A stretch of 48,192 nt of DNA. Origin: Clostridia bacterium (GTDB lineage: Bacteria; Bacillota; Clostridia; Christensenellales; DUVY01). Shown here in pieces: positions 1 through 48,192 of the stretch; positions within the stretch are counted from its first letter, which is position 1; the number at the start of each line of letters is the position of its first letter. The DNA lies in assembly GCA_026001225.1 (NCBI GenBank), contig BNZQ01000011.1:1-48192 (forward strand). The letters run 5' to 3'. Both the position numbers and the translations under genes were made by a program. A model generated the notes under the pieces. The model saw only the letters and a list, made by a program, of their open reading frames with translations, was not told where the DNA came from and ran no database searches.

Positions 1-5
1 CGTAG

Positions 6-28
6 GGGCCGACAGCGTGCGTCGGCCC
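6..28. repeat. Dispersed GTCGGCCC hairpin, copy 1
   Basis: Perfect 8-bp arms GGGCCGAC (6-13) and GTCGGCCC (21-28) with loop AGCGTGC. The same hairpin with its TAGG flank recurs at 1971-1993, 44387-44409 and 44418-44440. Diverged, partly unpaired relatives lie near 5645-5680, 6632-6661 and 18482-18512. Confidence 0.8.
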
Positions 29-126
29 GCCGTCGCAACCTCATCCGTATTCCGACCGTTTCAACGCGGGCTTAATTCGGGCTGAACTGTCGTTCAGGCA
101 ACGTGCGGTCTTCTTGTACACTCTTA

Positions 127-297
127 TTTGGATAGTGTGGGCACAGGATTTCAACGGGATATTTTGGTGCTTTTTGTGTTCTGCTGTGTTATTTTTCCTC
201 GTCGTAGCGCTGCTACGTCTTTGGAAAAATGCCTTGCATAACGCAAAAATCATCTACAATCTCCTCGTTGCCCTCTCGCGTCCACACTATCTAATGC
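127..297. repeat. Extended imperfect inverted repeat (MITE- or ncRNA-like)
   Basis: The ends pair as GATAGTGTGG (133-142) with CCACACTATC (283-292). Inner segments also pair imperfectly: TTATTTTTCC near 187-198 with GGAAAAATG near 222-230, and CGTAGC with GCTACG at the apex near 203-218. The whole 170-bp stretch can therefore fold on itself. It has no coding potential that I trust. It could be a miniature transposable element or a structured RNA. Confidence 0.5.
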
Positions 298-363
298 TTC
301 CGTAAGAAACCGCTTCACCGTACCTTGAAAACTGAATCTATTTTCCGCGTTTATAGATAAAAA

Positions 364-388
364 AATCCCCCTCCGAGGGAGGGGGATT
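364..388 (-). terminator. Intrinsic terminator of the CvpA-family gene
   Basis: Perfect 11-bp stem AATCCCCCTCC / GGAGGGGGATT with a 3-nt loop. On the minus strand it is followed by TTTTTATC, and it lies about 20 bp past the stop codon at 408. Confidence 0.85.
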
Positions 389-407
389 CGCAATGTCGGT
401 TCTTGCT

Positions 408-1619
408 TTAATTCGCAACGCCGTCGAGCAACGAGACGAAATGATTTTGGTATAGGCCGCCGATATCGTTGAGAATTCCGGACATCTCGGCCGCGAGAGG
501 GACTAACACAAGATCTCTTGCTTCTTGCGCAATACCTTCGGGGAAACCGCTTTCGGCTGTCCTATACTGACCGAGTTTGTCGTACAGCTCCGCATATTTA
601 GCGGTGATTTCTTCGGCTGCGTTTAATTTCGCGTCGTAGTCCTCCTTGATCGTCGCGTTGCCGACTCCGAGGGAGATCACGCCGCAAATGGCGTTGTGCA
701 ATTTTGTTTCGGTTTCGTACAGCTCGTTCAGATTTTGGTTGAGTACGGGAATGGAGATTCCGCTGAAATCCGAGGCGGGATGGGCGTCAAAGTCGGGCTT
801 TTGCAATTCGATCAGAACATTTTGCGCTTCGCCGTTCGTCAGCGAAACCTTGCCGATTTTGTCTTTGAGGGCTTCCCCTAACAGCTTTTCCAAATTGATC
901 CGGTCGCCGACCCATTTAAATATCGTGTCGCTGACGGGCCGCCCGATCGTCGTTTGATCGAGGTTCGCTTTGAAATCCTTCATGAAGTCCATGCCGATCA
1001 CAAAGGACATCAAGCCGAACAGAATGATGACCGTCAGGAAACCCTTGACCGCGCCCAACAGGAAACCGAAAAACCGGTCGACCTTGCGAATATGCTTGTT
1101 TTTGGTCAGGAATTTGAAGAACTTCTTTAAGAGGTGCATGACGATGCGCAAGACGAGGAACAGCAAGAACGCGCAAACCAACCACAAAATCGCGCCGGAC
1201 AAGGCCTGCCCGATGATCAAACTGAGCGGCAACTCCGACTGCATCAGGTTCAAACCGTTCGCCGCGCTGACAATAATGTCGGCGATCGCTTGCGGCAACT
1301 TCATGCTCTCGGTCAGCGCGGCGGCCAACGTTCCGGTCAACTGATTGGCGGGCACGCCGAAGATTCCGGGATTGATTTTCTCGACGGAGGCCGAGATGAT
1401 CAGCGTCAACGAGCCGTCCCCGCCGAATATCTTCGCGACGAAGGAAACGGGCATCAGCGCGGCGGCCAAATAGGACGCGAGCCAAATCGAAATCAGCATC
1501 GACACCAAAACGCCGAAGAAGCTGAGCAGGGTCTTAAAGAAGCCCCGCATCAAACCGATGAGCGCGCCGATCACGATGAGCGCCACGATGACAAGATCGA
1601 TAATCAAATACATTTCCAT
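408..1619 (-). CDS. CvpA-family membrane protein
   Basis: Integral membrane protein of the CvpA family (colicin V production accessory protein family; exact role in Gram-positives unclear). The N-terminus begins with a hydrophobic segment followed by GALIGLMRGF, the hallmark of the family. Three further hydrophobic segments lie near residues 30-50, 125-155 and 185-215, and an extra polar C-terminal tail of about 180 residues makes it longer than the usual 160-200 aa. An ATG at 1631 lies inside a TATAAT box (1630-1635), so it cannot be the start if that promoter is used. The ATG at 1619 (or 1613) matches family N-termini and implies a leaderless or near-leaderless mRNA. It is transcribed alone, away from yyaC, and ends in a good terminator. 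Confidence 0.85.
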   Translation of the reverse strand: MEMYLIIDLVIVALIVIGALIGLMRGFFKTLLSFFGVLVSMLISIWLASYLAAALMPVSFVAKIFGGDGSLTLIISASVEKINPGIFGVPANQLTGTLAAALTESMKLPQAIADIIVSAANGLNLMQSELPLSLIIGQALSGAILWLVCAFLLFLVLRIVMHLLKKFFKFLTKNKHIRKVDRFFGFLLGAVKGFLTVIILFGLMSFVIGMDFMKDFKANLDQTTIGRPVSDTIFKWVGDRINLEKLLGEALKDKIGKVSLTNGEAQNVLIELQKPDFDAHPASDFSGISIPVLNQNLNELYETETKLHNAICGVISLGVGNATIKEDYDAKLNAAEEITAKYAELYDKLGQYRTAESGFPEGIAQEARDLVLVPLAAEMSGILNDIGGLYQNHFVSLLDGVAN

Positions 1620-1629
1620 GATGATTATC

Positions 1630-1659
1630 ATTATAGCCTATTTTATGTGTGTTAGGCAA
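1630..1659 (-). promoter_or_regulatory. Promoter of the CvpA-family gene, -10 near start codon
   Basis: On the minus strand TTGCCT (1659-1654), 18-bp spacer, TATAAT (1635-1630). The ATG at 1619 is 10 nt past the -10 box and no SD site fits between, which predicts a 5' leader of only a few nucleotides. Confidence 0.7.
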
Positions 1660-2060
1660 GTGTTTTTTATATTTCTAATGAAATTCTAATCTAATGTATT
1701 ATCTTACGGGGGGGAGGACTTCGCTCACTCCTTGGCCGGTCAGGATAGCGGTTCGGCGTCGATTCGCTCGTGCCCCCCATATACCCCTCTGTTGAAAACC
1801 GCTATTCCGCTCCCATGCCCGTCAAAGCAGGCCGCAGTCGCGCCCGTACGCGGTTTCCATTAAGGGCGCGAAATCAGGGAAACCCCGATTTCGCGGAATC
1901 ACTTTTTGCGCCTAACCGATATTCGAAAACGGCCCGCCGCCTTTGCAGGTCATTCGGAGGGACGCTGTAGGGGCCGACAGCGTGCGTCGGCCCGCCGCGG
2001 AATCCCAACCTTATCATGAGTTGTATAAAATCCTCGTTTTGCGTCGATCCTTTTTAAGCT
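1660..2060. other. Intergenic region between the CvpA-family gene and yyaC
   Basis: About 400 bp without a supportable gene. It contains GC-rich repeat fragments (for example the CATTCGGAGGGACG string near 1950) that recur elsewhere in the window next to the GTCGGCCC hairpin, and a hairpin copy at 1971-1993. A TATAAA string at 2024-2029 is a possible -10 for yyaC, but no convincing -35 is visible. Confidence 0.5.
1971..1993. repeat. Dispersed GTCGGCCC hairpin, copy 2
   Basis: Arms GGGCCGAC (1971-1978) and GTCGGCCC (1986-1993), identical to copy 1 including loop and the TAGG flank. Confidence 0.8.
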
Positions 2061-2618
2061 ATGCGGAACGACACGTTCAGTATCTATGACGGGAACGCGC
2101 GCGGCGAAATGTCGAAGCGGCTCGCCGCTCTTTTGGGGAGCGCGCGCAACGCTCCGATTTTCGTGTGCATCGGCAGCGACCGCGTGACAGGCGATTGCTT
2201 GGGGCCGCTCGTCGGTCACCTGTTGGTCACGAGACACAATATCGGGACGTATGTGTACGGCACGTTGGAATGCCCGATCACCGCGCTGAATTTGGAAGAA
2301 AGCCGCGGCTTTATTTTGAATGCGCATCCGGGGCGGAAGGTGGTCGCGGTGGACGCGGCCCTCGGCGGAAGCGGCGACGTGGGTGCGATCCGCGTGCGGC
2401 GCGGCGCGATCAAGCCGGGCGCGGCAGTGGATAAAAATCTGCCCGAAATCGGCGACGTGGGAATCACCGCCGTGGTGGGCAGCACGGATTTCCCCGCGCG
2501 GGAACAGCTTGTCGCCACGCGCCTTCACTTCGTTTTAAGGTTGGCCGAGTTGATCGCCGTCGCCGCCGCGGACTGCATTGAATGGAAAAAACCGCATAAA
2601 CTATCTATGACGCGCTGA
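2061..2618 (+). CDS. yyaC: Spore protease YyaC
   Basis: 185-aa protein of the YyaC/DUF1256 family, annotated as a spore protease related in fold to the GPR and hydrogenase-maturation proteases. Family signatures are the early CIGSDRVTGDCLGPLVG loop (residues about 36-52) with conserved Asp, and the central VVAVDAALGG segment. Length is typical. No SD site is visible before the ATG; the preceding sequence is T-rich. It stands alone upstream of ftsH. Together with yabP and yabQ it indicates an endospore-forming lineage, though the gene alone does not prove sporulation. Confidence 0.9.
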   Translation: MRNDTFSIYDGNARGEMSKRLAALLGSARNAPIFVCIGSDRVTGDCLGPLVGHLLVTRHNIGTYVYGTLECPITALNLEESRGFILNAHPGRKVVAVDAALGGSGDVGAIRVRRGAIKPGAAVDKNLPEIGDVGITAVVGSTDFPAREQLVATRLHFVLRLAELIAVAAADCIEWKKPHKLSMTR

Positions 2619-2668
2619 AACGTTTGCAATATCGTCATATTTATGTTAAAATATCAGTCTACAATATT

Positions 2669-2677
2669 TGATATACT
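2669..2677 (+). promoter_or_regulatory. Extended -10 promoter of ftsH
   Basis: TGATATACT (2669-2677) is an extended -10 (TGn plus TATACT). No clear -35 is seen at 17 bp. The ftsH ATG is 19 nt downstream with only a weak CGGGA SD-like element. The same TGATATAMT form recurs at other promoters in this window. Confidence 0.5.
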
Positions 2678-2696
2678 AACTTCAACGGGATCATAA

Positions 2697-4691
2697 ATGA
2701 AAACGAGCACAAAAAGATTGATATCGGCCGCGGCGTTCGTGGTTTTCGTCGTCCTGACCATCGTCCTCATCATCAGCTTGACCGCGCCGCAACCGGTCGC
2801 GCAGAGTAAATTTGAGGCCGAGCTTTTCGGCGGCAAGGTCAAGTCGGTGTATGTGACGGCTTACTATGCGCAGGTCTTGACCTTGGAGGACTCCCAGGAA
2901 AACCCCAACAAGGAACAGAGGAGGCAGTACACGTACACGGTCAACGTCAGTTCGCGCTACGACGTGACGGATCTGATCCGCAAATTCAACGCGGGGCTGG
3001 ACGCCAACGGCAACCCGATCGAATTGATCAAAACCCCGGAAGGCAAGGATGACCCGCGCGCCCCGCTTTATTATTGGGGGGAGCGACTTATATCCAACCC
3101 CGATCCCGAAGCGGCTAAAACGACGCCTTTGATCGGCGCAGGCGAGTACGGCTGGAATTTGAAAGCAGGATATACCGTCACTCTCGACATGAACGATCTC
3201 AACGCGCGTTCTTTCCTCGATTACCTGCCCATCATCATTTTGGTGTTGGTCAGCGTCGGCGGCATTTTGCTGATCTTCCGCGCGATGAACGGCAGCAACA
3301 AGCAGGCTATTTCGTTCAGCCGTTCCAAGGCGCGGTTAAACGACAATATCAAGGTCAAATTTAACGACGTGGCGGGCGCGGATGAAGAAAAGGAAGAGCT
3401 GGCCGAAATCGTCGAATTTTTAAAGAGCCCGCAGAAATTTTCCGACCTCGGCGCACGTATTCCCAAGGGAGTATTGCTCGTCGGCCCTCCCGGCACCGGC
3501 AAGACCTTGTTCGCGAAAGCGGTCGCGGGCGAAGCCAACGTGCCGTTCTTTTCGATCAGCGGCAGCGATTTCGTGGAGATGTTCGTCGGCGTGGGCGCGT
3601 CCCGCGTGCGCGACCTGTTCGACCAAGCCAAAAAGCACATGCCCTGTATCGTGTTCATCGACGAGATCGACGCGGTGGGCCGTCAGCGCGGCACGGGCTT
3701 GGGCGGCGGACACGACGAGCGCGAGCAGACCTTAAATCAGCTGCTCGTTCAAATGGACGGCTTCGAGACTAACGAGGGTATCATCATCATGGCGGCGACC
3801 AACCGCGCCGATATTTTGGATCCCGCGCTGCTGCGTCCGGGCCGATTCGACCGCCAAATCTACGTTCACGTGCCCGACGTGCGCGGCCGCGAACTGATTC
3901 TAAAGGTCCACGCGCGTAACAAGCCGATGAGCCCCGAAATCGACTATAAGAATTTGGCGCGCATGACGATCGGTTTTACCGGCGCGGATATCGAGAACCT
4001 GTTAAACGAGGCCGCGATTTTGGCGGCGCGGTCGGGGCGCAAGACGATCACCATGCCGGATGTCAAAGAGGGAATCAACAAGGTCATGATGGGCCCCGCC
4101 AAAAAGAGCCGCGTCGTGACCGAGTTCGATAAACGGATCACGGCGTACCACGAGGCGGGCCACGCGATTTTGGCGGAGTCCCTGCCCGACGCGCCTAAGG
4201 TGCAGGAGGTCAGTATTATCGCGCGCGGTATGGCGGCGGGGTATACTTTGACGCCGCCGCACAGGGACGACAACCACCACACGCGCAACATGCTCAACGA
4301 CGAGATTGCGATGCTGATGGGCGGCCGCACGGCCGAGGAATTGGTGATTCACGATATCAGCACGGGCGCGTCGCAGGATATCAAGCACGCGACCGAGCTT
4401 GCCAAAAGCATGGTTACCGAATTCGGCATGAGCGGCGAGATCGGCCCCGTCTATTTGGGCGGCGGGCAGGAGGTCTTTTTGGGCCGCGATTATCAGAGTA
4501 CGCATACGTACAGTGAAAAGGTGGCGGCGCAAATCGACGCCGAAATCCGCAAGATCATCGAGCACAACCACAAGCGCGCGACCGATATCTTGACCGAAAG
4601 AAAGGACGCTTTGGACCGCATGGCGCGGCTGCTCATAGAAAAGGAAACGATTTACGCGGACGACGTAAAAAAGGTATTGAGCGGAGACTGA
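2697..4691 (+). CDS. ftsH: ATP-dependent zinc metalloprotease FtsH
   Basis: Membrane-anchored AAA+ protease that degrades misfolded membrane proteins and regulatory substrates as a hexamer. Visible parts: TM helix about 8-29, extracytoplasmic domain about 30-175, TM helix about 176-198, AAA domain with Walker A GPPGTGKT (263-270) and Walker B IVFIDEID (about 318-325), then the protease domain with zinc motif HEAGH (485-489). A downstream SQDIKHAT segment supplies the likely third zinc ligand (Asp). The extracytoplasmic domain is somewhat enlarged by a charged insert (PNKEQRRQY region). Length 664 aa is normal. The neighbour at 4719 follows after 27 bp and is probably co-transcribed. Confidence 0.97.
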
Positions 4692-4718
4692 AAAATTAAG
4701 GAAGAGGAACGACATAAA

Positions 4719-5357
4719 ATGGCGAAAACGACGAGAAAGAAAAGAATCAGCGCATATTGGCTGTCCCTGTATATTTGCATCGGCTTTTTGGCGGCTTTGG
4801 GAATTGCCGCGCTCATCCTGGGTCTTGTCCCCGTTAATACGGGCGTCAATCCCGCGGACAAGCCGGACAGCTTTCAGATAGCCAAAACGGGGTTCGCTTT
4901 GGGCGTAGATGAGACGGCCGACAGCAAGGCGGTCAATTCCACGCGCGCCAACTATGACGACATGATCCGCGAATACCGCAATCTGACGGGTTATTCCGCG
5001 TTGCGCGGCGTGCTCGAAGGCGTGGGCGGCCCCCGCGCCAAATTCGATAAGAGCGTGAAGCCCTCCGACGTGACGGGTCTGTCCCACGACGCCGAGAAGA
5101 GCGAATATTTTATCCTTGTGCGCTACGCCGAAACGCAGACGATGACCTTTAAATACGCGGACGACGGCAGCAAGGAAGAAACGGTCGAATTCGATCGCGT
5201 CGCCGTCCGTGTCGGGAACGAGAACGTCATCGCGGAACTCACGGCTTTCGCTTTTTTGAAAGACGAGTTAAACGCGGAGGATTATCATCCCGCGCAGATT
5301 TCTATCACCGCGAATCAGGTTGGGTTGTATCGCTTCTGCGATAGGTTGTTTATTTAA
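4719..5357 (+). CDS. Hypothetical membrane-anchored protein downstream of ftsH
   Basis: 212 aa and not a family I recognise. A basic N-terminus (KKRISAYW) is followed by one hydrophobic segment at about 15-40, then an exported or periplasm-side domain rich in Ala, Asp and Lys without Cys pairs or catalytic motifs I can name. An SD-like GGAAGAGG precedes the ATG. It lies 27 bp after ftsH on the same strand, so it may be an FtsH partner or simply share its transcript. That link is inference from position only. Confidence 0.75.
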   Translation: MAKTTRKKRISAYWLSLYICIGFLAALGIAALILGLVPVNTGVNPADKPDSFQIAKTGFALGVDETADSKAVNSTRANYDDMIREYRNLTGYSALRGVLEGVGGPRAKFDKSVKPSDVTGLSHDAEKSEYFILVRYAETQTMTFKYADDGSKEETVEFDRVAVRVGNENVIAELTAFAFLKDELNAEDYHPAQISITANQVGLYRFCDRLFI

Positions 5358-5371
5358 TTAAATAAAATAAA

Positions 5372-5445
5372 GCTTTAAAATTTGTCGCGAGGAGAGACTT
5401 TTTACAAAAAGTTCCCCCCTCCGCGCCCCCCTTTTGAAAACTTTC
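5372..5445. repeat. H1 hairpin repeat, copy 1 (imperfect)
   Basis: Inner stem ACTTTTTACAAAAAGT with flanking purine and pyrimidine arms, and a right outer arm CCCCTTTTGAAAACTTTC that matches the left outer arm of other copies in inverse. It probably lies in the opposite orientation to most copies. Confidence 0.6.
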
Positions 5446-5462
5446 ACCTATGCGTTGCGCTG

Positions 5463-5562
5463 CGCTCTGACTTCGGAATCCTGTTCGGATTCCTCGTTTG
5501 ATCGCTCGCTCCGCGCTTCTCCGACCAAACGCGAATCTTTGATTGCGCAAAAATTCGATCGG
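5463..5562 (-). repeat. H2 two-hairpin element, copy 1
   Basis: Contains the hairpin GGAATCC/GGATTCC (about 5475-5493) and the bulged hairpin 5521-5562, which begins CCGACCAAACGCGAAT. The AAACGCG segment is unpaired on one side, as in every other copy. Orientation is inverse to the copies at 6732 and 44452. Confidence 0.7.
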
Positions 5563-5730
5563 ACTTCAAAAGGTTTTACTTTATCATCTCTAATCGGTTA
5601 TGATTTTCAAAACGTCCCGCCGTCCAAATTTGTTGTCATTGGATGTCGTAGGGTCAGGGCAACGTGCGTCGGCCTGCCGTGGAAGCGCAACTTCGCTTAA
5701 AAATTATCTTCCTGCGGGGGGGGGCGGGCT

Positions 5731-5952
5731 TTAATCTGTAAGTCCCAAAAGATAATCGGTTGTTACGTTGAAAAACAAAGCTAATTCTCTTAAGTTTGTG
5801 GCCGTTGGTTCTGTAATTCCTTTTTCCCAATCAAAAACCATGCTTGGGCTGACGCCGAGTTCTTTCGCTAATTTGAGATAGCTTAAACTTTTCTTTTCTC
5901 GCAATTCTTCTAATCGCTCGGCTAAATCTGCATCGATGAATTCGATCTTCCT
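5731..5952 (-). CDS. Small XRE-family HTH protein without a canonical start
   Basis: Reading the minus strand gives an open frame of about 68-73 codons with a clear Cro/CI-type helix-turn-helix: LAERLEELREKK, then YLKLAKELGVSPSMVFDWEK, ending in TTDYLLGLTD. Its last 10 residues match those of the neighbouring regulator (SADYLLGL). No in-frame ATG, GTG or usable TTG exists before the domain; an in-frame TAA lies at 5953-5955. An SD-like AAAGGAAG sits just after the upstream gene's stop, 9 nt before an in-frame ATC (5937-5935). It is either a rare non-AUG start or a decayed gene. It follows the 115-aa regulator by about 20 bp on the same strand. Confidence 0.65.
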   Translation of the reverse strand, partial: RKIEFIDADLAERLEELREKKSLSYLKLAKELGVSPSMVFDWEKGITEPTATNLRELALFFNVTTDYLLGLTD

Positions 5953-5974
5953 TTATTACGTCGCGACGAGGCAA

Positions 5975-6322
5975 CTATTTCGCTTTTAATGCCCGAATGA
6001 AAATTAAAATCTGCTCTTGTTCGCGGTGTGTAAGCGTGCGCAATTCCGCTAAAAGCCTGTGCCCCAATCTCGTCATATTCGGATCGGTTTCCGGCGGGGG
6101 CGTGAATGAACCGTCGTCGTTTTTCAGCCCAAGCAAATAATCGGCCGACACGTTAAAATAAGCCACCAAAGCGGTAATCGCGCTGGCCGAAAGGTCTTTA
6201 TCTCCGCTTTCCCAATGCGCAATAGCCGATTGCGAGTAACCGATGCCTCGTTCTAATTCCTTTTGCGTAAGCCCGTTTTCCGTACGCAACGCTTTTATCT
6301 TTTCCGCTAATCCCACGATCAT
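5975..6322 (-). CDS. XRE-family transcriptional regulator
   Basis: 115-aa protein with an N-terminal Cro/CI-type HTH (about residues 5-60; LTQKELERGIGYSQSAIAHW is the recognition unit) and a C-terminal 50-residue tail (LLAELRTLTHREQEQILIF) that may dimerise. It is divergent from a 58-aa gene, and both promoters overlap a perfect 15-bp inverted repeat. That is the arrangement of an autoregulated repressor, as in phage and integrative-element switches. There is no SD site before the ATG; an extended -10 (TGTTATAAT, minus strand, 6349-6357) lies about 27 bp upstream. The second HTH gene follows it directly. Confidence 0.88.
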   Translation of the reverse strand: MIVGLAEKIKALRTENGLTQKELERGIGYSQSAIAHWESGDKDLSASAITALVAYFNVSADYLLGLKNDDGSFTPPPETDPNMTRLGHRLLAELRTLTHREQEQILIFIRALKAK

Positions 6323-6324
6323 AG

Positions 6325-6369
6325 AATTATTACTATTGTACTATTGAAATTATAACAATAGTAATAATT
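6325..6369. promoter_or_regulatory. Operator: perfect 15-bp inverted repeat between divergent genes
   Basis: AATTATTACTATTGT (6325-6339) and ACAATAGTAATAATT (6355-6369) are perfect inverted repeats separated by 15 bp. A third half-site ACTATTG (6340-6346) follows the first (6332-6338) with 1 bp between. The array covers the minus-strand -10 of the 115-aa regulator and abuts the -35 of the 58-aa gene, so one bound repressor could control both. Confidence 0.8.
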
Positions 6370-6374
6370 GCCTC

Positions 6375-6403
6375 TTGACAGTATTATCATATTTATATAT
6401 AAT
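6375..6403 (+). promoter_or_regulatory. Consensus promoter of the 58-aa gene
   Basis: TTGACA (6375-6380), 17-bp spacer, TATAAT (6398-6403): a full match to the sigma-A consensus. It lies beside the operator palindrome, as expected for a strong promoter kept off by a repressor. Confidence 0.9.
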
Positions 6404-6436
6404 TATTAACAAATGGCTTAAAGAGGTGTAACGGAT

Positions 6437-6613
6437 ATGAACGGCGAAAAAATAGAGGATAAGGATTTATTGCCGACGCTACGGGCGGTGTTGTTGGATT
6501 TACTGAAAAAGCTGTCGCTGAATGAGGAGGAATTAGAGCGGGCGACGCAATTTTTCAAGGCGTACAAGGAACTGATGAGTACGAAAAACAATCTTGACGC
6601 ATTCAAGGGATAA
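6437..6613 (+). CDS. 58-aa acidic helical small protein, divergent from HTH regulator
   Basis: Open frame of 58 codons with an SD-like AGAGGTG 8 nt before the ATG and a perfect consensus promoter. The protein starts MNGEKIEDKDLLPTLRAVLL and is rich in Leu, Glu and Lys; it is likely one or two amphipathic helices with no Cys. I do not recognise the family. Position opposite an XRE repressor with a shared operator suggests an antirepressor, an antitoxin-like partner or a small effector. No function can be assigned from sequence. Confidence 0.75.
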   Translation: MNGEKIEDKDLLPTLRAVLLDLLKKLSLNEEELERATQFFKAYKELMSTKNNLDAFKG

Positions 6614-6731
6614 GCGGATGAAATTCCACGGCGGGCCGACGTACGTTGCCCTGACCCTACGGCGTCCCTCTGAATGATACAAGACGGCGAACCGTTTTGA
6701 AAGTAAAAACCGATTTAAGTCCTATTTAAAT

Positions 6732-6842
6732 CCGACCGAATTTCTGCGAAGTCAAAAATTCGCGTTTGGTCGGAAGGAGCGCGAAGCAATCGGTCAAACG
6801 AGGAATCCGTTAGGATTCCGAGTAGGAGCGAAGCGAAGCGCG
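6732..6842 (+). repeat. H2 two-hairpin element, copy 2
   Basis: Bulged hairpin 6732-6773: CCGACCGAATTT pairs with AAATTCG and GGTCGG, leaving CGCGTTT unpaired. It is followed by hairpin GGAATCC/GGATTCC (about 6801-6818) and a GAGCGAAGCGAAGCGCG tail. The copy at 44452-44560 is collinear over the whole length. Confidence 0.75.
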
Positions 6843-6859
6843 TAAAGAAAGTTCGGCTC

Positions 6860-6888
6860 TTGCTTTTCAGATATAAATATGATATAAT
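6860..6888 (+). promoter_or_regulatory. Promoter of the DUF2207 gene, -10 near start codon
   Basis: TTGCTT (6860-6865), 17-bp spacer, TATAAT (6883-6888), with TGA forming an extended -10. The ATG at 6898 is 9 nt past the box and there is no SD site, predicting a leaderless transcript. Confidence 0.75.
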
Positions 6889-6897
6889 TTTTATATA

Positions 6898-8922
6898 ATG
6901 CCTAAAAGTATCAAAATATTTTTAATCGGCTTTTTGTTGGTTTGGTTCACCGGAATGATTTTGGGAATGTCATACGGCGTCGTCTATGAGCCGCGGACGG
7001 AGAAAATCGGCCGCTATTATCAATACAATCACGATTCGCGCAGCTACGCCGATATCGTCAAGGTCGATTATAAGGGAAGCTTAAGGGGAAACGGCGATCT
7101 CGCCGTCATCGAGATTCTGCATTTCGATATTTACGACGCGAACAGGCGGCCGTTCCGCGAGCTGTACCGCGAGTTCGGCTATTCCGTCGAGGACAATAAA
7201 CGCGGCATCCTGCCCGACGCCGAGACCTTTAAGGTCACGGATATCACGGATTCCGCGAATCCCGCCGAGTTTGCGCGCGCGAGTTCCCAAGGGATCGCCA
7301 ATCGGACGGAAGGCCTGTGGGACTATGCCGACGCCGCATCCAAGACCTATAAGGAATTGCGCTGGTTCGTCAATTTCACGCAAGCGAAGCCCGTTTACAA
7401 AATCGAATATATCTATAAAAACGTTCTCGACGTTTTTCAGGACGCCGTTCAGTTGGACATGATACTGTTCACGGGCGGCGCGATCGGGTATATTCAAGAA
7501 TATGACGCCGAGCTGATTTTCCCGTCGGGCATGACGGACATGGAATCCTTTCGGTATTTTGCGCACAACCAGCCCGACGCCGCCGTGACGAAAACGGGGG
7601 ATTCCGTCAAGTTGCACGCGGACAGGCCGAGGGCCTCCGTCAATAACGATTTGGGCTTTTTGGAGCTGCGTGCGGCGGCGGGTGCGGAGGCGCTCGGCCT
7701 TTTCCCCGACGCGACAAATGTCCGCAAGGATTATACCTATCGGTCGATTTTGCAGGAGGAATGGGATTGGGAGCACGCGGACGAGCTCGCGGCGCGGAGG
7801 GCGCGCACGGAAACGACCGTCGATATCGCGCTGGCGGGCTTAACGGCAGTTCTGCTCTGCTGTTTGGTTCTTTACGTCAAACGCCGCCTGCGCGTGCCGT
7901 ACAAGCCCGCCGCCGTCCATAAATATTACAGCAAGCTGCCCAAATTCGGGCCGACGGTCGCGGGCGTTTTATTGCAATGCAAGACGGGCGCCGCGCCGCG
8001 CCTGCTCGAAGCGGCGGTGATGAGCTTATGCCGAAAGGGCTTTCTCAAGGTCGAGATGCTTTGCGCGGGCGGTGGCTGGACGCAGGACAATATCGGCTTT
8101 ACGACAGGTGAAAGCCTGCCCGCGCCGACGTTCAAAAACTTAAAAGCTGCGTTGCAGACGGGCGTCGCCGTATGGAACGCGTCGCCGCTGCCGCCCTACG
8201 AGGAAGAGGTATTGCGGCTGTTCATCGCAAGCGGCCTCGATTCGGCGTGCCTGTTGCCGCTCACGTCGGTGTTTCCCCCGTATGCGGTCGGCTATGCGCC
8301 GCTCACACGGTTCAGACACGAGGGGGAACGGGCGTGCGACAAGGAATGCGAGCGAAGCGGTTTTTTTCGTCCCGTCGGCGCGCTGACACGGTGGTTCAAC
8401 GCTTTTCTGATGCCGGTCGGCATTATCGTCGGGATCGCCGCTTGCTTCCTGTGCGCGGCGTACACGACGACGCCCTACGGGTTCGCGTGGCTGTTTCCGA
8501 TGGTTTTGCTGTGGGGTACGATTATCACGGGCATCGGTTTTTTGAGCGGCGGACACAAATACGTGTTGACGCAGAGCGGCGCGGACGCGGCGGCGGAGGC
8601 CGCGGGGCTGTACAATTTTTTGAACGGCTTGCCCGCGATTAAGGAAGCCGAAATGCCGCAGTTCGGTCAATGGGAGGAATATTTGGTCTACGCGACGGCG
8701 TTCGGCGTCGCCGACAAGGTTAATAAGGCCCTGTGCGTCCGCTATCCGTCGGAATTCGGTGCGGACGGATACGGCACGGTGCGTCACCTGCGGCGGTTCG
8801 GCTCGATCGCGGCCTTTTCGGGCGTTTCCCGCGCGCTGCGTTCCTCGTCCGCGGCCGCGTCCCGATCGGGCTTGTCCTCGTCGGGCGTGTCTCACGGCAG
8901 CGGCGGCGGCGGAAGGCATTAA
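6898..8922 (+). CDS. DUF2207-family membrane protein
   Basis: 674-aa predicted membrane protein of the DUF2207 family (function unknown). Order: N-terminal TM or signal anchor (about 5-24), an extracytoplasmic beta-rich domain to about 300, a TM helix (about 303-325) followed by a basic KRRLRVPYK stretch, a cytoplasmic domain, a TM pair (about 500-550), a C-terminal domain, and a Ser/Gly tail ending SGGGGRH. Such low-complexity glycine tails are characteristic of this family. It stands alone behind its own promoter, with no SD site before the ATG. Confidence 0.88.
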   Translation: MPKSIKIFLIGFLLVWFTGMILGMSYGVVYEPRTEKIGRYYQYNHDSRSYADIVKVDYKGSLRGNGDLAVIEILHFDIYDANRRPFRELYREFGYSVEDNKRGILPDAETFKVTDITDSANPAEFARASSQGIANRTEGLWDYADAASKTYKELRWFVNFTQAKPVYKIEYIYKNVLDVFQDAVQLDMILFTGGAIGYIQEYDAELIFPSGMTDMESFRYFAHNQPDAAVTKTGDSVKLHADRPRASVNNDLGFLELRAAAGAEALGLFPDATNVRKDYTYRSILQEEWDWEHADELAARRARTETTVDIALAGLTAVLLCCLVLYVKRRLRVPYKPAAVHKYYSKLPKFGPTVAGVLLQCKTGAAPRLLEAAVMSLCRKGFLKVEMLCAGGGWTQDNIGFTTGESLPAPTFKNLKAALQTGVAVWNASPLPPYEEEVLRLFIASGLDSACLLPLTSVFPPYAVGYAPLTRFRHEGERACDKECERSGFFRPVGALTRWFNAFLMPVGIIVGIAACFLCAAYTTTPYGFAWLFPMVLLWGTIITGIGFLSGGHKYVLTQSGADAAAEAAGLYNFLNGLPAIKEAEMPQFGQWEEYLVYATAFGVADKVNKALCVRYPSEFGADGYGTVRHLRRFGSIAAFSGVSRALRSSSAAASRSGLSSSGVSHGSGGGGRH

Positions 8923-9218
8923 CGCGGTTGCTTGCTATCAGCCTCTACGGGTTACGGCTAAAAGTCGCCGCTCGACACGCAGCCACCCCGTCCGCTGCGC
9001 GGCTACCCCTCCGAAAGAGGGGAAATTTTCAGAGGTTGGGATTCCACGGACGCTAACGCGTCCTCTGAATGACAGACAAAGACGGCGGGGTGTTTTGAGA
9101 ATATAGCGGTTGGGATTCTTCACTTCGTTCAGAATGACGCAAAGGCGTTCAGAATGACAGGCAAGATGTTCGAACGGTGGCTTCCGTAAAGTAAATCGAC
9201 CTTATGCGTTTAGAGGGG

Positions 9219-9254
9219 ATTTGGGGGAGGAATCGCAACCTCCCCCAAATTTTT
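9219..9254 (+). terminator. Intrinsic terminator-like hairpin
   Basis: ATTTGGGGGAGG (9219-9230) pairs with CCTCCCCCAAAT (9239-9250), followed by a short T-run. It lies about 300 bp past the DUF2207 stop and would insulate the next gene. Confidence 0.7.
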
Positions 9255-9296
9255 CTCGGCGTTTTTCTAGTATAAAAGAAAGGAGGGGCTCTCTTT

Positions 9297-9326
9297 ATGA
9301 TTTCTTTCTGCATAAAAAGAAAGTAG
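9297..9326 (+). CDS. Possible 9-aa leader peptide
   Basis: A strong SD-like AAAGGAGGGG (9279-9288) lies 8 nt before ATG of MISFCIKRK, then TAG. A TATAAA lies at 9271-9276. A 9-bp hairpin GCTTTCTTT / AAAGAAAGC (9340-9348, 9352-9360) follows 13 nt after the stop. The arrangement resembles an attenuation leader, but it could be chance. Confidence 0.25.
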   Translation: MISFCIKRK

Positions 9327-9470
9327 GTCTCTCGTTGCGGCTTTCTTTTCGAAAGAAAGCATGCCGTTTTTCATAATCCGTCGTTTCAATGCGTATATTT
9401 ATGTGAGGTACAATCGGATGCGGTATTTATCCCATTACCCGATACCCGTTACCTATAAGGGGGCAAAAGA

Positions 9471-10964
9471 ATGAAAAGACGGATAAAAGTCGCGCTTGCC
9501 GCGCTGATGCTGGCGGCGGTCGCTTTATCGGCGTTCGCGTGCGCGGGCGGCGAAATCGCCAAACACGAGAAAAACGTCAATCAATACACGATAGACGCAA
9601 GCTATGACAGCGCGGCGCACGAGATCAACGCGAATTATAAGCTGTCCTATATCAATAACACGGAGATTCCGCTGACCGAGCTGAAATTGCATTTGTACCC
9701 CAACGCCTACCGGCAGGGGGCCAAATATCCGCCCGTGCGCCAAAGCCAAATTGACAAGGCGTATCCGTCGGGAATCGGCTACGGCGACATCGGCGTCACC
9801 GATATTCTTTTGAACGGCAAAGCCGCGCAGGCCGCCGTGGAGGGCGAGGACAAAAATATCCTGCGCGTGACCTTTCCCGCCCAGCTGTATCCGACGGCGC
9901 GCTATACGTTGGAATGCAAATTCAAATTGAAGCTGGCGAAGATCAATCACCGGTTGGGCTATAACGATGTGACCGTCAATTTGGGGAATTGGTATCCCGT
10001 CGCGTGCGTCTATGAGAACGGCGCGTATGTCACGGATCCTTACTACAACAACGGAGATTGCTTCTATTCCGATATCGCCAACTATGAGATCGATTTGAAA
10101 GCCGCCGCCGATTTGAAGGTCGCCGCCACCGGCAATTTGCAGGTTGTCAAAGAAGAAAACAATTTCCGCTTTTACAAAATCAAGGCGTCGGCCGTGCGGG
10201 ACTTCGCGATCGTCATGAGCAGTCAATTTGAAACCAAGGCGGAGCAGGTCGGCGATACCCTCGTGACCTATTACTATTACAAGGACGCCGATCCCGCGCG
10301 GTCGCTCAAAACCTCCGCGGACGCCCTGAAAACCTTTAACGAGCTGTTCGGCAAGTACCCGTATAAGACGCTGGCCGTCGTCAAAACCGCCTTTTTGCAG
10401 GGCGGTATGGAGTACCCTAACCTTGTTTATATTTCCGACGCCGTGAGCGCCGATTATTTTCAAGAGGTGATCGTGCACGAAATCGCCCATCAATGGTGGT
10501 ACGGCCTTGTCGGCAACAACGAGGTCAAGGAAGCGTGGTTGGACGAGGGCCTTGCCGATTACAGCACGACGCTATTTTTCGAAAGGAACGAGGGCTATAA
10601 TATCAAGAAGTCCGATCGAATCATGGAAGCGTTGAAAAGCTATCTGCTGTACGTCGATATCTATCAAAACCTGACCGGCCAGATCGACACCAGCATGAAC
10701 CGTTCGACCAACGCCTATAAGGACGAGTACGAATACGTCTATATGACCTATGTCAAGGGCGAGCTGTTGTTCGACAACCTGCGCACCACCGTAGGCGACG
10801 ACGCGTTTTTTCGGGGGTTAAAGAAATACTATGACAAATATAAATTCACCAATGTGTCCGCGCCCCATTTGATCGGCGCGTTCGAGGGCGCGTCGGGCAA
10901 GGACTTGGGGGGATTTTTCAAGTCGTGGATCGAGGGCAAGATTTATATTGCCGATTTATATTGA
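9471..10964 (+). CDS. M1-family metallopeptidase, exported, probably lipid-anchored
   Basis: 497-aa gluzincin of the M1 aminopeptidase family. The exopeptidase motif GGMEYPN (about 311-317) precedes zinc motif HEIAHQWW (336-343), and the third ligand Glu lies in WLDEGLADY about 20 residues later. The N-terminus is a signal peptide with a lipobox-like AFAC (Cys24); its -2 Phe is atypical, so secretion by ordinary signal peptidase is possible. It is shorter than cytosolic M1 enzymes and lacks their C-terminal helical domain. An SD AAGGGGG lies 7-8 nt before the ATG. Likely role is trimming peptides outside the cell. Confidence 0.92.
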   Translation: MKRRIKVALAALMLAAVALSAFACAGGEIAKHEKNVNQYTIDASYDSAAHEINANYKLSYINNTEIPLTELKLHLYPNAYRQGAKYPPVRQSQIDKAYPSGIGYGDIGVTDILLNGKAAQAAVEGEDKNILRVTFPAQLYPTARYTLECKFKLKLAKINHRLGYNDVTVNLGNWYPVACVYENGAYVTDPYYNNGDCFYSDIANYEIDLKAAADLKVAATGNLQVVKEENNFRFYKIKASAVRDFAIVMSSQFETKAEQVGDTLVTYYYYKDADPARSLKTSADALKTFNELFGKYPYKTLAVVKTAFLQGGMEYPNLVYISDAVSADYFQEVIVHEIAHQWWYGLVGNNEVKEAWLDEGLADYSTTLFFERNEGYNIKKSDRIMEALKSYLLYVDIYQNLTGQIDTSMNRSTNAYKDEYEYVYMTYVKGELLFDNLRTTVGDDAFFRGLKKYYDKYKFTNVSAPHLIGAFEGASGKDLGGFFKSWIEGKIYIADLY

Positions 10965-10966
10965 AC

Positions 10967-11035
10967 TTTTTAGAAGGGGGATTGCGGGGGAAACTTTTTT
11001 TATAAAAAAGTTTCCCCCGCGCCTCTTTTACAAAA
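10967..11035. repeat. H1 hairpin repeat, copy 2
   Basis: Perfect 17-bp inner stem (10984-11000 with 11004-11020, loop TAT): GCGGGGGAAAC paired with GTTTCCCCCGC. The left outer arm is TTTTTAGAAGGGGG. It lies between the M1 peptidase and yabP. Confidence 0.85.
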
Positions 11036-11062
11036 TTTTAATTAAAATAGAAGGAGCGGAAA

Positions 11063-11344
11063 ATGGCGACGGAAAACAAAGTGAAAAAGCCGCACAGTTT
11101 GCAATTGGATATGCGGAACAGGGCGATATTGACCGGCGTGGAAGAGGTGATCAGCATGACCGAGCCCGCCGCGCAAATCATGACGAGCGCGGGTGGCTTA
11201 AGAATCGAGGGCGCGGGAATGCATATCGCCAAATACAACGCCGAGGAAGGAATGTTGGTGATCGAAGGAACGGTCAATAAGCTGCAATACACCGGCGGCG
11301 ACGGCGCGGGCGGTAAAGGCCTTTTCAAGCGTATGTTCAAATAG
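11063..11344 (+). CDS. yabP: Sporulation protein YabP
   Basis: 93-aa YabP/YqfC-family protein. The segment HSLQLDMRNRAILTGVEEV and the following ITS/LRIEG-type strands are the family core. In Bacillus, yabP and yabQ form an operon needed for spore cortex formation. It has a strong SD (AAGGAG, 11051-11056) 6 nt before the ATG. It is followed by yabQ and divIC, the conserved order in sporulating Bacillota, though here a 310-bp element separates yabP from yabQ. Confidence 0.92.
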   Translation: MATENKVKKPHSLQLDMRNRAILTGVEEVISMTEPAAQIMTSAGGLRIEGAGMHIAKYNAEEGMLVIEGTVNKLQYTGGDGAGGKGLFKRMFK

Positions 11345-11654
11345 GGATTGTTGACAAAGTAAAATTAAGAATTTCAGCGAGCGGTTTTTGAGCAAAAATA
11401 AGCCGTTGAAGAAGTAAAGAAACTTTGTCAACAAGCCCGAATAGCAAGGAGTGGACAATTCGCACTGAAAAAATGTTTTCGGGATATTTTTGAGAATAAA
11501 ATTGTCAAAAAGCGCAAACCGCAGCACCGCTACGGTCGAGCATTTTCGGCGGTTTTAGTCCCAAAAGAGCCAAAAAGATTTTTAGGCGTTTCGCTCCGTC
11601 AGTGCGGTTTGTACACTCCCAAATAGCAGAAGCTTTTATTTTTTCTTAAAAGAT
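11345..11654. other. Intergenic insertion between yabP and yabQ
   Basis: 310 bp where these genes are normally close together. It holds an inverted repeat TTGTTGACAAAGT (11348-11360) / ACTTTGTCAACAA (11422-11434) and a MITE-like unit (11448-11619). No gene is supported. Confidence 0.65.
11448..11619. mobile_element. MITE-like element with terminal inverted repeats
   Basis: 172-bp unit bounded by 20-bp terminal inverted repeats: GGAGTGGACAATTCGCACTG (11448-11467) and, in inverse at 11600-11619, GGAGTGTACAAACCGCACTG (17 of 20 match). AATAGCA occurs just outside both ends, as a target-site duplication would. It encodes nothing. A single related terminus (GGAGTGTACAAATCGCA) occurs near 24417. 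Confidence 0.55.
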
Positions 11655-12029
11655 ATGTTAATGCCAATCAATACAAAAGGACAGGGGATCGCATTCCTGA
11701 TTTGTTTAGCGTTCGGGGCGGGTATCGGCGTCGTGTACGAGGCCGGATATATCCTGCGGTTTTGCGGGAAATTCCGGCTTGCCGTTTCGTTTGCCGTCGA
11801 TCTGGTATTCTTCGCGGCCGCCGCTTTGCTGCTCATCGGGGGCATCCGATTGGCCGACGACGGCGACGTGCGGCTGTATTCGATATTCGCGTTCGCGGCG
11901 GGCTTTTGCGTCGAAAGATTAACTTTGGGATTTTTAGTTGCAAAATGTACAAATTGGGTGTATAATTGTTTAATCAAGGTCTATCGGGCGTTGCGGAAGG
12001 TCAAGGTGTTCCGACGATTGCTGAAATAA
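11655..12029 (+). CDS. yabQ: Spore cortex biosynthesis protein YabQ
   Basis: 124-aa integral membrane protein with three or four hydrophobic segments (about 8-28, 43-63, 68-90) and a basic C-terminus (YRALRKVKVFRRLLK), matching YabQ in size and topology. The family signature is the GAGIGVVYEAGYILR region near residue 22. It lies between yabP and divIC. There is no SD site; the sequence before the ATG is T-rich. A second ATG two codons later is an alternative start. Confidence 0.88.
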   Translation: MLMPINTKGQGIAFLICLAFGAGIGVVYEAGYILRFCGKFRLAVSFAVDLVFFAAAALLLIGGIRLADDGDVRLYSIFAFAAGFCVERLTLGFLVAKCTNWVYNCLIKVYRALRKVKVFRRLLK

Positions 12030-12036
12030 AGTTGTA

Positions 12037-12107
12037 AGTTTTTGAAAAGGGCGTGGGGAAAACTTTTTGTAAAAGGTTTTCCCCGCAAACCCCTTTCAAA
12101 AATTTTT
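12037..12107. repeat. H1 hairpin repeat, copy 3
   Basis: Both outer arms are present: TTTTTGAAAAGGG at left and CCCCTTTCAAAAA at right. The inner stem is GGGGAAAAC/GGTTTTCCCC with one wobble-type difference. It lies between yabQ and divIC. An upstream in-frame ATG at 12042 lies inside it and is not the divIC start. Confidence 0.85.
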
Positions 12108-12137
12108 AGTAATATAAAAGGGAAAGAACAAGAAAAC

Positions 12138-12416
12138 ATGAAAGCAAAATTGAACAATAGGGCGCAGGTTTGGATCGCGGGGTTAGCGGGCTTGCTGTTT
12201 ATGCTGTTGGTCGCGCTGATCGTCAATTGGGTGCGGATCGGTTCGCTGTCCTCGCGCGCGAAAGCGTCGGAAGCCGCGAATATCGCCGCCGAACGGCAAA
12301 TCGAGGAAAATCAAAGGACGCTCGATTATTTAAACAGCCCCGAATACCTTGAAAGGCTCGCGCGCGAGGAGCTGGACTTGAAAAAACAAGGCGAGGAAAT
12401 TTGGACGGCCGCTTAA
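12138..12416 (+). CDS. divIC: Septum formation initiator, DivIC/FtsB family
   Basis: 92-aa bitopic division protein: short cytoplasmic N-terminus, one TM helix (about 11-32), then a coiled coil (SRAKASEAANIAAERQIEEN region) and the family ending YLERLAREELDLKKQGEE. DivIC/FtsB joins FtsL and DivIB/FtsQ in the divisome. The start is placed at 12138 because an SD-like AAGGGAAAG precedes it and the open frame further upstream is only hairpin repeat. It is convergent with the YwgA-like gene, 3 bp apart. Confidence 0.9.
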   Translation: MKAKLNNRAQVWIAGLAGLLFMLLVALIVNWVRIGSLSSRAKASEAANIAAERQIEENQRTLDYLNSPEYLERLAREELDLKKQGEEIWTAA

Positions 12417-12419
12417 AAT

Positions 12420-12929
12420 TTATGCAATCCGCTTTATAATATCGGTATCGTTTTTCAATTTTTTGGCGGCGTCTTGAATTTCCTTGTCGGAATATTTAGT
12501 GCCTTTGATTTCTTTGACCCATTTTAAGATATCGAATTCCTGTATGGAAATATTTTGCATGACATAAAGAGTTGTTGTCAGCAACTCTAATTCGCTAGGA
12601 GTTTGTTTCGCATATTTTTGAATAATCTTATCTATCGAGGTTTTCTTATTATGATCTGACAGAGAAAATTCCGTTTTGTCCTTTCTATTTAGAGTATGTG
12701 ACATGCCGTTAGGAGAAATAATCTCGAGCTGCTCATTCCATAATAAGCGGGTGATTTCTTGATCCAATGCGGCGCTATAAGGCCCATATAAATGGATACC
12801 GTACTTATAACCGAGATGGCCGTCGGAATTCTCAATCAAATAAACGATTTTTTGCACCTTTTTTTTGCAAGGGGCCTCCTGAGTCGTTTCTTCAATCGTT
12901 CTCAATACATACATAACGTCGTTTAACAT
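12420..12929 (-). CDS. YwgA-like protein
   Basis: 169-aa protein resembling Bacillus YwgA (unknown function). It begins as a helical domain (VMYVLRTIEETTQ) followed by KKKVQKIVYLIE and YGIHLYGPYSAALDQEI. This KxQK...YGPYS pattern is also seen in the Panacea/SocA-like fold. It follows the HD-domain gene by 49 bp on the same strand. The pairing of a YwgA-type protein with a YwfO-type HD phosphohydrolase is known from Bacillus, which supports the call. Codons are much AT-richer than in divIC next door, suggesting a separately acquired block. SD AAGGAGAG lies upstream of the ATG. Confidence 0.75.
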   Translation of the reverse strand: MLNDVMYVLRTIEETTQEAPCKKKVQKIVYLIENSDGHLGYKYGIHLYGPYSAALDQEITRLLWNEQLEIISPNGMSHTLNRKDKTEFSLSDHNKKTSIDKIIQKYAKQTPSELELLTTTLYVMQNISIQEFDILKWVKEIKGTKYSDKEIQDAAKKLKNDTDIIKRIA

Positions 12930-12978
12930 AATCCTTTTTCTCTCTCCTTGTTATATCTATTTTATTCGTTCCCGCTAT

Positions 12979-14289
12979 TTATAAACGATATTTTTTCCGT
13001 ATTGCCGTAATCAGTTTCTCATGCGTCTTTCGGACATAGATTCGCTTGATTGATATGAGATCATCGCCCATGCGCTTTATAACAATAGAAACTGCGGCAA
13101 TATTCTCGGGATCATTATTTTGATTGAGAATAGGAATGCCATAACCTTTATCGTCATCGTAAGGGTTGATAACGGGCCAACTATGCGGCATTTTTTGTAC
13201 TTCGTCAATAATATAATCAGTTTCCCTGATTTTTTTGCGTTGAATTTCCTCTTTTGCCATTATAAACCGTTTCATACCTTCGAGGGTTTTAAAAGTTTCG
13301 CTTTCGTAGACACGTGCAAATATCGTTCGATTTGTCAAATCGTTCGCCCAAGGGCATTGATCGGCTATTTCCCTAATTTTATTCCAAACGGTAGCGTCGT
13401 CTAATTTTAAAAACTCTTCGATATTTGCCATATTGATATGACCGTTTTCCGATAGATAGTAGGTGCATTTTGAAAGCAAGATATCCAAGAATCTACGAGT
13501 TTTATGAAAATAAACCTGTATAAACATAAAATATCTCGCCATCACAAATTCTTCAAGGGCTTGCAAGCCGCTTTTTAAATATCCTAGTTGTTTAGTCCCG
13601 TTAATAGTGCAAACGGAAAGACTATTTAACAACCGATTTAAATCGAATTTACCATAATTCACTCCGCAATAGTGAGAATCCCGTAAGAGGTAATCCATCT
13701 TATCGCAATCCAAGTCGCTACTTAAAAAGCTTTTGATAAATTTGAAATCGGCAAATTTGTATTCATTGGCTTTAAGCGTTTGCGTATCGTCCTCACAGAA
13801 GAATAGAGAGATCAAATCCGCGGTTATGACGGTTTGACATTTCTTATATTTTTCTTTATATTCAGTTCCTATTTGGTTGATAATCGTTTTGATACTATCG
13901 GTTAATATGATTTTTCGTGTGAACTCTTCATGACTAAAACCGTTTATTTCCCATGCGTGAGAAAAAGGGGCGTGCCCAATATCGTGCAAAAGGGTGATGA
14001 GTCGAAGGATTTGCCGATAAACTTCGCGCGTATGATTATCAAATAAATCTTTATTTTTATTTTGATGCTTGTAATTGTTCAACGCGCAATCGAACGCTTG
14101 GGTTGCTAAATGCATTACGCCAAGAGAATGCCCGAATCGCGTATGTTCCGCGCCATGATAAACGAGATAAGTCGTAGCCAATTGCTTGATTCTGCGCAAT
14201 CTCTGAAATTCCGAAGTATCGATCAATTTTAATTCTTGATCCGAAACCTCGATAAAACCATGTATAGGATCGCGCAACTTGTTTTTCAC
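12979..14289 (-). CDS. HD-domain phosphohydrolase, YwfO/EF1143-type dNTPase-like
   Basis: 436-aa HD-superfamily protein related to YwfO of Bacillus and EF1143 of Enterococcus, a dNTP triphosphohydrolase of the SAMHD1/dGTPase class. Signatures: N-terminal DPIHGFIEV, QRLRRIKQL, EHTRFGHSLGVMHLA with the first metal His, LLHDIGHAPFSH with the HD pair, and SSDLDCDKMDYLLRDSHYCG with the later Asp and the family's DYLLRD signature. Expected activity is hydrolysis of dNTPs to nucleosides and triphosphate, inferred from family. The start is GTG at 14289, only 9 nt past a TATCAT box with TTGACA at 17 bp, so the mRNA is probably leaderless. AT-rich compared with neighbours. Confidence 0.88.
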   Translation of the reverse strand: MKNKLRDPIHGFIEVSDQELKLIDTSEFQRLRRIKQLATTYLVYHGAEHTRFGHSLGVMHLATQAFDCALNNYKHQNKNKDLFDNHTREVYRQILRLITLLHDIGHAPFSHAWEINGFSHEEFTRKIILTDSIKTIINQIGTEYKEKYKKCQTVITADLISLFFCEDDTQTLKANEYKFADFKFIKSFLSSDLDCDKMDYLLRDSHYCGVNYGKFDLNRLLNSLSVCTINGTKQLGYLKSGLQALEEFVMARYFMFIQVYFHKTRRFLDILLSKCTYYLSENGHINMANIEEFLKLDDATVWNKIREIADQCPWANDLTNRTIFARVYESETFKTLEGMKRFIMAKEEIQRKKIRETDYIIDEVQKMPHSWPVINPYDDDKGYGIPILNQNNDPENIAAVSIVIKRMGDDLISIKRIYVRKTHEKLITAIRKKYRL

Positions 14290-14298
14290 GATACTTAT

Positions 14299-14327
14299 AT
14301 GATATCATGTTACAGGTGATTTGTCAA
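14299..14327 (-). promoter_or_regulatory. Promoter of the HD gene, leaderless arrangement
   Basis: Minus strand TTGACA (14327-14322), 17-bp spacer, TATCAT (14304-14299), GTG at 14289. A perfect palindrome ATGATATCAT (14299-14308) covers the -10 box and could be an operator. Confidence 0.75.
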
Positions 14328-14398
14328 CATTTGTTTGCAAAGTTCTTACCGCATTTCATAAAATTTTAAACATAAATGTCGCGCGCTTTTGGATTGCT

Positions 14399-14635
14399 CT
14401 AATAATCCGACAGGCCTAAAATATAGTCCGCGCTGACGCCGAAATATTGCGCTAATTTCAAGAGGGCGGACGCGCTCGGTTCCTGTAAACCGTTCTCCCA
14501 ATAACTGATGCTTGCATTGCTCAAATCAAGGTCGGTCGCCAATTTGTTTTGGCCGATCTTTTTTTCTGCGCGCAGCTCTCGTAACCGTTCACCGACCAGA
14601 CGGCCGTCGTATTGTTTTATATTTTCTGAATTCAT
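14399..14635 (-). CDS. XRE-family transcriptional regulator
   Basis: 78-aa protein consisting almost only of a Cro/CI-type HTH: LVGERLRELRAEKKIGQNKL, then LSNASISYWENGLQEPS, ending SADYILGLSDY. It is a paralogue of the two regulators at 5.7-6.3 kb (shared ADY[LI]LGL ending). It lies upstream of the HD-YwgA pair on the same strand and divergent from a membrane-protein gene, so it may control either or both. A TATAAT (minus strand, 14661-14656) lies 20 bp before the ATG; no SD is seen. Confidence 0.88.
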   Translation of the reverse strand: MNSENIKQYDGRLVGERLRELRAEKKIGQNKLATDLDLSNASISYWENGLQEPSASALLKLAQYFGVSADYILGLSDY

Positions 14636-14708
14636 AAGCGATTGTATGGAGGACGATTATAGTTCCGTTCGGATAAGATAAAATATGCATCTATAATTTT
14701 AATTAGAG

Positions 14709-14714
14709 TATAAT
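14709..14714 (+). promoter_or_regulatory. Likely -10 box of the gene at 14746
   Basis: TATAAT at 14709-14714 with no convincing -35. It sits in a short AT-rich divergent region shared with the HTH gene, which is a plausible place for repressor binding. Confidence 0.5.
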
Positions 14715-14745
14715 ATATCTATAAAAATTCCGGAGGGAACAAAGT

Positions 14746-15192
14746 ATGGCCAGAATGGAATCAAGAAGCGAACAGGTCGCACCGCAGTTTGAGCAAACGA
14801 CGATCTCGAAATACGAAGATTTCGGATGGTTGTTGCAAAGCACGCAAGAGGTGGTGGACAACTATTTAAGCAGCTCGCGCGGAAATACATATCAAAACCG
14901 CAGTAAATACGTAAAATTGATGTTTCAGCGGGACAGGGATATGCAAAATTACGATGCGATCATCCGCTTGGAAAGGGAATACGATACGCAGCGTGCGGCG
15001 TTACCGCCTTTGGAAACCGCCAAGGCAATGACATGTCTTCTTTGGGTTATGTTGTGCATACCGATTTTGTGGCCGATTTCGATTCCGATGCTGATTGTAG
15101 TGAACAGAAAAAGAAAACGAATGGAGAAAGTCCAAGCGGAAATATCTCTTAAACTGCAACCGTTGCGCGATCAGGCGCGGCAGTTGCTTTAA
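14746..15192 (+). CDS. Hypothetical membrane protein divergent from XRE regulator
   Basis: 148 aa, family not recognised. A charged N-terminal half (residues 1-95, predicted helical with a coiled-coil-like stretch near 65-85) is followed by a hydrophobic hairpin (about 98-122, broken by PISIP) and a basic C-terminal helix (NRKRKRMEKVQAE). SD GGAGGG lies 8 nt before the ATG, and a good terminator follows the stop. Divergence from a small XRE regulator parallels the 6.3 kb module. Confidence 0.75.
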   Translation: MARMESRSEQVAPQFEQTTISKYEDFGWLLQSTQEVVDNYLSSSRGNTYQNRSKYVKLMFQRDRDMQNYDAIIRLEREYDTQRAALPPLETAKAMTCLLWVMLCIPILWPISIPMLIVVNRKRKRMEKVQAEISLKLQPLRDQARQLL

Positions 15193-15224
15193 TACCGCCG
15201 ATTTCGACCCGATAAAAAAGCAAG

Positions 15225-15257
15225 AAACGCCCTTAGCGAATGACGCGGGGCGTTTTT
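15225..15257 (+). terminator. Intrinsic terminator
   Basis: AAACGCCC (15225-15232) pairs with GGGCGTTT (15248-15255), then the T-run continues. It is 33 bp past the stop of the membrane protein. Confidence 0.85.
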
Positions 15258-15270
15258 TTGCACGGCCGAA

Positions 15271-15323
15271 AGTTTTTGAAAAGGGGCACGGGGAAAACCT
15301 TTTTGCAAAAAGGTTTTCCCCGT
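15271..15323. repeat. H1 hairpin repeat, copy 4
   Basis: Perfect 17-bp stem: 15288-15304 with 15307-15323 (ACGGGGAAAACC / GGTTTTCCCCGT). The left outer arm is TTTTTGAAAAGGGG. It ends 2 bp before the -35 box of the next gene. Confidence 0.85.
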
Positions 15324-15324
15324 C

Positions 15325-15353
15325 TTGCCAAATGTTTGTCTCCGTGGTATAAT
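15325..15353 (+). promoter_or_regulatory. Promoter of the amino-acid-kinase gene, leaderless arrangement
   Basis: TTGCCA (15325-15330), 17-bp spacer, TATAAT (15348-15353), ATG at 15363. Nine nucleotides separate box and start codon, with no room for an SD site. Confidence 0.85.
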
Positions 15354-15362
15354 AATATCATC

Positions 15363-16187
15363 ATGAACTTCAATGTCGAATTGGTGGGCAAGATCGGCAG
15401 CATGGCGCTGATCGACAAGGGCAAGGGCGAGCCGGACGACGCGCTGCTTTACCGCCTTGCGGGCGAGCTGCGGCCGGGCATGATCTGGGTGACGAGCGGC
15501 GCGACGGAGATCGGGCGTTTGGATTACATCAAGCGTTCGGGACGGGAATTAACGGGCGACGCCGACGAGATCAAAACCGACTACGCGAGCCAAGGGCAGG
15601 CGATTTTAATGCAAAAGTACCGGCAGTACGTGTCGCCCGCGTACAGTCTCCGGCAGGTGCTGGTCGAGCATCAGCACTTCAACGACCCCGCCAAGCGCGA
15701 GCATATCAAGGCATTGCTGTTGCGCGCCGCGCGGCAAAACGCGATTCCCATTATCAATTACAACGACGCGGTGTCCTTCGAGGAAACGCGCAAAATGGAA
15801 ATTCAATCCTTGCGGCAAGCGGGCGCGCAAGCGGTCGAGCTTGTGGACAACGACGAAACGGCGGGCCAGATCGCCTGCTTGGTCGGCGCAAGAACACTGG
15901 TTATCCTCACGAGCGCGGACGGTATTTACGGAGATCCCGACGATCCCCAAAGCTTGATCGAAAGGATCGCGGGAAAAGGCGACGGGGAAATCCTGGCGGC
16001 GATCGAGCGTGCGCAGGCGAATTGCCGCGGCGCCAGCCGCGCGGGAGCCGCGGGCGCGCGAGCGAAATTGGAGTACGCCAAAGCGCCGGTTCTGTGCGGC
16101 ACAGAGGTTATAATCGCCAACGCCAAATTCCCGCTTCAAGACATTTTAAAAGCAAACGTCCGGCGCACGGTCATCAAAAAAGACTAA
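15363..16187 (+). CDS. Amino-acid-kinase family protein, glutamate 5-kinase-like
   Basis: 274-aa protein with the amino acid kinase fold: VTSGATEIGRLD near residue 40, PIINYNDAVSFEET near 130 and LVILTSADGIYGDPDD near 180 correspond to the VTSGA, NEND and LLTDxDGLY motifs of ProB. It has no C-terminal PUA domain and deviates at the substrate loop (VDNDETAGQIACLVGA), so glutamate may not be the substrate. The start is set at 15363 because upstream sequence is terminator, H1 hairpin and promoter. It is followed by the ROK kinase after 57 bp. proA is not adjacent. Confidence 0.75.
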   Translation: MNFNVELVGKIGSMALIDKGKGEPDDALLYRLAGELRPGMIWVTSGATEIGRLDYIKRSGRELTGDADEIKTDYASQGQAILMQKYRQYVSPAYSLRQVLVEHQHFNDPAKREHIKALLLRAARQNAIPIINYNDAVSFEETRKMEIQSLRQAGAQAVELVDNDETAGQIACLVGARTLVILTSADGIYGDPDDPQSLIERIAGKGDGEILAAIERAQANCRGASRAGAAGARAKLEYAKAPVLCGTEVIIANAKFPLQDILKANVRRTVIKKD

Positions 16188-16238
16188 AATTTTTGAAAAG
16201 GGGCGCGGGGAAACCTTTTGAGAAAAAAGTCCCCCGAA
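16187..16238. repeat. H1 hairpin repeat, copy 5 (imperfect)
   Basis: TTTTTGAAAAGGGGCGCGGGG left arm, then AAACCTTTT, then a decayed right arm AAAAAAGTCCCCCG. It lies between the two kinase genes. Confidence 0.7.
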
Positions 16239-16244
16239 ACAAAT

Positions 16245-17255
16245 ATGAACGATAAAACATACGTCGTCGGATACGATATAGGCGGCACGAAATGCGCGGC
16301 CGTGTTCGCGGCGGTCACGGACGGGGAACAAAAAGTATCCTCCTCCAGCAGTAACGCCCCGGGCGGAATTACTTTTCTCGGCCGCGCGGAATTCCCGACG
16401 CGGGGGACTTGGGAACAGGTCTTGAACCGGCTTATTCAAGAAGCGGGCGCGCTTTTAGAAAAGAACGGCTTGTCCTTCCGGCGGGTCAAGGCGGCGGGGG
16501 TGTCGTGCGGCGGGCCGCTGGACAGCAAACGCGGGCTGATATTGTCGCCGCCCAATTTGCCGGGCTGGGACGGCGTGTCCGTGACGGAGTATCTCGCGCA
16601 AAAATCGGGGATACCGGCAAAACTGCGCAACGACGCGGACGCGGGCGCGGTCGCCGAGTACAAATTCGGCGCGGGGCGCGGCTATGAAAACGTCTTGTTT
16701 CTGACGTTCGGCACGGGTTTGGGCTGCGGCATGGTGCTGAACGGCCGCTTGTACAGCGGAGCGAACGACGGCGCGGGTGAGGCGGGGCATATCCGCTTGG
16801 AAAGCTTCGGGCCGGTGGGGTACGGCAAAGCCGGCTCGTTCGAGGGTTTTTGCAGCGGCGGCGGCATTCGGGAACTTGGCAAGCAATACGCTTTGGAAAA
16901 ATTGCAAGCGGGCAAACCGGCGTCCTTTTGCCCGAGGCCGGAGGAGATCGACAAGATCACGGCCAAAAATTTAGCCGAACTTGCGAAAGCGGGCGACGCC
17001 GACGCAACGGACGTGTACCGCGTGTGCGGGGAGCATTTCGGCAAGGGCTTGGCGGTGCTGGTCGATCTTCTAAATCCTGAAATCATTATCGCGGGCGGCG
17101 TGTATATGCGCTCGCATGAATTGATCTATCCGCACGCGATGAAGGTATTGGAGCGGGAAGCCTTGCCGCTCAATTTAAAGAGTTGCAAAATCGTGCCGTC
17201 CGCCTTGGGTGAAAAAATCGGCGATTACGCCGCCGTCAGCGTGGCTTTGCTGTAA
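16245..17255 (+). CDS. ROK-family sugar kinase
   Basis: 336-aa ASKHA kinase of the ROK group (glucokinase, ManNAc or fructokinase type). Motifs: phosphate-1 VVGYDIGGTKCAAVF at the N-terminus, GVSCGGPLD, catalytic-region LRNDADAGAVAEY, FLTFGTGLGCGMVLNG, and EAGHIRL. The usual ROK zinc motif with three cysteines after the GH is absent; the region reads GPVGYGKAGSFEGFCSGGG. The start is at 16245, because the upstream in-frame ATG lies in H1 repeat; no SD is visible. It is probably co-transcribed with the preceding kinase. Substrate cannot be told from sequence. Confidence 0.85.
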   Translation: MNDKTYVVGYDIGGTKCAAVFAAVTDGEQKVSSSSSNAPGGITFLGRAEFPTRGTWEQVLNRLIQEAGALLEKNGLSFRRVKAAGVSCGGPLDSKRGLILSPPNLPGWDGVSVTEYLAQKSGIPAKLRNDADAGAVAEYKFGAGRGYENVLFLTFGTGLGCGMVLNGRLYSGANDGAGEAGHIRLESFGPVGYGKAGSFEGFCSGGGIRELGKQYALEKLQAGKPASFCPRPEEIDKITAKNLAELAKAGDADATDVYRVCGEHFGKGLAVLVDLLNPEIIIAGGVYMRSHELIYPHAMKVLEREALPLNLKSCKIVPSALGEKIGDYAAVSVALL

Positions 17256-17258
17256 ACG

Positions 17259-17303
17259 GCGGGGGGAAACCTTTCCAGGAAAACAAGGTTTTCTCTAAAG
17301 CCC
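17259..17303. repeat. H1 hairpin repeat, copy 6 (decayed)
   Basis: GGGGGGAAACCTT and AAGGTTTTCTCT remain as partly paired arms just past the ROK kinase stop. Confidence 0.5.
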
Positions 17304-17325
17304 AATACCTAAAACTCAAAAAATA

Positions 17326-17353
17326 CGTCCCCGGAAGTTGCCCTCCGGGGACG
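17326..17353 (+). terminator. Strong hairpin after the kinase genes
   Basis: CGTCCCCGGA (17326-17335) pairs perfectly with TCCGGGGACG (17344-17353). The downstream sequence ATTCGTTTC is only mildly T-rich, so termination is likely but not certain. Confidence 0.55.
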
Positions 17354-17591
17354 ATTCGTTTCAAATACCCGCATGTGTCGGTTACGGCAAACCTTACCTG
17401 CGTGAAGCAGGGGGGTGCGCCGCGCTTGTAATCTGCCTTCCACTGTTGACAATCCGACGGATTGACCCGGAAACCATAGGCCCGGGTTTGAGGCCCGGCA
17501 TCATACAGACGACTTTATCGGAAGCGCTCCCGTATAAGATTTTGAGGTAAAAATTATACCGTAGTTGTCGCGCACCGCAGGGATGCCGCTC

Positions 17592-17737
17592 CGCTTCGCT
17601 ATTAACTCGGAAACCAGCGACGCCGGATTTCCTCGCCTTACGCTCGCTTCGCGGCAATCTCCGACCAAACGCGAATTTTTTATGAACATAAAAAATTCGG
17701 TCGGACTTTAATCGGTCGGAGTTTTAATCGGCAATGT
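17592..17737. repeat. H2 two-hairpin element, copy 3 (tandem unit 1)
   Basis: First of two 146-bp tandem units. The bulged hairpin is 17661-17704: CGAATTTTTTATG / CATAAAAAATTCG plus CCGACC/GGTCGG, with AAACGCG unpaired. The GGAAACC...GGATTTCC hairpin precedes it. Confidence 0.8.
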
Positions 17738-17873
17738 CGCTTCGCTATTAACTCGGAAATCGGCGACGCCGGATTTCCTCGTCTTACGCTCGCTTCGCGG
17801 CAATCTCCGACCAAACGCGAATTTTTTATGAACATAAAAAATTCGGTCGGACTTTAATCGGTCGGAGTTTTAA
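17738..17873. repeat. H2 two-hairpin element, copy 4 (tandem unit 2)
   Basis: Near-identical to unit 1, differing in a few bases in the first hairpin (GGAAATCGG instead of GGAAACCAG) and one C/T in the tail. The bulged hairpin is 17807-17850. Confidence 0.8.
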
Positions 17874-17981
17874 GCGATTCGGTTCAGTTTAGATCGACTG
17901 TATATAGTATACCACAAAAAATAATTTTGTCAATACCTAAATTAAAAATTTTTTTCGATTGCATGAATTTTAAAAATTTGC

Positions 17982-18010
17982 TTGACTTTTTAGGGAAAAC
18001 GCTTTATCAT
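17982..18010 (+). promoter_or_regulatory. Promoter of the small membrane protein
   Basis: TTGACT (17982-17987), 17-bp spacer, TATCAT (18005-18010), about 40 bp of leader and a strong SD before the ATG at 18059. Confidence 0.8.
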
Positions 18011-18058
18011 AATAATGGTAAGGGTCAGAGCATTGACCGAAAAAAGGAGTTTTAGGTT

Positions 18059-18373
18059 ATGGCAAAAAAAGGTTCCTCTTCCGAACGCGGCTTGTTCGCA
18101 ATGTTGGCGTATTGCATCGTTCTTGCTCTCGGTATCGTGTCGGCGATTTTGGTGACGGTGTGGGTTCTCGGCAAGGCGGGCGTCAACGTTTCGGGTGAAA
18201 CGCTGGGAAAGATCATCAACGTCTTGAGGCAAATCGCGTATATCTTGGCGATCATCACGGCGGTTTATTACAGCTACCGCGCCGCGCGCGGCGCCGCCAA
18301 GCTTTGGTTTGTTCTTTGGGTTCTCGCGTTGCTCTTTATCATCGCGTGGGTCGTCATCGGATTTATCGGCTGA
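18059..18373 (+). CDS. Small three-TM membrane protein
   Basis: 104 aa, not a named family to my knowledge. Hydrophobic segments at about 13-37, 54-72 and 80-103; short basic N-terminus (MAKKGSSSERG). SD AAAAGGAG lies 10 nt before the ATG. It has its own promoter and a perfect terminator, so it is a single-gene unit. No catalytic or ligand motifs are seen. Confidence 0.8.
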   Translation: MAKKGSSSERGLFAMLAYCIVLALGIVSAILVTVWVLGKAGVNVSGETLGKIINVLRQIAYILAIITAVYYSYRAARGAAKLWFVLWVLALLFIIAWVVIGFIG

Positions 18374-18402
18374 CCGCGTTTTACAAGATATTAAAAACTG
18401 TT

Positions 18403-18437
18403 AAAAAGAGCCTTCCGATTTTCGGAAGGCTCTTTTT
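18403..18437 (+). terminator. Intrinsic terminator, possibly bidirectional
   Basis: AAAAAGAGCCTTCCGA (18403-18418) pairs with TCGGAAGGCTCTTTTT (18422-18437) over 16 bp with a 3-nt loop; the T-run is at the 3' arm. Confidence 0.9.
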
Positions 18438-18615
18438 GCAGAGGTTGAGATTCTTCGCTTATCGCTCGGAATGACACAAAGGCGGGCCGACGCACGCTGC
18501 CCTGACCCTACGGCGTTCCTCTGAATAGACTTATTGCGAAAAACATACACAAAAATCCCGAGCTTATAATTCCGCGTTTCATTTCGCAACAAGTCTAATG
18601 ACAAGCAAATAGTTA

Positions 18616-18671
18616 AAGTTTTTAGAAAGGGGTGCGGGGGAAACCTTTTTATAAAAGGTTTCCCCCGCACG
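18616..18671. repeat. H1 hairpin repeat, copy 7
   Basis: Perfect 18-bp stem: 18632-18649 with 18653-18670 (GTGCGGGGGAAACC / GGTTTCCCCCGCAC), loop TAT. Left outer arm TTTTTAGAAAGGGG. It lies 17 bp past the nifJ stop, so it would be in the 3' end of that mRNA. Confidence 0.85.
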
Positions 18672-18687
18672 AGTTAACGGGAACGCG

Positions 18688-21600
18688 TTACTGCGCCATT
18701 CTCTTGTAGGATTCGTAGCGGTTTTGGGACTCCTCCTCGGCCTGAGTAAACAGCTTCTCGGCGGTTTCGGGGGCTTGCTTGGCGAGGGAGTTGTAACGGA
18801 TCTCGCCGCCGATGAAATCGCGGTACTTGGCCGTCGGGTCTTTGGAGTCCAACGTGAACGGATTCTTGCCCTGCTCTTTCAAAGCGGGGTTGAAGCGGTA
18901 GAGGTGCCAATAGCCCGCCTCGACCGCCTTGCGCGTCGTCAGGATACCGTTAGACATATCAATGCCGTGGTTGATGCAGGTCGCGTAAGCGATGATTATG
19001 GACGGGCCCTTATGCGCCTCGGCCTCGGTCATCGCCTTTAACAGTTGGTTCATGTTCGCGCCGATCGCGACTTGAGCGACATAAACATACCCGTAGGACA
19101 TCGCCATCATGCCGAGGTCCTTTTTCTTTGTGCGCTTGCCGCTGGCCGCGAACTTGGCGATCGAGCCGGTCGGCGTGGATTTGGAGGACTGGCCGCCCGT
19201 GTTGGAATACACTTCCGTGTCCAAAACGAGAACGTTCACGTCCTCGTTCATCGCCAAAACGTGGTCGAGGCCGCCGTAGCCGATATCGTAGGCCCAACCG
19301 TCGCCGCCGAAAATCCAAATCGATTTTTTGATCAGGCAATCGTCGGCCAGTTTAATCGCGATCAACAAGTCTTTGATTTCGCCCTTGGCCGCTTTGATCT
19401 CGCCGTCAAGCAAAGCCCGCACCGCCGCCGCGCCGCGCTTGCTGCCCTCGGCGTCGCCGCGCTGCTCGAGCCACAGATTGAAAGCGTCCTTTAAGGCGGG
19501 GGATACGCCCAGCTCAACCGCGCGGATCACGTCGGCGGCTACTTTATCGCGGCGTTGCTTATAGGCAAGGTTCATGCCGTAGCCGAACTCGGCGTTGTCC
19601 TCGAACAGGCTGTTCGCCCACGCGGGGCCGCGGCCCTGCTCGTCCTTGGAGTACGGGCAGGTCGGCGCGGAGCCGCCGTAGATGCTGGTGCAGCCCGTCG
19701 CGTTGGCGATGACCATGCGGTCACCGAACAGCTGGGTGACGAGCTTGATATAGGGCGTTTCGCCGCAGCCCGCGCACGCGCCCGAAAACTCGAAGTAGGG
19801 GCGGCGGAATTGACTGCCCTTGATCGTGTCGGGCTTGAACGCCGTTTCCACGGCGGGCAGGGTTTGGCTGAATTTATAATTGTCGTTGTTCTCGGCGATA
19901 CCGATATCGAGCTTGACCATTTCAAGGGCCTTGTTTTTGGAGGGGCAGACGTTGACGCAGGAGCCGCAGCCCGTGCAGTCGTAGGGGCTGACCTGCATTC
20001 TGTATTTATAGCCGGGCATCTGCATCGCGTCCCTTGTCGTAAACGAGGCGGGCGCGCTCTCGGCGGTTTTGGCGTCCAACAGGACGGGGCGGATCACCGC
20101 GTGCGGGCAAACGAAGCTGCATTGATTGCATTGAATGCAGTTTTCGGGGAGCCAACGGGGCGTTTTCGCCGCGATGCCGCGTTTTTCAAAGCGGGTCGTC
20201 GCGGTCGGCACCACGCCGTTCGCGCTCAACGCGGACACGGGCAGATCGTCTCCCTTTAAGCTCAAGATCGGATGGACGAATTCGCGGAAATATTTATCGT
20301 CGGGGATCGGGGCGACGACCGCGCCGGTATCGGCCTTTAACCATTTCGCCGCGTCGTATTTGATTTCTATCAGACCGGAGACCGCGTTGTCAATCGCGTC
20401 ATAGTTCATCTTTAAAATCGCGTCGCCCTTTTTGCCGTAGGATTTCTTGGCCGCCGACTTCATATACTCCTCGGCCTGCTCGTAGGGAATGACCTCGGCG
20501 AGCTTGAAGAACGCGGCCTGCATGATCGTGTTGATGCGGTTGCCGAGGCCCAGCTTCGTCGCGATCGCCAAAGCGTCTATCGCGTAGAACTTGGCGCGTT
20601 TAGCGGCGATTTGGCGTTTCAGCGCGGCGGGGAGGGCTTTGTCCATGTCGGTGGCGGTCGCCCACGCGGCGTTTAACAGGAACGTGCCGCCGTCGCGCAG
20701 GTCGGACAGCATGTCGTAGCGCGTGACGTAGGAGGGGTTGTGGCAGGCGACGAAGTCCGCGCGGTCGATGAGGTAGGTCGATTTGATCGGCGTGTCGCCG
20801 AAGCGCAAATGCGAAATCGTGATGCCGCCGCTCTTTTTGGAGTCGTACACAAAATAGCCCTGCGCGTATTTTTCGGTGTGGTCGCCGATGATTTTGATGC
20901 TGTTCTTGTTCGCGCCCACGGTGCCGTCGCTGCCCAAGCCGTAGAACTTGCAGCGGATCGTGCCCTTCGGGGAGGCGTCCAAAAATTCGGAGCAGTCGAG
21001 CGAGGAGTTCGTCACGTCGTCGGTAATGCCCACCGTGAAGTGGTTTTTGGGCGATGCCGACGCGAGGTTTTTGTAAACCGCCCAAATCATACTGGGGGTG
21101 AATTCCTTGCTGCCCAAGCCGTAACGGCCGCCGACCACCTGAATATTGGTCTTACCGGTTTCGATCAGCGCGCCGCAAATATCCTGATACAGCGGCTCGC
21201 CCAAGCTGCCCGGCTCCTTCGTGCGGTCCAAAACGGCGAGCTTTTTGACGGTCTTCGGGAGGGCGTTTACGAACGCTTTCACGTCGAACGGGCGATACAG
21301 GCGCACCTTGACCACGCCGACCTTGGGCGTATTTTTGTCCGCGCACCACCGTTTGTGCAGGGCGTCGATCGTCTCTTCGACGGCCTCCGCGCCGCTGCCC
21401 ATGATCACGATCACGTATTCCGCGTCGGGCGCGCCGTAATAGTCGAACAGATGATAGTTCCGGCCCGTCAATTTGGACACCTTGTCCATCATCTTTTGCA
21501 CGGCCGCGGGGGTTTCTGCGTAAATCTTGTTGACCGCTTCGCGCGATTGGAAGTAAATATCGGGATTTTGCGCCGTGCCGCGTTGGTGCGGGTGCTCCGG

Positions 21601-22221
21601 ATTCAGAGCCGCCGCTTTGAACGCGTTGACCGCTTCCGTGTCGAGCAAGGGCTTCATTTCGTCATATTCGATCACGTCCACCTTGTTGACCTCGTGGCTC
21701 GTGCGGAAGCCGTCGAAGAAATGCAGGAACGGCACCTTGCTTTCCAGCGTGGACAGGTGGGCGACGAGCGCCAAATCCATCGCCTCCTGCACGCCGCTTC
21801 CGGCGAGCATCGCAAAGCCGGTCTGGCGACAGCTCATCACGTCGGAGTGGTCGCCGAAGATCGAGAGCGCGCTGGTCGCGAGGGCCCGCGCGCTGACGTG
21901 AAAGACCGTGGGCAAAAGCTCGCCCGCGATTTTGTACATGTTGGGGATCATCAACAGCAGCCCTTGCGAGGCGGTGAACGTCGTGGTCAGCGCGCCCGCC
22001 GCCAAGGAGCCGTGAACCGCGCCGGCCGCGCCGCCCTCGGATTGCATTTCGGCGATCCGGACGACCTGTCCGAACAGGTTTTTCGCGCCCGCGGCCGAGA
22101 GCTCGTCGGCGTATTCCGCCATCGTGGAGGACGGGGTGATCGGATAGATCGCCGCGACCTCGCTGAACGCGTAGGCTACGTGCGCCGCCGCGGTGTTGCC
22201 GTCGATTGTCATTTTCTTCAT
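18688..22221 (-). CDS. nifJ: Pyruvate:ferredoxin (flavodoxin) oxidoreductase
   Basis: 1177-aa homodimeric PFOR converting pyruvate and CoA to acetyl-CoA, CO2 and reduced ferredoxin, the central step of anaerobic fermentation. The N-terminal domain I carries AAIYPITPSSTMAEYADE. A 2x[4Fe-4S] ferredoxin domain follows, with clusters CIQCNQCSFVC (from residue 695) and CTGCGSCVNVC (from 749). The proximal-cluster segment CAGCGETPY lies near 820, and the TPP motif FGGDGWAYDIG is near 970. All domains are present and length is typical. A GGAG SD precedes the ATG. Single-gene unit. Confidence 0.97.
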   Translation of the reverse strand: MKKMTIDGNTAAAHVAYAFSEVAAIYPITPSSTMAEYADELSAAGAKNLFGQVVRIAEMQSEGGAAGAVHGSLAAGALTTTFTASQGLLLMIPNMYKIAGELLPTVFHVSARALATSALSIFGDHSDVMSCRQTGFAMLAGSGVQEAMDLALVAHLSTLESKVPFLHFFDGFRTSHEVNKVDVIEYDEMKPLLDTEAVNAFKAAALNPEHPHQRGTAQNPDIYFQSREAVNKIYAETPAAVQKMMDKVSKLTGRNYHLFDYYGAPDAEYVIVIMGSGAEAVEETIDALHKRWCADKNTPKVGVVKVRLYRPFDVKAFVNALPKTVKKLAVLDRTKEPGSLGEPLYQDICGALIETGKTNIQVVGGRYGLGSKEFTPSMIWAVYKNLASASPKNHFTVGITDDVTNSSLDCSEFLDASPKGTIRCKFYGLGSDGTVGANKNSIKIIGDHTEKYAQGYFVYDSKKSGGITISHLRFGDTPIKSTYLIDRADFVACHNPSYVTRYDMLSDLRDGGTFLLNAAWATATDMDKALPAALKRQIAAKRAKFYAIDALAIATKLGLGNRINTIMQAAFFKLAEVIPYEQAEEYMKSAAKKSYGKKGDAILKMNYDAIDNAVSGLIEIKYDAAKWLKADTGAVVAPIPDDKYFREFVHPILSLKGDDLPVSALSANGVVPTATTRFEKRGIAAKTPRWLPENCIQCNQCSFVCPHAVIRPVLLDAKTAESAPASFTTRDAMQMPGYKYRMQVSPYDCTGCGSCVNVCPSKNKALEMVKLDIGIAENNDNYKFSQTLPAVETAFKPDTIKGSQFRRPYFEFSGACAGCGETPYIKLVTQLFGDRMVIANATGCTSIYGGSAPTCPYSKDEQGRGPAWANSLFEDNAEFGYGMNLAYKQRRDKVAADVIRAVELGVSPALKDAFNLWLEQRGDAEGSKRGAAAVRALLDGEIKAAKGEIKDLLIAIKLADDCLIKKSIWIFGGDGWAYDIGYGGLDHVLAMNEDVNVLVLDTEVYSNTGGQSSKSTPTGSIAKFAASGKRTKKKDLGMMAMSYGYVYVAQVAIGANMNQLLKAMTEAEAHKGPSIIIAYATCINHGIDMSNGILTTRKAVEAGYWHLYRFNPALKEQGKNPFTLDSKDPTAKYRDFIGGEIRYNSLAKQAPETAEKLFTQAEEESQNRYESYKRMAQ

Positions 22222-22342
22222 GTGGTAGTTTCTCCTATTTACTGTTTTTGTTCTATAACCTATAAAGTATACAATAAAGCGAATTTTTAGTCAAATGTTT
22301 CAAGGGAAAAGATAAGAATCGTGAGAATTTTTTATAAAGCAC

Positions 22343-22372
22343 TTGACAATAATATATCACATATGATATACT
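22343..22372 (+). promoter_or_regulatory. Promoter and possible operator of the toxin-antitoxin pair
   Basis: TTGACA (22343-22348), 18-bp spacer, TGA plus TATACT (22367-22372). Inside it, TATCA and TGATA form a short inverted repeat around CATA, a plausible site for the HTH antitoxin to repress its own operon. Confidence 0.75.
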
Positions 22373-22407
22373 GTCATAGAAAACACACAAGGAATCGATG
22401 TCAACGC

Positions 22408-22749
22408 ATGTGGACGGTTGAGTTTTACGAAAAAGAAAACGGTCAAAAACCCGCGCAGGATTTCTTGGACGACCTTGACGAGCGTTTCAGAGCAAAGGTT
22501 ATCCGAGAAATCGACATGTTGGAAGCAAAAGGCACCGAAGTCAGGGAACCGTTTTCAAAATATCTCAAAGAAGGGATATTTGAGTTACGGATTCAATTAG
22601 CGAGTAATATTTCCCGGGTGTTTTATTTCTTCTTTGCCGGGCGTAAAATTATATTAACAAACGGCTTTATTAAGAAAACGCAAAAAACGCCGGCGGCGGA
22701 ACTCAATAAAGCAAAACAATATAAACTCGATTATGAGCGGAGGAATTAA
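22408..22749 (+). CDS. HigB-like (Gp49 family) type II toxin
   Basis: 113-aa RelE/HigB-superfamily toxin, typically a ribosome-dependent mRNA endonuclease. Family features: N-terminal MWTVEFYEKENGQKPAQDFL, LKEGIFELRIQ, and RVFYFFFAGRKIILTNGFIKK followed by KTP. The start is placed at 22408 because MW[ET]VEFYE is the family N-terminus and the region upstream is promoter. It lies 2 bp before the HTH antitoxin gene. The toxin-first order is typical of higBA. AT-richer than the flanking nifJ and aldolase genes. Confidence 0.9.
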   Translation: MWTVEFYEKENGQKPAQDFLDDLDERFRAKVIREIDMLEAKGTEVREPFSKYLKEGIFELRIQLASNISRVFYFFFAGRKIILTNGFIKKTQKTPAAELNKAKQYKLDYERRN

Positions 22750-22751
22750 AA

Positions 22752-23033
22752 ATGTCTAACTATAGCGACTACAAAAACGAGCAATTCAAGAATCCCGTTT
22801 TTAAGCGGGAGTATGACGCATTGGCGGCCGAGTATGAATTGCGGGAACAAATTATAACCGCGCGTCAAAACAGCAATCTTACTCAAAAGCAGCTTGCCGA
22901 ATTGATCGGGACAAGACAAAGCAATATCAGCCGTTTGGAGCGAGGCGAACAAAACCCGACGATAGACCTTTTACAAAAAATCGCCAAGAGTCTCGGAAAA
23001 GAATTGCATATTGAATTCCGCGAAGCCCGCTAA
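22752..23033 (+). CDS. HigA-like XRE antitoxin
   Basis: 93-aa protein with a Cro/CI-type HTH in the C-terminal half (LTQKQLAELIGTRQSNISRL, then PTIDLLQKIAKSLGKEL) and an N-terminal FKNPVFKREYDALAAEYELR segment typical of HigB-partner antitoxins. SD GGAGG lies inside the toxin's last codons, giving translational coupling. Expected to bind and neutralise the toxin and repress the operon. Confidence 0.9.
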   Translation: MSNYSDYKNEQFKNPVFKREYDALAAEYELREQIITARQNSNLTQKQLAELIGTRQSNISRLERGEQNPTIDLLQKIAKSLGKELHIEFREAR

Positions 23034-23036
23034 ACG

Positions 23037-24326
23037 TCACTTCAGATTAAACGCCTTGTTGATTTCCAAAACCTCGGCGTCCGAGATCTTGACCGGCTCG
23101 CCGATATTTTTCGCGGAGATCAGCGTTTTGGCCGTAAACTCCGACACCTCTAATTTATCGAAGCAGTTCAGCAGGGATTTGCCCGTCACGAGCAGGGAAT
23201 CGTTTTCGACCAAAACGAGGGGCGCGCTCTCCGAAATCATGGAGCAGATTTTTTGCGGGTCGGTAAAGTTCGCGCCGAACGGCGCGCGGTTCAGCGAGCG
23301 CATCATGATATAGCTTTCGGGGATCGTGCGCGCGTCCAGTTCGGTGCGCGTGATCCCGAACGCCATCACGTTGGCGGGGTAGGCGATCGCGATCGCGTTG
23401 ATATCGGGGTGCTGCCGGTAAATCATGCGGTGCAGTAAGACCGAGCGGCTCGGTTTTTTGCCCGCCTCGCGCCAGCCGTTGTCCACGCGCACGAGGTCGG
23501 CCGGCTCTAAATACAGCCTGTCCGCGCCCGTCGGCGTGATCAGAAAGCTGTCGCCGTCCAAACGCTGCGAGAACGTGCCCTGACTGCTGGCGAACAGCTT
23601 CTTGCCGTAGGCGCGGCGGATCAGGTTGCACATTGCATAGCGGGCTTCCTTTTCCTGCGAGGAACGCTGCGCCGGAATGAATTCGCCCAAAATCCCCGCG
23701 TGGCGCGCCTTGAAAAGGTCGATCTGGTCGGGCGTCAGGCTGACCGGCTTTCCCAATTTGTGCGATTGTATGTTCAATTCGGCGCAGTATTCCAACGTTT
23801 CGAAACGCTCGAACGCCGAGAACACGTCTTCGCCGCAGGTCACGACGCCGTGATTCTCCATGATGACCGCGTTGCACCCTTGGGCGAAGATTTTGGCGAT
23901 GTTTTCGCCCAATTTCCGGCTGCCCGGCACTTCGTATTTGGCAACGCCGACCTTGCCGATCACAATGTGCGGTGTGGGAATGATATCCGTCGGCGGCGCG
24001 GTGCGCGTCAGGCTGTACGACACCAGCGCGGGCGGATGGGCGTGTACGACGGCGCGCACCTCTCGGCGCGTTTCATAGACCTTTTGGTGAAACGGCAGCT
24101 CCACCGAGGGCTTGTGGCGGCCGATCACGCCGCCGTCCGGCTTGACTTGACAGATGTCGCCGCGCGTCAGCGCGCCCTTGTCGATCCCGCTCGGCGTGAT
24201 CCATACGTCGCCGTTCTCGTCCAAAATCGAAATGTTGCCGCCCGACATGGTGGTCATGTTGTTGGAGTAAATTCTGTCCATGATCATGACAAGCTGATCG
24301 GCGGGGTGAAGGAGGTCGAATTTCAT
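23037..24326 (-). CDS. Tandem class II aldolase/adducin-domain protein
   Basis: 429 aa with two class II aldolase folds. Domain 1 (about 1-205) has SGGNIS (28-33), ITPSG (43-47), SVELPFH with Glu76, zinc-site HAHPP (95-99) and ENHG (157-160), so it looks active as an L-fuculose- or L-ribulose-phosphate-type aldolase or epimerase. Domain 2 (about 220-425) aligns (SSQGTFS, ITPTG) but the zinc histidines are lost (IAYPANVMAFG replaces the HAHPP site; VENDSLLVTG replaces ENHG). Domain 2 is probably structural or ligand-binding. SD AAGGAA lies 10 nt before the ATG. The 3' end abuts the antitoxin gene convergently. Confidence 0.85.
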   Translation of the reverse strand: MKFDLLHPADQLVMIMDRIYSNNMTTMSGGNISILDENGDVWITPSGIDKGALTRGDICQVKPDGGVIGRHKPSVELPFHQKVYETRREVRAVVHAHPPALVSYSLTRTAPPTDIIPTPHIVIGKVGVAKYEVPGSRKLGENIAKIFAQGCNAVIMENHGVVTCGEDVFSAFERFETLEYCAELNIQSHKLGKPVSLTPDQIDLFKARHAGILGEFIPAQRSSQEKEARYAMCNLIRRAYGKKLFASSQGTFSQRLDGDSFLITPTGADRLYLEPADLVRVDNGWREAGKKPSRSVLLHRMIYRQHPDINAIAIAYPANVMAFGITRTELDARTIPESYIMMRSLNRAPFGANFTDPQKICSMISESAPLVLVENDSLLVTGKSLLNCFDKLEVSEFTAKTLISAKNIGEPVKISDAEVLEINKAFNLK

Positions 24327-24514
24327 AACGGTGGATTCCTTTTCAAAAAATTTTAACTATTATAGAGTATAGTATACCGCAATTTTCGCTTTTTGTAAAG
24401 CCGTATCTAACATGAGGGAGTGTACAAATCGCAAGCCGGCAAATTCCCCTCCGTCGGAGGGGTGGACGCGAAGTGTCGCAAGACACGAGCGGACGGGGTG
24501 GCTGCGCGCTCTTT

Positions 24515-24555
24515 CCGACCAAACGCGAATTTTTATGCAGTAAAAATTCGGTCGG
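24515..24555. repeat. H2 bulged hairpin, copy 5 (without standard second hairpin)
   Basis: CCGACC/GGTCGG and CGAATTTTTA/TAAAAATTCG pair, with AAACGCG unpaired. The adjacent hairpin here is GTGTC/GACAC rather than the GGAATCC type. Confidence 0.75.
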
Positions 24556-24647
24556 ACTTCAAAAGGTTGTCAGTGGTCAGTGGTTAGTGGTCAGTTTAAA
24601 AGGATAGGGGAACAAAATGCGATAAAAGCCACGATCGAACCTTATCT

Positions 24648-24698
24648 GTCATCTCGACCGGAGCGAATGAAATGAGCGGAGCGGAGAGATCTCCGACC
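24648..24698 (+). repeat. 51-bp direct repeat, copy A
   Basis: Identical to 27197-27247 over all 51 bases and in the same orientation. It begins GTCATCTCGACCGGAGCG and ends GATCTCCGACC. The two copies flank the lipoprotein gene. Confidence 0.85.
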
Positions 24699-24853
24699 TA
24701 TTGAATTGTCGGAGATTTCTCGGCTTCGCGCAGATCATGACAACAAAGGCGGCGTCCCTCTGAAATGACATAAAGGCGGCGAATCGCGCGGCCACCCCGT
24801 CCGCTTCGCGGCCACCCCTCCGTGGGAGGGGAATTTTTTAACGGAGACCTAAC

Positions 24854-24886
24854 AAGACTCCCCTCCCGATCCGGGAGGGGAGTCTT
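24854..24886. terminator. Perfect 15-bp hairpin past the lipoprotein gene
   Basis: AAGACTCCCCTCCCG (24854-24868) pairs with CGGGAGGGGAGTCTT (24872-24886). No strong T-run on the minus strand, so termination of the lipoprotein mRNA is plausible but unproven. Confidence 0.55.
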
Positions 24887-24929
24887 TAAAAGGTTGAGAT
24901 AAGGTTGAGATTGCGGCGCCTCGCCGGTT

Positions 24930-26933
24930 CTACCAAACAACGCCGCGCAAGGTGAACTGAATGACGATGATATTACCGACGCAGTTCGAGGAGTAAGATT
25001 CGTCAAAATCCGTTTCGTCGACAGTGAGCATAAACTCGGTGAACACCTCAATGAGCGAAGCGGCGAACGCCTTGTCGTTCGGCGGGAACGCGGCGGCGTC
25101 CTCGGGCGAGGCGCAGTAAACCGCGATCAACGCGCGGTAGTCCTCGCCATTGGAATTATACCCGTAATCCGCCCAGAAGATGCTCTCTGCTTTGCAATCC
25201 GCCAATACGGCGCGCGTCGTTTCGCTGTACTCATCGAATCCCGTCGTATCCACTATTTCCCAGTAATCGAGTTCCCCGCTGTCTTCGACGAGTTGCGCGA
25301 GTTCGTCTATATCCTCCGGCAAGTCGATTTGGCTCCAATCGGTATAAACGAAGGGTTCGAGCGAGAACGTTACGCCCTCGTCGGAGCCGATAACGTACAA
25401 CACGGCGTAATAGGTTCCGGCGTCCAACGTTACGATCAGGCTTTGATCATCTTCGTCGTAAAACCGGAAAGACGCCGCGTGTTCGGGATTCCCGTTTTGG
25501 TCGATGCCGGTGAAAAAATCGCCTTGGAACTCGGCCGCATCGGAAACGTTCACCCGATACCTTCCCGCTTGTTCGACCCCGACGCGGAAATACGCGGTGT
25601 AAACGCCGTCATCCGTGTCTTCAAGGACGGGCGAAATCGGCGCGCCGCCGACCGTGTAGAGGGGCGCGCGCTCCAATTTCCACGTCCAAAATTCTGCGTC
25701 CGTCAGCGCGTCGAGCGTCAGCGTGAAGTCGCCCGGCGCGCCGTCGAACACGGCGATAAAGAGCCGGCCGCTCGGATCGGCCTCAAAAATATATCCGCCG
25801 TCATTGAAGATAACGGACTCCTCGCTCATATCGTAAAAGGCGACGGGGTTTGCCGCCGCGCCGGAAACCGTCCATTCGTAACCGCCGTCGGTCGGGAACA
25901 CGACGGCCAGCGGCACGGCGTAGTAGTCGCCCGCGGCGTCCAAGAGCATGCTCAAAACAACGCTCAGGCGGCCGAAGTGAAACGCGTCGTCCGCGCCGAC
26001 CTCATACGACGTACCGTCCGCAAAGACAGGATTACCGAAGAGCAAGCTTAAATAGTCCGTCGTCAGAGTCGGATCGTCCCCGACGTCGATTTTGACGGCG
26101 TGGATCGAATAGGGGCGCGATTCGTCGTGGTACCGCAGATAGTCCTCTATTTCTTCTTCGTCGAGATTTTCCCCGTCATGATAGGCCCAATCATTCCAAT
26201 CCATCGCGCGGATCAAATAGGTCAGGCCGCCGACGAACTCCCGGTCGATCAGAAAATAGCGGGTCGGTATTTCGAGATATTTCGCGTCGTCCCAACGCTC
26301 GTAGAGTCCGTTTTCGTCCTCGCCGATCAGGACGTCCACGCCGTAGCCGTCGTCGATATCGTCGCCCGGCTCGCCGATCGCCGTATCGCCCTCGGGGATA
26401 TACAGCATCGCGAGCGGATCCACCTCATCGACGTCCGGCCCGACCGACGCGTAGACGGCGTACCGCCCCGTGGTCGCGGGCGTAAAGGCGAACCACGTAC
26501 CGTCCAACGTGTCGTTCGGCACCCGTTCGGTCGCGCCGGCCGCGAGCGGGATCGGGTTATTCTGCGTACCGTCGGGAATCTCCGTCCACTTGCCGTACAG
26601 CGTGGTATCGGCGGCGGGGTAGACCGCGGCGGTGAATTTTTCGGTCAAGGCTTGGTTATACCAGCCGTCGAACGTCGCGTCCGCCGCCGTCGGTGCGGGC
26701 AAGGTCAGCGCGTCGCCCGTCTTGCCCGTTTGCGCGGACACCGACACGCCCGTCCGATTCGTCACGAACGTGACCGTAACGGTTTGCGCGGCGGGCGGTT
26801 GATTGGGCTGACCGTCGGGGCCGTTCGGCGCGGGGTCTTTTGGGCCGCAGGCCGCCGCGACGATCAGCGACGCGATCGCGATGAAAAGCACCGCCGTCTT
26901 TTTGAATGCAGTTGCAAGTTTCCTTTTGTTCAT
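24930..26933 (-). CDS. Large lipoprotein with InlB-type (Listeria-Bacteroides) repeat
   Basis: 667-aa surface lipoprotein. Signal peptide MNKRKLATAFKKTAVLF... ends at a lipobox-like VAAAC. A Pro/Gly/Asn linker follows, then one InlB B-repeat (TVTFVTNRTG... FDGWYNQALTEKF ... TTLYGKWTE), a fold used in cell-surface adhesion. Three or four beta-rich domains follow with the pattern GRYAVYAS, GDYYAVPLAV, GRYRVNVS and GTYYAVLYV, resembling bacterial pre-peptidase-like domains. The C-terminal domain of about 130 aa is unrecognised. The start at 26933 is favoured over an upstream ATG because of SD GGAGGA 9 nt before it. The protein is very acidic (Asp/Glu rich). Confidence 0.8.
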   Translation of the reverse strand: MNKRKLATAFKKTAVLFIAIASLIVAAACGPKDPAPNGPDGQPNQPPAAQTVTVTFVTNRTGVSVSAQTGKTGDALTLPAPTAADATFDGWYNQALTEKFTAAVYPAADTTLYGKWTEIPDGTQNNPIPLAAGATERVPNDTLDGTWFAFTPATTGRYAVYASVGPDVDEVDPLAMLYIPEGDTAIGEPGDDIDDGYGVDVLIGEDENGLYERWDDAKYLEIPTRYFLIDREFVGGLTYLIRAMDWNDWAYHDGENLDEEEIEDYLRYHDESRPYSIHAVKIDVGDDPTLTTDYLSLLFGNPVFADGTSYEVGADDAFHFGRLSVVLSMLLDAAGDYYAVPLAVVFPTDGGYEWTVSGAAANPVAFYDMSEESVIFNDGGYIFEADPSGRLFIAVFDGAPGDFTLTLDALTDAEFWTWKLERAPLYTVGGAPISPVLEDTDDGVYTAYFRVGVEQAGRYRVNVSDAAEFQGDFFTGIDQNGNPEHAASFRFYDEDDQSLIVTLDAGTYYAVLYVIGSDEGVTFSLEPFVYTDWSQIDLPEDIDELAQLVEDSGELDYWEIVDTTGFDEYSETTRAVLADCKAESIFWADYGYNSNGEDYRALIAVYCASPEDAAAFPPNDKAFAASLIEVFTEFMLTVDETDFDESYSSNCVGNIIVIQFTLRGVVW

Positions 26934-27000
26934 GTTGGCTTTCCTCCGAATTGTCAAAATAGGTTTATAGGTTTATGGATTGATTAGGTTTATGGATACG

Positions 27001-27050
27001 CGGACGGGGTACCCCGTCCGAAAATGCGAAAAGGCCATGGCCTTTTCGCA
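27001..27050 (-). promoter_or_regulatory. Two adjacent perfect palindromes at the lipoprotein mRNA 5' end
   Basis: CGGACGGGGTACCCCGTCCG (27001-27020) and a 26-bp palindrome centred on GGCCATGGCC (27025-27050) are both perfect. The larger one spans the predicted transcription start (about 27046). As DNA they could be operators; as RNA they would form two hairpins at the start of the leader. Confidence 0.7.
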
Positions 27051-27053
27051 TAG

Positions 27054-27083
27054 AGTATAACACTATTCAGCGGTAAATGTCAA
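27054..27083 (-). promoter_or_regulatory. Promoter of the InlB-repeat lipoprotein gene
   Basis: Minus strand TTGACA (27083-27078), 18-bp spacer, TATACT (27059-27054). Predicted leader is about 110 nt. Confidence 0.8.
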
Positions 27084-27196
27084 GGAAACCGAGGGAAAGG
27101 GAGAGCGGGGGGCGGCGAAGATGGAAGATGGAAGAGGGGCGGATAGAGTACAAGGGAAAAGGGGACAGGGAATATAGGGTCGGTCGCGCTCTTTCC

Positions 27197-27247
27197 GTCA
27201 TCTCGACCGGAGCGAATGAAATGAGCGGAGCGGAGAGATCTCCGACC
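27197..27247 (+). repeat. 51-bp direct repeat, copy B
   Basis: Identical to 24648-24698. A diverged inverse relative occurs at about 39312-39360. Confidence 0.85.
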
Positions 27248-27344
27248 GAATAAATTGCGGGAGAGCGACTTCGCTCATTTCATGACGTACCTATCGCCCG
27301 GTCGAAAAGGTTATGCCGACGCCCCGCACCTTGCGCTTTTCACT

Positions 27345-27372
27345 TTGCAAAGCCGCCCGTTCATGATATACT
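27345..27372 (+). promoter_or_regulatory. Promoter of the ECF transporter genes
   Basis: TTGCAA (27345-27350), 16-bp spacer, TGA plus TATACT (27367-27372). The leader of about 30 nt is C-rich and has no SD before the ATG at 27410. Confidence 0.65.
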
Positions 27373-27409
27373 ATTACACTAATCCCTACCCCCTGTCCCC
27401 TAATCCCTT

Positions 27410-29356
27410 ATGAATATCGTCGAACTGAAAAACGTCAGCTATACCTATCGCGGCGAAACGCCCGTTAAGGCGGTCAAAAACGTCAGCCTCGAAATCGGGG
27501 AGGGCGGCTTTGTCGCGCTGTGCGGACACAACGGCAGCGGGAAAAGCACGCTCGCGCGGCTGATGAACGGCCTTTTAACGCCCGACGGCGGGGACGTGAC
27601 TGTGGGCGGCATCCCCTTGGGCGGGGAAAAGAAAACCGAAACCGTCAACGGCGTCGAAATGTCCTATGAAAAGCGGCTGTACGAAATCCGCCGAAATCTG
27701 GGCATCGTGTTCCAAAATCCCGACAATCAGACCGTCGCCGCGATCATCGAAGACGATATCGCTTTCGGGCCGGAAAATATCGGCGTGCCGACGGCGGAAA
27801 TCCGCGAACGCGTGGACGCCGCCTTGAAAAGCGTCGGCATGTCCGACTACGCCGAAAAAACCGCCTCGCGCTTGTCGGGCGGGCAGAAACAGCGCGTAGC
27901 GATCGCGGGCATACTGGCCTTGAAGCCCCGCGTGATCGTGCTGGACGAGAGCACCGCCATGCTCGACCCCAAGGGCCGCGCCGAGGTGCTGGACACCGTG
28001 CGCCGCCTCAATCGGGACGAGGGGATCACGATCGTTTTGATCACGCATTTTATGGAGGAAGCCTTACTCGCCGATAAAATCTATATCATGAACGAGGGCG
28101 AAATCTGCTTGTCGGGCGGGCGGGAGATCTTTTGGACGGAACGCGCAAAATTAAAGGAGATCGGCTTGAAAACGCCGCCCGCCGCGGAATTGGCGGAGGC
28201 CTTGCGGCAAGCGGGCGTGCCGGTCGGCCGGGAGGTTTGCGGGGAGGCGGAGCTGGAACAAAGCCTTGCGGAGTTGTTTAGTGGTCAGTGGACAGTGGTC
28301 AATGATCAGTTAGAAGGCGATAGCAAGGGACAAATAAAGGATAGCGGACAGTTAGAGGGTAAGCCTGACCACTGTCCACTGACCACTGACCACTGTTCGC
28401 TGCCCGTCGTTATCGATCAACGCGAATTGTCCTTTTCCTATTCGCCGGATACGGCTTTCCGCGCCGACGCGCTGAAAGAGGTGACGCTGACCGTGCGCGA
28501 GGGGGACTTCCTCGGCGTCATCGGGCACACGGGCAGCGGCAAAAGCACGCTCGTTCAGCATTGGAACGGCCTCATCAAAATGCAAATCCCCAAGCGGAAG
28601 CAGCGGCGGCGCGGCGCGAAACAAGGGACGCTGTTTGTATTGGGGCTGGATTTGAGCCGGAAGGACTACGGCGCGCCGAAGCGGCGCGAAGGTCAAGGAC
28701 GGGGCCGTAAAACGGAGAAAGGACTGCCGGCGTATAAGGCCTTGCGGAGCGCGGTCGGCATGGTCTTTCAATATCCCGAATATCAGCTGTTCGACGAAAC
28801 CGTGTTAAAGGACGTGGGCTTCGGGCCGCGCAATTTAAAGCTGCCGCCCGAAGAAATCGCCGAACGGTGCAAGTGGGCGATCGAGGCGGTGGGCCTCGAT
28901 TATGAAAAGGTGAAAGACATGTCGCCGTTCGAGCTGTCGGGCGGACAAAAGCGGCGGGCGGCGATCGCGGGCGTGATTGCGATGAAGCCGCGCGTCTTGA
29001 TTTTGGACGAGCCGACGGCGGGACTCGATCCGCAGGGCCGCGGGGAAATCATGGACTTGATCCTTAAATTAAAGGCCGAAAGCTGCCCGACGGTCGTCAT
29101 GGTCAGCCACGACATGGACGAGATCGCCCGCCGCTGCAGCCGGATTGCCGTGCTGAACGGCGGGCGGCTGGAATTCGATTTGCCGCCGCCGGAATTGTAC
29201 GGAGCGCACGCGGACAGACTGACCGAAATCGGATTGGATTTGCCGCTGACGGCGCGCCTCGTCCGCGCGTTGCGGAAGCGGGGAATCGAGCTGCCGCAAG
29301 GCATATGCAAGGAAGATGATTTCGTCGCGGAAGCGGCGAAAAGGTTGAAAAGATAA
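27410..29356 (+). CDS. Fused ECF transporter ATPase EcfA1-EcfA2
   Basis: 648-aa double ABC ATPase that powers an ECF-type vitamin or metal importer with EcfT and a separate S component. Half 1 (about 1-285): GHNGSGKST, Q-loop FQNPDNQ, LSGGQKQR, VLDESTAMLDP (EcfA1-type). Half 2 (about 335-648): GHTGSGKST, FQYPEYQ, LSGGQKRR, LILDEPTAGLDP (EcfA2-type). The two genes are normally separate. Here the linker (about residues 289-328) is encoded by TGGTCAGTGG-type repeats in inverted orientation (28277-28308 and 28367-28394). Half 2 also has an Arg/Lys-rich insert of about 45 aa before its Q-loop. ecfT follows. Confidence 0.92.
   Translation: MNIVELKNVSYTYRGETPVKAVKNVSLEIGEGGFVALCGHNGSGKSTLARLMNGLLTPDGGDVTVGGIPLGGEKKTETVNGVEMSYEKRLYEIRRNLGIVFQNPDNQTVAAIIEDDIAFGPENIGVPTAEIRERVDAALKSVGMSDYAEKTASRLSGGQKQRVAIAGILALKPRVIVLDESTAMLDPKGRAEVLDTVRRLNRDEGITIVLITHFMEEALLADKIYIMNEGEICLSGGREIFWTERAKLKEIGLKTPPAAELAEALRQAGVPVGREVCGEAELEQSLAELFSGQWTVVNDQLEGDSKGQIKDSGQLEGKPDHCPLTTDHCSLPVVIDQRELSFSYSPDTAFRADALKEVTLTVREGDFLGVIGHTGSGKSTLVQHWNGLIKMQIPKRKQRRRGAKQGTLFVLGLDLSRKDYGAPKRREGQGRGRKTEKGLPAYKALRSAVGMVFQYPEYQLFDETVLKDVGFGPRNLKLPPEEIAERCKWAIEAVGLDYEKVKDMSPFELSGGQKRRAAIAGVIAMKPRVLILDEPTAGLDPQGRGEIMDLILKLKAESCPTVVMVSHDMDEIARRCSRIAVLNGGRLEFDLPPPELYGAHADRLTEIGLDLPLTARLVRALRKRGIELPQGICKEDDFVAEAAKRLKR
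28277..28395. repeat. Inverted TGGTCAGTGG repeat inside the ecfA fusion
   Basis: AGTGGTCAGTGGACAGTGG on the left is mirrored by CCACTGTCCACTGACCACT on the right; the same motif is intergenic at 24566-24597. It stays in frame and encodes the linker between the two ATPase halves. Confidence 0.8.
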
Positions 29357-29383
29357 AACAACATAAGGATTCCTCGTCGGGCA

Positions 29384-29512
29384 GTTTTAACGGCATAGTT
29401 GCGAGCGAGACGAGGAAAACAAGAATTTGCGAGGGGAGCGTAGTCAAGCCTGCGTGACCCGAGAAAATTCGACGTTTGACATAGTATCGCGACGTAAATA
29501 TGCCGTTAAAAC
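29384..29512. mobile_element. MITE-like element between ecfA and ecfT
   Basis: Perfect 14-bp terminal inverted repeats GTTTTAACGGCATA (29384-29397) and TATGCCGTTAAAAC (29499-29512) bound a 129-bp non-coding unit. The right end touches the ecfT ATG, replacing any SD site. A related GCCGTTAAAAT string occurs at 44642-44652. Confidence 0.6.
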
Positions 29513-30352
29513 ATGAGAGACGTTTCTTTTGGTCAGTATTATCCTACAAAATCCTTTGTGCACGCTTTGGACGCGCGCGCCAAGCTTTTGCTTGTCGTCG
29601 CGTATATCGCCTTTATTTTTTTCGTCGATACGTTCGCGGGATTCGCTTTCGCCGCGGTGTGTCTGTGCGTGCCGATCGCTTTGTCGAGGGTGCCTCTGAA
29701 ACTGATTCTGAAATCCTTGCGGGCGATTTTGTTCTTGATTGTGTTTACGATGATCTTGAACGTGCTGTTCTTTCGGCCGCAGGGCGGCGAGTCGCCGCTC
29801 GCCGCGTGGTGGATCTTTACCATCTATCGGAACGGCCTCGAATACGCCGCGAAAATGGCGGTACGGCTGATTCTGCTGATCGTCGGGCCGAGTCTGCTGA
29901 CGCTGACCACCAGCCCTATGGAGCTGACCGGCGCGATCGAGAGTCTGTTGAAACCGCTGTCGTGGATTCGCTTTCCCGTACACGAGCTGGCGATGATTAT
30001 GAGTATCGCTCTGTCGATCATTCCGACGATCATGGAGGAAACCGACAAAATCATCAAGGCGCAAAAGGCGCGGGGCGCCGACTTCGAGAGCGGCAACCTC
30101 TTTAAAAAGGCCAAGGCCCTTGTGCCCGTGCTCGTGCCGCTGTTCGTGTCCAGCTTCCGCCGCGCCGACGAATTGGCGATGGCGATGGACAGCCGATGCT
30201 ACCGCGGCGGCAAGGGCCGCACCAAAATGAAAATATTGCGTTACGGTTGGCGGGATTCGGTCGCCGCGGTCGCTATGTTGTTGTTCGGGTTCGGGATTTT
30301 GTTGTTGCGGTATAATTGGTTCGGGGTGCATTTTATTACATTGCTTTATTGA
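29513..30352 (+). CDS. ecfT: ECF transporter transmembrane component EcfT
   Basis: 279-aa membrane scaffold linking the ATPases to substrate-binding S components. It starts with YYPTKSFVHALDARAKLLL (typical of EcfT), has five or six TM segments, and carries the two coupling-helix motifs with Ala/Ser-Arg cores: KARGADFESG and DSRCYRGG. It sits 156 bp after the fused ATPase. No SD site is seen because an inverted-repeat arm abuts the ATG. No S-component gene is in the window, which suits a shared group II module. Confidence 0.93.
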   Translation: MRDVSFGQYYPTKSFVHALDARAKLLLVVAYIAFIFFVDTFAGFAFAAVCLCVPIALSRVPLKLILKSLRAILFLIVFTMILNVLFFRPQGGESPLAAWWIFTIYRNGLEYAAKMAVRLILLIVGPSLLTLTTSPMELTGAIESLLKPLSWIRFPVHELAMIMSIALSIIPTIMEETDKIIKAQKARGADFESGNLFKKAKALVPVLVPLFVSSFRRADELAMAMDSRCYRGGKGRTKMKILRYGWRDSVAAVAMLLFGFGILLLRYNWFGVHFITLLY

Positions 30353-30353
30353 G

Positions 30354-30477
30354 GCCGTCGCAGATGCGGCGTGATGCGGGCTGCGTGCGGGTCGGTCGGC
30401 TCGGTCACGTATGTCTTTATACGCTCCCTCGCCGACACGACCGCCTGCTGCCCGCCTGACACCGCATCTGCGACGGC
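30354..30477. repeat. Long imperfect hairpin between ecfT and truA
   Basis: GCCGTCGCAGATGCGG (30354-30369) pairs perfectly with CCGCATCTGCGACGGC (30462-30477). Pairing continues imperfectly inward over arms of about 55 nt. Its internal CGGGCTGCG...CTCGGTCA string recurs in the hairpin after rpsI. Confidence 0.7.
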
Positions 30478-30575
30478 TGTCGTAACGAGGTGATATATGC
30501 GCATACGTGTCAGTCTTTCGTGAGTGAAGAATCCCAACCGATACCTATTACCTAATATCTAATATCTGTATATAT

Positions 30576-31316
30576 ATGCGGCGGTTAAAATTGACAATTG
30601 AATACAAGGGCACACGGTACAGCGGCTGGCAGAGGCAGGAGAACGCCGTCGGTATTCAAAACGTGCTGGAAAACGCGCTCGCCTATGTGCTGAACGAGAA
30701 AGTGACCCTTATAGCCAGCGGCCGCACCGATATCGGCGTGCACGCTTGCGCCCAAATCGCTCACTTCGACACATGCACGGCTATGCATACGGACCGCTTG
30801 CCCGGCGCGGCCAACAGCCAGCTGCCGCCCGATCTCCGCGTGTTGGCTTGCGAGGAGGTTCCCGCCGATTTTTCGGCGCGGTTTTCGGTGAAAAGCAAAA
30901 CCTATTTATATAAAGCCTACGTGTCCAAAATTTCCTCGCCCTTGCGGTATGAAAGCCACCATCAGATTTTGCCGCCGATTGACGTTGACAGGATGCGCGA
31001 GGCGGCGGCGCATTTTATCGGCGAGCATGATTTTACTTCCTTTATGTCCAAGGGCAGCACGCCCTTGAACGGCCACACGCGCCGCATTTTAGCGTTCGAC
31101 GTTCTCGAACAAGGCGCGGACGAAATTCATTTCCGTGTGACCGGCACGGGCTTTTTATACAATCAGGTGCGCATTATGGTTATGGCTTTGATCAACGCGG
31201 GGCGGGGAAAGCTGAATCCCGCCGATATCCCGCGCATTTTGGAAAGTCGGGATCGGGCCTTGGTCAAGGAATTGGCGCCCGCGAAGGGCTTGTATTTGTA
31301 TCGGGTGGAGTATTAG
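30576..31316 (+). CDS. truA: tRNA pseudouridine(38-40) synthase TruA
   Basis: 246-aa enzyme that converts U38-U40 of tRNA anticodon arms to pseudouridine. Motifs: N-terminal YKGTRYSGWQRQ, catalytic SGRTDIGVHA with Asp52, AHFDT, and C-terminal FLYNQVRIMVMALI. Length is typical. No SD site; the ATG follows a TA-rich run. truA commonly follows ecfT in Bacillota, and rplM-rpsI come next, so this is the conserved ecfA-ecfA-ecfT-truA-rplM-rpsI neighbourhood. Confidence 0.96.
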   Translation: MRRLKLTIEYKGTRYSGWQRQENAVGIQNVLENALAYVLNEKVTLIASGRTDIGVHACAQIAHFDTCTAMHTDRLPGAANSQLPPDLRVLACEEVPADFSARFSVKSKTYLYKAYVSKISSPLRYESHHQILPPIDVDRMREAAAHFIGEHDFTSFMSKGSTPLNGHTRRILAFDVLEQGADEIHFRVTGTGFLYNQVRIMVMALINAGRGKLNPADIPRILESRDRALVKELAPAKGLYLYRVEY

Positions 31317-31368
31317 AGTGGGGACGGCTCGAAAATCTGATAACAATCGGTTGACAAAATTTTGTCGG

Positions 31369-31395
31369 CGGGGGCGCTTTAAACCCCCGTTTTTT
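31369..31395 (+). terminator. Terminator of truA
   Basis: CGGGGG (31369-31374) pairs with CCCCCG (31384-31389), then TTTTTT. A 14-nt palindrome GACAAAATTTTGTC lies just upstream (31353-31366). Confidence 0.8.
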
Positions 31396-31397
31396 AT

Positions 31398-31426
31398 TTG
31401 ACAAGAACCGCTTTATATATTAGAAT
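31398..31426 (+). promoter_or_regulatory. Promoter of rplM-rpsI
   Basis: TTGACA (31398-31403), 17-bp spacer, TAGAAT (31421-31426). It overlaps the end of the truA terminator T-run. Confidence 0.85.
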
Positions 31427-31432
31427 AAGGGA

Positions 31433-31514
31433 ACATTTGAAATAACGGCAAATATACGGTGTGTTCGCTTGCTTGTAGCTTTGCCGCTCTTTCGGGAAAC
31501 ATTGCGACTTGAGG
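31433..31514 (+). promoter_or_regulatory. rplM leader, possible L13 autoregulatory RNA
   Basis: The leader of about 90 nt contains pairing such as GTGTTCGC and GCTTGCTTG...CTTTGCCGCTCTTTCGGGAAACATTG segments. Bacillota rplM leaders often hold an L13-binding structure, so this is a reasonable candidate by position. I cannot confirm the consensus by eye. Confidence 0.35.
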
Positions 31515-31525
31515 AGTAATATAGA

Positions 31526-31966
31526 ATGAGTACCTACATGGCTAACGCCCAAAATCTCAAAAAGGAATGGTTTGTCGTGGACGTGGCGGGAATGCCCGCC
31601 GGACGCGCGGCAAGTCAGGTCGCGGCTATCCTGCGCGGTAAGCACAAGCCGACCTATACCCCGCATATGGATTCGGGGGATTTTGTGATCGTGCTGAATT
31701 CCGACCGATTGGTTTTTACGGGCAAGAAGCTGGAAAACAAATATTTGCGGCATCATACCTTGCATCCGGGCGGTTTGAAGGAAGTCCAACTGAAAAAAGA
31801 GATGGCCGAGCATTCCGACAGGGTGTTTATCAAGGCTGTGAAGGGTATGCTGCCCAAAAACGCGCTCGGACACAACATGATCAAAAAGATGCACGTGTAC
31901 AAGGGCGACAAGCACGAGCATATCGCCCAACAACCGAAGGTGTATGAATTGGTTAAAAGGTATTAA
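31526..31966 (+). CDS. rplM: 50S ribosomal protein L13
   Basis: 146-aa L13. Signatures: WFVVDVAGMPAGRAASQVA, LRGKHKPTYTPHMDSGDFV, HTLHPGGLKEV, and AVKGMLPKNALG. SD GAGGAG lies 8 nt before the ATG. It is paired with rpsI as usual, but the spacer of 246 bp is unusually long. Confidence 0.98.
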   Translation: MSTYMANAQNLKKEWFVVDVAGMPAGRAASQVAAILRGKHKPTYTPHMDSGDFVIVLNSDRLVFTGKKLENKYLRHHTLHPGGLKEVQLKKEMAEHSDRVFIKAVKGMLPKNALGHNMIKKMHVYKGDKHEHIAQQPKVYELVKRY

Positions 31967-32212
31967 ATGAAGTGAAAAATGAAAGCCGAAAAGTAAAAAT
32001 TTCGGTTGGGATTCTTTACTTCGTTCAGAATGACACCTTGGGCGAATATCTTATTAAATAGCAAAGGTTTGAAAAGGGCGCGAGAAAAACTTTTTGCATA
32101 CAACCGAGGAGCCGAGGGTCGCGGGCAAATGCAGTTTGCGCATGACCGAGGCGACGATGGTTGGAATCGCAGATTCAAAGTTTTTTCCGCGTAAAATAAA
32201 AAAGGATAAAGT
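31967..32212. other. Expanded rplM-rpsI spacer filled with repeats
   Basis: Holds a GATTCTTTACTTCGTTCAGAATGAC repeat (about 32007-32033) and a split H1 copy. The H1 left half is 32061-32100 and the right half 32176-32191, separated by about 76 bp. The insert contains the GACCGAGGCGACGATGG string. Confidence 0.65.
32061..32191. repeat. H1 hairpin repeat, copy 8 (interrupted)
   Basis: CGCGAGAAAAACTTTTT on the left and CAAAGTTTTTTCCGCG on the right would form the H1 stem if the sequence between were removed. Confidence 0.55.
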
Positions 32213-32629
32213 ATGGCGACGAAGGTCAAAGCAGTCAAAAAGGTTCAGTATTTCGGCACGGGCCGCCGCAAAAAGGCGATCGCCCGCGTGCGCTTGCTGC
32301 CCGGCGGCAACGGCGCGATCACGATCAACAGCCGCACGATCGACGAGTATTTCGGGCTGGAAACGATGAAGCTGATCGTTCGTCAGCCGCTTGTGCTGAC
32401 GCAGTCGGGCGACAAGTTTGATATCGTGGTCAACGTGTGCGGCGGAGGCTTTACCGGCCAGGCCGGCGCGATCCGCCACGGCATCGCCCGCGCGCTGGTC
32501 AAGGCCGACGCCGAATACAAAGCCGCTTTGAAGAAAGCGGGCTTTTTGACCCGTGACCCGCGCATGAAAGAGCGCAAGAAGTACGGCTTGAAGAAGGCCC
32601 GCCGCGCGCCGCAATTTTCCAAGAGATAA
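32213..32629 (+). CDS. rpsI: 30S ribosomal protein S9
   Basis: 138-aa S9: [47 protein letters not shown], and the basic C-terminal tail [17 protein letters not shown] that reaches the P-site tRNA. SD AAAAGGA lies 7 nt before the ATG. Confidence 0.98.
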
Positions 32630-32632
32630 GGA

Positions 32633-32699
32633 AACCGCATATATCGCCGGATACGGGCTGCGCTTGGTAAGTCAGCTCGGTCATGGCGGTTTCTTGCTT
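32633..32699 (+). terminator. Long hairpin after rpsI
   Basis: GAAACCGC (32633-32640) pairs with GCGGTTTC (32686-32693), followed by TTGCTTT. The internal CGGGCTGCG...CAGCTCGGTCA string is shared with the ecfT-truA hairpin. Probable terminator of the rplM-rpsI operon. Confidence 0.55.
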
Positions 32700-32821
32700 T
32701 GCGGCGGACGGGACAAAGGCGGCGCGTCCTACGGATTACAATCATTTTCGAAGCGTTACAAGATAATGATGCCTATTCGTCGAGTCGCGGGACAGATGAG
32801 GATTCTAAATAATATAGATAA

Positions 32822-32878
32822 GAATTTTTGAAAGGGGCGCGGGGGAAACTTTTTATAAAAAGTTTCCCCCGCGGAATT
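32822..32878. repeat. H1 hairpin repeat, copy 9
   Basis: Perfect 17-bp stem: 32838-32854 with 32857-32873 (CGCGGGGGAAAC / GTTTCCCCCGCG). Left outer arm TTTTTGAAAGGGG. It ends 11 bp before the trxB start. Confidence 0.85.
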
Positions 32879-32888
32879 TTACAAAGAG

Positions 32889-33803
32889 TTGAACGATCTT
32901 TATGACATCCTCATCTGCGGCGGCGGGCCGGCGGGATTGACCGCCGGAATTTATTGCGCGCGCGGGGGTATGCGGGCGGCGGTATTGGAGCGCATGAGTA
33001 TCGGCGGACAGGCCGCGTTGCCCGAGAATATCGAGAATTATCCGGGATACGGGCATATCGGGGGATATGAACTGACCGACAAAATGCGCGCGCAGGCCGA
33101 GGCCTTGGGCGCGGAAATTCTGTACGACGAGGCGGTTTCCTTTTCGTTAAAATCCAAAATCAAAAAGCTCAAAACGGCGGCGGGGAAGGAATATGCCGCG
33201 CGCGCCGTCATTTTGGCCTTGGGCGCGGGCGCAAGGCCTTTGGGCGCGCCGGGCGAAGCGGAGTTTGCCGGGCGGGGCGTCAGCTATTGCGCGACCTGCG
33301 ACGGCGCGTTCTTTCGGGAGAAAGTGGCTTGCGTGGCGGGCGGCGGAAACACGGCCGCCGAGGACGCGCTGTACCTGGCGCGGTTTACCAAAAAAGTGTA
33401 CTTAATTCATCGGCGCGACGCTTTGCGGGCGGACGCCGCCAACGTCAAAAAAATATCGGCAGAGCCCAAAATCGAAGTTTTATGGAATACCGTCGTGACC
33501 GAAATCGCGGGCGGGAACGCCGTCGAGCGTTTGAAATTGAAAAATACGGTCACGGGCGCGGTTTCCGCGCTTGCAACCGACGCGCTGTTCGTGGCCGTGG
33601 GGCAAACGCCCAACACCGCCGTTTTAAACGGGACGGGCGTCAAGTTGAACGAAAGCGGCTATATATGCGTCAATGAACATATGCGCACGAATATTAAACG
33701 CGTTTACGCGGCGGGGGATTGCACAAATGCGCATTTGAAGCAGATCGTCACGGCCTGTGCAAACGGCGCGGTCGCGGCGAGCACGGCGATACAGGAGTTA
33801 TAG
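32889..33803 (+). CDS. trxB: Thioredoxin reductase
   Basis: 304-aa FAD- and NAD(P)H-dependent disulfide reductase. FAD motif CGGGPAGLTAGIY at the N-terminus, redox-active CATC (Cys134, Cys137) followed by DGAFF, NADPH motif AGGGNTAAEDALY, and C-terminal YAAGDCT plus QIVTACANGAVAA. The start is TTG; there is no in-frame ATG before the FAD motif. Only a weak AAAGAG SD is seen, the H1 hairpin lying just upstream. The key Rossmann helix residues read RRDALRA, close to the NADPH-type HRR pattern. Confidence 0.95.
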   Translation: MNDLYDILICGGGPAGLTAGIYCARGGMRAAVLERMSIGGQAALPENIENYPGYGHIGGYELTDKMRAQAEALGAEILYDEAVSFSLKSKIKKLKTAAGKEYAARAVILALGAGARPLGAPGEAEFAGRGVSYCATCDGAFFREKVACVAGGGNTAAEDALYLARFTKKVYLIHRRDALRADAANVKKISAEPKIEVLWNTVVTEIAGGNAVERLKLKNTVTGAVSALATDALFVAVGQTPNTAVLNGTGVKLNESGYICVNEHMRTNIKRVYAAGDCTNAHLKQIVTACANGAVAASTAIQEL

Positions 33804-33814
33804 TTTTAGGGAAG

Positions 33815-33889
33815 TTTGCGAGAGAAACTTTTTGACAAAAAAGGTTCTCTCGCAAAAGTAAGAAAAGGTTTTTTCTCGCAAATTTTTAT
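33815..33889. repeat. H1 hairpin repeat, copy 10 (variant stem)
   Basis: TTTGCGAGAGAA (33815-33826) pairs with TTCTCTCGCAAA (33845-33856). The GAGAG/CTCTC core replaces the GGGGG/CCCCC of other copies on both arms. A second partial arm (GAAAAGGTTTTTTCTCGCA) follows at 33863-33881. Confidence 0.8.
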
Positions 33890-33929
33890 AAAAAGCACCT
33901 CATGTTGATTCCCCGAATACACTAATACC

Positions 33930-35249
33930 ATGAAAAAACTATTCGGGACGGACGGCGTTCGCGGCGTGGCGAACGCGTCTTTGACGTGCGAAACCGCGTG
34001 CGAACTGGGGAAAGCGCTCGGCGTGTACCTTTTGACCCGGGGATTTCTGAAACCGACCGTCTTTTTGGCAAGGGACACCCGCGTGTCCGGCGCGGCGCTT
34101 GCCGCCGCTTTGAGCGCGGGGCTCTTAAGCGCGGGCACGGACGTGCTGGACGCCGGAGTTTTGCCCACACCCGCCGCCGCGTATCTTGTGCCGTACTACG
34201 CCGCGCACGCCGCCGCCGTGATCAGCGCGTCTCACAACCCGCCCGAATACAACGGGATCAAGCTGTTGGACAGCGCGGGAAAGAAATTTTCCGATACCGA
34301 CGAGGAACGGATCGAGGTTCTGATGAGCGAGCGGTCGCGCTTGCTCACCCGCGAGTTCGGGCGGCCGTACAACTTTTCCGACGCGGCGATCCCCTATTGC
34401 GAGTACATAGCCCACTGCGCCCCTTACAGATTGGACGGCATGAGGATTGTTTTGGATTGCGGCTGGGGCGCGGCGTACGCGGTCGCCCCCCGCGTTTTTA
34501 AGGAGCTCGGGGCCGAGGTCACGGCGATCAACGCGAAAGACAACGGAAGCCTGATCAATTCGGGCTGCGGCGCGGCCTGTCCCGAGGCCGTCGGACGGTA
34601 TTCTCTGGAGCTCGCGCCCTTGGGCTTTGCGTTCGACGGCGACGCCGACCGCTGCATCGCCGCCGAGAACGGAAAGCTTTACGACGGGGATAAGCTGTTA
34701 TATATCCACGCGGAGGAAATGAAACGGCGCGGCGCGCTGAAAGGCGGCGCGGTCGCGGGCACGGTCATGAGCAATCTCGGCCTCGAAAAGGCGTTGGCCA
34801 AATCCAAAATCGAGTTGCGCCGCGCCGACGTGGGCGACAAGTATGTTTTGGAAATCATGGAGAAGGAAGGCTTGAATTTGGGCGGCGAATCCTCCGGCCA
34901 TATCATCTTTCGGAACGAGGCGTCGACCGGCGACGGCACGCTGACGGCCGTCAAAACCGCGTGCCTTGTGAAAAAAAGCGGAAAAAGTTTGGCCGACCTC
35001 TGCGCTTCGCTTGTCGAATACCCGATAAAAATGTATAATATAGAATGGGACGAGAGAGATCCCCTGCAAGTCCCCGCGATTGCCGCCGCTTACGAGGCCG
35101 GAAAACGAACGCTCGGCGACGCGGGCAGGATCGTTTTACGGCGCAGCGGCACCGAACCGAAATTGCGGATCATGGCGCAGGGCGCGGACGCGCTCGCGGT
35201 CGCGGAGGTTGCGATGTCGATCAAAGACGCGGCGGAACGAATTAAATGA
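33930..35249 (+). CDS. glmM: Phosphoglucosamine mutase
   Basis: 439-aa alpha-phosphohexomutase converting glucosamine-6-P to glucosamine-1-P for UDP-GlcNAc. N-terminal MKKLFGTDGVRGVAN, active-site phosphoserine in SASHNPPEYNG (Ser101), Mg site FDGDADRCIA, sugar loop GGESSGHI, and C-terminal RRSGTEPKLR. It is directly followed by glmS, so the two pathway enzymes are linked. A TACACT at 33918-33923 is 6 nt before the ATG without a clear -35 or SD. Confidence 0.97.
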   Translation: MKKLFGTDGVRGVANASLTCETACELGKALGVYLLTRGFLKPTVFLARDTRVSGAALAAALSAGLLSAGTDVLDAGVLPTPAAAYLVPYYAAHAAAVISASHNPPEYNGIKLLDSAGKKFSDTDEERIEVLMSERSRLLTREFGRPYNFSDAAIPYCEYIAHCAPYRLDGMRIVLDCGWGAAYAVAPRVFKELGAEVTAINAKDNGSLINSGCGAACPEAVGRYSLELAPLGFAFDGDADRCIAAENGKLYDGDKLLYIHAEEMKRRGALKGGAVAGTVMSNLGLEKALAKSKIELRRADVGDKYVLEIMEKEGLNLGGESSGHIIFRNEASTGDGTLTAVKTACLVKKSGKSLADLCASLVEYPIKMYNIEWDERDPLQVPAIAAAYEAGKRTLGDAGRIVLRRSGTEPKLRIMAQGADALAVAEVAMSIKDAAERIK

Positions 35250-35255
35250 AACTGA

Positions 35256-35330
35256 AATTTTTTGAATGGGGCGCGGGGAAAACTTTTTTATAAAAAAGTT
35301 TTCCCCGCAAACCCCTTTCCAAAAACTTTC
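35256..35330. repeat. H1 hairpin repeat, copy 11
   Basis: Perfect 17-bp stem 35273-35289 with 35292-35308 (GCGGGGAAAAC / GTTTTCCCCGC). Outer arms TTTTTTGAATGGGG and CCCCTTTCCAAAAA are both present. It fills the glmM-glmS spacer. Confidence 0.85.
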
Positions 35331-35356
35331 GTAATATAAAAGGAAACAGTATTTTT

Positions 35357-37174
35357 ATGTGCGGTATCATCGGGTATACAGGTTCTCAAGATTCGGTTCC
35401 CATATTGTTGCGCGGGCTCACCGCCCTCGAGTACCGCGGATACGATTCCGCGGGCTTGGCCGTCCTGAACGAATACGGCCAAATCGATCTCGTCAAGAAA
35501 AAAGGCCGGATCGCCGAACTCCAAAAAGCGCTGACGGACATATGCGTGTCCGGGCATACGGGGATCGCGCATACGCGGTGGGCGACGCACGGACAGCCCT
35601 CCGACGTCAATTCACATCCGCATATGGACATATCGAACAGATTCGCGATTGTGCATAACGGCATCATTGAAAATTATCTCATGCTCAAACAAGCATTGAT
35701 GAACGAGGGCGTTCTGTTCCGCTCGCAGACCGACACTGAGGTCATCGTCCATTTAATCGCGAAATTCTACATGGGCGATCTGAAAGCGGCGGTGCGCGCG
35801 GCGTTGAAACAGCTAAAGGGAAGCTTTGCTCTGCTCGTGCTGTGCGCGGACAATCCTTCCTCGATCGTTTGCGCCGCCAAGGACAATCCGCTGATCATCG
35901 GCGAGGGGGAGGGCGAGAACTTTATCGCCAGCGACATTCCCGCCTTGCTCGAGCACACTAAAAAAATCTATCGGCTGGCCGATGCGGAAACCGCCGAGGT
36001 CACGCCCGACGGGATCGAGATCTTCGGCGCGGACGGGCAAAGAATTCAAAAGGCCGCCCAGCTGGTCGATTGGGACGTCAACGCCGCGAAGCTGGAAGGC
36101 AATGAGAGCTTCATGCTCAAAGAGATACGCGAAATCCCCGCCGCCCTCGCCAACACGCTGGCGCGGTATACGGGGAAAAGCAACCCCCTTTTAACAATCG
36201 ATAAAAAGGCATTTCAAAATATAGACAAAATTGTGATCGTCGCCTGCGGCACCGCCTATCACGCGGGGCTCGTCGGCAAGTACGCGATCGAAAAACTTGT
36301 CCGTTTGCCCGTCCAAGTGGAGATCGCCAGCGAGTTCCGGTACGGCAATCCGATCGTAGACGCGAGGACGCTGTGCGTCGCGATCAGTCAAAGCGGCGAA
36401 ACCGCCGACACGATCGCCGCCGTCAAGGAAGCCAAGGCGCGCGGCTGCGTCACGCTGGCGGTCGCCAACGTCGTGGGCAGCTCGATCACCTATGCGGCCG
36501 ATTATTCGATTCCCACGCTCGCGGGGCCGGAAATCGCGGTCGCCAGCACCAAGGCCTATAACAGTCAGCTTATGGCGCTGTATTGCTTGTGCGCCCATAT
36601 CGCCAAGGTTCGGGGAACGTTGGACAAAACGGCTTTGCGGGCCTTTTACGCGGGATTGAAAAGATTGCCCGCTTTGGCCAAAAAATTGACCGAGGGCGAC
36701 GGGGGCCTGATCAAACTGGCCGCGAGCTTAAAGAATGAGCACAGTATCTTCTTCTTGGGGCGCGGACTGGATTATTATGTCGCGATGGAGAGCAGCTTGA
36801 AGCTGAAGGAGATTTCCTATATCCATTGCGAGGCCTACGCGGCGGGCGAGCTGAAGCACGGCACGCTGGCTCTCGTCGAGGAGGGGACGGCGGTGATCGT
36901 CCTGTTGACCGAGCGCGCGATCGCGGAAAAGACGCTGAACGCGGTCAGCGAGGTCAAAGCGCGCAGAGCCCGCGTGATCGCGGTCGCGCCCAAAGCCTTG
37001 GATTTGACGGGCGCGCCGATCGACAAAATCGTGCGTATTCCCGACTGCCCCGACCTTTTCGCGCCCGTGTTGAGCATTATCCCCTGTCAAAAGTTGGCCT
37101 ATTACACGGCGCGCGCGCGCGGCTTCGACGCCGACAAGCCGCGGAATCTTGCTAAAAGCGTGACGGTGGAATGA
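35357..37174 (+). CDS. glmS: Glutamine-fructose-6-phosphate aminotransferase
   Basis: 605-aa enzyme making glucosamine-6-P from fructose-6-P and glutamine. It has an N-terminal glutaminase domain with nucleophile Cys2 (MCGIIGYTG), HTRWATHGQPS and HNGIIENY. Two SIS domains follow (VACGTAYHAGLVGKY; ISQSGETADTIAA; FFLGRGLDYYVAMESSLKLKEISY), and the C-terminus is KSVTVE. SD-like AAAAGGAAA lies 12 nt before the ATG. No glmS ribozyme fits in the 107-bp upstream spacer. Confidence 0.98.
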   Translation: MCGIIGYTGSQDSVPILLRGLTALEYRGYDSAGLAVLNEYGQIDLVKKKGRIAELQKALTDICVSGHTGIAHTRWATHGQPSDVNSHPHMDISNRFAIVHNGIIENYLMLKQALMNEGVLFRSQTDTEVIVHLIAKFYMGDLKAAVRAALKQLKGSFALLVLCADNPSSIVCAAKDNPLIIGEGEGENFIASDIPALLEHTKKIYRLADAETAEVTPDGIEIFGADGQRIQKAAQLVDWDVNAAKLEGNESFMLKEIREIPAALANTLARYTGKSNPLLTIDKKAFQNIDKIVIVACGTAYHAGLVGKYAIEKLVRLPVQVEIASEFRYGNPIVDARTLCVAISQSGETADTIAAVKEAKARGCVTLAVANVVGSSITYAADYSIPTLAGPEIAVASTKAYNSQLMALYCLCAHIAKVRGTLDKTALRAFYAGLKRLPALAKKLTEGDGGLIKLAASLKNEHSIFFLGRGLDYYVAMESSLKLKEISYIHCEAYAAGELKHGTLALVEEGTAVIVLLTERAIAEKTLNAVSEVKARRARVIAVAPKALDLTGAPIDKIVRIPDCPDLFAPVLSIIPCQKLAYYTARARGFDADKPRNLAKSVTVE

Positions 37175-37207
37175 TTTGGAATGTATTTCATATGGGAGGA
37201 CAAGAGT

Positions 37208-37525
37208 ATGACCGTAAGCAAGGCGTTTGAAACGTTCGTAAAGGAAGCACCCGCACAACAGGCGGCGTGGATGGAAGCCGTGCAAAAGCTGGACAAGGCG
37301 TCCGCGTTGGATAAAAAAACCGAGGAGATCGCTTATCTCGCCGTACTGGCGGCGGTGCGGTTGGAGAGCGGTTTGCCGTTTCATGTGCAGACGGCCAAAG
37401 CGCACGGCGCGACACGGGAAGAAATTATCAGCGCCATACTCGTGGGGTTGCCCGCCGTCGGGAACGTCGTGATCCAATCATTGCCCGTCGCGTTAGAGGC
37501 GTTTGACAAGGGAGAATCTATATAA
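37208..37525 (+). CDS. Carboxymuconolactone decarboxylase-like protein lacking CxxC
   Basis: 105-aa all-helical protein of the CMD/AhpD-like family: EIAYLAVLAAVRLESGLPFHVQTAKAHGATREE matches the family core. AhpD-type members have CxxC before the conserved His in this core. Here the equivalent positions read ESGLPFH, so the peroxidase or disulfide activity of AhpD is unlikely. SD GGGAGG lies 8 nt before the ATG at 37208, which decides the start over an upstream ATG. It follows glmS by 33 bp. Confidence 0.8.
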   Translation: MTVSKAFETFVKEAPAQQAAWMEAVQKLDKASALDKKTEEIAYLAVLAAVRLESGLPFHVQTAKAHGATREEIISAILVGLPAVGNVVIQSLPVALEAFDKGESI

Positions 37526-37544
37526 ATACAGGGAAATCAGATTT

Positions 37545-37847
37545 ATGAATTTTTTTGAAAGTGTATACGAAGCTGTGAAAGCGATACCCGCCGGGCGCGT
37601 GGCGAACTACGGGCTGATCGCGCGGATAGCCGGCAATCCGCGCATGGCGCGGCAGGTCGGCTGGGCGTTGCATGTCAATCCAGATCCGACGGCGATTCCC
37701 TGCCACCGCGTCGTCACGGTCGACGGCCGGTGCAGCCGGGCTTTCGCGTTCGGCGGCGAAAACACGCAGCGCGAGTTTCTCTTGAAAGAGGGCGTGGGCT
37801 TTACGGAAGACGGCCGCGTGGATATGAAAAAGTACGGTTTGACATAA
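37545..37847 (+). CDS. MGMT-family DNA alkyl-cysteine transferase domain protein
   Basis: 100-aa protein equal to the C-terminal DNA-binding and active-site domain of O6-alkylguanine methyltransferase. FESVYEAVKAIPAGRVANYG, the ARQVGWAL helix, and IPCHRVV with acceptor Cys53. It lacks the N-terminal domain of Ada/Ogt. Since the PCHR cysteine is retained (alkyltransferase-like proteins have Trp there) it may be active. The start at 37545 follows AGGGAAA. Closely spaced after the CMD-like gene. Confidence 0.88.
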   Translation: MNFFESVYEAVKAIPAGRVANYGLIARIAGNPRMARQVGWALHVNPDPTAIPCHRVVTVDGRCSRAFAFGGENTQREFLLKEGVGFTEDGRVDMKKYGLT

Positions 37848-37867
37848 GTATAAAGCATAAAGCTTAA

Positions 37868-37918
37868 AGATTTTTGAAAAGGTGCGGAAAAACTTTTTGC
37901 AAAAAGTTTTTCCGCGAA
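37868..37918. repeat. H1 hairpin repeat, copy 12
   Basis: Perfect 15-bp stem 37884-37898 with 37901-37915 (GCGGAAAAAC / GTTTTTCCGC). Left outer arm TTTTTGAAAAGG. It ends about 11 bp before the next start codon. Confidence 0.85.
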
Positions 37919-37928
37919 TAAAAAGAAA

Positions 37929-38903
37929 ATGAAAATGAAAACAAAAATCACATGGGGCGTCATGGGCGCGGCGAAAATCGCCGACAAGTTTTGCGAAGCG
38001 GTTGGAAACAACGGCGGCGCGGTCGGCTTTATCGCGTCGGCGGACAAGCTGCGCGCGCAAGCGTTTGCCGAAACGCACGGCGTACGGCGTTTCGGCGGCT
38101 ATGAGGAGCTTTTGGCCGACGGGGAAGTGAACGCGGTCTATATTTGCGGAACCAACGACGTGCATTGCGAACATGTTCTCAGGGCCTTAGACGCGGGCAA
38201 GCACGTATTGGTCGAGAAGCCCGCCGCCGTTACCGCGGCGCAATGGCGGCAAATGTCGGCTTTCGCGCGGCAAAAAGGCCTGTTCCTCATGGAGGCGATG
38301 TGGTCGCTGTTCCTGCCCTACGCGGCGGCGGTTCGGGACAGTCTAAAAAAGATAGGCCCGATCCGTACATTGGAATGCGATTTTTGCACGAGTCTCTCTA
38401 AAATCTCTCACAGCGGCGTATCGCGCGTTTACGCTTTGAAAAATTACGGCGGGGGCTTGCTCGATCTCGGCGTCTATACGGTTCATTTTTTGAATTTCGT
38501 GATGAACGGCGCGCCCGATTCCGTGACGGCGGCGGGGCGGCTGAACGATGAAAAAACGGACAGTCTTGTCGCGGCGGTCTTGCGATACGGCGATACGGTC
38601 GCCGTGACCCGTACCGCGATTGATTGCGCCGAGCCGCGCGGCATCGGGATTTACGGCGAATCCGGACAGATCGCCGCGTCCGCTTTTCCCGCTCCGTTCC
38701 AAATCACGGTCAAAACCGCGGAGCATGAGGAAACGATCGACGCCTCCTTTTCGGGCAACGGTTTTGAATATGAGATTCGGCATACGGAAGAATGCATCGC
38801 GAAAGGCTTGTCGGAGAGCCCCCTTCTGACGCACGCAGCCACCTTGAACGCTCTGCTCGTCTTGGAGCGCGCGATGGAACAGATCGGGTACGGGAAAGGA
38901 TAA
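37929..38903 (+). CDS. Gfo/Idh/MocA-family oxidoreductase
   Basis: 324-aa NAD(P)-dependent sugar or polyol dehydrogenase family member. The Rossmann start ITWGVMGAAKIADKF, then VYICGTNDVHCEHVLRALDAGKHVLVEKPAA (the EKP motif) and FLMEAMWSLFLP are diagnostic. The C-terminal domain contains NYGGGLLDLGVYTVHF, with the usual G-x-L-x-D-x-G-x-Y motif. Substrate unknown. ATGs at 37929 and 37935 are both possible; only a weak AAAAGAAA precedes them. Confidence 0.92.
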   Translation: MKMKTKITWGVMGAAKIADKFCEAVGNNGGAVGFIASADKLRAQAFAETHGVRRFGGYEELLADGEVNAVYICGTNDVHCEHVLRALDAGKHVLVEKPAAVTAAQWRQMSAFARQKGLFLMEAMWSLFLPYAAAVRDSLKKIGPIRTLECDFCTSLSKISHSGVSRVYALKNYGGGLLDLGVYTVHFLNFVMNGAPDSVTAAGRLNDEKTDSLVAAVLRYGDTVAVTRTAIDCAEPRGIGIYGESGQIAASAFPAPFQITVKTAEHEETIDASFSGNGFEYEIRHTEECIAKGLSESPLLTHAATLNALLVLERAMEQIGYGKG

Positions 38904-39053
38904 ATAGGGCGGCGGCATAACCTTAATAAGGTTGAGATTACCACGCATCGGCATAGGCATCGGCTCGTAATGACAGCAAGCTCGGCGCGTTTCCCCGTGT
39001 TCAGCCTTTCATGCGTAAACCCCAAAAGGCGCGAATTAGAACGAAAAAAATCC

Positions 39054-39082
39054 TTGCAAATTTTTCCGAAATAAGGTACAAT
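39054..39082 (+). promoter_or_regulatory. Promoter of tRNA-Ala
   Basis: TTGCAA (39054-39059), 17-bp spacer, TACAAT (39077-39082). The mature tRNA starts 34 nt past the box. Confidence 0.8.
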
Positions 39083-39115
39083 AGAAACGCCGGCGGGGAT
39101 ATCCGCAATCGGCAT

Positions 39116-39191
39116 GGGGAATTAGCTCAGTTGGTAGAGCACCGGCTTTGCAAGCCGGGGGTCACGGGTCCGAGTCCCGTATTCTCCACCA
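39116..39191 (+). tRNA. tRNA-Ala (UGC)
   Basis: 76 nt folding as a cloverleaf. Acceptor GGGGAAT pairs with ATTCTCC. D-arm GCTC...GAGC. Anticodon stem CCGGC/GCCGG around loop TTTGCAA, so the anticodon is UGC. T-arm CGGGTCCGAGTCCCG. The 3' CCA is encoded. Confidence 0.97.
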
Positions 39192-39195
39192 AAAT

Positions 39196-39256
39196 TCGGA
39201 CAACTTCCTTTAAGATTGCCCGTCAATGTCGGCCCGTTAAAAGAAAGTTGTCCGAC
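39196..39256. repeat. Inverted repeat just after tRNA-Ala
   Basis: TCGGACAACTTCCTTTAA and TTAAAAGAAAGTTGTCCGA pair over about 18 bp with one bulge. Without a T-run it is not a classical terminator; it may be a processing hairpin or a small mobile repeat next to a tRNA. The rest of the spacer to 39427 has only a diverged copy of the 51-bp repeat. Confidence 0.55.
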
Positions 39257-39427
39257 CAAAAAAGAAAAGGCAGTGTTTTATTTAAAGGTTGGAACGGCGA
39301 AGGGAGCTATATGTCATCTCCCCGCTCCGTTCGTTTGCGCTCACTTCGGTCGAAATGACAAACGTGCGTTTCCACCTTAAAATAGGACGTCGCCAAAGAA
39401 AACATTGAATTGCGGAGAGGATATAGC

Positions 39428-40726
39428 ATGAAAATCGCATTTTTAGGCGCGGGTAGCACCATCTTTGCCAAAAACATTTTGGGCGACTGCATATTGACGC
39501 CGGAGCTGGGCAGGTTCGAGATCGCCCTTTACGATATCGACGCGCAAAGGCTGTCCGATTCGTGCAAGATTGTTTCGGCAATCAACAAGAGGCACGGCGG
39601 CAAGGCGGTCGTCAAGGAGTACGCGGACGCGAAGCGGGCGTTTTCGGGCGCGGACTATATCGTGAACGCGATTCAGGTCGGCGGCTATGAGCCCTGCACC
39701 GTGACCGACTTCGAGATTCCCAAAAAGCACGGCTTGCGGCAGACGATAGCCGATACGTTGGGAATCGGCGGCATTTTTCGCGCCCTGCGAACGATTCCCG
39801 TGCTGGAGGATTATGCGCGGATTATCGAGAAAGTCGCGCCGCGCGCTCTGTTTTTGAATTATACCAATCCGATGGCGATTTTGGCGGGCTACATGCAGCG
39901 GTACACCGACGTGGAAACCGTGGGCCTGTGCCACAGCGTACAGGCGTGCGTGCCGTGCTTGGCCGAATGGCTGCGTATGCCCGAACTGAACGACGGCACG
40001 TCGTGGAGGATCGCGGGCATCAACCATATGGCGTGGCTGCTGGAAATCAAGAGCAAGGCCGGCGAGGATTTGTATCCCGCCCTCAAAAAACGCTTCAACG
40101 AGGTGCGACCCGCGGGGGATTTGGTGCGCTTGGATATCATGAACCGGTTCGGGTACTACAACACCGAAAGCTCGGAACATACGGCGGAATACCACGCTTT
40201 CTATATTAAGGATCGCTATCCCGAACTGATTCAAAAATACAATATCCCGTTGGACGAGTACCCGCGCCGCTGTGTCAATCAAATTGCGGGCTGGACGAAG
40301 CTGCGTGAGAAAACGCTGTCCGAGACCGAGCTCGAGCATACGCGCAGCCGCGAATACGGCTCGTATATCATTCAGGCGCGCGAAACCGACGCGCCTTACC
40401 GCATACACGGCAACGTGTTGAACGACGGGCTGATTCCCAATTTGCCGCGCAACGCTTGCGTCGAGGTGCCGATCATGATCGACCGCAACGGCTTGAACCC
40501 TTGCGTCGTCGGCGACCTGCCGGAGCAATGCGCCGCGCTGAACCGCACGAATATCAATACGCAGCTTTTGACGATTCAGGCGGCCAAATCCCGTAAAAAG
40601 GAGGACGTCTATATGGCGGCCTACACCGATCCGCACACGGCGGCGGAGCTTTCCTTGGACGATATCAAGAGCCTGTGCGACGAGCTGTTTGCCGCGCACG
40701 GCGGTTGGCTGCCGGAATATAAATAA
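39428..40726 (+). CDS. melA: Glycoside hydrolase family 4 alpha-galactosidase (melibiase)
   Basis: 432-aa GH4 enzyme, NAD+ and Mn2+ dependent, hydrolysing alpha-galactosides by a redox mechanism. The N-terminus [39 protein letters not shown] and [19 protein letters not shown] are nearly identical in pattern to E. coli MelA. Metal ligands are the Cys of GLCHSVQ and the His of GINHMAW. SD GGAGAGGA lies 7 nt before the ATG at 39428. No transporter gene is adjacent. Other GH4 specificities (alpha-glucosidase, glucuronidase) are less likely. Confidence 0.92.
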
Positions 40727-40881
40727 GTCCACGGCGACCGATTCAAAAGGATGAGCTTGCGACGCCTCATTATAAATTCGGCTCGCAATGACCATCAAAA
40801 TCGTTTCTCAAAAAGGTTATGCTGTATAAATTCGGCTCGCAACAAGTCTAATGGCATAAAAACATTTAAAAGCTTTGCGGA
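40727..40881. repeat. Direct repeats TATAAATTCGGCTCGCAA
   Basis: The 18-bp string occurs at about 40771-40788 and 40825-40842. The second copy continues CAAGTCTAATG, shared with 18588-18600. The first continues TGACC, like the CTCGCAATGAC repeat at 44850-44862. Confidence 0.65.
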
Positions 40882-43440
40882 TCAAACGGTAAAAGGATCG
40901 GACGGAGCGGACGCCGCCGCCGCGTCGCGGTAAAAGCCGCCCGTGCCGTCGGCTTTATAGTCGCCCAAAGCGGTGATTGTCACCGTGTAATCCGTACCCG
41001 ACGGCAGATAAGGGGTCAGGTCGAAGGAGGCCCAAAAGCCGTTCGGGGCGGCGGGGATCAGGGTAACGGCGGAAGCGTCCGCGGTCAGGTAGGAGCCGGA
41101 CACCGATACGCCGGCGGGCAGGCTGCCGGGGATACTCCACTCAAAGGAAACGAGACCTTGGAAAAGTCGGATTTTATAGCCCGCCGCGTGTTCGACCGGC
41201 TTCCAACGCAGGGTCGCGGAGCCGGCGGAGACGGACACGTCGAGGGCCTCGACCGGCGGCAGATTGACACAGATCACCGAATCCTCGGGCGCTAAAACCA
41301 ACCATTCCGAATCGTCATGCGGGCCGCCGTCGGCTTTGTCGCCCAAGGCGCGAACCTTGATTTCGTAGCGTCCGGGCGGCAGGAGGGTCGGCGAGAACAA
41401 ATAACGGTTGTCGGACAGGCGCGCGGCGGCGGATTCGCCGTCCAAGGGCAGATTATTGATTTTTAAGAACGCGTCCGCGGTCAAATCCTTTACATACAGG
41501 ACATACCCCGCCGCGTGGTCGGGCGCGGGCCAGGTCAATTCGTAGGAGGTCAGGCTTAAAACGCCGGTACCCCAAACGATCTGCACGGGAACGACGAGCG
41601 CCGCCGCGGTGCCGTCGGACCAATCGGAATCGAGGAAAACGCAAAATTCGTCGGGAACCGGCAAATTTGTATCCGGCAAATCGCCCAAGGCCATGACTCT
41701 GACGCGGTAGGAGTAGCCTTGCGGCAAGCCCAATTCCGCGCCGGACAGCCGATAGGATACGGTCGCCGCGCCGACGTTCACGGTCGCGGCAAACGGCGGC
41801 CCGCCCGACTCCGAAAGGCCGATCCGGTAACCCGTTGCGCGGGAAACCGGATTCCAACTCAAAACGTTATCGTTGTCCAAGGTGACGCCGGCGGGGGCGG
41901 ATAGCTTCGCCGTCACCTTATAGGTCGGGGAATCCGTCCAATCGGAGTCCTCGTAAAACGCCCCGACATCGCCGCGCGCGTACAGCCGGATCGAATAGAT
42001 ACCGGGCGCGTCCGCGCCCAGGCCGTGCTCGGCGAACGCGAAGAACGCGTCCGTCACGGTGAAGGTTTGGAAAAAGGCGACGGAGGAGGGAGACGTTCCC
42101 CTCGCTTCGACCGTGTAACCGTTCGCATAGGGAACGGCGGTCCAACTCAAAACGCGGTTCGAAGGCTCGCCCGAAAAGGCCGGACTCGACGGCGCGGACA
42201 GTTTTTCGGTTTTCGTATACGTATACGGGCGGGACTTCAACGAATCGCTCCAAGGGCTCGACGCGCACAGCGTTTGCACCGTGATACGGTACGCGCCGCG
42301 CGGCAAGGAAAAGGCGGATAAATCATAGGCCGCATAGGACGCGCCCTGCGGAACGGGCGGAGCCGTCGCGGAAAAATCAGCGGTATCGCCGTCGTCGGTG
42401 CTTTCGGCGCGGATTTCGATCGCGTATCCGGTCGCATAGTCGTCGGCCCTCCAACGCAATACCCCGTTAAAGACGAGCAATTCGACGGGAGTCGGCCGGT
42501 TCGCCGCCACGGTGTGCGCGGTCTCGACCCACGGGGAGGAGTCATAGCCCTTGCCGTCTCCGCGCGCGCGTATACGTATAGTATAGGTCCGTTGGTATAC
42601 GGTGCAGGCGGCCAGGGTGCAGCTCGGTTCGGTCGGCTCGTACGGGGGCACGACGAGAGAGCCCTCGTACATGATTTCGACGGTATACCCGACGGCGTGA
42701 GCGGCCAACGCGCGGTCGGCCTCGTTTTGATAGCCCCACTCTATCGTGTTTTCGTATTCGTTGACCTGAAAGAAATCGGGCGTGGGCAGCTGCACGACGT
42801 AGGTAAAGCCGACCTCGTCCGACCACGGGGAGTCGAGCCACCGCCCGCCGTCGCCCTTCGCCCCGACCGACAGCTTATAAACGCCGGGCTCCAAGGCAGG
42901 CGCAAGGGTAAAGGGCATCGCGGCGTCGTCGAAAAGAATCGGCTCGCCGTTGTAAGAAATCGGTTCGCCCGCGCCCTTGACGGCGCGGACCGTGTAGCCC
43001 GCCGCGCGGCCGTCGAGCGTCCATTGCAGTTGTTTTATGTTGTCGTAGACATAGAGACCGGTCGGTTTCGGCAGGGCGGCGGGTTCGGGGTCGGGGGTTT
43101 CGGGCGTATAGGCGATTTTTTCGCTCCAATCGGAGTCGGCATAGGTTTTTTTGCCGGATTTTCCGCCGACGGCCTTGACGCGGACGGAATAGGTCCGGTC
43201 GTTGGCGAGGAACAGGGGCGAATATGTATTGTCGGCCGCGCCGTAGTCGGTGCCGTCGATTTCCACGGAGTAGCCGGAGGCGTCGGGAACGGCCTCCCAC
43301 GATAAAACGCGGGCGATATTGTCGGCTTTCAGGCCGGCGGGGACGGGAAGCGGGGCGTTTACCCGCGTACCGCAAGCGAAAAGCGCGGACGCAAAAAAAA
43401 GAACCGCAAAAAGCGCGGCAAAGAATTTACGGGCAATCAT
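40882..43440 (-). CDS. Surface lipoprotein with eight fibronectin III-like repeats
   Basis: 852-aa exported protein. Signal peptide MIARKFFAALFAVLFFAS with lipobox-like LFAC. It then has eight beta-sandwich repeats of about 95-110 aa, each with a W...V..A.GY.V core: LSWEAVPDASGYSV, LQWTLDGRAAGYTV, IEWGYQ...AVGYTV, LRWRADDYATGYAI, LSWTAVPYANGYTV, LSWNPVSRATGYRI, LTWPAPDHAAGYVL, LRWKPVEHAAGYKI. It has no catalytic domain, so it is likely an adhesin or carbohydrate-surface scaffold. It has no SD; a consensus promoter ends 6 nt before the ATG, so the mRNA should be leaderless. Confidence 0.85.
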   Translation of the reverse strand: MIARKFFAALFAVLFFASALFACGTRVNAPLPVPAGLKADNIARVLSWEAVPDASGYSVEIDGTDYGAADNTYSPLFLANDRTYSVRVKAVGGKSGKKTYADSDWSEKIAYTPETPDPEPAALPKPTGLYVYDNIKQLQWTLDGRAAGYTVRAVKGAGEPISYNGEPILFDDAAMPFTLAPALEPGVYKLSVGAKGDGGRWLDSPWSDEVGFTYVVQLPTPDFFQVNEYENTIEWGYQNEADRALAAHAVGYTVEIMYEGSLVVPPYEPTEPSCTLAACTVYQRTYTIRIRARGDGKGYDSSPWVETAHTVAANRPTPVELLVFNGVLRWRADDYATGYAIEIRAESTDDGDTADFSATAPPVPQGASYAAYDLSAFSLPRGAYRITVQTLCASSPWSDSLKSRPYTYTKTEKLSAPSSPAFSGEPSNRVLSWTAVPYANGYTVEARGTSPSSVAFFQTFTVTDAFFAFAEHGLGADAPGIYSIRLYARGDVGAFYEDSDWTDSPTYKVTAKLSAPAGVTLDNDNVLSWNPVSRATGYRIGLSESGGPPFAATVNVGAATVSYRLSGAELGLPQGYSYRVRVMALGDLPDTNLPVPDEFCVFLDSDWSDGTAAALVVPVQIVWGTGVLSLTSYELTWPAPDHAAGYVLYVKDLTADAFLKINNLPLDGESAAARLSDNRYLFSPTLLPPGRYEIKVRALGDKADGGPHDDSEWLVLAPEDSVICVNLPPVEALDVSVSAGSATLRWKPVEHAAGYKIRLFQGLVSFEWSIPGSLPAGVSVSGSYLTADASAVTLIPAAPNGFWASFDLTPYLPSGTDYTVTITALGDYKADGTGGFYRDAAAASAPSDPFTV

Positions 43441-43446
43441 ATTTTT

Positions 43447-43474
43447 ATTATACCACGATTCGGGAAATTGTCAA
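43447..43474 (-). promoter_or_regulatory. Promoter of the FN3-like lipoprotein gene, leaderless
   Basis: Minus strand TTGACA (43474-43469), 16-bp spacer, TATAAT (43452-43447), ATG at 43440. With 6 nt between box and start codon, transcription should begin at or next to the A of ATG. Confidence 0.88.
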
Positions 43475-43487
43475 CAAGAAAAGATTG

Positions 43488-43880
43488 TCAGTATTTATTC
43501 AGAAACTCCCGCGGAGTCAAAACTTCCAAATCCTCGTACACTTGTTCAAAGAAATCCTTATCGCCCGTGATCAAAACGTCCGACGAGGACGCATAAACGG
43601 CGTGCAAAATCTTTTTGTCGTTTTCGTCGCGGATCGGGTAATCGTATTGAAGGTCGGCGGGCACGTGAAAATATTCGAAGGATAACTCCGACAGAAATTG
43701 CTGAAAGGCTTCGGTTAAGGCGGGGAATTTCCAAGCGAGAATTCTTTCGGATTCCTCGATCACGGTGTTCGGCAAAACGATTGTACAGCCCCTTTCCATC
43801 TTTTTTACCAATTGATTGATCGTATCGGACTTAAAAACGATTACCGAGATCAAGATATTGGTGTCGAGCATAACTCTCAT
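43488..43880 (-). CDS. PIN-domain toxin
   Basis: 130-aa PIN-like ribonuclease of the VapC type. Acidic metal-binding residues: Asp6 in MLDTNILIS, Glu42/43, Asp85/Asp88 in RDENDKK, and Asp107 in LITGDKDF. It overlaps the AbrB-type antitoxin by 4 nt (ATGA), giving translational coupling. Expected to cleave RNA when unbound. Confidence 0.9.
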   Translation of the reverse strand: MRVMLDTNILISVIVFKSDTINQLVKKMERGCTIVLPNTVIEESERILAWKFPALTEAFQQFLSELSFEYFHVPADLQYDYPIRDENDKKILHAVYASSSDVLITGDKDFFEQVYEDLEVLTPREFLNKY

Positions 43881-44128
43881 TGCCGACCGTTCCTATACTC
43901 TTTGACGAGGGAAACCACGTCCTCAATCGAACGGATCCCAAGCCTTTCGGCTTCGCCGCCGAAAGCGTCCCGTACCTTTTGGAACGCCAATTCGTTGGAG
44001 TTCGATATTTCGAAACGGCCCTCTTTTTCGACGAAAGCGACAATATCACCCGTTTGCAGTTGAAGGGCTTGCCGTACTTTGAGCGGTAACGTGATTTGCC
44101 CTTTGGACGTAAGTTTAGCGGTTTGCAT
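43877..44128 (-). CDS. AbrB/SpoVT-type antitoxin
   Basis: 83-aa swapped-hairpin DNA-binding protein: LTSKGQITLPLKVRQALQLQTGD is the AbrB signature, followed by a C-terminal helix that would wrap the PIN toxin. SD AAGGAG lies 9 nt before the ATG, and a full-consensus promoter lies upstream. Antitoxin-first order is standard for vapBC-like pairs. Confidence 0.9.
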   Translation of the reverse strand: MQTAKLTSKGQITLPLKVRQALQLQTGDIVAFVEKEGRFEISNSNELAFQKVRDAFGGEAERLGIRSIEDVVSLVKEYRNGRQ

Positions 44129-44162
44129 GATTGATTTCTCCTTGTTTCCTTACTTCCTTACT

Positions 44163-44191
44163 ATTATATGCGATTTCGAAAGTTTTGTCAA
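44163..44191 (-). promoter_or_regulatory. Consensus promoter of the AbrB/PIN pair
   Basis: Minus strand TTGACA (44191-44186), 17-bp spacer, TATAAT (44168-44163): full consensus at both boxes. Confidence 0.88.
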
Positions 44192-44386
44192 CGTTTATTT
44201 GCGAGGGACACGTTCGTTTCATAGAATCGGAGGGGATTCTTCACTCACGGAAGAATGACACAACGGCGTTCGGAATGACACAACGGCGGCGTGGGCGTAC
44301 CCCTTTGTTTCCTCTTTGCGCGTTACATACCGCTTTGCGCGTTGTACACCGCCGCCCGTGTGTCATTCAGAGGGACGCCGTAGTAG

Positions 44387-44440
44387 GGGCCGACAGCGTG
44401 CGTCGGCCCGATAGTAGGGGCCGACAGCGTGCGTCGGCCC
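44387..44440. repeat. Dispersed GTCGGCCC hairpin, copies 3 and 4 in tandem
   Basis: Two identical hairpins (44387-44409, 44418-44440) in a 31-bp period, each with TAGTAGG before it. Preceded by CATTCAGAGGGACGCCG, the same flank as copy 2. Confidence 0.85.
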
Positions 44441-44451
44441 GCCGCGGAATC

Positions 44452-44560
44452 CCGACCGATTTTTTACGAAGTCAAAAAATCGCGTTTGGTCGGAACAAGC
44501 GCGGAGCGAGCGATCAAGCAAGGAATCCGTCAGGACTCCGAGTGTGAGCGAAGCGAAGTG
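44452..44560 (+). repeat. H2 two-hairpin element, copy 6
   Basis: Bulged hairpin 44452-44493: CCGACC/GGTCGG and CGATTTTTT/AAAAAATCG, with CGCGTTT unpaired. Against the 6732 copy (CGAATTT/AAATTCG) the stem changed on both sides. Second hairpin GGAATCCGTCAGGACTCC. Confidence 0.8.
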
Positions 44561-44655
44561 CGGGGAAAAAGGGGGATCGTGACGAAACGGTGAGGAGAGC
44601 GTGTCTGATTTTAGAAAAATGTGACGTACTTACGGACATTAGGCCGTTAAAATAG

Positions 44656-44684
44656 TTGACAAACAAATAATTTTGGTTTAGAAT
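44656..44684 (+). promoter_or_regulatory. Promoter of the giant surface protein gene
   Basis: TTGACA (44656-44661), 17-bp spacer, TAGAAT (44679-44684), the same pair of boxes as the rplM promoter. Predicted start near 44691 gives a leader of about 410 nt. Confidence 0.8.
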
Positions 44685-44705
44685 ACATAACATATAAGAT
44701 ATACG

Positions 44706-44779
44706 GGGCATATCATGCCCAAAAAGGCCTATGCCTTTTTCCGTTCAAATATTTTATGAAAAACCATAAAATATTTGAA
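44706..44779 (+). promoter_or_regulatory. Three consecutive hairpins in the giant-gene leader
   Basis: GGGCAT/ATGCCC (44706-44711, 44715-44720); AAAAAGGC/GCCTTTTT (44721-44728, 44733-44740), which is terminator-like; and a perfect 15-bp stem TTCAAATATTTTATG / CATAAAATATTTGAA (44744-44758, 44765-44779). This is a possible attenuator or antiterminator. Confidence 0.6.
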
Positions 44780-44879
44780 AATAAGCGTATTTCAGCGCAA
44801 AAACAGTCGAAAATAAGGACTGAGATTGCGACGCCTCGGTATAACATGGGCTCGCAATGACGGACAAACGGTGACAAAA

Positions 44880-45064
44880 AACAGGAAACAAAAACGGTAA
44901 CAAACAATAAAACAAACAGACGGTAACAAACAAATAGAAGTAACCAACAAAAACGGTAACAAACAATAAAACAAATAGAAGTAACCAACAAAAGCAGTAA
45001 CAAACAATAAAACAAACAGAAACAAACAGGGAAAGAACAAAAACAGTAACAAAAAACAAGAAAT
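44880..45064 (+). repeat. U-poor leader with 41-bp tandem repeat
   Basis: A- and C-rich, nearly T-free on the plus strand. Two 41-bp units (44931-44971, 44972-45012) differ at 2 positions. The core GTAACAAACAATAAAACAAA also occurs a third time at 44897-44916. Such RNA would be unstructured. Confidence 0.85.
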
Positions 45065-45103
45065 ATAAACCGAATCAAACGGGTCTGGGAGGACTTTTGG
45101 GTT

Positions 45104-48100
45104 ATGGGTAGTAGCAAAACGGCAAACACACGGCGTTTCCACACGGCGCAGGGCGCGGGCACAGCGGCGAAAAAGAGGCGGTTCAGCCTCGCGATCGCGT
45201 TGGTCGCGATCCTCGCGATCGCGGGGGCCGCGTTGGGAATCACATTGAATTCCGGCGCGATGGCTAACAATTACTTCACGGCGGCGTACCTGCAATCGGG
45301 TACGGGCGCGACGGTGGGGTTGGATCCGACGGTCGGCAACGCCTATATCGGCAACGCCGCGGAAACGCCGGCGATGCAATCGGCGGAGGCGACGGCGAGA
45401 TTCGGCGTCCCGTCCCATGTGCTGAACCGCGTCGTCTATTACACGAACGTAAAGCCGACGGCGATGCAGCTGTCGCTTTCGGGCTTGACGGGCGCGGCGG
45501 GGTACTACATAGCGGACGTGACGAGCACGGGCGGCGAGACGCCGTTCGATTCCTCCAACAGAAAGCAGGTGGATTTCGGCGCGAATACGTCCGTCGAGTT
45601 CCAAATTGTCTTTAAAACCAGTACCAGCGCGCCGATTACCCTGCGCATCTTGGTCACGGTTTCCCTGATTAAAATCAATCCGGCCTCGTTTTTCGGCGGC
45701 ACGGCGGCGGGCGGGCCGATTTCGGACACCGCGTCGGAGGCCGATATCGAGACTTACGGCCAAAATTCGGCCGGAACCGACCCCGGTTCGGCGGCCAATC
45801 CGTTTTTAATCACCCAGCCTAAGCATTTGGATTCCATGCGGTATTTCATGAATTCGCACTTCCGTTTGGCGAAGGATATCGATTTAGGCGGTTATTTCCC
45901 CGACACCAACGACGTACAGAAAAGCGAATCGACGGACACGACGTGGCGGACGGTCGGTTACAGCGATTTGGACGCGTTCCGCGGCAGCTTGCAGGGCTAT
46001 AAGACCTACGACGCCTCCGGCCTCGGAGAACGGGCGAACGGCGTATATAAGATCAGCAATTTCAAGGGCAAGGACGGCGGCTTGTTCAGCACCGTCACGG
46101 GTTGGAGCGGCGCGACCACGGCGACACAGCCGACCCGCAGGATCGCCGGTATCGAATTTGAAAACGCAAATTATACGGTTTCGACGGTCGCGAGCGGTAT
46201 TTTGGCGCGCACGATCACGAACACGAAGCTGACCGATTTGACGTTCAGCGGCGCGGTGACGGCGGACAACGGCACGGCGCAGGTCAGCAACGCGGCCGGT
46301 ATCGCGTACAGCTATACGGCCAACGACGCGACGTTCCGCGCGGCGGGCGCGGACGTTTCCTATATTACCTCCTCCTTGACCGTGAAAGCCCCGCGCGCGG
46401 ATGCGATTCAAAACAACGCGCGCAATATCGCGGGCTTGTTTACCACGGCGACGGGCAGCAGCAGCGCGACGGCCCACGCGACGTTCGACCATATCACCGT
46501 AACGGGCGACGTGACCGGTGGCGACTATACGGGCGGCTTTGTGTCGCAGGCTTCCTACTTAGACACAACGAATTCCCTGTTTTCCGCGACGATAAGGACC
46601 GGAAACACCTCCTATACCGCCAATTCGGGCGGTTATTTCGGCACGCTGATCGGCGGCACGATCTCGGATTCCAGGCTGTCGGGCGTGCAAATTTTGGTTA
46701 CCTCCTTCGCGTCGGGCTACGGCGCGACGGGCTATATCGGCGGCTTTGCCGGTTACGCGAACAACGTCAATTTCGGGACGGGTATCGTCGTCGAGGATAA
46801 CGGCACGGTGAAATCCGCGGTCATCGCGGGCTCGGCGGCGACGCCGGTCACCGGCAAGGCCTATGTCGGCATGCTGGTCGGTTATATGGACGCCGTGCCC
46901 GTGGGCGCGGTCGCGGCGGGCCTGAACGCCAAGGTCGATCGGGTGATCGGCCGGTACGGCGTCGGCGGCCTGTTCGGCGGCGCGACGACGCGGCAGTTCG
47001 AAATCGGCGCGAATTTGAAGCTGTCGGTCGGCTCGGTCACGGGCACGATGGCGGACGGCTCCGGCTATGCCCAAACGGGCGGTTTGGCCGGCAATTTGAT
47101 TTACGGTTTGAAGTTGGGCGACAACGCCCAAATCTCGGTCGGCACGGTCGACGGCGTCGGCTCGCAGGTCGGCGGCGCGGTTGGCTCCTCCAGCATTACG
47201 GGCAGCGTGGACACCGTGATCGGCGACGACCTGAAATTCGCGGTCACACGCGTGACCGGCACGGGCGCGTATGTCGGCGGCTTCGCGGGCTGGCATTATC
47301 GGTACGCCGTTAAGGTGGGCGCGCGCGCGAGTATCGCGACCGGCGTTCAGGTGCAGGCGGACGGCGTGACCCTCGACCTCAATCCCGACGGCACGCCGAA
47401 GGCGGTCACCGGCGGCGTGTATTCTAAAACGAACGGCTATATCGGCGGCTTTATCGGCAGTATCAACGGGGCCGGCACCAATCCCGCCAACGCGGACGTG
47501 TTCACGGTGGGGAACGACGCGAAATTTTACACCGGCGCGGTCGTCGGCACGTCCCAAAAGGGCGGCATCGCCGGCGCGGTGTCGGGCGACACCGCCAAGA
47601 CCGTTTTGGGCGACCGTGTCACCGTTTGGACCGGCTCGGTCAGCGGCTATGACACCACGGTCGCGGCGTCGAACTCCGGCGGCGCGTTCGGCCTCATCTA
47701 CAACGACTTTGCGGTCGGCGAGGATTTCAAGGTCACCGCGAAAATCTACGCGGGCACCAACGAAACCAACACTCTCGGCGGCGTCGTGGGTTCCGATCAC
47801 TCCAAGGTCGGCGTATCCTCTCAGTATTGGAACAATCAGGCGGAGGCCGAAAAATACGTCGATATCATGACGTTGAACGGCTATACGCAGGCACAAAAGG
47901 ACGCCTTGATCGCGGCGAACACGGTCGGCGCGGGTATGAAGCTCGACGTGGGCATCTACGGCCCGCGGTATTACTCGGGCGGCTTCGGGCAGAGCGGCAT
48001 CAAATTCTTTAAGGGCGGCACGGCGAACGTTACGATGACGCACCACGACACGTTGGAGGGCTATGGCTTCGGCGGCCTATTCACCGTCTTTCTGGGCGAG

Positions 48101-48192
48101 ATGGACGGCCTCACGGTGGACTTTAAATACAACGACGCGGCAAAGAATTCCTACTATATCGGCGGCCTCGTCGGCCGTCTGTATCCGTACAG
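45104..48192 (+). CDS. Giant secreted glycine-repeat (GLUG-like) surface protein, partial
   Basis: Open to the window end: 1029 codons without a stop. SD GGGAGGA lies 10 nt before the ATG. A basic N-terminus (KKRRF) and one hydrophobic segment (about 29-50) form a signal peptide or anchor, followed by a beta-rich domain to about 200. From about residue 240 there is a long array of imperfect repeats of about 20-35 aa with a GGFxG or GGLxG turn: TGGFVSQ, GYIGGFAGYANN, YVGMLVGYMD, YGVGGLFGG, QTGGLAGNL, YVGGFAGWHY, YIGGFIGSING, LGGVVGSD, YYIGGLVGRL. The spacing resembles the GLUG motif and fits a right-handed beta-helix adhesin. Cys is absent in what I read. Confidence 0.85.
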   Translation, partial: MGSSKTANTRRFHTAQGAGTAAKKRRFSLAIALVAILAIAGAALGITLNSGAMANNYFTAAYLQSGTGATVGLDPTVGNAYIGNAAETPAMQSAEATARFGVPSHVLNRVVYYTNVKPTAMQLSLSGLTGAAGYYIADVTSTGGETPFDSSNRKQVDFGANTSVEFQIVFKTSTSAPITLRILVTVSLIKINPASFFGGTAAGGPISDTASEADIETYGQNSAGTDPGSAANPFLITQPKHLDSMRYFMNSHFRLAKDIDLGGYFPDTNDVQKSESTDTTWRTVGYSDLDAFRGSLQGYKTYDASGLGERANGVYKISNFKGKDGGLFSTVTGWSGATTATQPTRRIAGIEFENANYTVSTVASGILARTITNTKLTDLTFSGAVTADNGTAQVSNAAGIAYSYTANDATFRAAGADVSYITSSLTVKAPRADAIQNNARNIAGLFTTATGSSSATAHATFDHITVTGDVTGGDYTGGFVSQASYLDTTNSLFSATIRTGNTSYTANSGGYFGTLIGGTISDSRLSGVQILVTSFASGYGATGYIGGFAGYANNVNFGTGIVVEDNGTVKSAVIAGSAATPVTGKAYVGMLVGYMDAVPVGAVAAGLNAKVDRVIGRYGVGGLFGGATTRQFEIGANLKLSVGSVTGTMADGSGYAQTGGLAGNLIYGLKLGDNAQISVGTVDGVGSQVGGAVGSSSITGSVDTVIGDDLKFAVTRVTGTGAYVGGFAGWHYRYAVKVGARASIATGVQVQADGVTLDLNPDGTPKAVTGGVYSKTNGYIGGFIGSINGAGTNPANADVFTVGNDAKFYTGAVVGTSQKGGIAGAVSGDTAKTVLGDRVTVWTGSVSGYDTTVAASNSGGAFGLIYNDFAVGEDFKVTAKIYAGTNETNTLGGVVGSDHSKVGVSSQYWNNQAEAEKYVDIMTLNGYTQAQKDALIAANTVGAGMKLDVGIYGPRYYSGGFGQSGIKFFKGGTANVTMTHHDTLEGYGFGGLFTVFLGEMDGLTVDFKYNDAAKNSYYIGGLVGRLYPY

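Follow-up and report, generated by a model that had tools for sequence, protein, structure and literature searches.

A dispersed intergenic hairpin repeat, H1, whose 5′ arm mirrors and covaries with its stem: a candidate intrastrand triplex DNA element

H1 is a dispersed non-coding repeat whose unit consists of an arm of ~13-17 nt (the putative third strand) followed, after a short linker, by a hairpin of ~15-20 bp, and whose left arm is the mirror image of the hairpin 5′ arm, with G standing opposite stem C. Its copies are dispersed between genes, the two stem arms change in a compensatory way, arm and stem covary within the order, and old sites are still occupied in a congener. Taken together, the sequences suggest that evolution has maintained the fold as a three-stranded one. 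With a little more than even confidence, we favour the explanation that H1 is a non-autonomous, BIME-like DNA repeat in which a strand-switching third strand and a hairpin serve as a signal for copying or retention. Triplex formation itself, action as DNA and a role in spread or mobility are the conjectural parts of this explanation. The broader proposition, that H1 exemplifies a natural strand-switching intrastrand triplex with three-way covariation acting as the copying or recognition signal of a RAYT-independent mobile element across numerous families in a single order and perhaps beyond it, is tentative and we consider it rather improbable as a whole.

The H1 family in the window and in the source genome

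The window analysed here is a stretch of 48,192 nt, contig C11 of the source genome G000, a 2.19-Mb draft in 230 contigs that is 78% complete. A preliminary description had named 12 positions of an abundant intergenic hairpin family within it. All 12 were inspected. In a blind hairpin scan eight of them yielded a clean hairpin; of the other four, three (5372, 16187 and 17259) are imperfect and one (32061) bears a long insert at its tip. Clean copies on the + strand are found at 10967..11039 (arm 10967-10980, hairpin 10983-11021, right outer arm 11022-11039; the sole window copy passing the terminator rule), 15272..15323 (third strand 15272-15286, hairpin 15288-15323, triple score 13.5, between terminator-like and promoter-like sites), 18618..18670 (third strand 18618-18632, hairpin 18632-18670), 32824..32873 (third strand 32824-32837, hairpin 32838-32873, triple score 13.0) and 37870..37916 (third strand 37870-37882, hairpin 37883-37916, triple score 10.5). 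At 33815..33893 (+) the hairpin (33815-33856) lacks a good third strand (score 6.0), and another partial arm reaches 33893. Two + strand copies are double-armed: 12038..12102 (third strand 12038-12051, hairpin 12053-12086, right outer arm 12090-12102) scores 13.0 and 9.0 on the two strands, and 35257..35326 (third strand 35257-35271, hairpin 35273-35308, right outer arm 35312-35326) scores 13.5 and 11.5.

Among the imperfect copies, 5386..5444 lies on the − strand, with its hairpin at 5386-5425 and a third-strand-like arm at 5426-5444, 5′ of the hairpin on that strand (covariance-model match of 48 bits on −). At 16190..16236 (+), overlapping an intergenic region, lies a decayed copy with its third strand at 16190-16203 and an imperfect hairpin at 16207-16236 (model match of 47 bits), and 17257..17295 (+) is a degenerate hairpin remnant with no clear third strand and no model match. 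The long-tip variant at 32066..32191 (+) has its arm at 32066-32078 and a base stem at ~32079 and 32191 around a structured insert. This long-tip subfamily (window 32057-32202), with roughly 70 nt inserted at the hairpin tip, has six relatives in the congener G001 (L119-L124). When the window was searched against Rfam at gathering score, H1 matched no known RNA family, the sole match being a tRNA.

A degenerate pattern for the inner hairpin gave 47 matches per strand in G000, some of them overlapping, and none when the pattern was read backwards. We built a covariance model from 34 copies; nine of its 15 pairs show change on both sides, bearing out the earlier impression that the inner-stem arms change together. 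The search with such a model that the preliminary description had called for returned at least 149 matches on the two strands of G000, merging into at least 90 distinct loci (a lower bound, 150 of 1564 candidates having been scored), and further matches in other genomes of the order. The family is indeed abundant. Nine of these at least 90 loci fall in the 48-kb window, which is thus rich in H1. Copies are unevenly spread among the G000 matches listed, with nine on the window contig, six on the 24-kb contig C28 and one each on the larger C1, C4, C6 and C7.

The outer arms had been regarded mainly as an outer stem, a view for which we find no support: the left arm instead mirrors the 5′ stem arm. 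The single-armed form is the commoner one in every group (38 single-armed and 17 double-armed in G000, 24 and 6 in G001, 23 and 0 in G018, 59 and 10 in the others, every copy in these tallies having been picked by triple score).

Other repeats were noticed in the window. An AT-rich hairpin occurs twice, at 17672-17699 and 17818-17845, 146 bp apart and the same over the printed stretch, and CAGTGGTCAGTGGAC-like units are repeated in both orientations at 28275-28405, inside the long ORF 27410-29356. Another repeat of ~170 bp, at about 11448-11623, is matched several times in G001, in three cases close to a contig start, and a repeat at about 39195-39268, adjoining the tRNA at 39116-39188, has many short matches there.

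The mirror arm and its covariation with the stem

The mirror or base-triple relation of arm to stem had been overlooked in the earlier reading. It is readily seen in another family, that of G018, where the copies inspected mostly have one arm, mirroring the 5′ stem arm with G replacing C (arm TTTTTT-GG-AAA-GGGG, 5′ stem GGGGG-AAA-CC-TTTT). The relation is kept with other letters in several families and extends to unequal C positions, which are mirrored too: the G355 arm TTTTCTTT-GG-A-GGGAG stands against the stem GAGGG-AA-CC-TTTCTTTT, and the two types of G126 pair TTTCTC-GG-AA-GGGG with GGGG-AAA-CCC-TCTTT and TTCCTT-GGG-AAA-GGGG with GGGG-AAAA-CC-TTTCCTT.

The letters of the arm match what would be required of a third strand lying first antiparallel along the purines of the 5′ arm and then parallel along those of the 3′ arm. 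The predicted triples are G.G-C, A.A-T and T.A-T in the antiparallel half and, past the switch, T.A-T, C.G-C or G.G-C. A third strand that changes purine strand midway forms an alternate-strand triplex, and the parallel G.G-C triple is known, although the exact phrase 'alternate-strand triplex' does not occur in the literature searched. Antiparallel G.G-C, A.A-T and T.A-T and parallel T.A-T and C.G-C are described in PMC4666352. G on C-G in parallel orientation, the usual case at the H1 switch, is missing from the parallel triples given in the available text of that source; for this triple we refer to PMC4807104.

In 78 of 144 cases the third strand falls short of the stem arm by 1 nt, the usual difference, and the gap cannot be placed within runs. 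When aligned by identity alone, stem C lies opposite G 143 times and opposite C 68 times. Plain mirror identity is as good as the triple code by overall score (3.60 vs 3.44), and both a direct repeat and Watson-Crick pairing to either stem arm are weaker than these two, in a comparison set that was itself picked by triple score.

Triple scores of at least 10 were reached by 171 of 514 real sides vs 5 of 514 with shuffled arms. Taking one model match per genome, arms fit their own stems better than swapped ones, which keep the composition (10.92 vs 8.83, sd 0.35; 0 of 20,000 permutations reach the own value). This test used 24 of 27 genomes, G248, G066 and G395 having no hairpin at threshold, and G000 entered it by its 35256 copy, not by its best match. 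A stricter form, in which one orientation per genome was set without the triple score and nine of the 24 genomes were dropped because two or no sides passed, gave 11.23 vs 8.71 for 15 genomes (0 of 20,000). The same holds for 63 arm-and-stem sides from loci of the order fetched after the idea was formed, from which copies already seen were removed and whose sides were chosen by a loose text rule: 9.67 vs 7.35, 0 of 20,000, with the same outcome for the 62 distinct sequences.

Within single genomes, eight of 19 could be tested, the rest having fewer than four sides. Covariation is positive in six, the own score being reached by 0 of 1000 permutations in G000, G001 and G022, 1 in G126, 6 in G242 and 33 in G301; G018 and G045 show none (640 and 498 of 1000). 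Feature tests used the 162 of 514 sides that could be parsed. At a defined position, GAG in the arm goes with GAG in the stem (present in both on 21 sides, in the left arm alone on 14, in the stem alone on 4 and in neither on 123; Fisher p 1.5e-13, and 3.6e-7 in G000 and G001 alone), as does C in both pyrimidine tracts (p 4e-10), these p-values being given without multiple-testing or tree correction and overstating independence, as copies are related. Run lengths of arm and stem correlate (rho 0.56 for A runs, 0.65 for G runs), and the number of stem C correlates with that of arm G at rho 0.27 overall, −0.05 in G000 and −0.48 in G018.

Outside the order, own pairing scored 8.67 and swapped pairing 9.11 (n = 15; 16,949 of 20,000 permutations reach own) in a set made up largely of one near-identical type whose hairpins close poorly, where the swapped score is the best of four options and the own score the best of two. 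A second set gave 10.50 vs 9.88 (n = 6; 5,975 of 20,000), which is not significant. Third strand and stem thus covary within the order, and outside it no covariation was seen in these two sets.

Distribution, gene context and persistence

Among the matches listed, the model finds H1 in 27 of 396 genomes of the order, in 17 of 142 genera, G000 included. In a sample of the class (391 genomes) five genomes besides G000 have a match, and in a sample of the phylum (398 genomes) G532 alone besides G000. The exact core pattern is present in 31 stretches of named genomes: 12 JAISOS, 11 JAISFM and 1 JAITNT (Clostridiales MAGs), four Clostridia MAGs, one Oscillospiraceae, and two records that may be mis-binned contigs, one labelled Verrucomicrobiota and the other Auribacterota. 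There were 0 matches to it in viral contigs.

Most G000 copies stand alone. Where palindromes are neighbours at <330 nt, 18 of 33 pairs are inverted with arms inward, five of these 18 involving another palindrome as judged by eye. Pair partners are of unlike type in G022, G126, G242 and G114, and in G022 they stand around a further hairpin, in composites of ~210 bp (L193-L198) with two unlike H1-type hairpins flanking the third; in one such composite the third hairpin is altered on both arms.

Placement between co-directional genes, as the preliminary description had it, does occur, but the direction of the element is not fixed to transcription. Such single-armed copies run along the genes in 59 cases and against them in 37 (21:7 in G000, 11:7 in G001, 12:7 in G018, 15:16 in the others), a slight excess along genes, and 17 convergent and 6 divergent placements add to these. 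The hairpin end often lies no more than tens of bases from a start or stop codon, as far as our home-made gene calls, with approximate starts, can tell.

Aligned segments of the window are 66-89% identical in the congener G001. Sites 5372 and 17259 were left out of the comparison; eight of the ten assessable sites hold a copy there (10967, 12037, 15271, 18616, 32061, 32822, 33815 and 37868), and the 16187 and 35256 sites have none. Anchoring by aligned sequence is two-sided in five of the eight (12037, 15271, 32061, 32822, 33815) and one-sided at 10967, where the G001 copy is cut by a contig end, at 18616, where it is degenerate (33 bits), and at 37868. The long-tip site 32061 has a short form in G001 and the copy at 32822 a changed stem. 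At 37868, arm, stem and complement have changed together: GAAAAGG / GGAAAAAC / GTTTTTCC (arm / 5′ stem / 3′ stem) in G000 stands against GAAAAGAG / GAGAAAAAC / GTTTTTCTC in one G001 copy. A similar change to GAG separates the genomes at 12037; both 12037 and 37868 have several G001 copies each, which makes one-to-one descent uncertain. Across such sites two or three segments are altered together. Since eight of ten sites are occupied in the congener, with different stems, the family is not the product of a single recent burst, in line with the preliminary description, and old sites that are still occupied imply that copies last. Four of 20 G001 stretches (L131, L138, L142, L145) open at a contig start that falls within an H1 hairpin, as if the assembly breaks there.

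Readings of the fold and comparison with known systems

In the triplex explanation, a passage through a single-stranded DNA state (lagging strand, nick or transfer) would let the hairpin close, after which the 5′ segment would dock back in its groove, antiparallel to the 5′-stem-arm purines near the base and parallel to the 3′-stem-arm purines near the tip. Copying or retention of the repeat would depend on this fold as its signal, and H1 would be a BIME-like, non-autonomous element, settling between genes and persisting there. Inverted pairs, the spread of the long tip and the patchy distribution suggest such an element. DNA is favoured over RNA as the acting molecule because purine-motif triplexes do not form in RNA according to PMC4666352 and directions are mixed. 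Against this explanation we count the nulls in G018 and G045, the out-of-order results, identity scoring as well as the triple code, the parallel G on C-G outside the set of PMC4666352, the failure of that study to see a stable in-cell triplex of the E. coli motif and the slight excess along genes. Neither an empty site nor a target duplication nor a mobilising enzyme was found for H1, which also counts against it.

The stems had been read as an RNA or DNA signal. Their compensatory changes are confirmed; a terminator or processing signal in RNA fares badly, as one of 12 copies meets the terminator rule. An RNA element without a triplex, be it a terminator, a processing site or an mRNA-stability hairpin between genes, would account for strong, compensated stems, for copies adjoining stop and start codons and for the gene-direction excess (59 vs 37, and 21 vs 7 in G000), but it leaves the mirror arm unexplained and has to accommodate both directions as well as the 17 convergent and 6 divergent placements, which makes it quite unlikely; the intrinsic terminator in particular was rejected, the required T tail being absent from 11 of 12 window copies. 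ENE-type triplexes protect mRNA or block nucleases, and an H1 transcript could be imagined to do likewise as a hairpin plus third strand. The same covariation would then be expected, and U.A-U and C.G-C triples do occur in RNA (PMC4666352), but roughly half the arm would have to use purine-motif triples, which that source rules out for RNA, and the direction relative to genes is mixed, so that we regard this as an unlikely alternative.

Dispersed intergenic hairpins, with 18 of 33 neighbour pairs inverted (five of the 18 with another palindrome by eye), also recall REP/REPIN-type repeats, in which case a RAYT (Y1) transposase would move H1 and recognise it by the mirror arm. Recognition of this kind does not call for a mirror of the stem, and no Y1_Tnp was found in G000 (78% complete). 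A Y1 match is present in four of 15 carriers vs five of 15 non-carriers, several of these genomes being incomplete, and G018, G045, G022 and G126 have none; a RAYT-driven REP fits poorly, Y1 showing no association with carriers, and we hold it to be very improbable. No greater credit is given to the view that H1 is an ordinary palindromic repeat whose mirror arises spuriously from run-rich sequence and common descent. The arms are indeed made of short runs, copies are related, and the effect is missing from two genomes and from the sets outside the order, but swapped arms of the same composition fit worse, unequal C positions are mirrored in several families and G stands opposite C; template switching, moreover, would repair inverted repeats and would not be expected to create mirror repeats.

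If H1 is an intrastrand triplex repeat, it bears on the question of whether such repeats ever act as triplexes. Arm-stem covariation is the type of evidence that established RNA structures, and the many natural subfamilies, of which a single genome can hold two or more, make a direct arm-exchange test possible. Intrastrand triplex repeats are already known, and what is new in H1 is the 5′ third strand, the strand switch and the covariation. In the literature searched, which excludes subscription papers such as the original PIT papers, we found neither a description of the H1 family nor a report of arm-stem covariation for a triplex repeat.

Of the systems that resemble H1, intrinsic terminators share a GC-rich stem near gene ends and differ in the T tail, lacking in 11 of 12 window copies. 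REPINs and BIMEs are extragenic palindromes with inverted doublets, presumed non-autonomous (PMC3116915); REPINs, unlike H1, accompany RAYT genes, and a mirror arm is absent from the REPIN description in the available text of that source. H-DNA has mirror symmetry and third-strand pairing in common with H1, but there one homopurine tract lies in duplex DNA (PMC4666352), whereas in H1 the purines alternate strands and the duplex is the hairpin.

The nearest known kind is that of the BoxC/PIT/TM repeats of proteobacteria: BoxC/PIT/TM_ECO are short intergenic multi-copy repeats, patchy among relatives, with a hairpin and a third strand on one DNA strand, and the E. coli motif also forms close inverted pairs, type A with type B (PMC4666352). 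That motif folds as a triplex in vitro, and footprints in cells gave no support (PMC4666352). At the level of sequence, H1 likewise has a third strand plus hairpin on one strand by triple rules. Elements of its type are passed over by the earlier search rule, ITxF, which calls for three stems, all of the same class and 6-15 nt long, with loops of 1-6 nt: our re-implementation detected the control motif, and it caught four of 177 H1 copies with stems of 8 or more and 17 of 177 with any stem. TM_ECO is GC-rich and of class II, its third strand being 3′ of the hairpin, with one purine strand (PMC4666352). Its C-rich, G-rich, G-rich pattern is, by inspection, unlike the H1 sequences inspected, in which the arm is 5′ of the hairpin and the sequence is another one. 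H1 is longer and run-rich, with a 5′ third strand in which a class I part would be joined to a class IV part.
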